64,000 nucleotides of DNA from Imbricaverruca yamaguchii (taxonomy: Eukaryota; Arthropoda; Thecostraca; Neoverrucidae), in the NCBI GenBank assembly GCA_034440575.1, contig JAOTOL010001657.1, forward strand, positions 1,628,001 to 1,692,000, written 5' to 3'. Under the pieces are notes generated by a model. The model had not been told where the DNA came from and did no database searches. It saw only the letters and a list, made by a program, of their open reading frames with translations. The position numbers and the translations under genes are program-made. Shown here piece after piece: positions 1-64,000 of the stretch. Within the stretch, counting starts at the first letter, position 1, and each line of letters opens with the position of its first letter.

Positions 1-155
1 ACGTTCTAGACCCTTGAAGGCGAGCTTGTCGATGTAGGAAATGCGGTTGCCCTCCATGTTGAGTGTGGTGAGCTGCCTGAGGTCTGAGAAGACGCCGGCC
101 GGTATCACCTTGATTTGGTTGTTAGCCAGCACCAAGGTATCCAAACTGGTGAGGC
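1..155 (-). CDS. LRR protein gene, exon 6, runs off the left edge (LRRs 6-7)
   Basis: The acceptor GTTTCCAG at 157-156 is followed by two bases that complete a glycine, then 51 codons to the window edge. It encodes LDTLVLANNQI at residue 247 and LTTLNMEGNRI at 271, ending FKGLER. A CTGAC at 176-172 is a good branch-point candidate, with its A 18 bases upstream of the exon. The exon is open to position 1, so the rest of the LRR domain and any C-terminal cap, membrane segment or GPI signal lies outside the window. What the protein binds cannot be judged here. Confidence 0.9.
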
Positions 156-237
156 CTGGAAACACGGGCTGGTCAGCACGGGACCTTCCGGTGATGAACT
201 GCACAGGTGACATGTGTGTGGTGCTGGCACACGTCAG

Positions 238-1148
238 GTGGCTAGACGTTCCGTCAGGTAGCTGGACGTTCCGTCCGGTAGCTGGACGTTCCGTCAGGTA
301 GCTGGACGTTCCGTCAGGTAGCTGGACGTTCCGTCAGGTAGCTGGACGTTCCGTCAGGTAGCTGGACGTTCCGTCCGGTAGCTGGACGTTCCGTCATATA
401 GCTGGACGTTCCGTCAGGGTAGCTGGACGTTCGTCGCTTGTAGCTGGACGTTCCGTCAGGTAGCTGGACGTTCCGTCAGGTAGCTGGACGTTCCGTCCGG
501 TAGCTGGACGTTCCGTCAGGTAGCTGGACGTTCCGTCATATAGCTGAACATTCCGTCAGGTAGCTGGACGTTCCGTCAGGTAGCTGGACGTTCCGTCAGG
601 TAGCTGGACGTTCCGTCAGGTAGCTGGACGTTCCGTCAGGTAGCTGGACGTTCCGTCATGTAGCTGGACGTTCCGTCAGGTAGCTGGACGTTCCGTCAGG
701 TAGCTGGACGTTCTCCGGTAGCTGGACGTTCCGTAGGTAGCTGGACGTTCCGTCATATAGCTGTTCCGTCAGGTAGCTGGACGTTCCGTCAGGTAGCTGG
801 ACGTTCCGTCAGGTAGCTGGACGTTCCGTCATATAGCTGGACGTTCCGTCAGGTAGCTGGACGTTCCGTCAGGTAGCTGGACGTTCCGTCATATAGCTGG
901 ACGTTCCGTCAGGTAGCTGGACGTTCCGTCAGGTAGCTGGACGTTCCGTGGTGCTGGACGTTCCTGGTAGCTGGACGTTCCGTATAGCTGAACATTCCGT
1001 CAGGTAGCTGGACGTTCCGTCAGGTAGCTGGACGTTCCGTCAGGTAGCTGGACGTTCCGTCAGGTAGCTGGACGTTCCGTCAGGTAGCTGGACGTTCCGT
1101 CATGTAGCTGGACGTTCCGTCAGGTAGCCGGACATTCTGGACGTTCGG
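238..1148. repeat. 20-bp minisatellite
   Basis: About 45 head-to-tail copies of CAGGTAGCTGGACGTTCCGT with single-base variants (catatagctg, ccggtagctg) and a few shortened copies. It lies in the last intron of the LRR gene, beginning about 80 bases before the exon 6 acceptor. Confidence 0.97.
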
Positions 1149-1452
1149 CCAGGCCGACATTTTGGTTCAGCTCAGACCGTGGGTAAGGAGACATGTGCTT
1201 AAAACATGCGAAGGGTTGCGTGACTCAGACTCCTTGGATAGCAGACATGTGGCGACGATTTATGGGTTTAGAAAAGGACAATCGTGTCTTTATGTCTTAA
1301 TCCGCAGGACAAGAAGCATGGTGGTCAGACATTGTGGCAAGGTGGCAAGGTCTAAGTTGCATAAACATAGATCTTGGGCAGGAGACGTATGGTTCAGTCC
1401 TTGAGCATACAACTTGTAATTTAGACCGAGAGAGAGAACGTGAGGTTCAGAC

Positions 1453-4400
1453 CATGGTGTGGACATGGTGTGGACGTGGTGTGTACATGGTGTGTACATG
1501 GTGTGTACATGGTGTGGACGTGGTGTGTACATGGTGTGTACATGGTGTGGACGTGGTGTGTACATGGTGTGGACGTGGTGTGTACATGGTGTGGACGTGG
1601 TGTGGACATGGTGTGGACATGGTGTGGACATGGTGTGAACGTGGTGTGAACGTGGTGTGGACATGGTGTGGACATGGTGTGTACATGGTGTGGACGTGGT
1701 GTGAACATGGTGTGGACATGGTGTGAACGCGGTGTGTACATGGTGTGAACGCGGTGTGGACGTGGTGTGGACGTGGTGTGAACGTGGTGTGTACATGGTG
1801 TGGACATGGTGTGGACGTGGTGTGTACATGGTGTGGACGTGGTGTGGACATGGTGTGGACGTGGTGTGGACATGGTGTGGACGTGGTGTGGACATGGTGT
1901 GGACGTGGTGTGGACATGGTGTGGACGTGGTGTGTACATGGTGTGGACGTGGTGTGTACATGGTGTGGACATGGTGTGTACATGGTGTGGACGTGGTGTG
2001 TACATGGTGTGGACGTGGTGTGTACATGGTGTGGACATGGTGTGGACGTGGTGTGGACATGGTGTGGACGTGGTGTGGACATGGTGTGGACATGGTGTGG
2101 ACGTGGTGTGGACATGGTGTGGACGTGGTGTGTACATGGTGTGGACGTGGTGTGTACATGGTGTGGACGTGGTGTGAACGCGGTGTGGACGTGGTGTGGA
2201 CGTGGTGTGAACGTGGTGTGTACATGGTGTGGACGTGGTGTGTACATGGTGTGTACATGGTGTGAACGTGGTGTGGACGTGGTGTGTACATGGTGTGGAC
2301 GTGGTGTGCACATGGTGTGGACGTGGTGTGTACATGGTGTGGACGTGGTGTGTACATGGTGTGTACATGGTGTGTACATGGTGTGTACATGGTGTGGACA
2401 TGGTGTGTACATGGTGTGGACATGGTGTGTACATGGTGTGGACATGGTGTGGACATGGTGTGTACATGGTGTGGACGTGGTGTGTACATGGTGTGGACAT
2501 GGTGTGTACATGGTGTGGACGTGGTGTGTACATGGTGTGGACATGGTGTACTGGTGTGTACATGGTGTGGACATGGTGTGGACATGGTGTGGACGTGGTG
2601 TGTACATGGTGTGGACGTGGTGTGACATGGGTGTGGTGTGGACGTGGTGTGTACATGGTGTGGACGTGGTGTGTACATGGTGTGGACGTGGTGTGTACAT
2701 GGTGTGGACATGGTGTGGACGTGGTGTGTACATGGTGTGGACGTGGTGTGTACATGGTGTGGACGTGGTGTGTACATGGTGTGGACATGGTGTGTACATG
2801 GTGTGGACGTGGTGTGTACATGGTGTGGACGTGGTGTGGACATGGTGTGGACGTGGTGTGACATGGTGGACGGTGTGTACATGGTGTGGACATGGTGTGG
2901 ACATGGTGTGGACATGGTGTGGACATGGTGTGTACATGGTGTGGACATGGTGTGTACATGGTGTGGACATGGTGTGGACGTGGTGTGTACATGGTGTGGA
3001 CGTGGTGTGTACATGGTGTGGACGTGGTGTGGACATTGGTGTGACATGGTGTGTACATGGTGTGGACGTGGTGTGTACATGGTGTGGACGTGGTGTGGAC
3101 GTGGTGTGGACATGGTGTGGACATGGTGTGTTGGACATGGTGTGTACATGGTGTGGACGTGGTGTGGACATGGTGTGGACATGGTGTGGACATGGTGTGG
3201 ACGTGGTGTACATGGTGTGGACGTGGTGTGTACATGGTGTGGACATGGTGTGACGTGGTGTGTACATGGTGTGGACGTGGTGTGTACATGGTGTGGACAT
3301 GGTGTGGACATGGTGTGGACATGGTGTGGACGTGGTGGACATGGTGTGGACGTGGTGTGGACGTGGTGTGGACATGGTGTGGACGTGGTGTGGACATGGT
3401 GTGGACGTGGTGTGTACATGGTGTGGACGTGGTGTGTACATGGTGTGGACGTGGTGTGGACATGGTGTGGACGTGGTGTGGACATGGTGTGGACATGGTG
3501 TGGACATGGTGTGGACGTGGTGTGTACATGGTGTGGACGTGGTGTGTACATGGTGTGGACGTGGTGTGTACATGGTGTGGACATGGTGTGGACATGGTGT
3601 GTACATGGTGTGTACATGGTGTGGACATGGTGTGGACATGGTGTGGACATGGTGTGGACATGGTGTGTACATGGTGTGGACATGGTGTGGACATGGTGTG
3701 TACATGGTGTGTACATGGTGTGGACGTGGTGTGTACATGGTGTGTACATGGTGTGTACATGGTGTGGACATGGTGTGGACATGGTGTGTACATGGTGTGG
3801 ACGTGGTGTGTACATGGTGTGGACATGGTGTGGACGTGGTGTGTACATGGTGTGTACATGGTGTGTACATGGTGTGGACATGGTGTGGACATGGTGTGTA
3901 CATGGTGTGGACATGGTGTGGACATGGTGTGGACATGGTGTGGACATGGTGTGTACATGGTGTGTACATGGTGTGTACATGGTGTGGACATGGTGTGTAC
4001 ATGGTGTGGACGTGGTGTGTACATGGTGTGGACATGGTGTGTACATGGTGTGTACATGGTGTGTACATGGTGTGTACATGGTGTGTACATGGTGTGGACA
4101 TGGTGTGTACATGGTGTGTACATGGTGTGGACGTGGTGTGTACATGGTGTGGACATGGTGTGTGTGTGGACATGGTGTGGACGTGGTGTGACATGGTGTG
4201 GACATGGTGTGTACATGGTGTGACATGGTGTGACATGGTGTGGACATGGTGTGTACATGGTGTGGACATGGTGTGTACATGGTGTGTACATGGTGTGGAC
4301 ATGGTGTGTACATGGTGTGGACATGGTGTGTACATGGTGTGTACATGGTGTGGACATGGTGTGTACATGGTGTGTACATGGTGTGGACATGGTGTGTACA

Positions 4401-6282
4401 TGGTGTGTACATGGTGTGTACATGGTGTGTACATGGTGTGTACATGGTGTGTACATGGTGTGTACATGGTGTGTACATGGTGTGGACATGGTGTGGACAT
4501 GGTGTGGACATGGTGTGTACATGGTGTGGACATGGTGTGTACATGGTGTGGACATGGTGTGTACATGGTGTGGACGTGGTGTGGACATGGTGTGGACGTG
4601 GTGTGTACATGGTGTGGACATGGTGTGTACATGGTGTGGACGTGGTGTGTGGACATGGTGTGGACGTGGTGTGGTGGTGTGACATGGTGTGACATGGTGT
4701 GTACATGGTGTGTACATGGTGTGTACATGGTGTGTACATGGTGTGTACATGGTGTGGACATGGTGTGGACGTGGTGTGTACATGGTGTGGACGTGGTGTG
4801 TACATGGTGTGGACGTGGTGTGTACATGGTGTGGACATGGTGTGTACATGGTGTGTACATGGTGTGTACATGGTGTGACGTGGTGTGGACATGGTGTGGT
4901 GGTACATGGTGTGGACGTGGTGTGTACATGGTGTGGACATGGTGTGTACATGGTGTGTACATGGTGTGTACATGGTGTGTACATGGTGTGTACATGGTGT
5001 GGACATGGTGTGTACATGGTGTGGTACATGGTGTGGACGTGGTGTGTACATGGTGTGGACATGGTGTGGACATGGTGTGGACATGGTGTGGACATGGTGT
5101 GTACATGGTGTGTACATGGTGTGGACATGGTGTGGACATGGTGTGGACATGGTGTGGACATGGTGTGGACATGGTGTGTACATGGTGTGGACATGGTGTG
5201 GACGTGGTGTGTACATGGTGTGGACGTGGTGTGTACATGGTGTGTACATGGTGTGTACATGGTGTGTACATGGTGTGTACATGGTGTGGACGTGGTGTGG
5301 ACGTGGTGTGTACATGGTGTGTACATGGTGTGTACATGGTGTGTACATGGTGTGTACATGGTGTGTACATGGTGTGTACATGGTGTGGACATGGTGTGTA
5401 CATGGTGTGTACATGGTGTGTACATGGTGTGTACATGGTGTGGACGTGGTGTGTACAGACGTGTGTGGGTGTGTACATGGTGTGGACGTGGTGTGTACAT
5501 GGTGTGGACATGGTGTGACATGGTGTGGACGTGGTGTGTACATGGTGTGGACATGGTGTGTACATGGTGTGTACATGGTGTGGACATGGTGTGGACATGG
5601 TGTGTGACATGGTGTGTGACATGGTGTGTACATGGTGTGTACATGGTGTGTACATGGTGTGGACATGGTGTGGACATGGTGTGTACATGGTGTGGACATG
5701 GTGTGGACATGGTGTGTACATGGTGTGGACATGGTGTGTACATGGTGTGGACATGGTGTGGACATGGTGTGGACATGGTGTGGACGTGGTGTGGACATGG
5801 TGTGGACATGGTGTGGACATGGTGTGACGTGGTGTGGACATGGTGTGGACATGGTGTGGACATGGTGTACATGGTGTGGACATGGTGTACAGTGTGAACG
5901 TGGTGTGTTACATGGTGTGGACATGGTGTGGACATGGTGTGGACATGGTGTGGACATGGTGTGGACATGGTGTGTACATGGTGTGGACGTGGTGTGTACA
6001 TGGTGTGGACATGGTGTGGACGTGGTGTGTACATGGTGTGTACATGGTGTGGACATGGTGTGGACATGGTGTGGACATGGGGTGAACATGGTGTGGAAAT
6101 GGCGTGGACATGGTGTGGACATGGTGTGGACATGATGTGGACATGATGTGGACATAGTTGGACATGATGTGGGCATGGCTGGACATGGTGTCGACATGGG
6201 TCCACATGTCGTGGATGTTTTGTGGACATGGGGTGAAAATGGTGTGGACATGGTGTGGACATGGTTGGACATGATGTGGACA
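1453..6282. repeat. 11-bp satellite-like array, 4.8 kb
   Basis: Roughly 440 copies of GTGTGGACATG and its variants GTGTGTACATG, GTGTGGACGTG and GTGTGAACGTG. Variants are mixed in local patterns rather than blocks, with rare one- or two-base indels that shift phase. Because 11 is not a multiple of 3 and the unit lacks stops, long open frames arise on both strands (peptide period 11, for example HHVHTMSTPCP). These are not genes. The array sits inside an intron and its C-rich strand is the pre-mRNA sense strand. Confidence 0.97.
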
Positions 6283-6481
6283 GCCCGCGGCTGGTTGTAC
6301 AGTTTGCCGATCCGGAGTGCTCTGGCAGGCGGCCATAACGTGGCCAGATCGCCGAACAGCACCTCGGTTAAGCACGGGCGGGAGCGTTCAACTTGACAAA
6401 GGTCAGCGGAAAGGTGTCGACGAGTGCAACGGGGGCGAACTATCGCGCGCCAAATGTCCGCAGCTGGCGGCTACTGGTCGT
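6283..6481. other. Unique spacer between the two 11-bp arrays
   Basis: About 200 bases of non-repetitive, GC-rich intronic sequence. No gene or element was recognised. Confidence 0.6.
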
Positions 6482-7793
6482 CTAGTGCGGGTCTGGTGTG
6501 GGTCAGGTGCGGGTCTGGTATGGGTCTGGTGCGGGTCTGGTGTGGGTCTGGTGTGGGTCTAGTGCGGGTCTGGTGTGGGTCTGGTGTGGGTCTGGTGCGG
6601 GTCTGGTATGGGTCTGGTGTGGGTCTGGTGCGGGTCTGGTGTGGGTCAGGTGTGGGTCTGGTGCGGGTCTGGTGTGGGTCTGGTGCGGGTCTGGTGTGGG
6701 TCTGATGTGGGTTTGGTGTGGGTCTGGTGCGGGTCTGGTGTGGGTCTGGTGCGGGTCTGGTGCGGGTCTGGTGTGGGTCTGGTGTGGGTCTGGTGCGGGT
6801 CTGGTGTGGGTCTGGTGCGGGTCTGGTGCGGGTCTGGTGCGGGTCTAGTGTGGGTCTGGTGCGGGTCTGGTGTGTGTCTGGTGTGGGTCTGGTGCGGGTC
6901 TAGTGTGTGTCTGGTGTGGGTCTGGTGTGTGTCTGGTATGGGTCTGGTACTGGTCTGGTGCGGGTCTGGTGTGGGTCTGGTGTGGGTCTGGTGCGGGTCT
7001 GGTGTGGGTCTGGTGTGTGTCTGGTATGGGTCTGGTACTGGTCTGGTGCGGGTCTGGTGTGGGTCTGGTGCGGGTCTGGTGCGGGTCTGGTGTGGGTCTG
7101 GTGCGGGTCTAGTGTGTGTCTGGTGTGGGTCTGGTGTGTGTCTGGTATGGGTCTGGTACTGGTCTGGTGCGGGTCTGGTGTGGGTCTGGTGTGGGTCTGG
7201 TGCGGGTCTGGTGTGGGTCTGGTGTGGGTCTGGTGCGGGTCTGGTGTGGGTCTGGTGCGGGTCTGGTGTGGGTCTGGTGCAGGTCTGGTGTGGGTCTGGT
7301 GCGGGTCTGGTGTGGGTATGGTGTGGGTCTGGTGCGGGTCCGGTGTGGGTCTGGTGTAGGTATGGTGCGGGTCTGGTGCGGGTCTGGTGCGGGTCTGATG
7401 TGGGTCTGGTGTGTGTCTGGTGTGGGTCTGGTGCGGGTCTAGTGTGGGTCTGGTGTGGGTCTGGTGTGTGTCTGGTATGGGTCTGGTACTGGTCTGGTGC
7501 GGGTCTGGTGTGGGTCTGGTGTGGGTCTGGTGCGGGTCTGGTGTGGGTCTGGTGTGGGTCTGGTGCGGGTCAGGTGCGGGTCTGGTGCGGGTCTGGTGCG
7601 GGTCTGATGTGGGTCTGGTGTGGGTCTGGTGCGGGTCTGGTGTGGGTCTGGTGCGGGTCTGGTGCGGGTCCGGTGCGGGTCCGGTGTGGGTATGGTGTGG
7701 GTCTGGTGCGGGTCCGGTGTGGGTCTGGTGTAGGTCTGGTGCGGGTCTGGTGCGGGTCTGGTGCGGGTCTGATGTGGGTCTGGTATGGGTCCA
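6482..7793. repeat. Second 11-bp array, unrelated unit
   Basis: About 119 copies of GGGTCTGGTGC or GGGTCTGGTGT. A longer block containing the variants GTGTGTCTGG, GGTATGGG and GGTACTGG recurs near 6925, 7010, 7135 and 7465, so higher-order repeats exist. The top strand has regularly spaced GGG and GG runs that could form G-quadruplexes. Confidence 0.96.
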
Positions 7794-9540
7794 GGTGTCG
7801 ACAAACAGCACCGGAGAGGTCAGCCGGGTCAGGCGACTCTTCCGCGCGTGTCGAACACGGCAATCCAGTCAGTTGAAGAGCAGTTCCTAGTCAGATCGCA
7901 TAACTGTCATGTTGCCATAGCAACGGGCCAGCTGAGACATGGGTGAACAAAATTATCTAAGCGTTGCTGTTGCAGCCAAGCTAACCCGAGAAGCCCCCTG
8001 CTTTGTTACCCTGCCTAAACATATGTACTAATAGTTACCCGAAGGAGCATGAATCAAGGATTTCGGCGGAAAGCAAACGCAATCAGAAAGTTTCACTCAG
8101 TAGGTTTATGATACAGGGCCAGCATGAAGCAGAATTTGTCGCGTAGATAATGAATGAAAATGAAATGAAAATGAAAATGAATAATGAAACACCATTTTAA
8201 TTTTATGCTGCTCTTGAAGAATTTGTCACTTGCAATCCATAGCACTTTTTCCCAACGAACGAGGCAATCAAGGTAATGTTATTAAACCAGATTCAACAGA
8301 TCTTAAGAAGTATTTATGAAGTTGGCGTATGTGCACATTTCTAAATACATTGTCATCCCTCTCATTCAGACAAAAATCGAATGACTACAATAAATTGTTC
8401 GTTAACACTCAGAATTTGAAACCTCACCTCCGCCTCGATGGGGAGGTGGGGGGGGGGAGGGGGCGCCGAACGCTTATGATGTCAGAGGTCGGCGGGAAGC
8501 TGGAAGAGATTGCGGGATGGGAAGGAAATGGTCTGGGTCCGCATGTGCAGTCACATACACTGTCGCACACACAGTGACCGACTGTCGCTCAAACGCAGCA
8601 TGTCAGCAACAGCAATTATTTTTTCAGGTAGGGAAATGCCTGCTTTTTGCGTACATATTCCACGTATTCTTAAAGTTCCTGTGCTGATTTTATCTCTGCG
8701 ATAGAATCACTTAGGTTGCGCAACTGGATTTACTCAGTCGTACTTATAAATTATTGCCGAAGTTGGCCGGTTGAAACTAGTTTCAGCCACCGGCATGCTA
8801 ATGGAAGTGACCTGCTTTTCGCCAATCATGGAAGTAGTTTGCGAGCAGCTTCCTGCTATGTTCCGCAAAATCCGTCGTGCTCAATCTTCCTGCTGTGGTG
8901 AGGCTCCTACTAAAAGCACAGCACAGCCATGACCCAGACCCAGACTCAGGCTCAGGCTTTCATAAGAACCATCTACGATCGACTTGTGGCTATTAAGGTT
9001 CCACGCCAGTGGCGTATCTAGAGGATAGCGGTAGCAACGTACATACATGCATGTATACGCGTAGCACATCCATGCATTACAGTGTGGTGTACGGAGCAAA
9101 GCTGTGCGGGTGTTATTCAGGATCCCTGCGCGGGAGGCGCATCGGGTGGTCACCGAACAACGGGATTGCCAGTCGGAGGACGTCCAAACTCGGCAGAGAA
9201 CATCCAAACTCGGCGGCAGCAAGCTCGCCCTTTGCCCGCTTCGGCTCGCCGCCAGCGCACACACAAGTCGTCATCCCTCCCCGTGGGCCGGTCACAAGTC
9301 TCGGTCTCCAGCGAGAATCAGCTGGTCAGAGCCGCAGGGTCACCGTGTCCCCACACCTTGTGCGTCAGGCGTGGCGCGTCATACGACACGAGGTCATCTG
9401 TACCCAGCCAGTCCAGGCTCCACGGGTGTAGCAGATAGCAGGTGGGGGAAACCGTCCCTCCAACTTGAAGGTTGGGAGGGCAGTGCCCCCTGAACTTTAT
9501 GCACGCTTGACTTTACCGTTGGTAAGAAAACTAATAATTA
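7794..9540. other. Unique intronic sequence
   Basis: Mostly unique, with a small GAAAATGAA-type run at 8148-8190 and a G-run at 8446-8461. At 9011 the stretch CAGTGGCGTATCTAG looks like the terminus of a DNA transposon (compare the hAT-like element at 17422), but no matching opposite end was found before 9870. No convincing coding exon. Confidence 0.5.
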
Positions 9541-9573
9541 TATAAATATGTACATGCATATCAAATCTACATA

Positions 9574-9604
9574 CACATACACACACCCACACACACACAC
9601 ACAT

Positions 9605-9688
<84 letters not shown>

Positions 9689-9721
9689 ACATATATATGT
9701 GTATGTGTTTGTATATATATG

Positions 9722-9793
<72 letters not shown>

Positions 9794-9794
9794 A
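9574..9794. repeat. (CA)n-(TA)n-(TG)n microsatellite
   Basis: A run of CA/ACAC, then about 30 TA steps, an interrupted middle (atgtatgtatac...tgtttg), again about 30 TA steps, and TG at the end. The CA and TG flanks are reverse complements, so the block is roughly palindromic and could extrude a cruciform. Confidence 0.95.
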
Positions 9795-9859
9795 TAATGC
9801 AACGAAGTACATACGACGTAAGCTGAAGGTAATTAAGCTGAAACTGAGGGAGGTGAGCT

Positions 9860-10930
9860 GAAAACCAGAAAATATCGATACCGTTGAGGCTTAATTTTGT
9901 GAGGAGCTTCGAGTGATCTATCGTATCAAAACATTGCTCAAATCCAGCCGGCGAAGAAGGGACATCTCACGTCGGCCCGTGGGCGCGGAGGCTTTGGTCG
10001 GATATGCAAATCCGGGCAGTTTCCGTCGAGTGGTGTGGGCGAAATCCGCGCCGTGTGGGCGAAAGGAGGTGGGTTTGATACATTTGGCTGTACAGCTGCT
10101 GATGGACGCACGTTCCACAGTCTTGGAAATGACAGAGACAATAGAAGCTGGACAGCAGGTGGATGGATTGGTAGGATCGCCGAACTTAGAAGCAGGGAAG
10201 ACGAGGGAGTGTTTTCATGACGCAGGAATGCCGGAATGAGTCAGAGCGGGAGTTCACCAAATGCAGAAGCGCCGTGCCGACCGCGTCAAAAGATAGCCGC
10301 ATCATGCAGATGCTGATACCGTCTTCACCGGGGGCCGGCGAGCCATTCACGTGATCCGCTAACTCACGCCGGTATTGATCCTCCAGTTCGCCAAAGTCCG
10401 CTTTTATGTCGACCACATGCCGCCTGGCAGGCCTGGGCAATGCGCCCGCAACAAACTACTCCGATTTGTCAGGCTTCACCAGAGTGCACAACGTGTCTCG
10501 ATCTTGCTGCTGCGAGTGCCGTTGGCATTAGCTGTCGGCGGTGTGTATGGTTGTTAGCGGCGTGACTATGGCAACCAGCAGCCCGACCCGCGCTTGTCAG
10601 ACCAATCAGCGCGGTGTAGTTGGTGTCCCGGCGGAGTCAGTAGGCAGCACGGCATGACTACAGTTTGAGCCACGTCCCGGTATTGCTCACGATGACATAG
10701 GCGCGGAGGTGCAGGCGACCACTCATCTCCAGCAGGTTACGTTTCAGAAATTGGACGTCGACGAGTCCAATTTGTAGCCCTGAGCTCGATGCAGGTGTTA
10801 GGTGTCCATTTCTGCGCCGGCCGCCCTTGGCGTCATGCTTGCAACAGTATCGTTCTGTTATTATCTTTTTGAGACGTTGGTGGTGCGCTCCACATGTGAC
10901 GCGGTCCGATGGCCAGAAGCCCGCCCCGTC
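9860..10930. other. Unique intronic sequence
   Basis: No repeat array and no exon of the LRR family was found on either strand. Open frames here are short and lack recognisable motifs. Confidence 0.5.
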
Positions 10931-11975
10931 CTCCGCCCACATCATCCTCTGCCATCTCATCTTGTGACACAGCAGCCAACCCCTTCCGCTGCCGTCTCCT
11001 CTTGCGATGCTACGGCACACATCGCCCTCTGTCCTCTCCTCTTGTGATGCTACGGCCCACATCATCCTCTGCCATCTCACCTTGTGATACAGCAGCCACC
11101 CCCTTCCTCGCCCTCTGTCCTCTCCTCTTGTGATGCTACGGCCAACCATCGCCCTCTGTCCTCTCCCCTGGTTGTACTGCAGCCAGCCCCGTCCTCCGCC
11201 CACATCGCCCTCTGTCCTCTCCTCTGGTGGTACTGCAGCCAGCCCCGTCCTCCGCCCACATCGCCCTCTGTCCTCTCCTCTGGTGGTACTGCAGCCAGCC
11301 CCGTCCTCCGCCCACATCGCCCTCTGTCCTCTCCTCTGGTGGTACTGCAGCCAGCCCCGTCCTCCGCCCACATCGCCCTCTGTCCTCTCCTCTGGTGGTA
11401 CTGCAGCCAGCCCCGTCCTCCGCCCACACCGCCCTCTGTCCTCTCCTCTGGTGGTACCGCGGCCGAAGCCACCCTCTGCCCCTCCTCCTATGCTACTACG
11501 GCCAACATCGCCCTCTGCCCTATCCTTTTGTGATACTGCAACCGACACCGCAAAAGGTGTCGGTTTTGGGCAGAGGACGGTCCCTCTGCCCTTTCCTATT
11601 GTGATGCCGCAGCCGACATCGCCATATGCCCTCTAGCCATATGATACTGCAGCCGATACCGCCCTCTGCCCTCTCCTCTTGCGATGCTGCAGCCAATACC
11701 GCCCTCCGCCCTCCCCTCTTATGATTCCGCAGCCGACGCCGTCCTTGTCCGTCTCTTGAGATGCCAGGGTCGACGTCGCCCTTTGTCCTTTCCTCTTGCA
11801 ATGCTGCAGCTTACACCACCTTCTACCCTCTCTTCTTGTGATGCCGCAGCCGACATCGCACCTTGTCCTCTCCTCTTATACTACTGCAGCTGGCATCGCC
11901 CTCTGCCCTTCTCTTGGGATACCGCAACCGAAACCACCATCTGCCCTCCCCTCATGTGATACCGCAGACCATAAC
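10931..11975. repeat. 56-bp minisatellite with degenerate flanks
   Basis: The core at about 11177-11455 holds five near-identical 56-bp units beginning CTGCAGCCAGCCCCGTCCTC. Flanking sequence on both sides contains the same pyrimidine-rich phrases (GCCCTCTGTCCTCTCCTCT) at less regular spacing, consistent with an older array whose centre was recently re-amplified. The bottom strand is read as a repetitive open frame; it is not a gene. Confidence 0.9.
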
Positions 11976-12039
11976 GCACGGGCACGAGACAGCATGAACA
12001 AATCCTAACTCTGTGAGACACCAACCATCCCACGAGTTA

Positions 12040-12290
12040 CCTTCGCTCCAAACGTACAGGGTATGTCACCTCTCCAACCTGAACTTGCTTGTCATCCCTC
12101 CAGCCTGATGCTGTGTGTCATATCTCTAACCTGGGATTATTTCCCATCCCCCAGCTGGAGGTCGTCCATCTCCCTAACCTGAGATTGTTTGTCATCCCTC
12201 CAGCTTAAAGCTGTATGTCATCTCTCTAACCTGAGACTGTTTGCCATCCCTCCAACTTGAGGCTACCCGTCGTCTCTCAAACCTGAGTGA
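12040..12290. repeat. 52-bp degenerate tandem repeat
   Basis: About four and a half diverged units beginning CCTGAGATTGTTTGTCATCC. Adjacent to the previous array but with a different consensus. Confidence 0.8.
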
Positions 12291-14385
12291 GTGCATCTAA
12301 CATCCTTACAGTCGAGTTTGTACGCTGTCCCCGTAGCCGGAGCGTGTGCTACCTTCCTACAGTGCGCATCGCTGTCAGTGGCTTGACCGGATGCCCGTCC
12401 ATCGGTGGCCGACCCCAGACCCCAAGTACCACTGCCACACGCGGCCTCCCGGTCCCCGGTCACCTCCCCACACATCCGTTCCCCGATCCCCACATCGCAC
12501 TGCCACGCATCGGTTCCTCGAGTTCCCATTCGTACTGCCACGCGTAGGCGCCCTGCGAGGAGAGGCAGGCTCGAAGAGGAACAAATCCCTCAGCGTACGT
12601 GAGCCACGCTGACGGTCCGCAGCGGTGTATTATTCACTATGGGGGGCGCGCGGGCGACGCGGGAAAGGTCAGGTAATTACCGGGTGATCGACGGCCAGAG
12701 CTATTCGGAGAGGAGGCGGGCGCCCGACAGCCGATTCGTACCGCGTTTTAATCTTTCACTGAGGCGCTACTGGTGAGCAGCTCCAGCTTCCCGATGCGGA
12801 GACCGGACGACGTTTCCGCATCGTGATCCAACATTGACCCGCTGACCCGACCTGGAGGTTGGCGGTCAGTGTTGGTCACCGAATCGCTGATGTATCGGCT
12901 TGGTTTGTCGGACTTTTCCGCTTCCGGTCGTGGCTGTCGTCTGTGTACCCTGATCGTATCTTCATACTATGCGATGTCTGGTTTCACATGTGTATTGTGT
13001 GCCGGACGTGACCTCCGTTCCGTTCCGTTCCGTTCCGTTCCGTTCAATTACCGGTGTGCCCTCATCGTCTCTTCATCAGGTGAGATTTAATGGTGCTTGA
13101 CGGTAGGTCAGGGAGGGCCACCAAGTGTCGCCAATAGTCATTACTGGTGATCGCCGTTCACCAACGATCACCACTGGATATCATCAATCATTATTGGTCA
13201 CCACTGGTCGCCACAGTCCAGACAGATCATCTGCCAGTGACAGTGGGTTGTTGGACGAGGAAGGCAACAGTGGGTCGGCAGGGTCCGCCATTCAACCACA
13301 TGACCAAACACTATATTCATCTCTATTTTCAACCACTATTTCACAATCTACATCCAGTGGCCACACAATGCACTTTTGGGTTCTTAAGTTCTAGGCGCTG
13401 AAACACATTTCAGCGTTTCGTGCTGAACAGGCACCAGTTAATTTAATTTCAGGCAATTGCCTTTATGCGCATTTTTAGTGCTTTAAGTACATACTTTGAT
13501 ACCAGCAATCGTTTTATTTCGCTTGTCAGCGGCGAAAGGTGTCTAAGCATGTCTATTCTAATTTGTTTATTAGGGATGAATTTCTCTGACCTCCAGACAA
13601 CATACCCAGTATGACTTCCCAAATTTCAAATGTATATAATCCTATCAATGATTTTTCCCATTGCATTTCACCCAGCAATGCCTTCAACAGATCTTCGTTA
13701 CCTCCGGTAAGTTCTGAACTCGGTGTCCAATCCTTCTTACCACCATATCCAGCATACAAGGAAAAAGTATAGCATTATTATCATATCTCCTAAGGCTCCT
13801 CCTGTTCTTGCATTCTGTACCTGGGTTTCCTCATTTGTGAGTGCAGTGCTGTGCCCCGTCAGCCTATTCTGGTAAAGTCACTAAAGCTTTCGATGTTGCT
13901 TTGCGCCGTTGTCTGATGCATGACCTCTTAAAAAACTAGCGAGATATATCATGAGTAGCGTATTTAGAAATAGCATGATGCATGGTCATGCTCATGCAAG
14001 AAATTTCGCCAAATTTCTTTCGAATTTCGAGAGCTCATTGTTTGGAAGCGGAGTTTGGAGCCCGGCTGCATCCATGCACCCGATACTCTGAATTTCACAG
14101 GGAAAAGCTCGACACACACACCGCGCAGCGCTGATTGCGCCCACACCTGCGGCATAACTTTCGGCTAAGTTTGCCCGACAGGCGATCAATTACCGCCTCC
14201 AATCACGCGACCGGGAGTTGTCGGCCGAGTTTCGTCAGCACGCGCTAACGATGCACGACCTTTCGGTCGTGGTGTGGCTCGCGGTTGGTGTGGTGGCGTC
14301 GTTACGCTAACGGGCGTCCGTGCCCCGACGGCAAAGGTCGGCGGGCAGATGGATACCGGCCACTCAGGGCGGCGCCACTGGCGTC
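12291..14385. other. Unique intronic sequence with a GTTCC run
   Basis: Five GTTCC pentamers lie at 13016-13044. The rest is unique. No exon-like LRR segment, SINE or TIR was recognised. Confidence 0.5.
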
Positions 14386-14389
14386 AGAG

Positions 14390-15480
14390 CAGGCTCGGTT
14401 AGGCTGACCCGGCCGCCGCACGTGCGGGGTCACCTCGGCTAGGCTGACCCGGCCGCCGCCAGTGCGGGGTAACCTCGGTTAGGCTGACCCGGCCGCCGCC
14501 AGTGAGGGTCACCTCGGTTAGTGCGGCCGCCGCCAGTGCAGGGTCACCTCGGTTGGTCTGACCCGGCCGCTGCCAGTGCAGGGTCACCTCGGTGGGCGTG
14601 GCTCCTCGGTTAGGCTGACCCGGCCTCCGCACGTGCGGGGTCACCTCGGTTAGTCTGACCCGGCCTCCGCACGTGCGGGGTCACCTCGGCTAGGCTGACC
14701 CGGCCGCCGCCAGTGCGGGGTCACCTCGGTTAGGCTGACCCGGCCTCCGCACGTGCGGGGTCACCTCGGTTAGGCTGACCCGGCCGCCGCCAGTGCGGGG
14801 TAACCTCGGCTAGGCTGACCCGGCCGCCGCCAGTGCGGGGTCACCTCGGTTAGGCTGACCCGGCCTCCGCCTGTGCGGGGTAACCTCGGTTAGGCTGACC
14901 CGGCCTCCGCCTGTGCGGGGTAACCTCGGTTAGGCTGACCCGGCCTCCGCCTGTGCGGGGTAACCTCGGTTAGGCTGACCCGGCCGCCGCCAGTGCGGGG
15001 TAACCTCGGCTAGGCTGACCCGGGCCGCCGTGCAGGGTCCTCGGTTAGTCTGACCCGGCCTCCGCCGTGCGGGGTAACCTCGGCTAGGCTGACCCGGCCT
15101 CCGCCTGTGCGGGGTAACCTCGGTTAGGCTGACCCGGCCGCCGCCCGTGCGGGGTCACCTCGGTTAGTCTGACCCGGCCGCCGCCTGTGCGGGGTAACCT
15201 CGGTTAGCTGACCCGGCCGCCGCCAGTGCGGGGTAACCTCGGTTAGGCTGACCCGGCCGCTGCCAGTGCAGGGTCACCTCGGTTAGGCTGACCCGGCCGC
15301 CGCCAGTGCAGGGTCACCTCGGTTAGTGTGACCCGGCCGCCGCCAGTGCAGGGTCACCTCGGTGGGCGTGGCTCCTCGGTTAGGCTGACCCGGCCGCCGC
15401 CAGTGCAGGGTAACCTCGGTGGGCGTGGCTCCTCGGTTAGGCTGACCCGCCCGTGCAAGGTCACCTCGGTGGCCGCGTCT
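14390..15480. repeat. 40-bp minisatellite
   Basis: About 27 copies of a 40-bp unit starting TAGGCTGACCCGGCCGCCGC and ending in GTCACCTCGGT or GTAACCTCGGT. A subset carries an inserted GGGCGTGGCTCC phrase. Units differ at a few fixed positions (ccgccag, ctccgcctg, ctccgcacg), giving variant classes that cluster locally. Confidence 0.95.
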
Positions 15481-15971
15481 CCTCAGCTGGGCCTCCTCCG
15501 CGTCTCCTCGGTGGCCGCGCTCGATGCCTGTGTTCGTGTTCATCGAGCAAATGTTCACAAACCAACTGGCCGACCATTAATTAACTGACTGTAGTCTAAG
15601 CTTTCCTATGTTTCTCTTTCCGTCCAGCGTGGCGTCAGAATGTGCTGATATCCAGAGGCAAGGAAGTGCGATTCAAGCCAGAGATGACTTTTGTGCCAAT
15701 CCCATGCAAGGAATGGCACAATCGTTCAATGGCGACGACAAAATGCATATGGGGGGTATGCATTTTGTAAAATAACTCTTAGCCCTGATGTGCTGGAGTG
15801 CGGCAGCACAGCACATCAGTAGATATGCACGTGATACTGAAATTTATATGGAAATAAACAGTACAAATATTACATTTCAGGGTGGTAAAGCTTCCAACAC
15901 TTCCTCAGAATCACACCAAATTCGTCTCGCAATGCAGCTGACTATTGCGCGGCCAATCTCGGCCGACACCG
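15481..15971. other. Unique intronic sequence
   Basis: Nothing recognised apart from a short inverted repeat, AAAATGCATA...TATGCATTTT, near 15739-15769. Confidence 0.45.
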
Positions 15972-16215
15972 GCATCAGCCGACGCCAGTGGTCAGCTGAC
16001 GCCAGTGGTCAGCTGACGCCAGTGGTCAGCCGACGCCAGTGGTCAGCCGACGCCAGTGGTCAGCTAACGCCGGTGGTCAGCTGCCGCCGGTGGTCAGCTG
16101 ACGCCAGTGGTCAGCTGACGCCAGTGGTCAGCTAACGCCGGTGGTCAGCTGCCGCCGGTGGTCAGCTGACGCCAGTGGTCAGCTGACGCCAGTGGTCGGC
16201 TGACGCCAGTGGCCA
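15972..16215. repeat. 17-bp minisatellite
   Basis: About 14 copies of CAGCTGACGCCAGTGGT with variants CAGCCGACG and CAGCTAACGCCGG. It ends about 400 bases from exon 5. Confidence 0.95.
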
Positions 16216-16616
16216 GCTGAGTTGTGGACTGGTTTCAAGAGCGGCATGAACATTGCACCCAATGAAATTACCTGACAAATGTTTCGCACCTCTCACCATT
16301 TGCCTCTGTCCAATCCAAACATTGGGCGTACGCCTCTTTCGGACCGGCTGTGCACTTTGAATAGCCTGCCATATTTTGCCGACATCGGTTTCGTTTCTCT
16401 TTTCGGTTTCGTTCCGGTTTCCCTGGGCAACCGGAACGGTTACCCAGGGAAACCGGAGCGGCTCGCATCCCAGTGCGGCTGACCGTGTTCAGATGCGTGC
16501 AACGGGGTGTGACAGGCATGGGCGTTCAGATTCATGCAACGACGACAGCCGGTGCTGGTGTGGGGTGGGGTGATTGGCGAGAGGGGGGGGGGGTTACACG
16601 GCGCGGTCGTCCTCAC

Positions 16617-16750
16617 CTCGGAACTCGCCCGCCTTGACGGTCGAGATGTGGTTGCTGGTGAGCTCCAGTCGCTCCAGGGCGCCGAGCGGCCGGATGGCGC
16701 CCGACGGCACCGCCGACAGCTGGTTCTGCGCCAGGTTGAGGGTGTGCAGG
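16617..16750 (-). CDS. LRR protein gene, exon 5 (LRRs 4-5)
   Basis: 134 bases, entering in phase 2 and leaving in phase 1. The acceptor is TCTCGGCAG; an alternative CAG 21 bases upstream is phase 0 and would break the LRR period. It encodes LHTLNLAQNQL at residue 199 and LERLELTSNHI at 223, then KAGEFRG across the next junction. The donor is CGAG|GTGAGG. The joined text at the 4/5 border reads AFLGLPGLHTLNL, a textbook LRR spacing. Confidence 0.9.
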
Positions 16751-17229
16751 CTGCCGAGACGCGCGCACAGCTGTCACGAGGCGGGAGCGGCGCCGGCCTC
16801 GTCACGTCGTCACGAACACCCGGCGCCCGCTCCGTCACGGCGTGACGCCGCTCTCGGAGCAGGGGCGGAGGTCGGAACACAAACTGGGGTGAACTCCGGA
16901 CCCGGCGCGGTAATGTATCGCTTCTCCCCGGAAGGCGTGACATAAGCGCCCCTATATAACACGAGAGTGCCCTGACGAACGCGGTCTATGTCAATCCAGC
17001 CATAAGGCGGGAGCATGTGCTTGTGCATTCCTCGGATGGGAAGTTGAAGTCACTACTCCGATGAATTTCCACACCGAAGGACATGGAACTGGAATCAGTT
17101 CCGACTGAACAAAATTTGGCATCGATTAATTGCTGCCAATAGATGTTACCAGTTTTAATCTGTCTTCTTTAAGTTCGGAAATAATTGTATTTACCGTTTT
17201 ACCCCCCCCCCATTTTAGTTTGTCCTCAG

Positions 17230-17385
17230 AGAAGGGTGGGTAGTTGTGCGATTACAGTGGGATCACAAACTATCATAGCTGCGTGATCGCATGATTTCAT
17301 AAGTGTGTAATTACAGTGGGATCACACAACTATCATGCATGTTGCGTGATCACATAGCCATATAGGTGTGTGATCACATTGAGAT
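17230..17385. repeat. Two-copy repeat of about 75 bp next to the hAT-like element
   Basis: A phrase containing ATTACAGTGGGATCACA and ACTATCAT, then GCGTGATC, occurs twice and partly a third time. It ends just before the target duplication of the hAT-like element. Sequence from 16751 to 17230 is otherwise unique, apart from a C-run at 17202-17211. Confidence 0.7.
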
Positions 17386-17421
17386 ATGCGTATTCGTGGG
17401 AGGCACCACATTGAATCCAGG

Positions 17422-20254
17422 CAGGGGCGTTGCCACCTGGGGGGGGAGGGCAGCGGGGCAATTGCCCCCCCCCCCCTCTGCCGTGAGACTGGGGCGCCGC
17501 CCCCTGAAATTTGAGGAGACCCCAGGACGAAAAGGAGGCCCTCCACGACGAAAAGGAGGCTCCCAGGACGAAAAGGAGGCCCTCAGGACGAAAAGGAGGC
17601 TCCCAGGACGAAAAGGAGGCCCTAGGACGAAAAAATCGACTCGAAAAGTCAGACCGGGATTCGGAATTTACAACCAAAAAATCAAAAAAATATCGTTGAG
17701 CCCAGAAAACTGGCGTTGGGTCCCCAAAACCACGCGTCTGGGCGCAATAAATCGTGCTGAGACTAAGAAACACCGCATCAAAGCCACAACATCGTACTGG
17801 AGCACCACAAATGTGCGTAAGAAGTCCCAAAAACACGACAGAAACCTAAGAGCATAACGTGGGCCGACAATACAACTGTCCCTCCAAAACGCACAGTCTC
17901 CAAAAAAGCGACAGGGCCTTAACATACCTGGACCTCTAAAGAAAATGCACAAGAAGCTCTTATGGCACACAGAGGTCATAAGGACGCACCAGGACCTGAA
18001 AAGAGGCTGGGGCCGCAAATGGCAACATGGTTCCAAAACGAACAAAAGCACCGGGCATTAAATGAAGACATCGGGATCTTCAAAAACGCCCGGACACATT
18101 TAAAAAATCATGGGTGCCCAATAAAAGCAACAACACACTGAAACGAGGAGGGGTTTCGAAAATGCATTAGGCCGCTGCGCAGAAAGACGCAGCGGGTCCA
18201 ACAAAGAACCCTGAGGAAGGGCCTCGGTTCGACAGTCATTCTGAGAGGATAGCAGCAAAGATATCAGGTGCATCAAAGCTGAACGGAATCTGCATTTCAT
18301 AACTACCGGAAAATGTGGGAGGTAGGAAATTAATGATCGGATTTAATTACTCGACTTTTCGCAGCGAGCGCCCATACTAAGCATTGCAGCATGTCAAATA
18401 TGGCGCAAGTTTATCATGTGACAGTAATTAGCAAAGGGCAGAAGGCCTAGCAGAAACCGTAGCATCGCACGAAGTGTTGCGAATGCGCCGAATGCGCGCA
18501 CGTGCACGGACAGTGGCGTCGTGGCGACCGGGTGATATGAACTGGAATGCCTGAAATTGGGAAATTTTACATTTCAAAATGATGGGTAATATATTTTAAA
18601 TTCAAGTTAAGGGTTTAATACATTTTCTAAACTCCTGCTCGTTTTAGGGTTTTGTTGCTTTTATGAGGATATCACCGAGGATATTTTTACGTGTCTGGGC
18701 GTTTTCGAAAATCCCGATGTGCTTATTTAGCCCCTGGCCCTTTTGTTCGATTTGGAACCATTTTGCCTTTTGTGGTTCCAGCCACTTTTTCAGACCCTTA
18801 TGCGTTAGCATGGTCCCTGCGTGCCTTGAGAGCCTCCAGTGTATTTTTTTGGAGCTCCATGCATGTTTATTTAGGGCTGCAACGCATGTTTTGAGGCCCT
18901 GCCGCTTTTTGGGAGATTGTATGCTTCAGAGCGTAAGTTGTATTTTCGGCCCCCGTTGTGCTCTTGGGGACCTGCTGTGTTTATTTTGAGCTTCTAACGC
19001 ACATTTGTGGACACTAGTTCGGTTTTGGGGATCGGCGCGATTTTTCTGTGTCCCAGCCTCACCTATCGCTCCCAGGCACGTGGTTCCGGTTACCCAATGC
19101 CAGTTTTCTGGGCTGAATACTATTTTTGTGGATCTTTTCTGATTTTGTTTTCTCTCAAAAGTCCGAATTCCGGCCCGACATTTCGAGACACTGGCGCCAT
19201 GTATTTGTATCCCATCTCGATTTTTCGAGATTCGGTTTTTTCGGCGGCGTACACAATTTGTGAAGGCATCTGGTAATATGTTCGGTGCTCCAGAGCCATT
19301 TTACCGACCCTGACATTAATTTTTTGGGAATCCCTCTTTTTTTGGATGGCTCCAGCTTGACATTTTCGAATACCGATCCGGTTGTTGTGGTATGGGTGTA
19401 ATTTCAGCAGTGTGAGTTGATTTATCAAGGGATACCAAAATAAAACCATATAATTGGGTGGGGGGAGATAGGGTTGAAATCCAACGAATCCGGAAAGATA
19501 GTGGTAGATTAGGCCCGTCCACAGGATAATTTAGTTGATCACTAATCATTTCATTTCGATAAGTCCCCTTTGACGAAATTTCGGTCGAAATCCCAGGCAC
19601 GTGAATTAATTCGTGACGAAAGTGTTATTTTAACTTGTTTAGTAGGTGCCTTGCAACCAGCGCCAAATGTTATAAAAATTATCAAATTTGTAAGATTCCG
19701 ATCAGAAAACAAATGTAACCTACTTCTTGTTGTCTGCTTCGCGAAATTATCGTCCTAGGACTGATAAATGATCGCTTAAACTTTGCTTAGGGCATCAAGC
19801 TGGTGGTAATAAATAACAGTAGTGATAAATCTAGCCATATTCAGTTACTCTTGGAGGACATAACGGTGGGTTGATCAATGGGATTTGTCTGAAAGATATC
19901 CTTAGCAACAGTCTCGCTGTAATCTAGAGGCCAGTGGGAAGATTCTTCTGTTCGAAAAAGCATCGAGACGTTGGTTGGTTTTGACACTTAGGTATTTATC
20001 CACATATTACTTCTTTATACCTTGGTATGTCCCAATTTTCAGTGGAGAAAAATTATTGCTTTTGCGTGTTGAGTAAATAATGCACCATGCCAAGAACAAA
20101 CAGTACATTAATATGAAATCATGTTTCCACTTCCAGAACCATACTAAGGGCCTAAAACAATGGGAGGCCCTAACACAATGGAGGACCCTTTTTCGGGGAG
20201 CAAGGGGCCCCTTTCGATCTTGCCCCCTGGAAGAATTTCGTGGCGACGCCACTG
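17422..20254. mobile_element. Non-autonomous fold-back DNA transposon, hAT-like
   Basis: The element is bounded by an exact 8-bp duplication AATCCAGG (17414-17421 and 20255-20262). Left end CAGGGGCGTTGCCAC matches the reverse complement of the right end, CAGTGGCGTCGCCAC. CAG-type termini with 8-bp target duplications are typical of the hAT superfamily. Inside, sequence at about 17640-18080 read on the minus strand is similar to 18690-19200 read on the plus strand (shared phrases GCCAGTTTTCTGGGCT and TTGAGGCCCTGCCGC-like), so the element folds back on itself. The arms consist of diverged units of roughly 36-40 bp. No transposase frame is visible, so mobility would need an enzyme in trans. Confidence 0.75.
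17520..17640. repeat. 20-bp repeat inside the hAT-like element
   Basis: About six copies of CCAGGACGAAAAGGAGGCTC or close variants, next to the left terminus of the element. Confidence 0.85.
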
Positions 20255-20308
20255 AATCCAGGTGCAATTATTTGTGTTAGCATTTTGCCTGCGCCGTGCA
20301 TGTTGATG

Positions 20309-20384
20309 CTTCTTTGTTTGTTTGTTTCCTTCTTGGGTGGCTCACGACGCACTTTATGCACGATCACGGCCAACGGCGCCGCCC
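20309..20384 (-). mobile_element. 5'-truncated SINE tail (family 1)
   Basis: Read on the minus strand this is the family's 3' segment: GGCCGTGATCGTGCATAAAG, then GTGCGTCGTGAGCCACCC and an AAACAAACAAACAAAG tail. It interrupts the gag-protease remnant just after the protease motif and lies 55 bases outside the hAT-like element. Confidence 0.75.
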
Positions 20385-21260
20385 ACCTCAGCGTCCCCTC
20401 ATTAACGGCGCGTAGCAGCTCCGACCGCGGCTCCAACGTCGAGCAGCACCCGACGTAGATGAGCACATTGGTACATCTCGTGTCTATCAGTGGCCGACGT
20501 GCCACGCCGTCTACAGACATTTCCACCACCGGGAGCGCGCTCACACCTCCGGAGACGGCGCTTGCGTTGGCGCGCCCCCGGCAAGGTTTCCCACTCGTCG
20601 CGGGCAGGCAACCGCGAAATGACCGACGACGCCGCAAGTCCAACAGCGCCGCCGCAGGGCCAGGGTCAGACGTCGTGCAGCGGCGGCACCGACCGCGGCC
20701 GACGCAGCGGTAGCAGCGACGATCGCGGCCTCCTCGGTCGCGCGACGCCTCTCCGCCTTCAACGCCGTGCGTGCGCGTGGCAGCGTGCTGAGCAGATCCA
20801 CTTCTCCTGGCCAGGCTCCCGCCAGCACGACAGCGCTAACGGCCGCGGGTAACCCGTTCACGAGCGCGGCCGCCATCTGCTGGTCCGACACGCCGCCGAA
20901 CAGAGCGGCGTACTTCTGCAGGCTCGTCAGGAACACATCGACGCTCTCGTTGTCCTGGAGTCGGAGCGTCGTGAACGCCGCGTGCGCCTCGCAGGCGTCC
21001 ATCCCGAACGCCACGAACAGCGCGTCCCGCCCACGAACAGCTGCCGCCGGTCCTCCGGCGGTAGCTGCTGCCAGATGGCGAACGCGCCGTCTTTCAGGCG
21101 CATCGGCAGCACGTCCGCAGGCGACGCACCCCGGTACTCGCACAGCAGGACCGCTTGCGTGCACCAGCCCACGACATCGCCGGTTCCGTCGAAGGTGTCG
21201 ATCAGGCGCGGGTCAAACTTCTGACCGGCCGGCGACTCGTCCGCCACTCGCACTGCCGCA
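20385..21260 (-). pseudogene. Broken gag-protease remnant of an LTR retrotransposon
   Basis: Minus-strand frames give a gag-like start (FDPRLIDTFDGTGDVVGW) from about 21253. The frame shifts near 21030, where GCTGTTCGTGG occurs twice. The next frame carries a capsid-like region and one CX2CX4HX4C zinc knuckle near 20650. Gag stops at about 20541. An overlapping frame leads to an aspartic-protease-like segment whose active-site triad reads D-T-R rather than D-T/S-G, near 20480. Downstream pol is missing: the frame runs into a SINE tail at 20384. No LTRs were found. The frameshift, the triad change and the truncation indicate a dead copy; the family within LTR elements is not determined. Confidence 0.65.
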
Positions 21261-22020
21261 ACAGAGTCCTACTCCCGGGCCACGGCATCGGAACACAAAA
21301 AGGGCCGGAATAGCTTGTAGTTCACGAAGAGAAAACCTTGATGCCAGCACCGTGTATTCCTCAGCGATTGGCGGTAATCAGACTGGCCCCCGCACCGCTC
21401 ACACCCTCCCAGGTCAACTCGTCACCGATCCCACGTTTCCGACACCCCCGATCGCTGATTGGTCCATCCTGCACACGCCCCACCACACCACTTATCCGGC
21501 CGCCCCTCTCGGTCACGAGGTCGCCGCACTGGATGACTCAACTGCCGGCATCCTGGGGCCAGTGCCAGTGCCACCTCACATGCAATCTCACTACAGAGTG
21601 GTGCGAGTGTTGAACCCGGAACCTTCGGCAACCAGAACTCAACACCTTGACCAATCGGCCACCCCGCCCCGTGCATCTTGACATCTGCTCTGCAGACGTG
21701 CGCGGGCAAGACTTGACGTCGGCTTGCACGTGCCCGGCGGCGGGACGCTGGAGCACACCAGGTGGAGACTGACGGTCGGCTCGCGGCTGGCTCGGCCGCG
21801 ATCCGTTCGTGCCGCGTGCCGAACAGAGCCGGTCGGAGGGCTAATGTGATCCAATCAGGCCGGCCCGCCGCTCCCCATTAGTCACGCTGCCGCGGTGCGA
21901 CGGCCGGCCAATCTGCCGGGAACGGCAGCGCGACCCGCCGGCGTCTTCATCACGACCAACGTCGATGTCCGACCTGCACGCTCTCTCCCGGCGAGTTAGC
22001 GAGCGGTGTTCGCTCGTGTT
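21261..22020. other. Unique intronic sequence
   Basis: No repeat array, exon or element boundary recognised. Confidence 0.45.
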
Positions 22021-22034
22021 CACGAGGGGAAGCC

Positions 22035-22218
22035 AGGGGGCGGGGACGGCCGAGTGGCTGAGGTGTTGGGCTCCGGATGCTAAAGGTCCCGGGTTCGACA
22101 CTGGCGCCGCTCGGGACGTTTCCCAATCCCGCGGCCCACCAGCGAAACAGTGCGGGCGGCGCCATTAGCCGTGAAAGTGTATAAAGTGCGTCGTGAACCA
22201 CCCGATAAACAATAAACA
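22035..22218 (+). mobile_element. SINE, tRNA Ser/Leu-derived (family 1), copy A
   Basis: The head has an A-box-like GGCCGAGTGGCTGAGG and a B-box-like GGGTTCGACAC, as in class II (Ser/Leu) tRNAs. A conserved body follows (CCAATCCCGCGGCCCACCAG, then GCCATTAGCCGTGAAAG) and an A-rich tail GATAAACAATAAACA. Flanks GGGGAAGCC and GAGGAAGCC look like an aged target duplication with one mismatch. Confidence 0.85.
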
Positions 22219-23013
22219 GAGGAAGCCCGGCTCGTGACTGTGACTGTGGCGCGCCGTCAGCCCAGCTGGCCGACGGCGCGCCGAGTCGCTTCCTTCCGAG
22301 CGGCGAGAACTTCTGCCGCCGGCCGGGGCGCGACTTCTTCACGTCACGCGTGACGGCGTCGTCAGCTCGTACGCGGCGCCGTCACAGTGGGCACAGTCGG
22401 CCACTGCGCCGCGCGCGCAGCGGAGCTTCGCGGTCCGAGTGAGGCGCGTCGCGGTCGCCTGTTGATTCAAAGGCACTTGCGCACGGCCGGGCTTTCATTG
22501 CGAGACTAATTGGGCGTCGTTGCCGTCGCTGTCGGGCCGACAAATGGGTCGCGTTCGGTGCTAAAACGGTGGCGCCGCGACTTGACATCGTCAGAAGCGC
22601 GCCGGCGACCTCAGCACGACCTGCCGGCCCCTTTCCTGTGAATTACACTCGCCGTCGAAGTTCATGTGGCAGGGAAATAGCGATGTGGTGCATGTCAGTG
22701 TCCGGCGACGGTGATAGCGGAGCCCACATAAAATATGCTTTGTTAATCTCGAAACGGAAACGTCGCCAGTAGTGTGGTGATAAGCCCACACCGACCTCTT
22801 GAGACTCAGCATGACAATTAGGACAAATAGTTGACGTCGTGACCGTGCTAGTGGCATTGTTCACGCAACAATGCAGACAGCGCCACATTGTTTGCTCTAG
22901 ACATTTGCCGCGAATTAATGCTACCACATATGGTATGTCAAATGACAATAGTTAATTGGATTCATATTTTGTAGCTTAAATATTGATGATTTGATGCGTT
23001 CTTTTTGGACGTC
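22219..23013. other. Unique intronic sequence
   Basis: No exon or element recognised. The phrase ATTGATGATTTGATGCGT at 22982 recurs inside the next SINE at 23064. Confidence 0.45.
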
Positions 23014-23023
23014 ACACCCACCA

Positions 23024-23149
23024 GCCAGGGGCGGGATATTTTGTCGGCTTTGGGTACCAAAGGTATTGATGATTTGATGCGTGTGGGGCCATTAGCCGTG
23101 AATGTGCATAAAGTGTGTCGTGAACCAACCAATAAACAAACAAAAACAA
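23024..23149 (+). mobile_element. Rearranged SINE (family 1), copy B
   Basis: Flanked by ACACCCACCA at 23014-23023 and 23150-23159. The head is internally deleted (GGGGCGGGATATTTTGTCGG then GGGTACCAAAGGT), the B-box region is replaced by a copy of the flanking phrase ATTGATGATTTGATGCGT, and the 3' body GCCATTAGCCGTGAATGTGC with tail is intact. Confidence 0.75.
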
Positions 23150-23480
23150 ACACCCACCAATCAGTGAGGCGCATAGACTCTCGGGCTGTTGGAGGCGGCT
23201 CGGCAGGCTAACGCTGATGGATGGAACCTCAGCGGAGAACATTTGTTGAGCGTGGGGCGGGATGCGCGTTGAATTCTAACGATCAGCTACGGAGCAGCCA
23301 TTTCAGCATGCACCATAACTCAATGTGGCACTGGCAAACGCTCGGACAGAACGATATGCAGCTGTGATGCTCATATCCTTACGCTTATTTCTTTGCTAAT
23401 TATTTCACCGAGGTTCGTTTTGTTTCACGGTAAGCTCATTTCGACGGCCCAGACACGACGGGGCCCTGCACCTTGCGTAC

Positions 23481-23656
23481 CCGGGCAGTCCGAGGAAGGC
23501 GTCGTCGTCCACCTTGGCGATGTTGTTGTGGAAGAGGCTGAGCCGCGACATGTTGACCAGCCCGGTGAAGCCCTGCCGGGGCACGTTGTCGATCTGGTTG
23601 GTGTTGAGGTTGAGCGAGTGCACGTTGTGGAGCCGCCGGAACGCACCGCTGGGTAT
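23481..23656 (-). CDS. LRR protein gene, exon 4 (LRRs 1-3)
   Basis: 176 bases, entering in phase 0 and leaving in phase 2. It completes the first LRR after exon 3 (NKIKT then IPSGAF) and encodes two more: VHSLNLNTNQI at residue 151 and MSRLSLFHNNI at 175. The acceptor is GTGCCGCCAG and the donor is CCGG|GTACGC. A 24-bp minisatellite starts about 22 bases before the exon and supplies several CTGAC copies at branch-point distance. The exact 24-residue period across the 3/4 junction is the strongest evidence that these exons belong to one gene. Confidence 0.9.
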
Positions 23657-23677
23657 CTGGCGGCACGGAGAACGCCG

Positions 23678-24165
23678 GTCAGGTCAGGTCAGGCCGGCGA
23701 CACGTCAGGTCAGGCCAGAGACACGTCAGGTCAGGCCGGCAGCAACACGTCCGGTGAAGCCAGCAAGAACACATGAAGTCGAAAACAACACGTCAGGTTG
23801 GGAACAACACATCAGATCAGGGCGACAGCAACACGCGACATCAGGGCGACAGCAACACGTCAGGTCAGGGGGCAGCAACACATCAGGTCAGCAGCAACAC
23901 GTCAGGTCAGGTCGGGAGCAACACGTCAGCTCAGGGCGATAGCAACACGTCACGCCAAACCGGCAGCAACACGTCAGGTCGCCAACACGTCAGGCCAGGT
24001 CGGCAGCAACACGTCAAGTCAGGTCGGCAACAACACGTCAGGCCAGGCCGGCAGCAACACGTCAGGTCGGCAACACGTCACGTCAGGTCTGCAGCAACAC
24101 GTCAGGTCGGCAACACGTCACGTCAGGTCGGCAGCAACACGTCAGGCCAGGTCGGCGGCAACACT
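23678..24165. repeat. Minisatellite of about 24 bp beside the exon 4 acceptor
   Basis: About 20 irregular units built from CAGCAACACGT, CAGGTC and GGTCGG phrases. On the transcribed strand the part nearest exon 4 reads CCTGACCTGACCTGACC, putting three CTGAC pentamers 23, 28 and 33 bases before the exon. Confidence 0.9.
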
Positions 24166-24526
24166 CTGGATTAGTGCCCGGACTAGGATCAGACTCAAAA
24201 ATTGGATCGGCGATGCTTGCACGACTTACGCAATCCGGACTGATGCTTCAAATCGGATCAGGACTATCTGCGGCAACTGCGGACCGACGTGGTCGGCCGT
24301 GCGGTCTGCCGCGCCGCGTTTGATAATTCAACAGCTCTGAATGGAAATTCAGCATCTCCAACGGTTGAGATCAGCGTGGAATCGCATAATTGGCCGGCTG
24401 ATCGAGCCGGCAGCGGCCGCCTGCCGACCGCGTCTGAGCCTCCGACGGAGGCGCCACGGACCGCGCCGACCGACGACTCCCGCCGTCGAGGTTTGCCGAC
24501 GGCGGCACTGTTCGCACATTACAAAT
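24166..24526. other. Unique intronic sequence
   Basis: Nothing recognised. Confidence 0.45.
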
Positions 24527-24848
24527 ATAATATTCAGAGTTCCTTCTGGGGTGGCTTTATGAACCAGAGTCCTATTGCTAAGCAGAGCTTGTTGCGTGAA
24601 CCCTGGCCACATCACCCGATCCATGAATTTTAATTCAACGGCAGAATTTTGACCGAAAACTTCACGTGTTGTCAGTGTGCAGACATGGCCGCCCGGTAAC
24701 TATACCCATGGCCTTATCGGGCCAGCTGCTAACTGACCCTCCCAGCCGGGGGCTAAATGCGAGCGCGTGAAACGACTCAAACCCTGCGTTGCCAGGACAG
24801 GGGAGACCAGTGCAGGCCAGCGACACAACCAACTGACCTACCAGGGCG
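24527..24848 (-). mobile_element. SINE family 2, tRNA-derived, older copy
   Basis: The minus strand has the head GGTAGGTCAGTTGGTTGTGT, the phrase GCCTGCACTGGTCTCCCCTG, a B-box-like GGGTTTGAGTCG, the body GGCCCGATAAGGCC and ACCGGGCGGCC, and the 3' part GGGTTCACGCAACAAGCTCT. It matches the copy at 49573-49906 almost end to end with scattered substitutions, hence older. Confidence 0.85.
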
Positions 24849-25886
24849 GCGAGCCACATCGAGCATGTTTGTTGAATTGTATTTGAACCGGTCGCGGAAA
24901 CTTTGATCTGTCAGCTCTTCCTGCGGCGCCTTGCTGACAAGCATGCGGCTGCAGTTGTGGTTCTCGCGGTGGCTCGAAAGATCACGCGCTTCGGGACCCG
25001 GCACACACTGTGTGACGAGATGCTACTGTTGTGTGGTGTGTGACCCCGGACGCGTTCAGCCGCCATGCTGATCTACCGTGCGCAGGAATCCGAACACATG
25101 AATTCTAGATCCTGCCTTGTGCGATTTGCTGAGTATCAAACACGCGGGAGTTTGTTTGTGAGTTAGAGCAACACACGGATTGGATATACTAACGGATGTC
25201 CATTTTGGACTGATTACGGAGAGGATTGGAGAGAGTTCGGCAAGAATAAACTAACACAGATTGGATAACAAATTGGCCTTCCAAGTGTTTCATTAGAAAC
25301 ACTTGGAGGAAGAACATAGTCATAGAAAAGTGCAACCACAGTCCACTTGTCCACTTGTGCAACCACTTTGCAACCACAGTCTTACGTAACAAAATGTTGG
25401 GATTAGTTATTGCATGCTTTGTTCATGTTTATGCACCATGAGCTAGCATAGGCTAGCAAAGTACCGCCCAGTCTGCACATGTGATAGGAGGTGAAATTGT
25501 TATACTTGGTAAATTATCACATTGCTAATGCAAATTTTCGTTCAAATTTCGCACCAATGTGAATTTAGTTTTTTTTTGCCTTGCGTACTAAATTATTGTA
25601 TTGTCTCCATGGTCTGCGCATTATCAATTACAGCGACAGAAATCAATCAGGTTTGAATTCTTGTGATAAGATATCCGTTGATGTGATATCTGTTACTGGC
25701 ATGGATATGGATATGGACTGGATTTGGTCCTACGGATGCGAATTGAACCGGATCTGCAAATGTCAATCAATGTTGTTGTTTAGTGTTAGCACAGACTTGA
25801 CGAGACCTCCACGCCAACTGGTCGCCAGCCTCGACTGGTGTATTCACCAACATTATCTGTCTGCACTTTCTTCTGCACCACCGTCT
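24849..25886. other. Unique intronic sequence
   Basis: AT-richer than its neighbours. Near 25333 the phrase CAACCACAGTCCACTTGTCC is partly duplicated. No exon recognised. Confidence 0.45.
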
Positions 25887-25899
25887 GCACCTCCTACCC

Positions 25900-26087
25900 C
25901 GGGGCGGGGATGGCCGAGTGGTTAAGGTGTCGGGCTATGGGTACCAACGGTCCCGGGTTCGACTCTAGCACCACTCAGGACATTTCGCAATCCCGCGGCC
26001 CACCGGCGAAACAGTGTGGGCGGCGCCATTAGCCGTGAATGTGATAAAGTGTGTCGTGAACCAACCAATAAACAAACAACAAACAAA
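25900..26087 (+). mobile_element. SINE family 1, copy C, best-preserved
   Basis: Flanked by the exact 13-bp duplication GCACCTCCTACCC (25887-25899 and 26088-26100). The head GGCCGAGTGGTTAAGG and B box GGGTTCGACTC match Ser/Leu-type promoters. The body contains CAATCCCGCGGCCCACCGG and GCCATTAGCCGTGAATG, ending GTGTCGTGAACCAACC and a CAAACAACAAACAAA tail. The perfect duplication shows a fairly recent insertion. Confidence 0.93.
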
Positions 26088-26100
26088 GCACCTCCTACCC

Positions 26101-26627
26101 ATTGGAGCAGGGCCATTGGCTGGGTGCTTCAGTGCCGGTGCCCTACTGTGGTCATCAGCCTTCATGTTCACCTGTTCTATGCCTTGTTAAAATTTGACGG
26201 TTGCGGTTGCTGGCTTTGTACCGTTAATTATCGACTACATGGACTACAATGGCCGTGTTGCCGGTACGCAGTGTTCGTGGGAGCATTGTCGGCTGGCTCT
26301 TTGACAAACAGGTGTTGTAATGAATTGTCTTTCTTTGTCTGCTTCGCCTGTGTCAATATAGCAGATGCATTGACACGAGGATTATTTTCAACCGACAGTG
26401 GAAATGTTGTACGTTTCAAATGACGCCAAGTCCCAACGGTAATGGATCAATGCAAAGGACGGTGTTAGCTCAACGCAAGCATGATCGATGTTCCTATTGA
26501 GATGCTACATAGCAGGAGACACTAATGCATTGTGGACAAAGGCTCTACATACTAACGATCCTGCAGCCATGTGCAAAACTGCATCGGTTCCACGACTCTC
26601 TCAAGCCGATCTGACGTCCGTCTCTCA
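26101..26627. other. Unique intronic sequence
   Basis: No recognisable feature. Confidence 0.45.
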
Positions 26628-26926
26628 AGCCGACTGGTCTGGTCGACTGGACTGGTCTGGCCGACTGGACTGGACTGGCCGACTGGACTGGTCTGGCCGA
26701 CTGGACTGGACTGGCCGACTGGACTGGTCTGGCCGACTGGACTGGTCTGGCCGACTGGACTGGTCTGGCCGACTGGACTGGTCTGGCCGACTGGACTGGT
26801 CTGGCCGACTGGACTGGTCTGGCCGACTGGACTGGTCTGGCCGACTGGACTGGTCTGGCCGACTGGACTGGTCTGGCCGACTGGACTGGTCTGGCCGACT
26901 GGACTGGTCTGGCCGACTGGACTGGA
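26628..26926. repeat. 18-bp minisatellite
   Basis: About 16 copies of CTGGACTGGTCTGGCCGA. The only frequent variant is GGACTGG for GGTCTGG, in the first units. As 18 is a multiple of 3, each strand gives a six-residue peptide repeat (for example RLDWSG); this is intronic and not a gene. Confidence 0.96.
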
Positions 26927-27007
26927 CGGCGGCGCTACAGGACCGAAACGGTCGGCGCGCCTCAGAGCCAATCACGAACTAACCAGCTGATCTGCGTGTG
27001 TGCGGCG

Positions 27008-27252
27008 ACTCACCGTTTTGATCTTGTTGTCGCAGGTGTCGATGGCGACCAGCGACTTCGTCAACGACTTGACTCGCATGCATGCGGCCAACTCACCGTT
27101 TTGATCTTGTTGTCGCTGAAGTCGATGGTGACCAGCGACTTGGTTAGCGAGGTGAGCGCGTGCGGCCAACTCACCGTTTTGATCTTGTTGTCGCTGAAGT
27201 CGATGGTGACCAGCGACTTGGCCAGCGAGGTGAGCGCGTTGTCCTCGACGAC
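27008..27252 (-). repeat. Tandem duplication straddling exon 3 and its splice donor
   Basis: Three copies of the exon 3 end plus the start of intron 3. The first two are 78 bp apart, the second and third 83 bp. Each holds the coding motif DNKIKT followed by a GTGAGT or GTGAGTCG donor. Copies 1 and 2 are nearly identical. Copy 3 has more substitutions (TIDFSDN became AIDTCDN) and is out of frame. Because 78 is 26 codons, splicing from the second donor would keep the frame and add one LRR-like unit. Confidence 0.85.
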
Positions 27253-27387
27253 GGCCAGGTGCGAGCGCAGGATCAGCAGGTACTTGATGCTGAGGCTCAT
27301 GAAGAAGTAGTCGGTGAGTCGCGGCAGGCTGCAGTCGCGGATCTTCATGTACTGGATCACCTGCTCGAACGGGTCCGCGTCAGCTGT
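27175..27387 (-). CDS. LRR protein gene, exon 3 (cap to first LRR half)
   Basis: 213 bases, exactly 71 codons, phase 0 at both ends. The acceptor CCTACGTCAG is the only nearby one that keeps the frame open from exon 2; the AG four bases downstream would run into a stop. The exon contains C87 (KIRDCSLP), a diverged leucine-rich region, and the first half of a canonical LRR (LVTIDFSDNKIKT, residues 127-139). The donor is AACG|GTGAGT. The last part of the exon plus its donor is duplicated downstream (see the repeat at 27008-27252), so two further GTGAGT donors follow. Residue numbers refer to the joined protein. Confidence 0.85.
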
Positions 27388-28668
27388 CTGACGTAGGCGA
27401 CAACGGCATCACGCCAATCTCTTCACCTGCTCTACCGGACGGGGGACAGAGAAAGCCGAACAGAAATTACACCGACACTTTTGATACGGTTGACATCGCA
27501 CACTGTTGGCTGTCTGACCGTCTTATACGTGTTAAAGAAGCAATCGTTCAAATGTTAGAATCTTAACCTTGTTGTTACGGCTTAGACTGCGACAACTGCG
27601 ACACATTTTATTGCCACAAACGACATGTCTGCTGGAAAGCAACTGCTGCCAGAAATTACTGCAACGCCAATGACTTTGCACTACTTTACTTCTACACGAC
27701 ACGACTGCGATTGCTGACGCTGCGAAGTGCCTTCCGGCGACCCGCCGCAGTCGTCAATATAAACACTGCGATGTCGCAATACCATAACGCAATAAACTGC
27801 GACACCACAGTACCGCTGTTGCCGAGATGTCGACCGACGTCATTGCGACACGGTATGAAGGCAAATACAGCGACACGACGTGCTGTTACTGCTATACGAT
27901 GAAGCTGTGACTGCAACAGCCACGACGCGACATGTCTGTTACGGCAGAAAATTGGCTGACTTTTTAGCGACGCGATACGACTGCGAGTTCGATTCGAGTT
28001 ATATCATCCAATGTCCATCGATGCTCGATCGCCTATGGGCGCTACATGACCAATGTAGTCGATGCGCCCTTAAGCCCTAATAACTAACTAACTCGATCGC
28101 CTAAAACGCAGGGATGCTCGGTTGCTTAATAACCTATGGATGCTCGAGCACAGAAAACCCATGGATATTCGATGACCGTAAAGCCCATGGGTGTACATAA
28201 CCTACGGGTGATGTGATCGTTGGATATTGCATTTTTCGTAGTGGAGATCTTTTTCTTGCATACTGATTGCTTGACGATTTCTCTGGAGAGGCTTAAAACA
28301 ACGTATCTGCGTAATGCAATTCAGTGGCCATGGCATGAGCCATCCCAATCTCTGAGGTATCGAAGTCAAAACAGCTAGCTACACGTGACTCGCGAGTTAT
28401 AACTACCTGACCCGCCACCGCTACCGGCTGACGGTGACACCTCACGCTGATTGGTCGCGGGTGAACTCGGTTCAGTGAGTGATGTCGGCGCAACGGTCAC
28501 TCCTCACGCCACGAGACAAAAACGGCCGTCTGGGTGTACACGAAATGGGCAGCAGCGATCTCGAGAGCGAGCTGATTTCACAGTGAGAAGGCGCATCACT
28601 GCTTAAACAGGCGCCTGCTGGACGCCCGGCTCGGAGGGGGCCTGTCCGTGTGCTGGACGGCACGCGCT
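27388..28668. other. Intronic sequence with degenerate phrases
   Basis: 27590-27930 is enriched in the phrase CTGCGACA or its complement. 28085-28230 has loose repeats of CCTATGGATGCTCG-like text. Neither is regular enough to call an array. Confidence 0.4.
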
Positions 28669-28786
28669 GGCTCGCCGGAGCACGTCCGGCCCGGCGCTAC
28701 CCTGGCTCGCCGGAGCACGTCCGGCCCGGCGCTACCCTGGCTCGCCGGAGCACGTCCGGCCCGGCGCTACCCTAGCTCGCCGGAGC
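28669..28786. repeat. 35-bp tandem repeat
   Basis: Three complete copies and a partial fourth of a unit starting GGCTCGCCGGAGCACGTCCG. Confidence 0.93.
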
Positions 28787-28841
28787 GATGGCCGCGATAA
28801 GCGCAGATGAGCCGAGTGGCACGGCCGTCTGGGCGGACTGG

Positions 28842-29560
28842 GCCGCCGGCGACCGGCGCACGCTCGGCCTGATGATGGCAATACGGCTCATGCCGGCGAC
28901 CGGTACACCCTCGGCCTGATGATGGCAATACGGCTCACGCCGGCGGCCGGTGCACCCTCGACCTGATGATGGCAATACGGCTCATGCCGGCGGCCGGTGC
29001 ACCTCGACCTGATGATGGCAATACGGCTCATGCCGGCGACCGGCGCACGCTCGGCCTGATGATGGCAATACGGCTCATGCCGGCGACCGGTACACCCTCG
29101 GCCTGATGATGGCAATACGGCTCACGCCGGCGGCCGGTGCACCCTCGGCCTGATGATGGCAATACGGCTCATGCCGGCGGCCGGTGCACCCTCGGCCTGA
29201 TAATGGCAATACAGCTCATGCCGGCGGCCGGTGCACCCTCGACCTGATGATGGCAATACGGCTCATGCCGGCGGCCGGCGCACGCTCGGCCTGATGATGG
29301 CAATACGGCTCACGCCGGCGGCCGGTGCACCCTCGACCTGATGATGGCAATACGGCTCATGCCGGCGGCCGGTGCACCCTCGGCCTGATGATGGCAATAC
29401 GGCTCATGCCGGCGGCCGGTGCACCCTCGACCTGATGATGGCAATACGGCTCATGCCGGCGGCCGGTGCATCCTCGGCCTGATGATGGCAATACGGCTCA
29501 TGCCGGCGGCCGGTGCACCCTCGGCCTCATGATGGCAATACGGCTCATGCCGGCGGCCGC
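28842..29560. repeat. 47-bp minisatellite
   Basis: About 15 copies of a unit starting GCCTGATGATGGCAATACGG and continuing CTCATGCCGGCGGCCGG. Variant positions (gcgacc/gcggcc, cacgctcg/caccctcg) recur in runs, which suggests duplication of multi-unit blocks. Confidence 0.95.
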
Positions 29561-29687
29561 GCCCGCGAGCGTGTCGAATCTCCGATCGCGGCGCAACGAC
29601 GTCGGCAATCCCGGGCGGCGACGAGCGGCGAACGGCCGCGCTTCGTTCGTCGCCCCGTGACCGGCGGCCGGCGCGACGGTCGGCCCG

Positions 29688-31075
29688 CTGTACGTGGCCA
29701 GTACACCGAGCCGGCGACCGGCCCGCTGTGAGTGGCCAGTCCACCGAGCCGGCGACCGGCCAGCTGTAAGTGGCCAGTACACCGAGCCGGCGACCGGCCC
29801 GCTGTGAGTGGCCAGTCCACCGAGCCGGCGACCGGCCCGCTGTGAGTGGCCAGTCCACCGAGCCGGCGACCGGCCCGCTGTAAGTGGCCAGTCCACCGAG
29901 CCGGCGACCGGCCCGCTGTAAGTGGCCAGTACACCGAGCCGGCGACCGGCCAGCTGTAAGTGGTGGCCAGTCCACCGAGCCGGCGACCGGCCCGCTGTAA
30001 GTGGCCAGTACACCGAGCCGCCGACCGGCCCGCTGTAAGTGGCCAGTCCACCGAGCCGGCGACCGGCCCGCTGTGAGTGGCCAGTCCACCGAGCCGGCGA
30101 CCGGCCCGCTGTGAGTGGCCAGTCCACCGAGCCGGCGACCGGCCCGCTGTAAGTGGCCAGTCCACCGAGCCGGCGACCGGCCCGCTGTAAGTGGCCAGTA
30201 CACCGAGCCGGCGACCGGCCCGCTGTAAGTGGCCAGTACACCGAGCCGGCGATCGGCCCGCTGTAGTGGCCAGTACACCGAGCCGGCGACCGGCCACCAG
30301 CTGTACGTGGCCAGTCCACCGAGCCGGCGACCGGCCAGCTGTAAGTGGCCAGTACACCGAGCCGGCGACCGGCCAGCTGTAAGTGGCCAGTACACCGAGC
30401 CGGCGACCGGCCCGCTGTACGTGGCCAGTCCACCGAGTCGGCGACCGGCCAGCTGTAAGTGGCCAGTACACCGAGCCGGAGATCGGCCCGCTGTGAGTGG
30501 CCAGTCCACCGAGCCGGCGATCGGCCCGCTGTGAGTGGCCAGTCCACCGAGCCGGCGACCGGCCCGCTGTAAGTGGCCAGTCCACCGAGCCGGCGATCGG
30601 CCCGCTGTGAGTGGCCAGTCCACCGAGCCGGCGATCGGCCCGCTGTGAGTGGCCAGTCCACCGAGCCGGCGACCGGCCCGCTGTAAGTGGCCAGTCCACC
30701 GAGCCGGCGACCGGCCAGCTGTAAGTGGCCAGTACACCGAGCCGGCGACCGGCCCGCTGTAAGTGGCCAGTCCACCGAGCCGGCGACCGGCCAGCTGTAA
30801 GTGGCCAGTACACCGAGCCGGCGACCGGCCAGCTGTAAGTGGCCAGTACACCGAGCCGGCGATCGGCCAGCTGTAAGTGGTGGCCAGTCCACCGAGCCGG
30901 CGATCGGCCCGCTGTAAGTGGTCAGTCCACCGAGCCGGCGATCGGCCCGCTGTAAGTGGCCAGTCCACCGAGCCGGCGATCGGCCCGCTGTAAGTGGTCA
31001 GTCCACCGAGCCGGCGATCGGCCCGCTGTAAGTGGGCAGTCCACCGAGCCGGCGATCGGCCCGCTGTAAGTCAGA
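29688..31075. repeat. 38-bp minisatellite ending near exon 2
   Basis: About 36 copies of a unit starting CCGAGCCGGCGACCGGCCCG and ending GTGGCCAGTACA or GTGGCCAGTCCA. Both strands are open over long stretches; this is a satellite effect. It lies in intron 2, ending about 165 bases from the exon 2 donor. Confidence 0.96.
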
Positions 31076-31240
31076 GCCAGTCCACCAAGACGGTGCCGCG
31101 ATCGGCCACGAGTACGGACGCGGCCGGGCGAGCAGCCAGGTGGGCAGGAGGACGGACAGGAGGGCAGGAGAGGGAGGTCAGGAGACGGAGGACAGGAGAG
31201 GAAGGTCAGGAGTTCAGAAGGGCCCCCGCTGGCGCCTCAC

Positions 31241-31320
31241 CGTGTTCGGCATCTCCTTGATGTGGTTCATGGCCATGGTGAGTGTGTCCGTGTCGGCCGA
31301 GTCGCACACGATGTCCAGAC
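31241..31320 (-). CDS. LRR protein gene, exon 2 (N-terminal cap)
   Basis: This 80-base exon finishes the split glycine of exon 1 and adds 26 residues, including the fourth cap cysteine (C47 in motif LDIVCDSADTD). The acceptor GCCGCAG ends at 31321 and the donor CACG|GTGAGG starts at 31240, phase 0. Only about 40 bases separate the acceptor from the 16-bp satellite that begins at 31361. About 165 bases beyond the donor the 38-bp array begins. The call rests on frame, splice signals and the cysteine spacing shared with exon 1. Confidence 0.8.
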
Positions 31321-31360
31321 CTGCGGCGTCCAGACCAGCCGTTGCACGTCACGGGTGGCA

Positions 31361-34300
31361 CACTGTGCACTGTACACACTGCACACTGTACACTGTACAC
31401 ACTGTACACACTGTACACTGTACACACTGTACACACTGTACACACTGTACACTGTACACTGTACACTGCACACTGTACACTGCACACTGTACACTGTACA
31501 CTGTATACTGTACATTGTACACTGTACACACTGTACACTATCCACACTGTACACTGTACATTGTACACTGTACACTGTACACACTATACATTGTACACTG
31601 TACACACTGTACACTGTACAATGTACACTATACACTATACACTGTACACTGTATACTGTACATTGTACACTGTACACACTGTACACTATCCACACTGTAC
31701 ACTGTACATTGTACACTGTACACTGTACACACTATACATTGTACACTGTACACACTGTACACTGTACACACTGCACACTGTACACTGTATACTGTACACT
31801 GCACACTGTACACTGTACACTGTATACTGTACATTGTACACTGTACACACTGTACACTATCCACACTGTACACTGTACATTGTACACTGTACACTGTACA
31901 CACTATACATTGTACACTGTGCACACTGTGCACTGTACACACTGCACACTGTACACTGTACACACTGTACACTGTACACACTGTACACTGTACACACTGT
32001 ACACTGTACACACTGTACACTGTACACACTGTACACTGTACACACTGTACACTGTACACACTGTACACTGTACACACTGTACACTGTACACACTGTACAC
32101 TGTACACACTGTACACTGTACACACTGTACACTGTACACACTGTACACTGTACACACTGTACACTGTACACACTGTACACTGTACACACTGTACACTGTA
32201 CACACTGTACACTGTACACACTGTACACTGTACACACTGTACACTGTACACACTGTACACTGTACACACTGTACACTGTACACACTGTACACTGTACACA
32301 CTGTACACTGTACACACTGTACACTGTACACACTGTACACTGTACACACTGTACACTGTACACACTGTACACTGTACACACTGTACACTGTACACACTGT
32401 ACACTGTACACACTGTACACTGTACACACTGTACACTGTACACACTGTACACTGTACACACTGTACACTGTACACACTGTACACTGTACACACTGTACAC
32501 TGTACACACTGTACACTGTACACACTGTACACTGTACACACTGTACACTGTACACACTGTACACTGTACACACTGTACACTGTACACACTGTACACTGTA
32601 CACACTGTACACTGTACACACTGTACACTGTACACACTGTACACTGTACACACTGTACACTGTACACACTGTACACTGTACACACTGTACACTGTACACA
32701 CTGTACACTGTACACACTGTACACTGTACACACTGTACACTGTACACACTGTACACTGTACACACTGTACACTGTACACACTGTACACTGTACACACTGT
32801 ACACTGTACACACTGTACACTGTACACACTGTACACTGTACACACTGTACACTGTACACACTGTACACTGTACACACTGTACACTGTACACACTGTACAC
32901 TGTACACACTGTACACTGTACACACTGTACACTGTACACACTGTACACTGTACACACTGTACACTGTACACACTGTACACTGTACACACTGTACACTGTA
33001 CACACTGTACACTGTACACACTGTACACTGTACACACTGTACACTGTACACACTGTACACTGTACACACTGTACACTGTACACACTGTACACTGTACACA
33101 CTGTACACTGTACACACTGTACACTGTACACACTGTACACTGTACACACTGTACACTGTACACACTGTACACTGTACACACTGTACACTGTACACACTGT
33201 ACACTGTACACACTGTACACTGTACACACTGTACACTGTACACACTGTACACTGTACACACTGTACACTGTACACACTGTACACTGTACACACTGTACAC
33301 TGTACACACTGTACACTGTACACACTGTACACTGTACACACTGTACACTGTACACACTGTACACTGTACACACTGTACACTGTACACACTGTACACTGTA
33401 CACACTGTACACTGTACACACTGTACACTGTACACACTGTACACTGTACACACTGTACACTGTACACACTGTACACTGTACACACTGTACACTGTACACA
33501 CTGTACACTGTACACACTGTACACTGTACACACTGTACACTGTACACACTGTACACTGTACACACTGTACACTGTACACACTGTACACTGTACACACTGT
33601 ACACTGTACACACTGTACACTGTACACACTGTACACTGTACACACTGTACACTGTACACACTGTACACTGTACACACTGTACACTGTACACACTGTACAC
33701 TGTACACACTGTACACTGTACACACTGTACACTGTACACACTGTACACTGTACACACTGTACACTGTACACACTGTACACTGTACACACTGTACACTGTA
33801 CACACTGTACACTGTACACACTGTACACTGTACACACTGTACACTGTACACACTGTACACACTGTACACACTGTAAACACTGTACACTGTGTACCGTGCA
33901 TTGGATACTGCAAACTGCACACTGTACACGATGCACTGTACACTGTACACTATACACTATACACCGTACAGTGTACACTGTACACACTGTACACTGTACA
34001 CACTGTACACTGTACACACTGTACACTGTACACACTGTACACTGTACAATGTACACTGCACACTATACACACTAGACACTCTACACTGTACACTATACAC
34101 ACTGGACACTGTACGCTGTACACTGTACACTGTACACTGTACACTGTACACACTGGACACTGTACACTGTACACTGCACACTCTACACACTGGCACACTG
34201 TACACTGTACACTGTACACTGTACACTGTACACTGTACACACTGTACACTGTGCACCGTGCACCGTGCATTGCACACACTGTACACTGCACACTGTACAC

Positions 34301-35172
34301 TGGTGGACATTGTACGCTGTACACTGTACGCTGTACACTGTACGCTGTACACTGTACGCTGTACACTGTACGCTGTACACTGTACGCTGTACACTGTACG
34401 CTGTACACTGTACGCTGTACACTGTACGCTGCACACTGTACACACTGGACACTGGACACTGGACACTGGACACAGTACACTACACACTGTTCACACTGGA
34501 CAATGTATGCCGTACATTGTGCACACTGGACATTGTACACTGCAAACTGTACACTATACGCTGTACACGGCACACCGAACACTGTACACTGTACACTGTA
34601 CACTGTACACTGTTCATTGCACGTCATATGTGGCACGCCGGTACAGTGTACACTATACACTACATACTGTACAGTGTACACTATACACTATATACTATAT
34701 ACTATATACTGCACACTGCACACTGCACTTCATATATGGCACGCTAGTGCAATGCACACTATACACTGTATGCTGTACATTGTATTCTGTACATTGTACA
34801 CTGCACACTATGCACTGTACACCATGTACTGTACACTGCACACTGTATACTGTACACTGTACACTACACACTGTACACACTGGACGCAGTACACCACACA
34901 CATTATGCACTGTACACTGTACACTACACACTGTACACACTGTACACTGTACACACCGTACACTGCACACACTGTACACTGTACACTACACACTGTGCAC
35001 TGTACACACTAGACACTGCAGTGCACGTTATGTGGAGCACGCCACTTGTACACTGTACACTGCATAGTGTATCCTGCGCAGTATACACTGTACACTGTAC
35101 ACTGTACACTGTACACTGTACACTGCCCACTGTACCCTCTCACTGCACGTCATTTCAGCACGCCGACACACT
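31361..35172. repeat. 16-bp satellite, 3.8 kb, with a homogeneous core
   Basis: The unit CACACTGTACACTGTA is repeated about 119 times with no change visible by eye from about 31946 to 33856. The left flank (31361-31940) has a higher-order block of 170-180 bp seen three times. The right flank holds diverged units and a 14-bp subarray GTACGCTGTACACT at 34313-34430. It starts about 40 bases upstream of the exon 2 acceptor. Every unit contains two palindromic TGTACA hexamers and long alternating purine-pyrimidine runs. Confidence 0.97.
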
Positions 35173-36327
35173 GTACACTGGCCATTGCACCGATCACGCG
35201 GTATACTGACCCATCCGGCCTGCCAAGTCTTCACTGTCGCATCAAGCACACATTTTGTACCACCTGAACAGGCCTGTGGCTGCCGCATGTATTGGCGACT
35301 ATCAGGCTAATGAACCGTGCACGAAGTGTTCAATCAATATTATTACGTTCATTCAATGCATGATGGACGCCTCATGGGGTATGTTCAGTGGATTTATTCG
35401 CCTAGAGAGCTGGACATTTCCGCGACGCCCAGCTTTGCCACAGTATTGTTCAGAACTCATGACTGTCCATGTGAAATGAGAATATTGCGATCACAAATCA
35501 GAACTTAAAAAGAAGATATTCCTGTCTAAAAATAAGTGTGCACCCTACTTTAAACTACATTCAATGAGGAGCTCCACACATTAGCAGGCAGTTTATTCCA
35601 CTGCGTGACAATCACTACAGGGTGGCTTGGGTGACTGTTATTACAGACCGTTGATGCTACATACTGCAGACCGTTAACGTCATAAGTTGATTGAATGCCA
35701 CTCGCAAATCGAGCTGTTCCTTCAAAAACTGCACCTATTCTGCGTCGCTTGCTCTTTTTTTTTTGCTGGAATAACGTGAATAGAAGCGCGTTGGCGGCAA
35801 AAGCATTTTCTGTTGGCTCATTTGTCGCGTTGAAAATACTGCTGAAGCAAACCTATTGAATCAGCACCGTCCAATCGAGCCGTGTATGAAGCCGCCGCTT
35901 TTATCAATACCGAGAAGCGACACAACGAGCGTCTCGTCTCGCTCCTGGTGGACCCACGGCCTGCTGACCTGGCGCACGCTGAGAGGTCACCAAGCCGCCG
36001 CTGATTCTCAGCGCCGGCTTGTGCGACGCCGCCGAGAAACAGCGGCGTCGCACAAACCGCCAGTCCCGAATGCACTTCAAAGCAAAGTCGCGCCAGCTGG
36101 TTATGCGGCATGCTGTCAAGTGTGGACCCGCAGGCTAATTAGTGCAGCTCTGCGATTGGCGGTTAATTAGAGTGGCGCCCGTGTGGCTGCTGGTGGTACA
36201 CGCACACGGAGGCCCGGCGAAGGCCGACGACCGAGCCGCGCATGCGGCGCAATTCCGAGTCGCCCACACACAAGCCGCCGCTGGCGCTGCAGAACGGCGC
36301 GGGCTGCTGCCGCGTCGGCACTGCTCA
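35173..36327. other. Unique intronic sequence
   Basis: No repeat array or exon recognised, apart from a T-run at 35755-35764. Confidence 0.45.
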
Positions 36328-36717
36328 TTCGGATACGGATACGGATACGGATGTGGATACGGATGCAAATACGGACATGGATACGGATACGGATACGGAT
36401 ACGGATACGGATACGGATACGGATACGGATACGGATACGGATACGGATACGGATACGGATACGGATACGGATACGGATACGGATACGGATACGGATACGG
36501 ATACGGATACGGATACGGATACGGATACGGATACGGATACGGATACGGATACGGATACGGATGCGGATGCGGATACGGATGCGGATATGGATGCGGATAC
36601 GGATACGGATACGGATACGGATACGGATACGGATACGGATACGGATACGGATACGGATACGGATACGGATACGGATACGGATACGGATACGGATATGGAT
36701 ACGGATACGGATGCAAA
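36328..36717. repeat. (GGATAC)n hexanucleotide array
   Basis: About 65 hexamers, mostly GGATAC with GGATGC, GGATAT and GGACAT interruptions clustered at 36560-36600 and at both edges. Reading frames give DT, GY or SV dipeptide strings; intronic and not coding. Confidence 0.97.
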
Positions 36718-36964
36718 TGCCACCTGCAGGCTGCAGGTGCGGACGCCATTAGCGGTGCGGGACGGCGGCGGCGGCGCTCATCGGCGGCTGTCCGGTCGGC
36801 CGGACCGGCGGCCGGCCGGCGGGATTGGCCGCCGCTCGTGTCGGCCGCGCGGTCCGCCTGAGAGGCTTACCGCTAATCAAGCCGGCCGGCGCGGACGGGC
36901 GGTCGGCACGGACGGCCCGCCGGTCCGCCAGGGCTGGCGGCGGGCAGGTCGGGTCAGGCGCGCG

Positions 36965-37340
36965 ACAGGGGAACTCGGGTGATGAGAGTGGTGAGGGCCT
37001 CGGATGAGGAGCGTGGCTGGGGTACTCGGGTGAGGAACGTGGCTGGGGTACTCGGGTGATGAGAGTGGTGAGGGCCTCAGATGAGGAGCGTGGCTGGGGA
37101 ACTCGGGTGAGGAACGTGGCTGGGGTACTCGGGTGATGAGAGTGGAGAGGGCCTCAGATGAGGAGCGTGGCTGGGGTACTCGGGTGATGAGAGCGGAGAT
37201 GGCTTCAGATGAGGAGCGTGGCTGGGGAACTCGGGTGAGGAACGTGGCTGGGGTACTAGGGTGATGAGAGTGGAGAGGGCCTCTGATGAGGAGGGTGGTA
37301 AGGGCTTCATGTGAGGAGCGCGGTCGGGGGACTCGGGTAA
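36965..37340. repeat. 77-bp composite minisatellite
   Basis: About five units made of two related halves that share GGCTGGGG and ACTCGGGTGA phrases. The order of halves is irregular, as expected from unequal exchange. Confidence 0.85.
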
Positions 37341-39500
37341 AGGGCGTGGTCGATGATCGCATGTGCGGGTCGTAGTCGGGTCATCGGGTGAAGCCTGCTG
37401 TGTGTCATCTCGAGTGCGGTGTCGAATCTGACCGTAGGCGTCGTGTGAGGAATCGGTCTCAGGTGAGCGGTCTCATTGAACGGAAGTGGGTTTCTCCAGC
37501 ACCAGCTGCCAGGACTTTCTACCGACGCGGGTCGTGTCACACCTGCCTGGCGGGCTGAACCGTTTGATGTGTCATGTGCCGGACGTGTTCGCTTCGCTCG
37601 GTCAACACCCGCTGTGTGGAGCACACGCCCAGTGTAATTACACTCACGCTGGCGGACAATCGAACGCAATACGCGTCAGGATGGCCAGCTAGCTAATTGC
37701 GCTTTTGGTGCATCGACTGCTGACGTCATCTCGCGTCGCTCGATTGCCCACTCGGCTCATCAGCTGAGGCTTGTCTGTGATGGTGTGCTGACTAAGTGCT
37801 CGTATTCGCGAGCGCGCCCGCCACCCGTGCCCGCTCGGCAGCGAGAGCCGTCCCGACCGGATACACACGCGCGCGGTGCGAAAGTGACGCCTTCCCAGCC
37901 GGGCCGGTTGTCTCCTGGTCGCCGCCGGCGTTGAGAGCCCAGCCGCCTGCTCGGCGGCTCAGCGGACGATACTTGCCGTGGCTGCGGCCGGCGGGGTGTG
38001 CACCGGCGCCGTCCGGGGGCGGGGGGGGGGGCGTACTCACATGTCAATATGGTGCCGTCGGGCCGCGGGCGCGCAGGACACCTCGCTGCAACGAGCGCGA
38101 GCAGAGATCACGTAAGCACAACACGCAGCCGGCATCGAGAGCGAAAACAACTCAGTGGCCAGCAGACGGCACTCGGCCGCAAACAACCAAAACATCGGCA
38201 GGTGGTGGGTGCTCAGACCAGTCGCGGGTGGGACGGGCTCGTGGGGAGCGGGCCGGCGGCCCGCTGTGCTCGGGTCAGTCGCCGCTCACCGGCTCGCAGT
38301 CCGCCCGATCACCAAGCGGCGCCACGGGCGGCGCCCAGCGGGGACCTGTGCCTATGCCGCCGCGCGCGTCGGGGGGTTCACTGGGCACGTTTTGGTTGTT
38401 TGGCGAGTTTTCCACAAAATAAATCTGTAAAAAGCCATGAGCAAAGGGCAGCAGCGAGAGCCGGCAGAGGGAGGTCGAAGACTGGGCGGCCGGGCGAGCG
38501 CCGAAGGAGCTTCTTCCGACTGGCATGCGCGGATCAGAGGCGGGCGAAGGCTGGAGCTGACCGGGGCGTGTTACCCTCATGCGGAGTGAGTGGCGCCAGG
38601 GACAGGGAGCAGAAACAGACAGAGACAGAGAGAGAGGTAAACCATAGAGTGTGTGCGGTGCAGCTGCGAAACCGCAAGCAGTCTACGGAACAGAGTGCAC
38701 CGGGCCGCATAAAACCCGCCAGCGCCAGCGTCCGTCGGCTCTGAGCCCTTAGCGAGATGAAGCGGTGAGCAAAGGGAGCCGGCTGGCGTTCGCCGCCGGT
38801 CGTGCGGTGCGCTCGAACTGACAGTCTCCGCCGGTGTGTTTGCCGGCTAACCGCGGACTCGGTCGAGGCTGGTTTTATGAAGCCCGTCTGCGAAGTCGAC
38901 TCGGAAATCGAGCCGAGGGCCGGCCGGCTGGCGAGACGCCGCCGGCCGTCGGCGGCTGGGCCGGTCTTACTTGAGTGGCCGGTGGCCGAGCGGGCGGCAG
39001 CGGGCCGACCGGAAGACCTCAGCCGGGTCCGCCTTTTGGCGCGGCGTCTGGCGGGACCGGCCGCGCGCCGCGCTTACCAGCTGCTCGATCGACTGAACTC
39101 GCGCGGGCCGGGCGCTGGCGGTGCAACAAACCTACGCGGCCGGCCGGCGCTCAGCGGGAACCGCCTGCCGGCCGGCCGGCCGCTCCGTCGCCCAGGCGCG
39201 CTCGCGCGCTCGCCCGCCTGCGTGGCCGGCCCCCGGCCGCCGGATGCCCCACCGCACCTGGAGGGTGGACGCGCACACCGACTACGTCTATCACGGTTTT
39301 ACAGATTTATTTTGTGTTGGATTCACTTGCCAGACGGCCGCAATGCGCGGCCGCCACAGGTCCGAGTGGTTGCGAGTGAGCGGAGGGCACGGCTGTTGCC
39401 GCCGCGCGGCCCCGCCCCTCCCCAGCGCCCAGCCCCTGCCCGGCGGCACAGCATGCGGGCCACGAGACGACGGCAGCGCCCCTGGCGGCCGCCCGCTTAC
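37341..39500. other. GC-rich part of intron 1
   Basis: Unique, very GC-rich, with G-runs near 38020. It contains an inverted pair of a short dispersed sequence: ACAAAATAAATCTGTAAAA at 38414-38432 (plus) and 39297-39315 (minus). No exon recognised on either strand. Confidence 0.5.
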
Positions 39501-39624
39501 CCTTGCTCTTGGTCTTGCACTTGCAGGGCAAGATTTTGCTGGGGCTGGGGCAACCGAAGCCGGCCAGCGAGAGCTGCAGGGTCGCCAGCAGCAGCAGCGC
39601 CCTCAGAGGCCATGAACACTGCAT
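39501..39624 (-). CDS. LRR protein gene, exon 1 (signal peptide and start of N-terminal cap)
   Basis: First coding exon of a secreted or cell-surface leucine-rich-repeat protein. The ATG lies at 39624-39622 in a good context (CACAATGC) and is the first one after an in-frame TAA about 45 bases upstream. It encodes 41 residues plus one base: a leucine-rich signal peptide over residues 1-22 (core LLLLATLQLSLAG), then C25, C34 and C36 of an LRRNT-type cap (motif ILPCKCKTKSKG). The donor AAGG|GTAAGC lies at 39500-39499, phase 1. Joining to exon 2 completes a glycine and gives C-x8-C-x-C-x10-C. An upstream 5'UTR exon is possible, since a CCCACAG acceptor-like site lies near 39665. From memory, this cap resembles arthropod matrix LRR proteins such as Convoluted or Artichoke; that is inference only. 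Confidence 0.85.
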
Positions 39625-39699
39625 TGTGGGCCGGTCGGCCTTCTCACCGACGCATTACCGGGCTGTGGGCACGGGCGACATGACCGGTCAGCGGCACAG

Positions 39700-40012
39700 T
39701 CACTCAGTCACGAGAGACAGGGTCACACAGTCACGGGAGACAGGGTCACTCGGTCACGGGAGACAGGGTCACTTGGTCACGAGAGACAGGGTCACTCAGT
39801 CACGAGAGACAGGGTCACTCAGTCACGAGAGACATGGTCACACAGTCGCGGGAGACAGGGTCACACAGTCACGAGAGACAGGGTCACTCAGTCATCAGAG
39901 ACAGGGTCACAAAGTCACGGGAGACAGGGTCACACAGCCACGGGAGACAGGGTCACACAGTCACGGGAGACAAGGTCACTCAGTCACGAGAGACAGGGTC
40001 ACACAGCCACGG
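39700..40012. repeat. 23-bp minisatellite, left part
   Basis: About 13 copies built on GTCACACAGTCACGGGAGAC plus AGG. The same array resumes at 42671 after a LINE insertion. It begins about 75 bases upstream of the LRR gene's start codon, so it lies in the 5' region of that gene. Confidence 0.96.
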
Positions 40013-42670
40013 ATATTTTTTTATCGCGGCCAGTGGCGGGCGCTTGACAGCGACCCCCGGCCGCTCCACACTCTTTCATAGATTTCTCCGGAACAAGACA
40101 ACATTGTTTTGTCATAGTGTGATTACGTGCATCCTGAACATCGAACCGTGAATGTGTGACGCCGCCAAAAACTGTGAGTGCCTTAATCATCTGAAAAACC
40201 GCTATATTAAGTTTGAATTCCTCAACGGATACTGATGCTTCTAATGTGCGAGGGCGAGCCACATTACCCAAGAGAACTCTCTGAAGCGTGAGGCAAGATT
40301 CGCAATTAAGCCAAGTTCCCGGCCCTGCCATCAAAATTTCATAATCAATGCAAGCCTATGAGAAAACGGCAAAACAAACAGAACTATCGCCATGTCCACC
40401 GCCGCAAAACAGCCACCAGTCGGAAACGCGCATCCATACCAACATCAATCGTTTCGCACCTCTCTACCCCAGTCAACCCCGCCCCCTAGAACAGCCGCCG
40501 CAGATTCCGCAGAACAGCGGAATTCCGCAGATTCCCAAACAGAATCCGCAGAACAGCGGCCGGCGCTAAAGACAACAGTGCCGAGCCGCCCCCTGGCCTG
40601 GTCCGCCCCGCAGAATCGGTCCGGGTCGGACGCCGGCGACGGCTGACGAGGCGAGGATGCCGGGGCGGACGACAAGTGAAGAGGAGAGTCATCGAACGAG
40701 CAATACTATCAGCTCAAAGGAGTGCTGCTCTGTATGCCACTCCCGGCACTGGGGAAGACCCCGTCGTGTGGAGTGCCGCCCAACACCCTCAGCAGTACAA
40801 AGCACTGCGAGCGCAATGCCACCTCGACGGCGAACATTCAGCCGAGGTCTCTTGCAGCCTCCGCGATTGACGCTTCGACAAACGCGGAACGTTGGCAGAG
40901 TCGAGCACCAGAGACGTCGCCGAATGAAAATCGGCCACGGGAATGTTAGCTCGCTGACCAAACACCTAGACGACATCAATCAACTGTTATCGACTGAGGA
41001 ATTTGACATATTCTGTACCACCGAGACACTGCTCTCTGTGGATGTGGACGACAGCACTCTCATCTTACCTGGCTTCAACATCAGGCGGATGGAAGTGTCG
41101 CACGGGCGTGGAGTCGCTATTATCTCCCGGAATCGTCCCACTGTTGAGCCACTATGGGTGCCTACACCGAACTCATCTCTAGAGTCACTGTGGATCACTG
41201 TAACTGATCTCACAACAGTTATCATTGGAGTTGTCTACCTTTGTGAGCGTGTCGTGTGTACACAACTGATAGACTATCTGACTAGTCGTCATTTGCTGTG
41301 CCCAGAACAGTACGGCTTCCGGCCCGGCCTGTCTACCGAGATGGCTCTGCTTGACACGGTCACCCACGCCACCCTTAAAATCGACCAAGGCGAGATCACT
41401 GCACTAGTTGCAGCTGACACCTCAAAGGCGTTCGACAGCGTGGAGCACAATCGCCTCATGGACAAGCTCGGATGGTACGGCGTCAACTCCGCATGGTTTC
41501 GAGCGTGGCTTGAGGGTCGTACGCAAACGGTGAAAGATTCTACCCCACTGTCGGTAACACATGGTGTGGTGCAGGGCTCGATCCTGGGCCCGGTTATGTT
41601 CCTAATATTCTTCAATGACCTCCCGCAACATATCCCACACGGCAAGATTGTAATGTATGCCGATGATGTACAGTTCATCGATTCCGGGAAGCGAAACGAA
41701 ATCACAGCCATTAGCCAACGATTGAATATATCACTGTCAGTCGCCCTGAACTGGTTCATACAGAATCGACTAAAAGTAAATCCCTCCAAAACTGAGATGA
41801 TTGTTCTCCAATCTTCTAGACAGCATACGCCTGTGGAATTATCTGTTCGCATGGGGCAGTTGGAAATAGTACCCACGAAGTCTGTGAAGTTACTTGGTGT
41901 GAAAATTGACTCACACCTGTCCTGGGATGTACATGTATCTTCTGTTGTGCGTCGATGTAACCGCATACTCATCGGACTCGCTAAACTGCGTCATAAGTTT
42001 ACTCGCAATGCGAGACGGGTGCTAATTGAGGCACTCGTGTTCCCCCACATAAGATACTGTGTGTCTGTCTGGGGAAGTTGTAGCAAGGCCCAGAAACGAC
42101 GCATTCAAAAATGCATAAACTTTGGTGCAAGGATTGTCGCCGGCTTACACTACCGGGATCATGTGTCGCCAACGTTGAAAGAACTAGGATGGCTGAAATT
42201 GGACGACATCATATCCGAGGCAGATGCTCACTCAGTTTTCAAAATTATGAACGAGTTCACTGGCTCAGAACTCATTCGCGGGCAACTTAACTGTCGATCA
42301 ACTGTGTCGCAACGGAGCACCAGAGCCACGGCTAACGGTGAGCTCCAGGTACCACGATGCCGCACAGAATTCGCGCGCCGCTCCTTCATACCGAAAGCTT
42401 GCCGAATGTGGAACAATCTGCCCCCAGATGTGAGGAATTCAGGCGGCTACAATGTTTTCAGGAGGATGCTTTCGGTCATGCTGCGCATGTCCAGGCTCTA
42501 ATTTTCGTGTATGCTCATATTGCTAGTGTTTCCGTGTTATGAGTGTATGATCGTGACGATGGTGTGTGCGGCACATTGATGCACCTGTAACGGAGACTGA
42601 AAAACCCTGCTCGGGAGGATCAGAAAATACATTACATTACATTACCTTACATTACATTACATTACATTAT
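40013..42670 (+). mobile_element. Non-LTR retrotransposon inserted in the 23-bp minisatellite
   Basis: A 2.66-kb element lies between two halves of one array. The left boundary is where ATATTTTTTTATCGCGGCC replaces the repeat; the right end is an (ACATT)n pentanucleotide tail at 42629-42670 instead of poly(A). It carries one long ORF with reverse transcriptase. An 84-codon proline-rich frame at 40392-40646 may be the rest of an ORF1 but has no motif. Only GG is shared by both junctions, so no target duplication can be defined in this repetitive target. Confidence 0.85.
40657..42501 (+). CDS. LINE ORF2-like protein: truncated endonuclease joined to reverse transcriptase
   Basis: 614 codons. 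Residues 1-90 are basic and unrecognised. From about residue 90 (MKIGHGNVSSL) an APE-type endonuclease start is visible with the conserved glutamate in FCTTETLL. After GVVYLCERVV the text jumps to the reverse-transcriptase fingers (LCPEQYGFRPGLST). The second half of the endonuclease, normally with GDFN and SDH-type motifs, and the RT N-terminus are missing, yet the frame is open. RT motifs are present: A (ADTSKAFDSV), B (VVQGSILGP) and C (MYADD). The C-terminal region (SVWGSCSKAQKRRIQKCINF) is typical of CR1/Jockey-group elements; the clade is inference. The first ATG of the frame was used; the true start is uncertain. Lacking a complete endonuclease, it is probably not autonomous. Confidence 0.8.
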   Translation: MPGRTTSEEESHRTSNTISSKECCSVCHSRHWGRPRRVECRPTPSAVQSTASAMPPRRRTFSRGLLQPPRLTLRQTRNVGRVEHQRRRRMKIGHGNVSSLTKHLDDINQLLSTEEFDIFCTTETLLSVDVDDSTLILPGFNIRRMEVSHGRGVAIISRNRPTVEPLWVPTPNSSLESLWITVTDLTTVIIGVVYLCERVVCTQLIDYLTSRHLLCPEQYGFRPGLSTEMALLDTVTHATLKIDQGEITALVAADTSKAFDSVEHNRLMDKLGWYGVNSAWFRAWLEGRTQTVKDSTPLSVTHGVVQGSILGPVMFLIFFNDLPQHIPHGKIVMYADDVQFIDSGKRNEITAISQRLNISLSVALNWFIQNRLKVNPSKTEMIVLQSSRQHTPVELSVRMGQLEIVPTKSVKLLGVKIDSHLSWDVHVSSVVRRCNRILIGLAKLRHKFTRNARRVLIEALVFPHIRYCVSVWGSCSKAQKRRIQKCINFGARIVAGLHYRDHVSPTLKELGWLKLDDIISEADAHSVFKIMNEFTGSELIRGQLNCRSTVSQRSTRATANGELQVPRCRTEFARRSFIPKACRMWNNLPPDVRNSGGYNVFRRMLSVMLRMSRL

Positions 42671-43425
42671 GGGAGACATGGTCACACAGTCGCGGGAGAC
42701 AAGGTCACACAGTCGCGGGAGACAAGGTCACACACTCACGGGAGACAGGGTCACACAATCACGGGAGACAGGGTCACACAGTCACGGGAGACATGGTCAC
42801 ACAATCACAGGAGACAGGGCCACACAGTCACGGAAGACAGGGTCACTCAGTCGCGGGAGACAGGGTCACACAGTCACGGGAGACAAGGTCACTCGGTCAC
42901 GGGAGACAGGGTCACACAGTCACGGGAGACAGGGTCACACAGTCACGTGAGACAGGGTCACACAATTACAGGAGACAGGGTCACACAGTCACGGGAGACA
43001 GGGTCACACAATCACGGGAGACAGGGTCACACAGTCACGGGAGACATGGTCACACAATCACAGGAGACAGGGTCACACAGTCACGGGAGACATGGTCACA
43101 CAATCACAGGAGACAGGGTCACACAGTCACGGGAGACAGGGTCACTCAGTCGCGGGAGACAGGGTCACACAGTCACGGGAGACAAGGTCACACAGTCACG
43201 GGAGACAGGGTCACACAATCACAGGAGACAGGGTCACACAGTCACGGGAGACAGGGTCACACAATCACGGGAGACAGGGTCACACAGTCACGGGAGACAT
43301 GGTCACACAATCACAGGAGACAGGGTCACACAGTCACGGGAGACAGGGTCACTCAGTCGCGGGAGACAAGGTCACACAGTCACGGGAGACAGGGTCACAC
43401 AATCACAGGAGACAGGGCTAGTCAG
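42671..43425. repeat. 23-bp minisatellite, right part
   Basis: About 33 copies of the same unit as 39700-40012, more homogeneous, with variants CAATCACAGGAGAC and CAGTCGCGGGAGAC arranged in repeated multi-unit blocks. Confidence 0.96.
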
Positions 43426-43720
43426 TGTCAGAGACACGGTCGACACGATCACAACCGCAAGGTCACGCGCTTCACTGACACGGGAGACGGTCACGTGCCT
43501 CACTGACCTCACTGACTATGACACTGTGTGACAGTGTCGCCCCTGGCTATGACGTGGGACATGTGTTACACAAGCTGTGTCCGCTGCTTTGCATGGATTG
43601 TAATCATAAAGTAAATGCAGTGTCGTGCTGCATACTCGTACATTATACATAACAGCTTCCTGCCAGTAGCGGTGTTGTTTTGTATGATTTTAGACGGACA
43701 TATGCTGTTCTATTTTTCCC
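43426..43720. other. Unique sequence upstream of the LRR gene
   Basis: Nothing recognised. Confidence 0.4.
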
Positions 43721-43730
43721 GTCCAATAGT

Positions 43731-44384
43731 AGGGCTTCCTCTAACATGTTGGCTAGGTGGGATTCGTCCCACCTAGCGGAGCGAAAACTCCCACCTGGGC
43801 AGATGGGGTTACCGTGAAGAAAACAAAAAAGAGAACATTATTATAGTTCTATTAGCAGAAGTGATTGTTTTTCCATGGAACGGTGCTTGCTTTCAAGGAG
43901 AAAAATGGTAATAAGTTGGCAGCATTTATAGTGAGGTCAAAGCGGCCAGGAAGGTCAAATGTGAAATGTGTCTGTGAAATAAGCATGGTACAAGCCAGCA
44001 ATTGGGTTTATTAACGGTGGGATCACAAAAGCATGACATAGGCGTGCACACATAACATGAAGGAGAATAGCGACGCCCGCCGCATGACACGAGTGACAAG
44101 AGCTAGATATTAATTTGACGATATAAAATTACCTCTTTCATCACATTGTTTGGAGGTCCTTAGGAAATTCTGGCTACGCCGTTCCTCGCCACTTGGATTC
44201 ATGGAGAGCAAATGCGACAAACGAGTGTGCCCTGGTGCAGGGCACACTCGTTTGTCGCTTCAGAACGCGGTGCTTATTCATCACCGCCTTACGACGGTAT
44301 CGGCTATTGTGCGTAACGCCATATTTGGCTAATCAGGTGTGAGCAAGAAATCCCACCTGGTCAAAATTCCTTACGGGAGGCCCT
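43731..44384. mobile_element. Non-autonomous TIR element with 10-bp target duplication
   Basis: 654 bp flanked by exact copies of GTCCAATAGT (43721-43730 and 44385-44394). The left end AGGGCTTCCTCTAACATG and the reverse-complemented right end AGGGCCTCCCGTAAGGAA match at most of the first 14 positions, and both lead to AGGTGGGATT about 30 bases in. Target duplications of 9-11 bp suggest a Mutator-like family, but without transposase that is tentative. It contains a perfect 21-bp hairpin at 44214-44258. Confidence 0.75.
44214..44258. other. Perfect 21-bp inverted repeat, 3-base loop
   Basis: Arm GCGACAAACGAGTGTGCCCTG starts at 44214. Its exact reverse complement occupies 44238-44258, with loop GTG. 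It lies inside the TIR element. Confidence 0.95.
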
Positions 44385-44394
44385 GTCCAATAGT

Positions 44395-46120
44395 GACTTT
44401 ACCCGCACATGAAATAGAAATGGTCATGCAGCGACAAGCACATAACTGCGGGCTGCGATCGGAGCGGGAGCTCCGATGCCGCCGATGGCCCTGGAAGTAG
44501 TCAGGTCCGCCCGTTCACTCTGGCGACCTGTCACTCGGGACGGTTTCCAGGTGACTGACCGCCACCGTCAACGTCGCGACTATACCCTGTACACTGAACA
44601 CGAAATCTACCACCCATAGCTTAATATGCCGTGCTCACGCTAGTGGCATGGCATGCATTAAGTTACTTTCCAATGCAAAATGTTTGTTTAATGGTGACAG
44701 ACGTGTTGCGAAGAAGCGTTGCACGGCCTGCATAAGTACACAGACATGGTTAATTAAGTATATTCGAAGCTATGTCACGTAAATGAGCAAGGTATACATT
44801 AACCTAAAAATCAAATTCCTGCCAAGTGCTTTAACAAGCACCTTCATTGTGCTGGTAAAGTCACATGCTAAATGACTAGGGTGCTCCTTGCGGGGATTAG
44901 TACACCAATGTGGAACAGGCTTCTTATTTGAGTAATTAGTTCAGCTTTTAACATCCGCCATGGAGGGCCTGTGAAAATTACGCACACTGGAGAGGGGTGG
45001 AGGGGGGGGCGGATTCCTCCCCCTAAGATCTCGGCTCCTATTATAGCTACTGTAACGAAATGTTCAGGGTAGATTGGTATGGTGATGAACTTCATTGTGC
45101 TCAAATTTCGTGAACTTATATCAATATGCAGTATAGATGATAGATCTGGCAACTAACCTCAGGCCACCTATACATCAGCTCTTTTCAGGGTCAGTTAACG
45201 GTTCAGCTGTCGGAACCGGGCCGCATGCCGGACCGGCGGGCGGCTCGGCGCAATCAGCTTCGCGAAGAAAGGGCTGAAGTACATGGATGATGTATGGAAA
45301 CGCTTAGGTTCACAATTAAAAAAACAGAAGTTTTTAGTAGGGAGTAACATGCAAAATGGCATGAATGGCATGACCGATGTTTGCGTTCATGACAACCTTC
45401 CAGTTGAACAAGTTTGGTTCCATTGACCGGTCACGAACTTGACCGCAGTTAACCGAGGTGACCTGGCATGATTTTGAAACAACATAGCATAACAATATGC
45501 ATCAAGCAAGTCGCTAGTATTGTCATGAACACTTCCGTTTTACCGATATATGGGAAGCGCACCAACGCCGATTTTTGTGGTCTGACGTTACAAATTTTTT
45601 TTTACTCTGACGTCCTCAAAATATAAATTAATAAAATATTGCGTTACAATATCGCCTCGAATTTAAGACATCACGCCAAAAAGCAGAAGAGGGCGGATTA
45701 CGCCCCCACCTGCACCCCCCGTGCGCGTTTAAAAACAAGGAAATCTTAAACCTACATCAATCCTGTAGTATTTTGTTCCCCCAAATAATTTTCATTAAAC
45801 AACACATATGCCTGCCAGTGTACATTTGTGAATTATAATACTCAACGGACGGCGTGAGTGAATGGCTTTCCGAGTGGCCTTGAACTAGCCAGCCCGTGAT
45901 AAATCGCGGTGCAGTGGGGCAACTCCCACTTGAGTGTTCCTCTATTCTTCTACTCCCTCACTTCAACTCCAGTCCACAGTCGCCGACATGTCTGCTCCCC
46001 CACCCGAACCATGTGCTGCATATCTCGTGCACCGGGTAGGGGGTATGCGCAGTGTACCGTGCACTGGGGAAGCAGGCGCTGGTAATTTGCCTCTGGACAG
46101 GACTTTGACGGTGACGGTGT
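44395..46120. other. Intergenic or 5' intronic sequence
   Basis: AT-richer sequence with scattered homopolymer runs and GGGCGGATTC-like phrases at 45008 and 45692 that may be relics of old elements. No gene recognised. Confidence 0.4.
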
Positions 46121-46460
46121 CTCTCGACTGATACAGACGGCTGGTCTGTATGGCTGCGGTGTCTCTCGACTGATGTAGACGGCTGGTCTGTATGGGTGGC
46201 GGTGCCTCTCGACTGATGTAGACGGCTGGTCTGTATGGGTGGCGGTGCCTCTCGACTGATGTAGACGGCTGGTCTGTATGGGTGGCGGTGCCTCTCGACT
46301 GATGTAGACGGCTGGTCTGTATGGGTGGCGGTGCCTCTCGACTGATAGACGGCTGGTCTGTATGGGTGGCGGTGCCTCTCGACTGATAGACGGCTGGTCT
46401 GTATGGGCGTGGTGCCTCTCGACTGATGGACGGCTGATCTGTACGGGTACCGGTGCCTTT
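46121..46460. repeat. 43-bp minisatellite
   Basis: About eight copies of a unit starting GGCTGGTCTGTATGGGTGGC and continuing GGTGCCTCTCGACTGATG, with 3-base length variants near GATGTAGAC/GATAGAC. Confidence 0.95.
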
Positions 46461-46989
46461 TAACGGCGGCGGTACAGCAGGCACTGATGGAATGACAGCA
46501 GGCTGATGGCGGGCGGCAGCGTATCACCACGGGACGTCCTGTGTGACGAGGACGCCGCTGCTTCCCGGTCAGGCTGACCGAGTACGGCTAATGGCTTATT
46601 TATGAGCACCGCTGCTGTATGCACATTAATCCGTAATGAATGTAGATTGCTTGTTCGCGCATTTGCTGCCCACTTCTGTGCTAATGCACCATCATTACAG
46701 ACGTTATTGCTGGTATCGAATGATCAACAGCGTCATTTCGGCGCTAGCCTACCCAACCGCGGTTATTCAGCGCATTGGCCATTCTCACGAAACACCGATC
46801 ATCTGTTAGTTATGCCTACAGCACGCGCGCGTATCTGTAGCGAATACGAGTCATGGACGTTCCATGCGAGTCAACGATAGCACACGCGTCGCCGGCGTTT
46901 TTCGGCGTCCGACGGTAACGGGTGTCTGTGGCGCCACTTTGGCGGCGCTCAGAAAGCCGTCCGACATTGTCGCCGGTCGTGGGCGACTC
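46461..46989. other. Unique sequence
   Basis: Nothing recognised. Confidence 0.4.
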
Positions 46990-47130
46990 GAGAGCGTGTC
47001 GCAGCGTGTCGCAGCGTGCCGCAGTTTGTCGCAGCGTGTCTCAGCGTGTCGCAGCGTGTTGCAGCGTGTTCCAGTGTGTCACAGCGTGTCGCAGCGTGTC
47101 GCAGCATGTCGCAGTGTGTCGCAGCGTCAG
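46990..47130. repeat. 10-bp repeat
   Basis: About 13 copies of GCAGCGTGTC with variants such as GCAGTGTGTC and GCAGCGTGTT. Confidence 0.93.
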
Positions 47131-47523
47131 CGGACGGCCGTCTGGGGCGACAACATCTGCGGCGCGCTCGTCACAGTGGCCGCCGAGCCGAGGCGGGCGA
47201 GGAGCGGCCACCATCGACGCGGCGGACCGGCAGCCCGGCCGGCATTTCCCAGGAGTGGCGCTGTCCGACGGCGGCTCTATAGTCGGCGCCGACGTCTGTC
47301 TGGATGTCGGACACCGTCGACGGACACGAGCCAGGCTCGGGCTGGCTGGCGAGCCGTGCCGACACCGTGCACACAGGCACCGCGCATCCACATCACGGCT
47401 CCACGGCCACGATATTCTGTTCGCACGGAGTGGACATCGGTGGCGGCCACGATTCTGTCGAGATGACTAAGCGTCGGAGCCGAGCTCACCAACGCTCTGC
47501 GGCCGCATCGATTTCACTGTGTG
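47131..47523. other. GC-rich unique sequence
   Basis: Nothing recognised; open frames overlap on both strands but lack motifs. Confidence 0.4.
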
Positions 47524-47813
<290 letters not shown>

Positions 47814-49500
47814 TGCTTGAGCCGTGATTGCCTCCCGTCCAGGGAGCCGGCGGTGTACCGTGTGGCCGGGCGGTGTACCGTTTCGCCCAATAATGACATC
47901 CAGCCACGCATCGACCGTCGCTGCGGGGATCGCTGGTGACATGCGTGCCCCGTGCCGGTCACGTACTGGGGCACACCACACATGCTATGTCCGGGTAGGT
48001 ATGAGTTTGGTACGGATAACGGAGCAGATTGACCAGGATGTTGATGGATCGAACGGCTAGAATTGCTGATTCTTGGTGGCCTTGTTGCTGTTTGTAATTG
48101 AAACCAATCAGGTCTTAGCTATACTGCATTTTCGGAATCGGGTTAGAAAAACAGTGGAAATCTCCACCCGGTATTGATACAGAAGTGGATGGAATTAGCT
48201 CACCTCGATTCGGATTTCCACGGATTAATAAATTACATCCTTGTTATTCGCTAGAAGGTGCACAGTTGCTTGCAAATTACAACACCGGGGGATGCTGCGT
48301 AATTGAGACGTGACTCGCCTGCGTTGCGCTGTGAGGAAATGCCAATGCGTCGTGAAACATTTTTGTAGGCGCCGGTCCGATATTACCTCGTATTAATGAA
48401 CAAAGGTCGAGCTGCTATGCTCTGGCCCAGACATACTGGAAGCGAGGCGACTGTCGGTGAAGTAGCGCTACTTTTATCCACGACTGCTCCTGCTCAGAAA
48501 CAAGCATGGACGGATCGGCAACAGGCAATGTGAGGCCGCGGTCGTTCTAAATGTGCTGAATGAAACCGCATTGATGACACGAGAGTCGCTATGCTTCATG
48601 CGGTGTATGCAGGTGGTCATTTTCAAGGTGACACAAATATGCAGGCCTATTCGATCGAAAATTATGCATTTGAGCCTCGTAGCGTTTGACAAACTGCGCT
48701 TGCGTGCCTACAGTCTCGAACTTATCAGCTGTAAGCTGAAAGGCGAACACACACTAAGCTTGCTTTCGTGTGGACCGCTGGTGCCGATCAAGCGCTACGC
48801 AGGCATTGTTTCATGTCTGTTGCTACTGGTTACCGTACAGCGTGGCCAGGTCTGAATATTATAGGTGCGTCCTATGAGCTGGCAATGATCGTTCTTGTTA
48901 TTCACTAGCATTGGCACTGGTCGTCCGGCTGTTACGGGGTGTGGACGTCGCTCCACAGCTCCACCCTATTCAACCCCATCCTCGCACAAGTGCACGTGAA
49001 TAGTCCGATTGCTTCCTCCATCTGGAAGTGGCTCGGTGTGTATTTCCAGTTTCACATTGATTCAGGATGGGCGTATCGGTCGGAGATGAAAAGTTGATAC
49101 ATCATCGGGTGCGGCTATATTTGTATGAAGAGAAATGTGGCGTGGAATTGTTATTCATTTCGGCGTCTCCGGTTCGGATTGTGTTCCATTGATCAGGTTG
49201 TCGAGCAAAAGCCCAGAGAGGCCTGACAGCCGGGTGGGTCGGCGCCGTCCCGGCCTACCGCTGGATACTGGACGGCGAGCACGTGATCCGTCTAAGCTGG
49301 CCAGTCGCCACGACCGCACCTGGTGGTCCGTGTTTGGTCCGACCGGGAGGGGGGGGCGGTGTACCGACGGTGGGCCGATGGCAGTACCCGGAAGATCGCT
49401 ACTTCAGTAACTGCGCGGATAAAGGGTAAAGGAGGAGAAGGCAAATACAGGATGAGCACGAAAGGATGGAAACCCAGATCCAGATCAAGGCAAGTATATA
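47814..49500. other. Unique sequence
   Basis: Moderately AT-rich, with no repeat array, TIR pair or recognisable exon. Confidence 0.45.
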
Positions 49501-49505
49501 TGCAT

Positions 49506-49570
<65 letters not shown>
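49501..49570. repeat. (TA)n microsatellite, left of a SINE
   Basis: CATA and TA repeats ending exactly at the SINE boundary. Confidence 0.95.
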
Positions 49571-49572
<2 letters not shown>

Positions 49573-49575
49573 AGC

Positions 49576-49906
49576 CCGGTAGCTCAGTTGGTTAGAGCGC
49601 TGGCCTGCACTGGTCTCCCCTGTACTGGCAACACAGGGTTCGAGTCGCTTCGCGCGCTCGCATTTAGCGCCCGGCCGGGAGTGTCAGTTGGCAACTGGCC
49701 CGATAAGGCCGGGGACCAGCTACCGGGCGGCCGTGTCGGTGCATTGGCGGCACGTTAAACTTTCGGTCTAAATTATGCTGTTTAACTGGAGTTCATGGAT
49801 CGGGTGGTGGGGCCAGGGTTCACGCAACAAGCTCTGCTTAGCAATAGAACCCTGGCTCCTCAAGCCACCCGAACAACAACTCGGATTAAATTTACTTTAA
49901 AAAAAA
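49576..49906 (+). mobile_element. SINE family 2, tRNA-derived, younger copy in TA repeats
   Basis: The head CCGGTAGCTCAGTTGGTTAG contains a good A box. A B-box-like GGGTTCGAGTCG follows after an unusual insertion (CACTGGTCTCCCCTGTACTG). The body has GGCCCGATAAGGCC and GCGGCCGTGTCGG; the 3' part has GGGTTCACGCAACAAGCTCT and ends TTTAAAAAAAAAT. Flanking copies of ATACAAGC (49568-49575, 49907-49914) are the probable target duplication, placing the insertion at the edge of a TA microsatellite. Confidence 0.88.
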
Positions 49907-49954
49907 ATACAAGCACACACACACACACACACAAAAACAACACCCCCCGCACAC

Positions 49955-49956
<2 letters not shown>

Positions 49957-50028
<72 letters not shown>
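49957..50028. repeat. (TA)n microsatellite, right of the SINE
   Basis: About 35 TA steps following an ACACAC run and a short C-rich stretch. Confidence 0.95.
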
Positions 50029-50030
<2 letters not shown>

Positions 50031-50148
50031 TAAACCTCAACTCAGCCGTCTGCATAGTGCATTATCTATCAGTTACAGTTATCATCGGTTACTGCCCACA
50101 CTTGTGCGGCACTGTGATGGAAACTCGCGACGACAATAAAAGCACGTA

Positions 50149-50186
50149 TTTCCATTAGCCGTGAATTTGCAGGTCACGTGGTGAAT
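50149..50186 (+). mobile_element. Possible SINE family 1 fragment
   Basis: The short match CCATTAGCCGTGAATTTGC followed by GTCACGTGGTGAA resembles the family 1 body; no head or tail. Confidence 0.4.
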
Positions 50187-50203
50187 TATTCTACACTGGT
50201 CAA

Positions 50204-50560
50204 TGGTGGGCGGACTGTGGGCGGACAATGTGCGGACTGTGGGCGGACAATGTGCGGACTGTGTGCGGACTGTGTGCGGACTGTGGGCGGACTGTGGGCG
50301 GACAATGTGCGGACAATGTGCGGACTGTGGGCGGACTGTGGGCGGACTGTGGGCGGACTGTGGGCGGACAATGTGCGGACTGTGGGCGGACAAAGTGCGG
50401 ACTGTGGGCGGACTGTGGGCGGACAATGTGCGGACTGTGGGCGGACAATGTGCGGACTGTGGGCGGACAAAGTGCGGACTGTGGGCGGACAAAGTGCGGA
50501 CTGTGGGCGGACTGTGGGCGGACTGTGGGCGGACAATGTGCGGACTGTGGGCGGACAATA
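50204..50560. repeat. Third 11-bp array
   Basis: About 32 copies of GTGGGCGGACT, GTGCGGACAAT and related variants. Open in most frames; not coding. Confidence 0.96.
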
Positions 50561-50698
50561 GGCGCCGCTGACCTCCACGTCGAGGACGTGGGCGCACCCG
50601 CTGGCCGGGGGAAGGGCGACCCAGATTTGGAGCGGTCACCGGTGGGATTTGGGCGGCGGCGGCGGCGGCGTGGCGTATTGATCGGATACGCTAACGGT

Positions 50699-50720
50699 GG
50701 GGGGGGGGGGGGGGGGGGGG
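50699..50720. repeat. Poly(G) run of 22
   Basis: Uninterrupted G tract between unique sequence and the 32-bp array. Its exact length in the assembly is doubtful, as for any long homopolymer. Confidence 0.9.
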
Positions 50721-50789
50721 CTGGTGCGTGCGCGGCCGCAACGCGTTGTCAATCAGACTTCCAGCCTCGGCCACACTGCCGCTGGCACT

Positions 50790-52232
50790 GTCCTGTCCAG
50801 GTGAACCGCCCACCGGATATTGTCCTGTCCAGGTGAACCGCCCACCGGATATTGTCCTGTCCAGGTGAACCGCCCGCCGGACATTGTCCTGTCCAGGTGA
50901 ACCGCCCACCGGACATTGCCCTGTCCAGGTGAACCGCCCACCGGACATTGCCCTGTCCAGGTGAACCGCCCACCGGACATTGTCCTGTCCAGGTGAACCA
51001 CCCACCGGACATTGTCCTGTCCAGGTGTACCGCCCACCGGACATTGTCCTGTCCACGTGTACCACCCACCGGACATTGTCCTGTCCAGGTGAACCACCCA
51101 CCGGATATTGTCCTGTCCAGGTGAACCGCCCACTGGACATTGCCCTGTCCAGGTGAACCGCCCACCGGACATTGCCCTGTCCAGGTGAACCGCCCACCGG
51201 ACATTGCCCTGTCCAGGTGAACCGCCCACCGGACATTGTCCTGTCCAGGTGAACCATCCACTGGATATTGTCCTGTCCAGGTGAACCATCCACTGGATAT
51301 TGTCCTGTCCATGTGAACCGCCCACCGAACATTGTCCTGTCCAGGTGTACCGCCCACCGGACATTGTCCTGTGCAGGTGAACCGCCCACCGGACATTGTC
51401 CTGTGCAGGTGAACCGCCCACCGGACATTGCCCTGTCCAGGTGAACCGCCCACCGGACATTGCCTTGTCCAGGTTAACCGCCCACCGGACATGGTCCTGT
51501 CCAGGTGAACCGCCCACCGGACATTGCCCTGTCCAGGTGAACCGCCCACCGGACATTGCCCTGTCCAGGTGAACCGCCCACCGGACATTGTCCTGTCCAG
51601 GTGAACCATCCACTGGATATTGTCCTGTCCAGGTGAACCATCCACTGGATATTGTCCTGTCCATGTGAACCGCCCACCGGACATTGTCCTGTCCAGGTGT
51701 ACCGCCCACCGGACATTGTCCTGTGCAGGTGAACCGCCCACCGGACATTGCCCTGTCCAGGTGAACCGCCCACCGGACATTGCCCTGTCCAGGTGAACCG
51801 CCCACCGGACATGGTCCTGTCCAGGTGTACCGCCCACCGGACATTGTCCTGTGCAGGTGAACCGCCCACCGGACATTGTCCTGTGCAGGTGAACCGCCCA
51901 CCGGACATTGTCCTGTCGAGGTGAACCATCCACTGGATATTGTCCTGTCCAGGTGAACCGCCCACCGGACATTGCCCTGTCCAGGTGAACCGCCCACCGG
52001 ACATCGTCCTGTCCAGGTGTACCGCCCACCGGACACTGTCCTGTCCAGGTGAACCGCCCACCGGACATTGCCCTGTCCAGGTGTACCGCCCACCGGACAT
52101 TGTCCTGTCGAGGTGAACCGCCCACCGGATATTGTCCTGTCCAGGTGAACCGCCCACCGGACATTGCCCTGTCCAGGTGTACCGCCCACCGGACATTGTC
52201 CTGTCCACGTGTACCACCCACCGGACATTCGT
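50790..52232. repeat. 32-bp minisatellite
   Basis: About 45 copies of a unit starting CCAGGTGAACCGCCCACCGG and ending ACATTGTCCTGT. Variants (gtgtaccgc, accatccactggatat, cattgccctg) recur in the same order in blocks near 51240-51440 and 51590-51760, showing duplication of segments of several units. Confidence 0.96.
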
Positions 52233-52377
52233 GACTGACACCATTCGTTGCGGGCAATGGAAGTAAAACAAATCTGGTGTTAAAGAAGCACTCACTTAAA
52301 CAACTCAAAGTTCTTAATTCTGAGGCTGACCTGCGAGTGTATAGGCTATCAAAAGGCAACGTTCAGAGGTGCATTAA

Positions 52378-53215
52378 CCCGCACCGTCTTTCCGGTCAAA
52401 TCATTACACCCCGTCTCGGGTGTGGGGGGTGTGGATAGTAACCCCCTCTAAAATCCAAACTAAACGTCGCACGAAAACGAAGGAGGTGCCATCGGAAAGC
52501 ACTCGGCGAATGGGGCCGGATCCACCCCCAAGACAATTTCCCACCAAAAGTGACGTCTCTAGGGGCTATATTTGCATGACTTTCCACGACTTACATTATG
52601 TTTTTGGCTCTGGGGCGTTCATTTTGGGGGATATTTGAGATAAATTTTTTTATTTAGAATCAGAAAAAGGACAGCGAAATCGACCAGCGCCATAACAAAT
52701 TTTGGCCACCTCAAAATAAAGTCTTTGTTTTTGAAACTTCAAAATCTTGAGTTCCAAAGTTTTCCTTAATTGTCCTTTTTAATAGGTAGAGCAGACCGAG
52801 GAACGTTGTTGGAAGTCAACTTACCCTAATAAAAAAATGCTTACTTTAGCCAGAGTCTCCGATTTGAACTGCAATAGGCAAATATGCAAGATGTATGGGT
52901 AGTCAAAAACGGACAAAAAATGGGAAATTCCTTTCGTAAGTTTTATTGCACCCCCAAAGATAAGCAAACGCTGGAAGTTTCAATAAAGTATCTGTATCCC
53001 TTAAAGCGTGACGACTGGTTGAACTTTTGGAGGTGACCTCACTTGACCTTGACTAACTCGTTGACCCTAGATGAGCTGACTTCAAAAGTTTGATATAACA
53101 TGCCAAATTGATGTGGAAAAAGGTATGCCAAATTTCGGCGAGCTGCCGTGCACCGTTCGTTCACTATCCGCGAAAAACCTGAGGGGCGGTTCAAGACCCC
53201 CCGAGACGGGATGGG
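52378..53215. mobile_element. Possible piggyBac-like MITE flanked by TTAA
   Basis: 838 bp between TTAA at 52374-52377 and TTAA at 53216-53219. The left end is CCCGCACCGTCT and the reverse-complemented right end is CCCATCCCGTCT, a short imperfect TIR starting CCC, as in piggyBac-type elements. The phrase CCCGTCTCGGG occurs near both ends. No transposase frame. TTAA is common, so this remains a candidate. Confidence 0.5.
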
Positions 53216-53254
53216 TTAAGGCTAACCGAGGTTGAATTAGCTAGTGACTGTTCG

Positions 53255-53497
53255 GTGGGAAATGCTCAACGGTTCCTCAGCTGCTACCATCTTCAATGTA
53301 AATATTGTAGTGTGGAGCGACAGGAGAATATAACACCTATTGCCACTATAGATGGTGAAATGGTGTTTAAGGATTGTGATGTAGTGGGCACCCCAAGCAG
53401 GCAATTGACATCAGTTGTTACTATAGGTACCTCATGTGCATGTGGAAACACTGCAGGAAGCGTTATACCAAGGATGGGTTCGAAGGATTTACCGTAA
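53255..53497 (+). CDS. Unrecognised 80-codon open frame, possible exon
   Basis: The frame has non-repetitive composition and a compact conserved-looking stretch (GEMVFKDCDVVGTPSRQ, then TIGTSCACGNTAGS) rich in cysteine, glycine and threonine. I do not recognise a family. It begins 36 bases after the TTAA-flanked candidate element. No clear splice borders or promoter. It could be an exon, a processed fragment or chance. Confidence 0.25.
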   Translation: MGNAQRFLSCYHLQCKYCSVERQENITPIATIDGEMVFKDCDVVGTPSRQLTSVVTIGTSCACGNTAGSVIPRMGSKDLP

Positions 53498-53796
53498 CTA
53501 CAAAAGCTATAGAAAATCAGTTAAAGAAAATTTGGCCTACTAAATCCACAGTGGCGGTTGGTATGAATGCTCGGATTTTATTTCCGTGTTCTTAAGTTTT
53601 GGCAGCTCTTCAAGGGGTCACTCTCAGGCAGTCTTTTGAGTGCTCCCGAAGAAAGTGAAGATTGGGTAGTGCAAATGTAGTATACGCGTTCAATCAGGGT
53701 AATATAAACAATGGTGGTTATTACATGCCAGTTACATAAACCTCTTCTTCCAGAGGTGCTTCTGACATTGCCACCTACCGATGCGAGGCGTTTCCC

Positions 53797-54235
53797 GGTG
53801 GGACATTGTCACCTAAGACACTGTCATCATTGTCGGCATTGGACATTGTAATCAAAACCTATGTCCGGTGGGGCATTGTCACATACCGAGGCGAGACTTT
53901 GTCCGGTGGGACATTGTCATCAAAGACTATGTCCGGCGAGACATTGTCACATACCGAGGCGAAACTTTGTCCGGTGGGACATTGTCATCAAAGACTATGT
54001 CCGGTGGGGCATTGTCACATACCGAGGCGAGACTTTGTCCGGTGGGACATTGTCATCAAAGACTATGTCCGGTGTGACATTGTCACATACCGAGACGAAA
54101 CTTTGTCCGGTGGTACATTGTAATCAAAGGCTATGTTCGGTGGGGCATTGTTACATACCGAAGCGAGACTTTGTCCGGTGGGACATTGCCATCAAAAACT
54201 ATGTCCGGTGGGACATTGTCACATACCGAGGTGAG
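53797..54235. repeat. 68-bp composite minisatellite
   Basis: About six units, each of two half-units that begin GTCCGGTGGGACATTGTCA. One half ends in TCAAAGACTAT, the other in CATACCGAGGCGAGACTTT. The phrase GGACATTGTC is shared with the 32-bp array 1.6 kb to the left. Confidence 0.92.
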
Positions 54236-55235
54236 TCGCTCACCGAAAAATGTCCCGTACCGAAGCTTGTCGTTCATCTGATAATGCTCGATGCTGAGGC
54301 CAGTGTGATATTGGACCGTACCTTGGGGTCCGGCCAACTGGGCCAAACTGTCGCATAAGGCGTGTTCATCGCACGATGCCCTGTTCGAGAGGTGTTGCCT
54401 GAGTGGATCAGCCGAGGCCGCAGACTAGTCGGCTGGCTGGCGAGCTCCGAACAAGTTGAGTTTATGGTCGCGTCCACGGCCTTACCAAGCGGCCGGCGGC
54501 GGTCACTGAGCACAGCGATGCATAAATAAACCGACAGGTGCTGAGCCGCAACTCGGAGCGATGAGATTAGGCTGTTATGGTGGAGCAGTGGGCCGTGACT
54601 CTGGAGGAATACGAGCAGATGGGAACGCTGAGCTAGAAATGCGGCTTTAGTAGTGGCGTCGGTAGACATGTGATTATAATATTAAAATTGATTTGCACTT
54701 TATCGTATGAAGCACGTGAGCTGTTTCATGTTCGCATGTTTTGCATTAAAGTGAGCGATTATTCGGAAAGGGAATGTTTTGTTAGGTTGCCTCTGCGGCG
54801 ACAGGCGGCACACTTGCGTGTAGAGCACAGCGCTTCCTCGCGTGAAATCTGTCACACTGGCAGGCGGACCGACTTGCCGATGATTCGTCGTCTCACCTCG
54901 CCGACACACACGCCACAACAACGCCAACAGGTTGTCCAGAAGCCTGTCCAACAAGTGGCGGCGGCGGCGGCGACAGCTGTTGCTGCTGCCCGACAGTCGG
55001 CCGTGTAGTCGCGTCGCCGTCGCCGTCGCTGCCCGGACCGCCGTGCCGCCGTTGGCCGCCGGGCCGTCACGGACGGGTTACCCCGCACACGAGCTCCGGC
55101 TGAGGTGAGCCGTGAGGAGCGGACACGCGAAGTCGCCGGTGGTCGTGGAGCGGCCACCAGCGGCGATAGTGGAGAGATGCTGCTGTATTGGCGACTACCT
55201 TGACCGGCGACGGCGATCGCGCTCTCGCTGCGCCG
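54236..55235. other. Unique sequence with a GCG/GCC-rich patch
   Basis: A glutamine- and alanine-rich open frame at 54670-55008 (GCG-type triplets near 54957-54990) has no recognisable domain, and I do not call it a gene. Confidence 0.4.
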
Positions 55236-55672
55236 TGAGCGTTACAGTCGCGCCATGATCGTCGCAGACCCGCTGTGGGCGTTGCAACAGTCGCGCCGTG
55301 GGCGTTACAGTCGCGCCGTGATCGTCGCAGTCGCGCCGTGAGTGTTACAGTCGCACCGTGATCGTTACAGTCGCGCCATGAGCGGCGCAGGCGCGCCATG
55401 AGCGGCGCAGGCGCGCCATGAGCGGCACAGCCGCGCCATGATCGTCCGAGTCGCGCCATGAGCGGCGCAGTCGCGCCATGAGCGCCCCAGTCGCGCCGTG
55501 ATCGTTGCAGTCGCGCCGTGATCGTCGCAGTCGCGCTGTGAGCGTTACAGTCGCGCTATGAGCAGCGCAGGCGCGCCATGAGCGGCACAGCCGCGCCGTG
55601 ATCGTAACAGTCGCGCCATGAGCGGCGCAGGCGCGCCATGAGCGGCGCAGTCGCGCCATGAGCGGCGCAGTC
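55236..55672. repeat. 20-bp minisatellite
   Basis: About 21 copies of TCGCGCCATGAGCGGCGCAG with variants CGTGATCGTCGCAG and GTGAGCGTTACAG. Confidence 0.95.
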
Positions 55673-57906
55673 GGCGGCTGTCATTAGGAGCTGTCGAACG
55701 CTGCTCAGCTGGAAAACCAGCAGGGAGCAAAAATTGTGTCACCCGCAGCTTCAGAATTGGATGGGCCGGGAAATGTCCCCCGAAGTCCAACTTTCGAAAA
55801 GATGAATCCCACCATGTTAAATCCACTGCGGTCAAGCTGTCCAGCCCTGAGTGGTGTCCGACAGGTGAGCGCAAACCACGACCGGGCCGTCGACAGGGTG
55901 GGTCAGGACGTTCACGATCCAACCTTCCCTGTGCGGGGGCTGACTGTGCCGCGAATTGATTGATTATTTAGGCCTAGGGGTGCATCAACTGGTACTGGTT
56001 GTGTAGCACCCAGCGCAGGGGGACGAGTAGTCTATGGGTAAGTTCCCCGTCTCGCAATCGAACGGTTTGGGTTCGAGTCCCACCTGTCGCTACTCTCCGC
56101 CCGCGACTAATCGGCGTGAAAGATTGGTGACTCAACGTTCGACGTGTCGTGAAACCGATAATCAACCAGCCGTGCGCAGGTTATGCGCACAGTCCCAATA
56201 CACATGGCCTTGCATGTGTTTACGTTGGCACCGAAATCCGGTTCGGTTTAATTTGGTGGAAAGGTGGGTTGATCGCACCGCTGGACGACACTGTGCGCGT
56301 CCACTGTGTCCTGCTGCTGTGCTGACACGTGGTGGCACGTGCCGATACGTGGCACGTGTTGTGTTGGCGTTCGTGGGTTGATGATTGTACTGAGGACGTG
56401 GCCGATGCATGTGGTAGGCCACTCGGTAAGTGGGGATCTGCAGTGTGGACTGAGCAAAGTCGGCGGTACACGTCGAGCTAAGCTGCGCTGAGCCGCTGTT
56501 AGTAACATGTCACGTTGGATACATGGGCACACTGAAGCCGGTGTATGACAAACATCACGTTAAGCACACGCATAAGCATATAAGGCTATATTTTACTTTG
56601 CTGGAGCGTAGTCAGCGCAGACTTAATATCATATTAGATACACGGACATGTTTTTGCTTTCAGCTGACAGCACAAGAGCAGAAATCGTCAGCTTGTGCAA
56701 CTTTGTACAATGCGTAGCTGGGCCGGACTGCAGGTTCCATAGACTGACATGAAACGACTCAAAATGGACACGACGAGTCCTCGTGCGATAGGGGGTACAG
56801 CGAACGTTGGCAGTGCATGCCTCGCGTGACTATCCGCAGTGAGCTACCCACTGCATGCACGTCGGCTGATAGATACGCTTTTAATCATTGAAGTTCCGGC
56901 TCATTATGACATCGATATTGATAACGGCTCGAGTCCACCAACCGCAGTCTATCCACCACAGTCCGTCCACAGCCGCGCTAATCTCCACTGCGGGCTGTAA
57001 TCTCTCTACGAAGCGTGAGTTGAATACGTGACATGTATCTCAGCATGTTGCGAGTCGAGTGCTTTCAATAATTATTTAGGCTTTTGTTGCTTGTTCATGC
57101 AATTGCACAAAAGTCATGCAAATGACGCAATTCTTTATCGAGCTTTGATATCATCTCATATATCTCACGCTTTTTATCGTCTCATTTGAAAGACGCCTTT
57201 GTCAGCATCAGTGTGAGGTGTGCACCGGCAAAGCCGTGAGCTAAATGAAATGATAAAATAGCGAGATGACATCAAACACCGAGAAAGAGTTGCGTCGTTT
57301 GCACCACTTTGTGCCAACGGTACGCCAGCATCGGTGTATAGTCAATGGACTACTCGACGGACACAGAGCCTGGTGCCTGCGAGTTGAGTTCATCAGCTGA
57401 AATATTAGCACGTCCGTCCAGCGTGACCGTTGCCAGCGTGGGTTGGGCCGAGATCAATCAGCCTACCCACCCACAAGGTGTGGTGCTACCCACGACCAGC
57501 CGAGATGACTCGCGCACAGCGGCATGTCGGGCACACAGCCGACGCTGTGTTCGGTCACCTGGTAAGTAGCGATCGCATCCTATTATGTCTGGCATCGTCG
57601 CAGTCAGCTCTCGGGGTACCCGACTGCGTAGCTAACTCGTCTGGCCACACTCCAATGCGCGTCGACCCGCGTGCCAGACGCGTTTGCAATGGACTCGACA
57701 ACAGCAGATCCGATTATCAACAACTGGAAACGGCGGATGGCAGCACTAGACACCAGTCTCGTGATCTGGTGGTGGCGACGCGCGACAAACACGTGACTCG
57801 GCGCTTCCTCGCGGCCCAACGCGCTCCGGTTTCCCCCGCTCCAGTTCGCCCCGCCGAGCGTGGGTTCAAAGCGCCTTCGCGGCACGGTGCGCTCGGCTCT
57901 CGGTAC
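55673..57906. other. Mostly unique sequence with a tRNA-like patch
   Basis: Apart from the possible SINE at 56005-56175, no repeat array or exon was recognised in this stretch. Confidence 0.4.
56005..56175 (+). mobile_element. Possible third tRNA-derived SINE
   Basis: Contains an A-box-like TAGTCTATGGGTAAG and a strong B box GGGTTCGAGTCCC with T-arm pairing. The acceptor ends GCGCAGG and CCTGTCGC pair only with a bulge. It ends GTGTCGTGAAACCGATAATC, similar to the family 1 tail. Read as a degenerate tRNA-derived SINE rather than a working tRNA gene. Confidence 0.45.
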
Positions 57907-57971
57907 GTGACCTTTCTTTCCATAGGAGGGCGGGATGGCCGGGTGGTTCATGTGACCTTTCTTTCCATAGG
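57907..57971 (+). mobile_element. SINE head-only insertion with 20-bp duplication
   Basis: GTGACCTTTCTTTCCATAGG occurs at 57907-57926 and again at 57952-57971. Between the copies are 25 bases, AGGGCGGGATGGCCGGGTGG plus TTCAT, matching only the 5' head of SINE family 1. It lies seven bases before a full-length copy of the same family. Confidence 0.7.
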
Positions 57972-57978
57972 TGTTCAG

Positions 57979-58159
57979 GGGCGGGACGGCCGGGTGGCTA
58001 AGGTGTTGGGCTCTGGGTGCCAAAGGTTCCGGGTTCAACACTTCCACCGCTCGGAACATTCCCCAATCCCGCGGCCCATCAGCGAAGCAGTGTTGGCGTC
58101 TCCATTAGCCGTGATCGTGCATGAAGTGCGCAGTGAAACACCCAATACACCTTTAAACA
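57979..58159 (+). mobile_element. SINE family 1, copy D
   Basis: Flanked by the 14-bp exact duplication CCATAGGTGTTCAG (57965-57978 and 58160-58173). The head is GGGGCGGGACGGCCGGGTGG; B-box-like TTCCGGGTTCAACAC; body CCCAATCCCGCGGCCCATC; 3' part CATTAGCCGTGATCGTGC and tail ACACCTTTAAACAC. Substitutions in both promoter boxes suggest it is older or weaker than copy C. Confidence 0.9.
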
Positions 58160-58317
58160 CCATAGGTGTTCAGTGTGTTGACTCGCCGCTGTCGTAGCCG
58201 CCAGCGCCCGCTAATCTCGAGCCACTTGGCATTCACTGTAGGCACTTGATTTACATCGACTTCTGAAGCCCCTTCCCACTGCGTCGCTTCTCGCTTAACA
58301 GTCAGGGTGTTAAGTTA

Positions 58318-58545
58318 AGTCGCTTAACAGTCAGGGTGTTCCTCGCAGTTAGGGAGCTGGCCTCACAGTCAGGGAGCTGACCTTGTGATCAGGGAGCTGG
58401 CCTCGCGGTCAGGGAGCTGGCCTCGCAATCAGACAGCTGACCTCGCGGCCAGGGAGCTGACCTCGGGGTCAGGGAGTTGGCCTCGCAGCCAGGGAGATGG
58501 CCTCGCGGTCAGGGAGCTGACCTCGCGGTCAGGGAGCTGGCTCTG
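58318..58545. repeat. 20-bp minisatellite
   Basis: About 11 copies of GGCCTCGCGGTCAGGGAGCT with variants CTTGTGATC and CTCGCAATC. Confidence 0.93.
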
Positions 58546-59211
58546 CTTCGCCTGTGGTCGGACGAGCCACGCCTGAAGCGCCTTTGTTCGGCTCATTGCA
58601 TCGCAACCCATTGATCTCCGGGTGGCGCCAATCAGCCCCTCCCCTCCCCCGGGTCGTCGCTGGGTCAGTGCCTAGATATCGTCCCAGGCACTGACTGCGG
58701 GCTCGTGTAGTCAGGGGTAATGGATAAGCGCTCTTGCTGCCACCATCCAGCGGATAAATTTCACACGGTGTAAAGTGCGGATTAGCGGTTTTGTGTTCGT
58801 CATTTAACCCAGCATTATGCTGACCTAAATGCCAGCGTTTAAATGTTCGAACATGGGGCAATACAAATTCTGACCTAAATTTAACCGAAGTATTTCCGCG
58901 TGAAACTTCGGGAACCGAATTTCGACCAGCATTGATGAATGATATCGATTTAATATCATTCATCAATGCTGGTCGATTTAAATCAACAACCACGATCCAC
59001 TCCACATGTTCAAGTTGTCAGATTTGAACTGCCATCGTGTCGATGTGTGTCATGGGTATGGCGCGAGTTGCGGCTGAGGTCACTGGGATAACATGAAGCA
59101 TGCAGAAGGTCGGCAATTTGAAACTGCGTTGAAAGTAAAACAAGAACATAATCAGCTTTAGCTGAACCAGCGCCTGAACCTCACCGCACTGCGGGTGTGA
59201 ACCCATACACA
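58546..59211. other. Unique sequence with a possible decayed SINE and a hairpin
   Basis: At 58700-58800 the phrase GTGTAGTCAGGGGTAATGG is tRNA-like but has no matching B box, so it is not called. The inverted repeat at 58922-58976 is listed separately. Confidence 0.4.
58922..58976. other. Perfect 24-bp inverted repeat, 7-base loop
   Basis: The left arm 58922-58945 (starting TCGACCAGCATTGATGAATG) is exactly complementary to 58953-58976; the loop is CGATTTA. There are no mismatches, so it is either young or maintained. Confidence 0.95.
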
Positions 59212-59460
59212 CTAGATAAATATTTTAGTTAAGGTGTTGGATGAGAACGGTCGGGAACATTTGTGTGGTGCTACTTTATCGTTAGCTGAATATCTGACGT
59301 GGCAGTCGTCGTCACAGAACTTGGTGTCACCATCACAACTCATGCACAGAAACCTGGCTATACTCGTGTGACAAAAGATGGAACAACAGTGGCAAGCATT
59401 CGGTTCGCAACGTCTCCTGTCATCAGCTTGTTGCATCATCCTCGCAAAAACCACCATCAA
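59212..59460 (-). CDS. Candidate exon with cysteine-rich, B-box-like zinc finger
   Basis: The minus-strand frame contains CHCCSIFCHTSIARFLCMSC followed by DGDTKFCDDDCHVRYSAN and APHKC. The spacing C-x2-C-x6-C-x3-C-x-then-H resembles B-box-type zinc fingers of arthropod regulators, and the composition is not repeat-derived. Exon limits are unclear: ATGACAG near 59429 could be an acceptor, and the frame closes with TAG at 59212. It may be a terminal exon of another gene or a pseudogene fragment. Confidence 0.35.
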   Translation of the reverse strand: MMVVFARMMQQADDRRRCEPNACHCCSIFCHTSIARFLCMSCDGDTKFCDDDCHVRYSANDKVAPHKCSRPFSSNTLTKIFI

Positions 59461-59615
59461 CTATTTTCCGTGGCCTGTTACGTGTGTGGGCGAATACCAC
59501 GAATTCCCGCAGGTACTGTCCAATAACTGGAGCGGATTTATTAAATGACGAGTTCATCACGTCGAGAAAAGCTATATATAGACCTCGTAAATCGCAAGCC
59601 AGATTTACGCAACTT

Positions 59616-59832
59616 CTGAGCTGTATTGCAGTGGTTGGCGTCGTGTTTTGTGGTGAAGCGCCGATTTCGCTGGATGACCAGCAGCTTGTGAGCTGTGTTG
59701 CGGTGGTCGGAGACATGTTGCGTGGTGAAGCGGCGACATTGCTGGCTGACCGGCAGCTTCTGAGTTGTGTTGCGGTGGTTGCGTCATGTTGTGTGGTGAA
59801 GCGCCGATTTCGCTGGCTGACCAGCAGCTCAA
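59616..59832. repeat. 69-bp repeat, three copies
   Basis: Three diverged units, each containing GTGAGCTGTGTTGCGGTGGT, then TGGTGAAGCG and GCTGACCAGCAGCT. As 69 is 23 codons the plus frame repeats a peptide (SCVAVVG). No evidence of expression. Confidence 0.85.
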
Positions 59833-60295
59833 TGCAGGCCATCAATGGCTGGCATCCCGTGACCCATTGTTGGTGATGAGCGACCAGTACGTAGATACCA
59901 ATAGACAGCGGCCAACGAAGCGACCGGAGACGAGTAGTTTGCAAAACCTGTAGCCTGTGACGAGTTATACAAGTGTAAATTGGCAACTGATGCTCGCCAC
60001 TGCGACTCTGGAGAGTAACCGAGGTTCCCAACTGCGATCACTGTACACTGACACGAGCAGTGAACAGTGATTAATGCCAAGTAACCCATAACCGGTGATC
60101 ATTTGCTGTGATCAGCGCTTAGTGACCGAGGTAGTAATTGACAAATGGTCGAGTATCAGTAGCTACTGGACAAATATTGGTCACGTCAACAATTTGTCCA
60201 GTTCGCCCTGGTAAATGACGGTATTCACTGTGGCCATTCGCCATCGACCAGCGGTCGGGGACAATGTACGAACTGAGGGCTGTGACGCGCATCGA
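59833..60295. other. Unique sequence
   Basis: No feature recognised. Confidence 0.4.
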
Positions 60296-61104
60296 TCCGG
60301 CTCGCACCAACACGCACCAACACGCACCAACACGCACCAACACGCACCAACACGCACCAACACGCACCAACACGCACCAACACGCACCAACACGCACCAA
60401 CACGCACCAACACGCACCAACACGCACCAACACGCACCAACACGCACCAACACGCACCAACACGCACCAACACCCACCAACACGCACCAACACGCACCAA
60501 CACGCACCAACACGCACCAACACGCACCAACACGCACCGACACGCACCGACACGCACCAACAAGCACCAACACGCACCAACACGTACCAACACGCACCAA
60601 CACGCACCAACACGCACCAACACGCACCAACACGCACCAACAAGCACCAACACGCACCAACACGTACCAACACGCACCAACACGCACCAGCACGCACAAA
60701 CACGCACCAACACGCACCAACACGCACCAACACGCGCCGACACGCACCGACACACACCGACACACACCGACACACACCAACACGCACCAACACGCACCAA
60801 CACGCGCCGACACGCACCAACACGCACCAACACGCACCAACACGCACCAACACGCACCAACACGCGCCGACACGCACCGACACACACCGACACACACCGA
60901 CACACACCAACACGCACCAACACGCACCAACACGCGCCGACACGCACCAACACGCACCAACACGCACCAACACGCACCAACACGCGCCGACACGCACCGA
61001 CACACACCAACACACACCAACACGCACCAACACGCACCAACACGCACCAACACGCACCAACACGCAACCGACACGCACCAACACGCACCAACACGCACGA
61101 TGGC
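60296..61104. repeat. 10-bp minisatellite
   Basis: About 80 copies of GCACCAACAC. The first 24 or so are nearly pure. Later ones contain blocks of GCACCGACAC and ACACCGACAC that recur as units of about 120 bp, a clear higher-order repeat (near 60730, 60860 and 60980). Confidence 0.97.
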
Positions 61105-61247
61105 ATCACCGTGGCTACCGAGCCGTGCCCGACAAGCTGCATGTGCGGCTGGTTTTGCCCGCCGGCCCCCGCCGAGCGAAATGGCCGGGCGTCCGGTCCG
61201 ACGTCGGAGCCCGCGCAGAGTTGTACGGCAACGGTCCGGCCAGAAGC

Positions 61248-62130
61248 CAGCTGGTGAGACAGAAGCCCGGCTGGTGAGACAGAAGCCTGGCTGGTGAGAC
61301 AGAAGCCCGGCTGGTGAGACAGAAGCCTGGCTGGTGAGACAGAAGCCTGGCTGATGAGACAGAAGCCTGGCTGATGAGACAGAAGCCTGGCTGGTGAGAC
61401 AGAAGCCTGGCTGGTGAGACAGAAGCCTGGCTGGTGAGACAGAAGCCTGGCTGGTGAGACAGAAGCCTGGCTGGTGAGACAGAAGCCTGGCTGGTGAGAC
61501 AGAAGCCTGACTGGTGAGTCAGAAGCCTGTCTGGTGAGACAGAAGCCTGGCTGGTGAGACAGAAGCTTGGCTGTGAGACAGAAGCCTGACTGAGCAGAAG
61601 CCTGGCTGGTGAGACAAAAGCCTGGCTGGTGAGACAGAAGCCGGCTGGTGAGACGAAGCTTGCTGTGAGACAAAGCCCGCTGTGAACATGAAGACAGAAG
61701 CCTGGCTGGTGAGACAGAAGCTTGGCTGGTGAGACAGAAGCCTGGCTGGTGAGACAGAAGCCTGGCTGGTGAGACAGAAGCCTGGCTGGTGAGACAGAAG
61801 CCTGGCTGGTGAGACAGAAGCCTGACTGGTGAGTCAGAAGCCTGTCTGGTGAGACAGAAGCCTGGCTGGTGAGACAGAAGCTTGGCTGGTGAGACAGAAG
61901 CCTGACTGGTGAGTCAGAAGCCTGGCTGGTGAGACAAAAGCCTGGCTGGTGAGACAGAAGCCCGGCTGGTGAGACGGAAGCTTGGCTGGTGAGACAGAAG
62001 CCCGGCTGGTGAAACAGAAGCCGTGAAGGGAAGACAGAAGCCTGGCTGGTGAGACAGAAGCCCGGCTGGTGAGATAGAAGCCTGACTTGTGAGACAGAAG
62101 CTTGGCTGGTGAGACAGAATCTTGGCTGGC
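61248..62130. repeat. 20-bp minisatellite
   Basis: About 44 copies of AGAAGCCTGGCTGGTGAGAC. A disturbed stretch with deletions at 61570-61690 splits it, and blocks on both sides share the same variant order (CCTGACTGGTGAGTC then CCTGTCTGG), indicating segmental duplication inside the array. Confidence 0.96.
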
Positions 62131-63689
62131 CGCTGGACTCGGAGTAGGCTATGTATGTCGGCACTGCCGGTCGTTGCGTACACGCAATTTGCGCATACTT
62201 TCATTACTTTTGAAGAAAATAAACTTTTTTGGGTCTTTTTTGCTGCTTTTTAAAAATTAGCTGTCGTGTGGTTCATCACAGGTGGGGCAGCGAGTGCGGA
62301 GACGACTCCTCCAGTGCGTCTGACATTTGGCGTGGCGCCGGTCATCGTCGCGTGGAATGAATAGACTAAAAACTGCAGCGCCTCTCCCATATTCGTGTCG
62401 GGGCCGCCGCCGCCGCACATGTCTCCCACAGCTCGGAGCTGCACGGCGCCCACAAGACGTTGAGTCGCATCGTTTGACCTGGTGATCGCATCCTTCTTAC
62501 GGCGGTGCAGCGGTGTGCGCTGGTGCTCTGGGCATGGTCGCCTGACCGGGAGTTCTGACTGGCCCGGCAGATTGAACGGACGAGCTTAATGAACGACAAG
62601 GCACAGTGAGAGACACGTGACTTAGCCTGCTCCAGGCACTGGTGAGGATCACGCCGCACGAAGACGTGCATGTACTGGGTGCCGGCCGTCTGCTTCTGGT
62701 GTAATAGTTTGATGTAGTACCGCATTGTGACGCGGAGCTATTCGCCCTACCGCGTTGGCCGCCGCGGGGTTCGTGGCGTCGGGCGAGTCGATGTGGGTTG
62801 TCGGAGGGGGAGTTTCCACCCGTTGGGCGGACGCCCGGCACGCGTGGTCGTTGTGTACCGTGGTACCCCTTAGAACAATGGAAGTTCGAGGACTGGTGCG
62901 CTTCGAGCAGCGCAATTGAGCTGGCATTAACAAGTTCAGCGTGGCAATGGATACACCACGAAGTGGCTTCAGTCTCGGTCTGCACGTGCAGATCGATTGC
63001 TGACGGCGGCAAAGGCACAATCAGTTCGCAATGCTTCGCCGCCATTGAACGGAGCGTGTCCATCGTCGTCGACTGGGGACCTGTCGATGACACGATAAGA
63101 GCTGGCAATGTCAGCGGGCTGGTGGCATGCAGCGGTGGCTGGTGGCGCGTTCTATCACTAGGTAAAGCGTGATTCATGTCCAGGTGATTTTTAATTGACT
63201 CTTGTTCATTGACACGATAAATAGGATTATGTATATGGTTTTACAGCAATGTATTGACGAGAGGGCTGAAATGGCATATTATTGTGGAGACCTCAATAAA
63301 TCTGACCATGACTAAGACTGTGACTATGACTATGCACACCTGGCTGAGCGTCTCAACAGCTGACGTGGTGCAGCACTACCCATAATTGATGTCGGCGATG
63401 TTGGATGGGTTGATACAAGCACGGTTCGTGTACAGCCTGATTAAGTTCGGTATGATTGCACGACAAGCCGATAATCCTTGACGGACAAATGTGACGTGTA
63501 CGTTCACGGGGAGCGCAAATCGCGCGCCATGCACATGCGCAGGCTTGGCGAGCGTCTCCGGCCCGACATTTGCGGCTATTTGACTTGCTAACGGTAAGTG
63601 CATTGGTGCTGCAGTCGGCGGTGGTGCGAGCCGAATTGTGAGGAGGCGTCCTGGCGCGCTGGTCGGTTAGGATGTAATGTACGGCTGCC
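62131..63689. other. Unique sequence with a weak exon candidate
   Basis: The minus frame from 62725 (MRYYIKLLHQKQTAGTQYMH) has C/G-rich third positions over about 35 codons and could be an initial exon, but no donor or homolog was recognised. Another minus frame at 63603-63376 is similarly uncertain. No tandem array in this stretch. Confidence 0.3.
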
Positions 63690-64000
63690 GAGATATGCTG
63701 CCGGGATATGCTGCCAGGATATGCTGTCAAGATATACTGTCAAGATATGCTGCCTGGATATACTGTCAGGATATGCTGCCTGGATATACTGTCAGGATAT
63801 GCTGTCTGGATATAGTGCCAGGATATGTTGCCAGGATATTCCGCCAGGATTTGCTGCCTGGATATACGGTCAGGATATTTCGCTAGGATATGTTGCCTGG
63901 ATATGCTGTCAGAATATTCCGCCAGGACATGCCGCCAGAATATGCCGCCAGGATATGCCGCCAGGATACGCCGCCAGGATATGCCGCCAGGATATGCCGC
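63690..64000. repeat. 13-bp minisatellite, runs off the right edge
   Basis: About 24 copies of GCCAGGATATGCT with variants GTCAGGATATACT and GCCTGGATATACT; the last units are the most uniform. Confidence 0.95.

What the first reader, a model, noticed from the sequence alone, without database searches (positions are those of the whole stretch)
1..39624. A 39.6-kb LRR gene assembled from six exons threaded through satellite DNA
Six short minus-strand open segments, none striking alone, join through GT-AG introns in matching phases (1, 0, 0, 2, 1) into 294 residues: signal peptide, four-cysteine cap and seven LRRs starting every 24 residues (127 to 271). The 24-residue period runs through the three junctions within the repeat domain, which chance would hardly give. 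Coding sequence is about 2% of the span, so a simple long-ORF search would report the satellites and miss the gene.
Basis: partly seen in the sequence, partly recalled or inferred. Interest (0 to 1): 0.85.

Follow-up and report, generated by a model that had tools for sequence, protein, structure and literature searches.

The report
Arthropod LRR gene among minisatellites
The six pieces are real exons of an ordinary leucine-rich-repeat protein gene that is widespread in arthropods; the gene continues past the window, sits in an unusually repeat-rich stretch, and one exon end with its splice site has itself been copied in tandem.

Summary
The six minus-strand segments join in the stated phases into the stated 294 residues. 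They score 343.6 bits against a profile of seven arthropod homologues; the best of 5000 random chimeras scores 6.5. Corrections: the window cuts the gene. Three more exons lie in the same contig, giving nine exons over 58.4 kb and 479 residues: signal peptide, four-cysteine cap, 14 LRRs, C-terminal cysteine cap, hydrophobic tail. Exon 3 more likely starts at 27360, which removes nine residues absent from the six homologues aligned. Full-length relatives occur in decapods, a centipede, a horseshoe crab and a fly (36-45%), and one unnamed 2.4-kb contig matches at 66%: a new member of a known kind. Tandem repeats make up 43.5% of the gene span, 27-29% of its flanks and 8.2% of 16 pieces from elsewhere. 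The end of exon 3, donor included, is tandemly copied; the second donor is in frame and would add one LRR-like unit. No RNA of this species was available.

The parts
39501..39624 (-). Coding exon 1: start codon, signal peptide, first three cysteines of the N-terminal cap; donor GTAAGC, phase 1
   Evidence: aligns to P0001 and others
31241..31320 (-). Coding exon 2: end of the cap (LDIVCDSAD...); donor GTGAGG, phase 0
27175..27360 (-). Coding exon 3, preferred form (acceptor gagcag|GTG): LRRs 1-2 and start of LRR 3; donor ACG|GTGAGT, phase 0
   Evidence: none of the 6 aligned homologues has the nine extra residues
27361..27387 (-).
27002..27239 (-). Tandem array of three copies of the exon-3 end plus donor. 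Copy 1 (27239-27162) is the true exon end; copy 2 (27161-27084) differs from it at 2 of 78 bases; copy 3 (27083-27002, 82 bases) is diverged and out of frame. ACG|GTGAGT occurs in each, last exon-type base 27175, 27097 and 27014
   Evidence: one match for the region in the genome (a search that skips simple repeats)
27097..27174 (-). 78-nt in-frame extension of exon 3 if the second donor is used: adds VSWPHALTSLTKSLVTIDFSDNKIKT, an LRR-like unit (hypothetical isoform)
   Evidence: LRR matches of exon 3 plus extension below Pfam's cut-offs
23481..23656 (-). Coding exon 4: rest of LRR 3, LRRs 4-5; donor GTACGC, phase 2
16617..16750 (-). Coding exon 5: LRR 6 and most of LRR 7; donor GTGAGG, phase 1
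3..155 (-). Coding exon 6: end of LRR 7, LRR 8 and most of LRR 9; donor GTAAGT begins at window 2-1, phase 1. Exons 7-9 follow outside the window at contig C1424 positions 1623235-1623055, 1613548-1613409 and 1609479-1609214 (minus strand; window base 1 = 1628001)

Best explanation
This is a protein-coding gene of an arthropod, probably a crustacean (closest named homologues are decapods), found once in its genome, with nine coding exons on the minus strand over 58.4 kb. It encodes a 479-residue extracellular-type protein: signal peptide, four-cysteine N-terminal cap, a solenoid of 14 LRRs of about 24 residues, a cysteine C-terminal cap, and a short hydrophobic tail that I read as a GPI-attachment signal. 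Shown: exon structure, ordered homology along the whole protein, conservation across arthropods, solenoid fold of the closest homologue. Inferred: that all nine exons are spliced together in this species, that the tail is a GPI signal, and that the protein works like other capped extracellular LRR proteins, binding a protein partner on the concave face at the cell surface or in haemolymph (adhesion, axon or tissue recognition, or an immune-inducible haemolymph role; about 0.4 for this class of function, lower for any one role). The introns have swelled with minisatellites in a neighbourhood that is repeat-rich as a whole; the exon-3 tail array is a small coding-plus-donor example of the same tandem duplication.
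For: Exons, phases and splice sites. tblastn of P0001 finds all nine exons in order on one strand in 144 kb (weakest exon 2 at E 0.001). 317 of 485 aligned columns (65%) identical to P0001 (with a 478-residue draft), whose 495 codons lie in a 2413-base contig, so without introns of this size. Homologues in Eriocheir, Portunus, Palaemon, Strigamia and Tachypleus at 36-45% over 89-94% and Hermetia at 41% over 89%. Cap cysteines 25, 34, 36 and 47, and 406, 408 and 457 (488-residue numbering), invariant in 7 of 7 aligned rows. Chimera control 343.6 versus at most 6.5 bits. GC at third positions 0.91 versus 0.47 at the other two. AlphaFold2 of P0001: solenoid, mean pLDDT 82.6, blocks of the repeat region mostly above 90; the nearest PDB folds are LRR solenoids.
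Against: Pfam's LRRNT and LRRCT models are not among the matches at E up to 0.1. The C-terminal tail is largely an alanine run from a GCC repeat, so the GPI reading is weak, and the Strigamia homologue lacks such a tail. Fold matches include cytosolic SHOC2 and bacterial LRR proteins, so the fold does not by itself argue for an extracellular role.
Confidence: 0.93

Rival explanations
1. The transcript uses the second, identical donor at 27097 always or sometimes, so the species makes a 505-residue protein with a 15th LRR-like unit (a recently gained repeat).
For: Copies 1 and 2 carry the same nine donor bases and the unit is 78 nt, a multiple of three and open; the join reads through cleanly. 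The added unit VSWPHALTSLTKSLVTIDFSDNKIKT repeats the L..L.L..N.I pattern, and exon 3 plus extension matches LRR_8, LRR_4 and LRR_1 at 25.0, 25.2 and 20.4 bits.
Against: Those three matches lie below Pfam's cut-offs (27, 27, 20.6), and exon 3 without the extension was not scanned for comparison. None of the 6 homologues aligned has an insertion there. The unit is 26 residues instead of 24. AlphaFold2 of the 88-residue piece alone gave no usable model, with helices instead of strands (mean pLDDT 51.8), which tests little without an alignment. No RNA.
Confidence: 0.15
2. The locus is a decaying pseudogene: repeat expansion has broken transcription or splicing although the exons are still open.
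For: 43.5% of the gene span is tandem repeat; arrays lie 39, 21 and 32 nt upstream of exons 2, 4 and 8.
Against: All nine exons are open with intact GT-AG sites and strong homology. No second copy of like identity was listed in the genome (133 of 226 candidates scored), so it would be the loss of a gene found from horseshoe crab to fly.
Confidence: 0.04
3. Chance assembly of unrelated open segments.
For: In this GC-rich DNA open AG..GT segments are abundant: 2563 to 4731 candidates per exon slot.
Against: Best of 5000 random assemblies 6.5 bits against 343.6; ordered exon-by-exon match to P0001.
Confidence: 0.001

Closest known systems
P0001 (unnamed 2413-base contig of source 'lgn', 495 aa)
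   Same: Same length class, same caps and repeats, 65-66% identity over nearly the whole protein
   Different: About 15 extra residues at the exon 1/2 junction; organism not named; no exon-3 insertion
Arthropod homologues P0021 (Eriocheir sinensis), P0022 (Portunus trituberculatus), P0023 (Palaemon), P0024 (Strigamia maritima), P0025 (Tachypleus tridentatus), P0087 (Hermetia illucens)
   Same: Match at 36-45% over 89-94% of the query; shared cap cysteines and repeat phasing, checked by alignment for the first five
   Different: Source names (LRIG1, LRRC4C-like, IGFALS, uncharacterized) disagree with each other; Strigamia lacks the hydrophobic tail
Drosophila CG14762 (lead only; I recalled the likeness, no sequence comparison was made)
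   Same: Catalogued as 470 aa, signal sequence, LRRNT, 14 LRR, LRRCT1 (PMC2235866, one passage seen), the same architecture
   Different: Orthology not tested. Listed in an immune-inducible haemolymph secretome as unknown (PMC12005426, passage); RNAi gave a slight, not significant reduction in Spiroplasma titre (PMC8084229, passage); listed as 'LRR cell adhesion' in a neural-outgrowth RNAi screen (PMC2435276, passage). I opened 4 of the 9 papers that one search listed
LGR4/5, LRIG1, LINGO-1, chondroadherin, TLR13 and Toll ectodomains (PDB)
   Same: Capped extracellular LRR solenoids; among the nearest in fold (P0001 model) and, for LGR4/5 and LRIG1, in sequence
   Different: 19-28% identity in the rows; from general knowledge those proteins, chondroadherin excepted, carry Ig, transmembrane or TIR parts not found here

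Membership tests
Arthropod capped-LRR group (P0001, P0021-P0025, P0087) | Full-length homology with conserved cap cysteines and LRR array | tested here: met
   14 repeats counted in this protein with a regular expression that gave 15 matches, one of them in the signal peptide and discounted
Arthropod capped-LRR group (P0001, P0021-P0025, P0087) | Hydrophobic stretch near the C-terminus after the last cysteine | tested here: inconclusive
   Present by eye here and in 6 of 7 homologues, absent in Strigamia; here mostly an alanine run. No predictor was run
Arthropod capped-LRR group (P0001, P0021-P0025, P0087) | One-to-one orthology by gene tree | not tested
   No tree built; in its own genome the next best-scoring match is at 36% identity
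Canonical LRRNT / LRRCT flanking domains (Pfam) | Match to the Pfam LRRNT and LRRCT models | tested here: not met
   one search lists seven LRR families for the 479-residue protein at E up to 0.1, neither model among them; the cysteines are there but with a long first spacing (C-8-C-1-C-10-C)
LRIG / LINGO / LRRC4C (names given to some homologues) | Ig domain and transmembrane segment after the LRRs (recalled definition) | tested here: not met
   No Ig family; only 31 residues follow the last cysteine, with no room for an Ig domain or a cytoplasmic part
Toll / TLR | TIR domain (recalled definition) | tested here: not met
   No TIR family; the protein ends soon after the C-cap
Drosophila CG14762 | Sequence orthology | not tested

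The most novel reading that the evidence does not exclude
A minisatellite mutation process that is strong at this locus has captured an exon end together with its donor site, making a ready-made alternative exon that adds a complete LRR in frame: a repeat protein gaining a repeat through splice-site duplication, not through exon or unit duplication, caught while copies 1 and 2 still differ by only 2 of 78 bases.
Probability: 0.12. Interest if true: 0.5.

Novelty: new member of a known kind. Interest (0 to 1): 0.27.

Why it matters
It gives a complete model of a conserved but, as far as seen here, uncharacterised arthropod surface or haemolymph LRR gene that a long-ORF scan would miss. It also marks a locus where tandem repeats grew to within a few tens of bases of splice acceptors without visible damage to the coding exons. 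The duplicated in-frame donor in exon 3 is a small, directly testable case of how an LRR protein might gain a repeat.

Tried and rejected
Reading the gene as complete at the window edge: rejected, exons 7-9 found. One-exon-per-repeat origin: rejected, the introns fall at varying points of the repeat (after residues 130.0, 188.67, 233.33, 284.33, 344.67 and 391.33 against repeat starts 118 to 385). Rfam found nothing at gathering score in the window. Structure of exon 3 plus extension alone: uninformative. Organism: not established. An open COX1 (and what I recognise as COX2) in contig C996 reads under code 5, but I spent the last protein search on the family and not on naming it. I first suspected a barnacle. 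The Pollicipes pollicipes assembly (PMC8917513, passages seen) is of similar size (770 Mb against 767 Mb here) but has 17 large scaffolds, N50 47 Mb, while the contigs seen here reach 5.8 Mb; this neither shows nor excludes a barnacle. No Pollicipes name is in the listing. Paper searches for barnacle LRR settlement genes, minisatellite introns in crustacean LRR genes, and extracellular LRR/GPI in arthropods returned 0 papers each.

Dropped or weak rows: of the 19, 68 and 40 proteins listed, I used P0001, P0021-P0025 and P0087; the others, mostly distant LRR proteins at 24-43% over part of the query, were not used. In one search the second exon-3 variant was started one codon too late (27357), and the alignment shown there is with that 478-residue draft; corrected to 27360.
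Full report
Check of the observation. Pfam finds only LRR families in it, LRR_8 at 7.4e-45. To ask about chance I built a profile from seven homologues only and scored 5000 random assemblies of AG..GT-flanked, phase-matched, open segments of about the same lengths from both strands of the 144 kb around the gene, true exons excluded.

The window cuts the gene. The window is bases 1628001-1692000 of contig C1424, 4.95 Mb, in a 767-Mb assembly of 1430 contigs. With 80 kb of neighbouring sequence, tblastn of the closest homologue P0001 finds three more exons in order on the same strand. Splice sites resolve to: exon 6 ending at window base 3 (GAAC|GTAAGTAC), exon 7 1623235-1623055, exon 8 1613548-1613409, exon 9 1609479-1609214 with the stop codon. 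The phases are 1,0,0,2,1,1,2,1; introns run from 3.5 to 16.5 kb; the coding span is 58.4 kb.

Exon 3 start. None of the six homologues aligned has these nine residues, and an acceptor 27 nt downstream (gagcag|GTG, exon from 27360) removes them in frame. I prefer 27360; the upstream site has, by eye, the more pyrimidine-rich lead-in and could be an alternative.

The protein. With 27360 the product is 479 residues: a hydrophobic N-terminus, cysteines 25, 34, 36 and 47, then 14 LRR starts at 70, 93, 118, 142, 166, 190, 214, 238, 262, 287, 311, 336, 360 and 385, a C-terminal cap with further cysteines, and 31 residues after the last cysteine ending in an Ala-rich hydrophobic tail. The regular expression gave 15 matches; the first, at 11, is the signal peptide. 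No signal-peptide or GPI predictor was available; both readings are by eye. Third-position GC is 0.91 against 0.47 for positions one and two. Introns do not sit in a fixed register with the repeats.

Relatives. P0001 (495 aa, unnamed, one 2413-base contig of source 'lgn', which I take, from recall, to be an assembled read set) is identical at 317 of 485 aligned columns. An open frame of 495 codons in a 2.4-kb contig is what a spliced transcript would look like, so it is indirect evidence that these exons belong together; an intron-poor gene in that species would look the same. It has about 15 extra residues at the exon 1/2 junction. Named homologues are two crabs, a prawn, a centipede and a horseshoe crab at 36-45% and black soldier fly at 41% over 89%. 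Cap cysteines are invariant in the seven rows. AlphaFold2 of P0001 with five homologues gives a solenoid (mean pLDDT 82.6). Its nearest solved structures are LRR ectodomains such as LGR4/5, TLR13, LRIG1 and LINGO-1, but also cytosolic SHOC2 and bacterial LRR proteins. In its own genome this gene gave the only matches above 48% identity; the best-scoring other locus is at 36% (133 of 226 candidates scored, counts are lower bounds).

Function. None of the homologues fetched here comes with a tested function. From architecture I infer a secreted or GPI-anchored binding protein. Drosophila CG14762, which I recalled as a likely counterpart and did not compare by sequence, has the same catalogue architecture (470 aa, signal, LRRNT, 14 LRR, LRRCT1; PMC2235866, passage). 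It is listed among infection-induced haemolymph proteins as unknown (PMC12005426, passage), in a table of a neural-outgrowth RNAi screen (PMC2435276, passage), and its RNAi gave a slight, not significant reduction in Spiroplasma titre (PMC8084229, passage). Five further papers listed were not opened. These are leads, not evidence about this gene.

Repeats. With one TRF setting, 43.5% of the 58.4-kb gene span is tandem repeat, against 8.2% pooled over 60 kb in 16 pieces at positions I picked in eight contigs, two of them far off on C1424 itself; single pieces ranged from 0 to 47.6%. The repeats are not confined to the gene: the rest of the window has 29.3% and the 80 kb below the window, which holds exons 7-9, 26.7%. 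The gene span has GC 0.557 against 0.474 pooled. Arrays come to 39, 21 and 32 nt upstream of exons 2, 4 and 8. Intron 4 is the exception (2% repeats). So the neighbourhood is unusual for this genome, within a sample of 16.

Exon-3 tail array. Bases 27239-27002 hold three copies of the last 65 bases of exon 3 plus the start of intron 3. Copies 1 and 2 differ at 2 of 78 bases; copy 3 is diverged and out of frame, with a stop reached first. Each holds ACG|GTGAGT. The second donor is 78 nt on and in frame; using it would give 505 residues with one more L..L.L..N.I unit. Exon 3 with the extension matches LRR models only below their cut-offs and gave no usable fold alone. The region has one match in the genome. 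Tandem duplication carrying splice sites is discussed in print as a route to new introns (for example PMC4974935, search listing with start of abstract only); here it would give an extra repeat. Whether the second donor is used is unknown.

Verdict. A real, ordinary, conserved gene, correctly spotted but incompletely bounded, in an unusually repeat-rich setting.

Noticed in passing
window 40657-42501, + strand: 614-codon ORF with a reverse transcriptase domain (RVT_1, 5.1e-26), which I take for a non-LTR retrotransposon fragment, about 1 kb upstream of the LRR gene's start codon.
   Followed up: partly
G000 contig C996, about 268-275 kb (L024 end, L017, start of L025): Mitochondrial-type stretch: open COX1 (PF00115) and, recognised by eye, COX2 and parts of ND2 and ND1 under code 5, 31% GC in L017, inside a 405-kb contig with long TC/GA repeats: a young nuclear copy of mitochondrial DNA or an assembly join.
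   Followed up: partly
contig C1424, exon 9 (1609479-1609214): The C-terminal hydrophobic tail is mostly alanines encoded by a GCC run; 34 bases of exon 9 count as tandem repeat, so the tail may vary in length between individuals.
   Followed up: no
window 31359-35135 and 29681-31093: Exon 2 (80 bp) lies between a 3.8-kb array of 7/16-bp units and a 1.4-kb array of 38-bp units; the first comes to 39 nt from its acceptor, so the branch point may lie in or near the array.
   Followed up: no
window 20541-21164, - strand: ORF with a sub-threshold zinc-knuckle match (zf-CCHC, E 5.3e-4, 20.4 bits against a cut-off of 20.8), possibly a retroelement remnant in intron 4.
   Followed up: no
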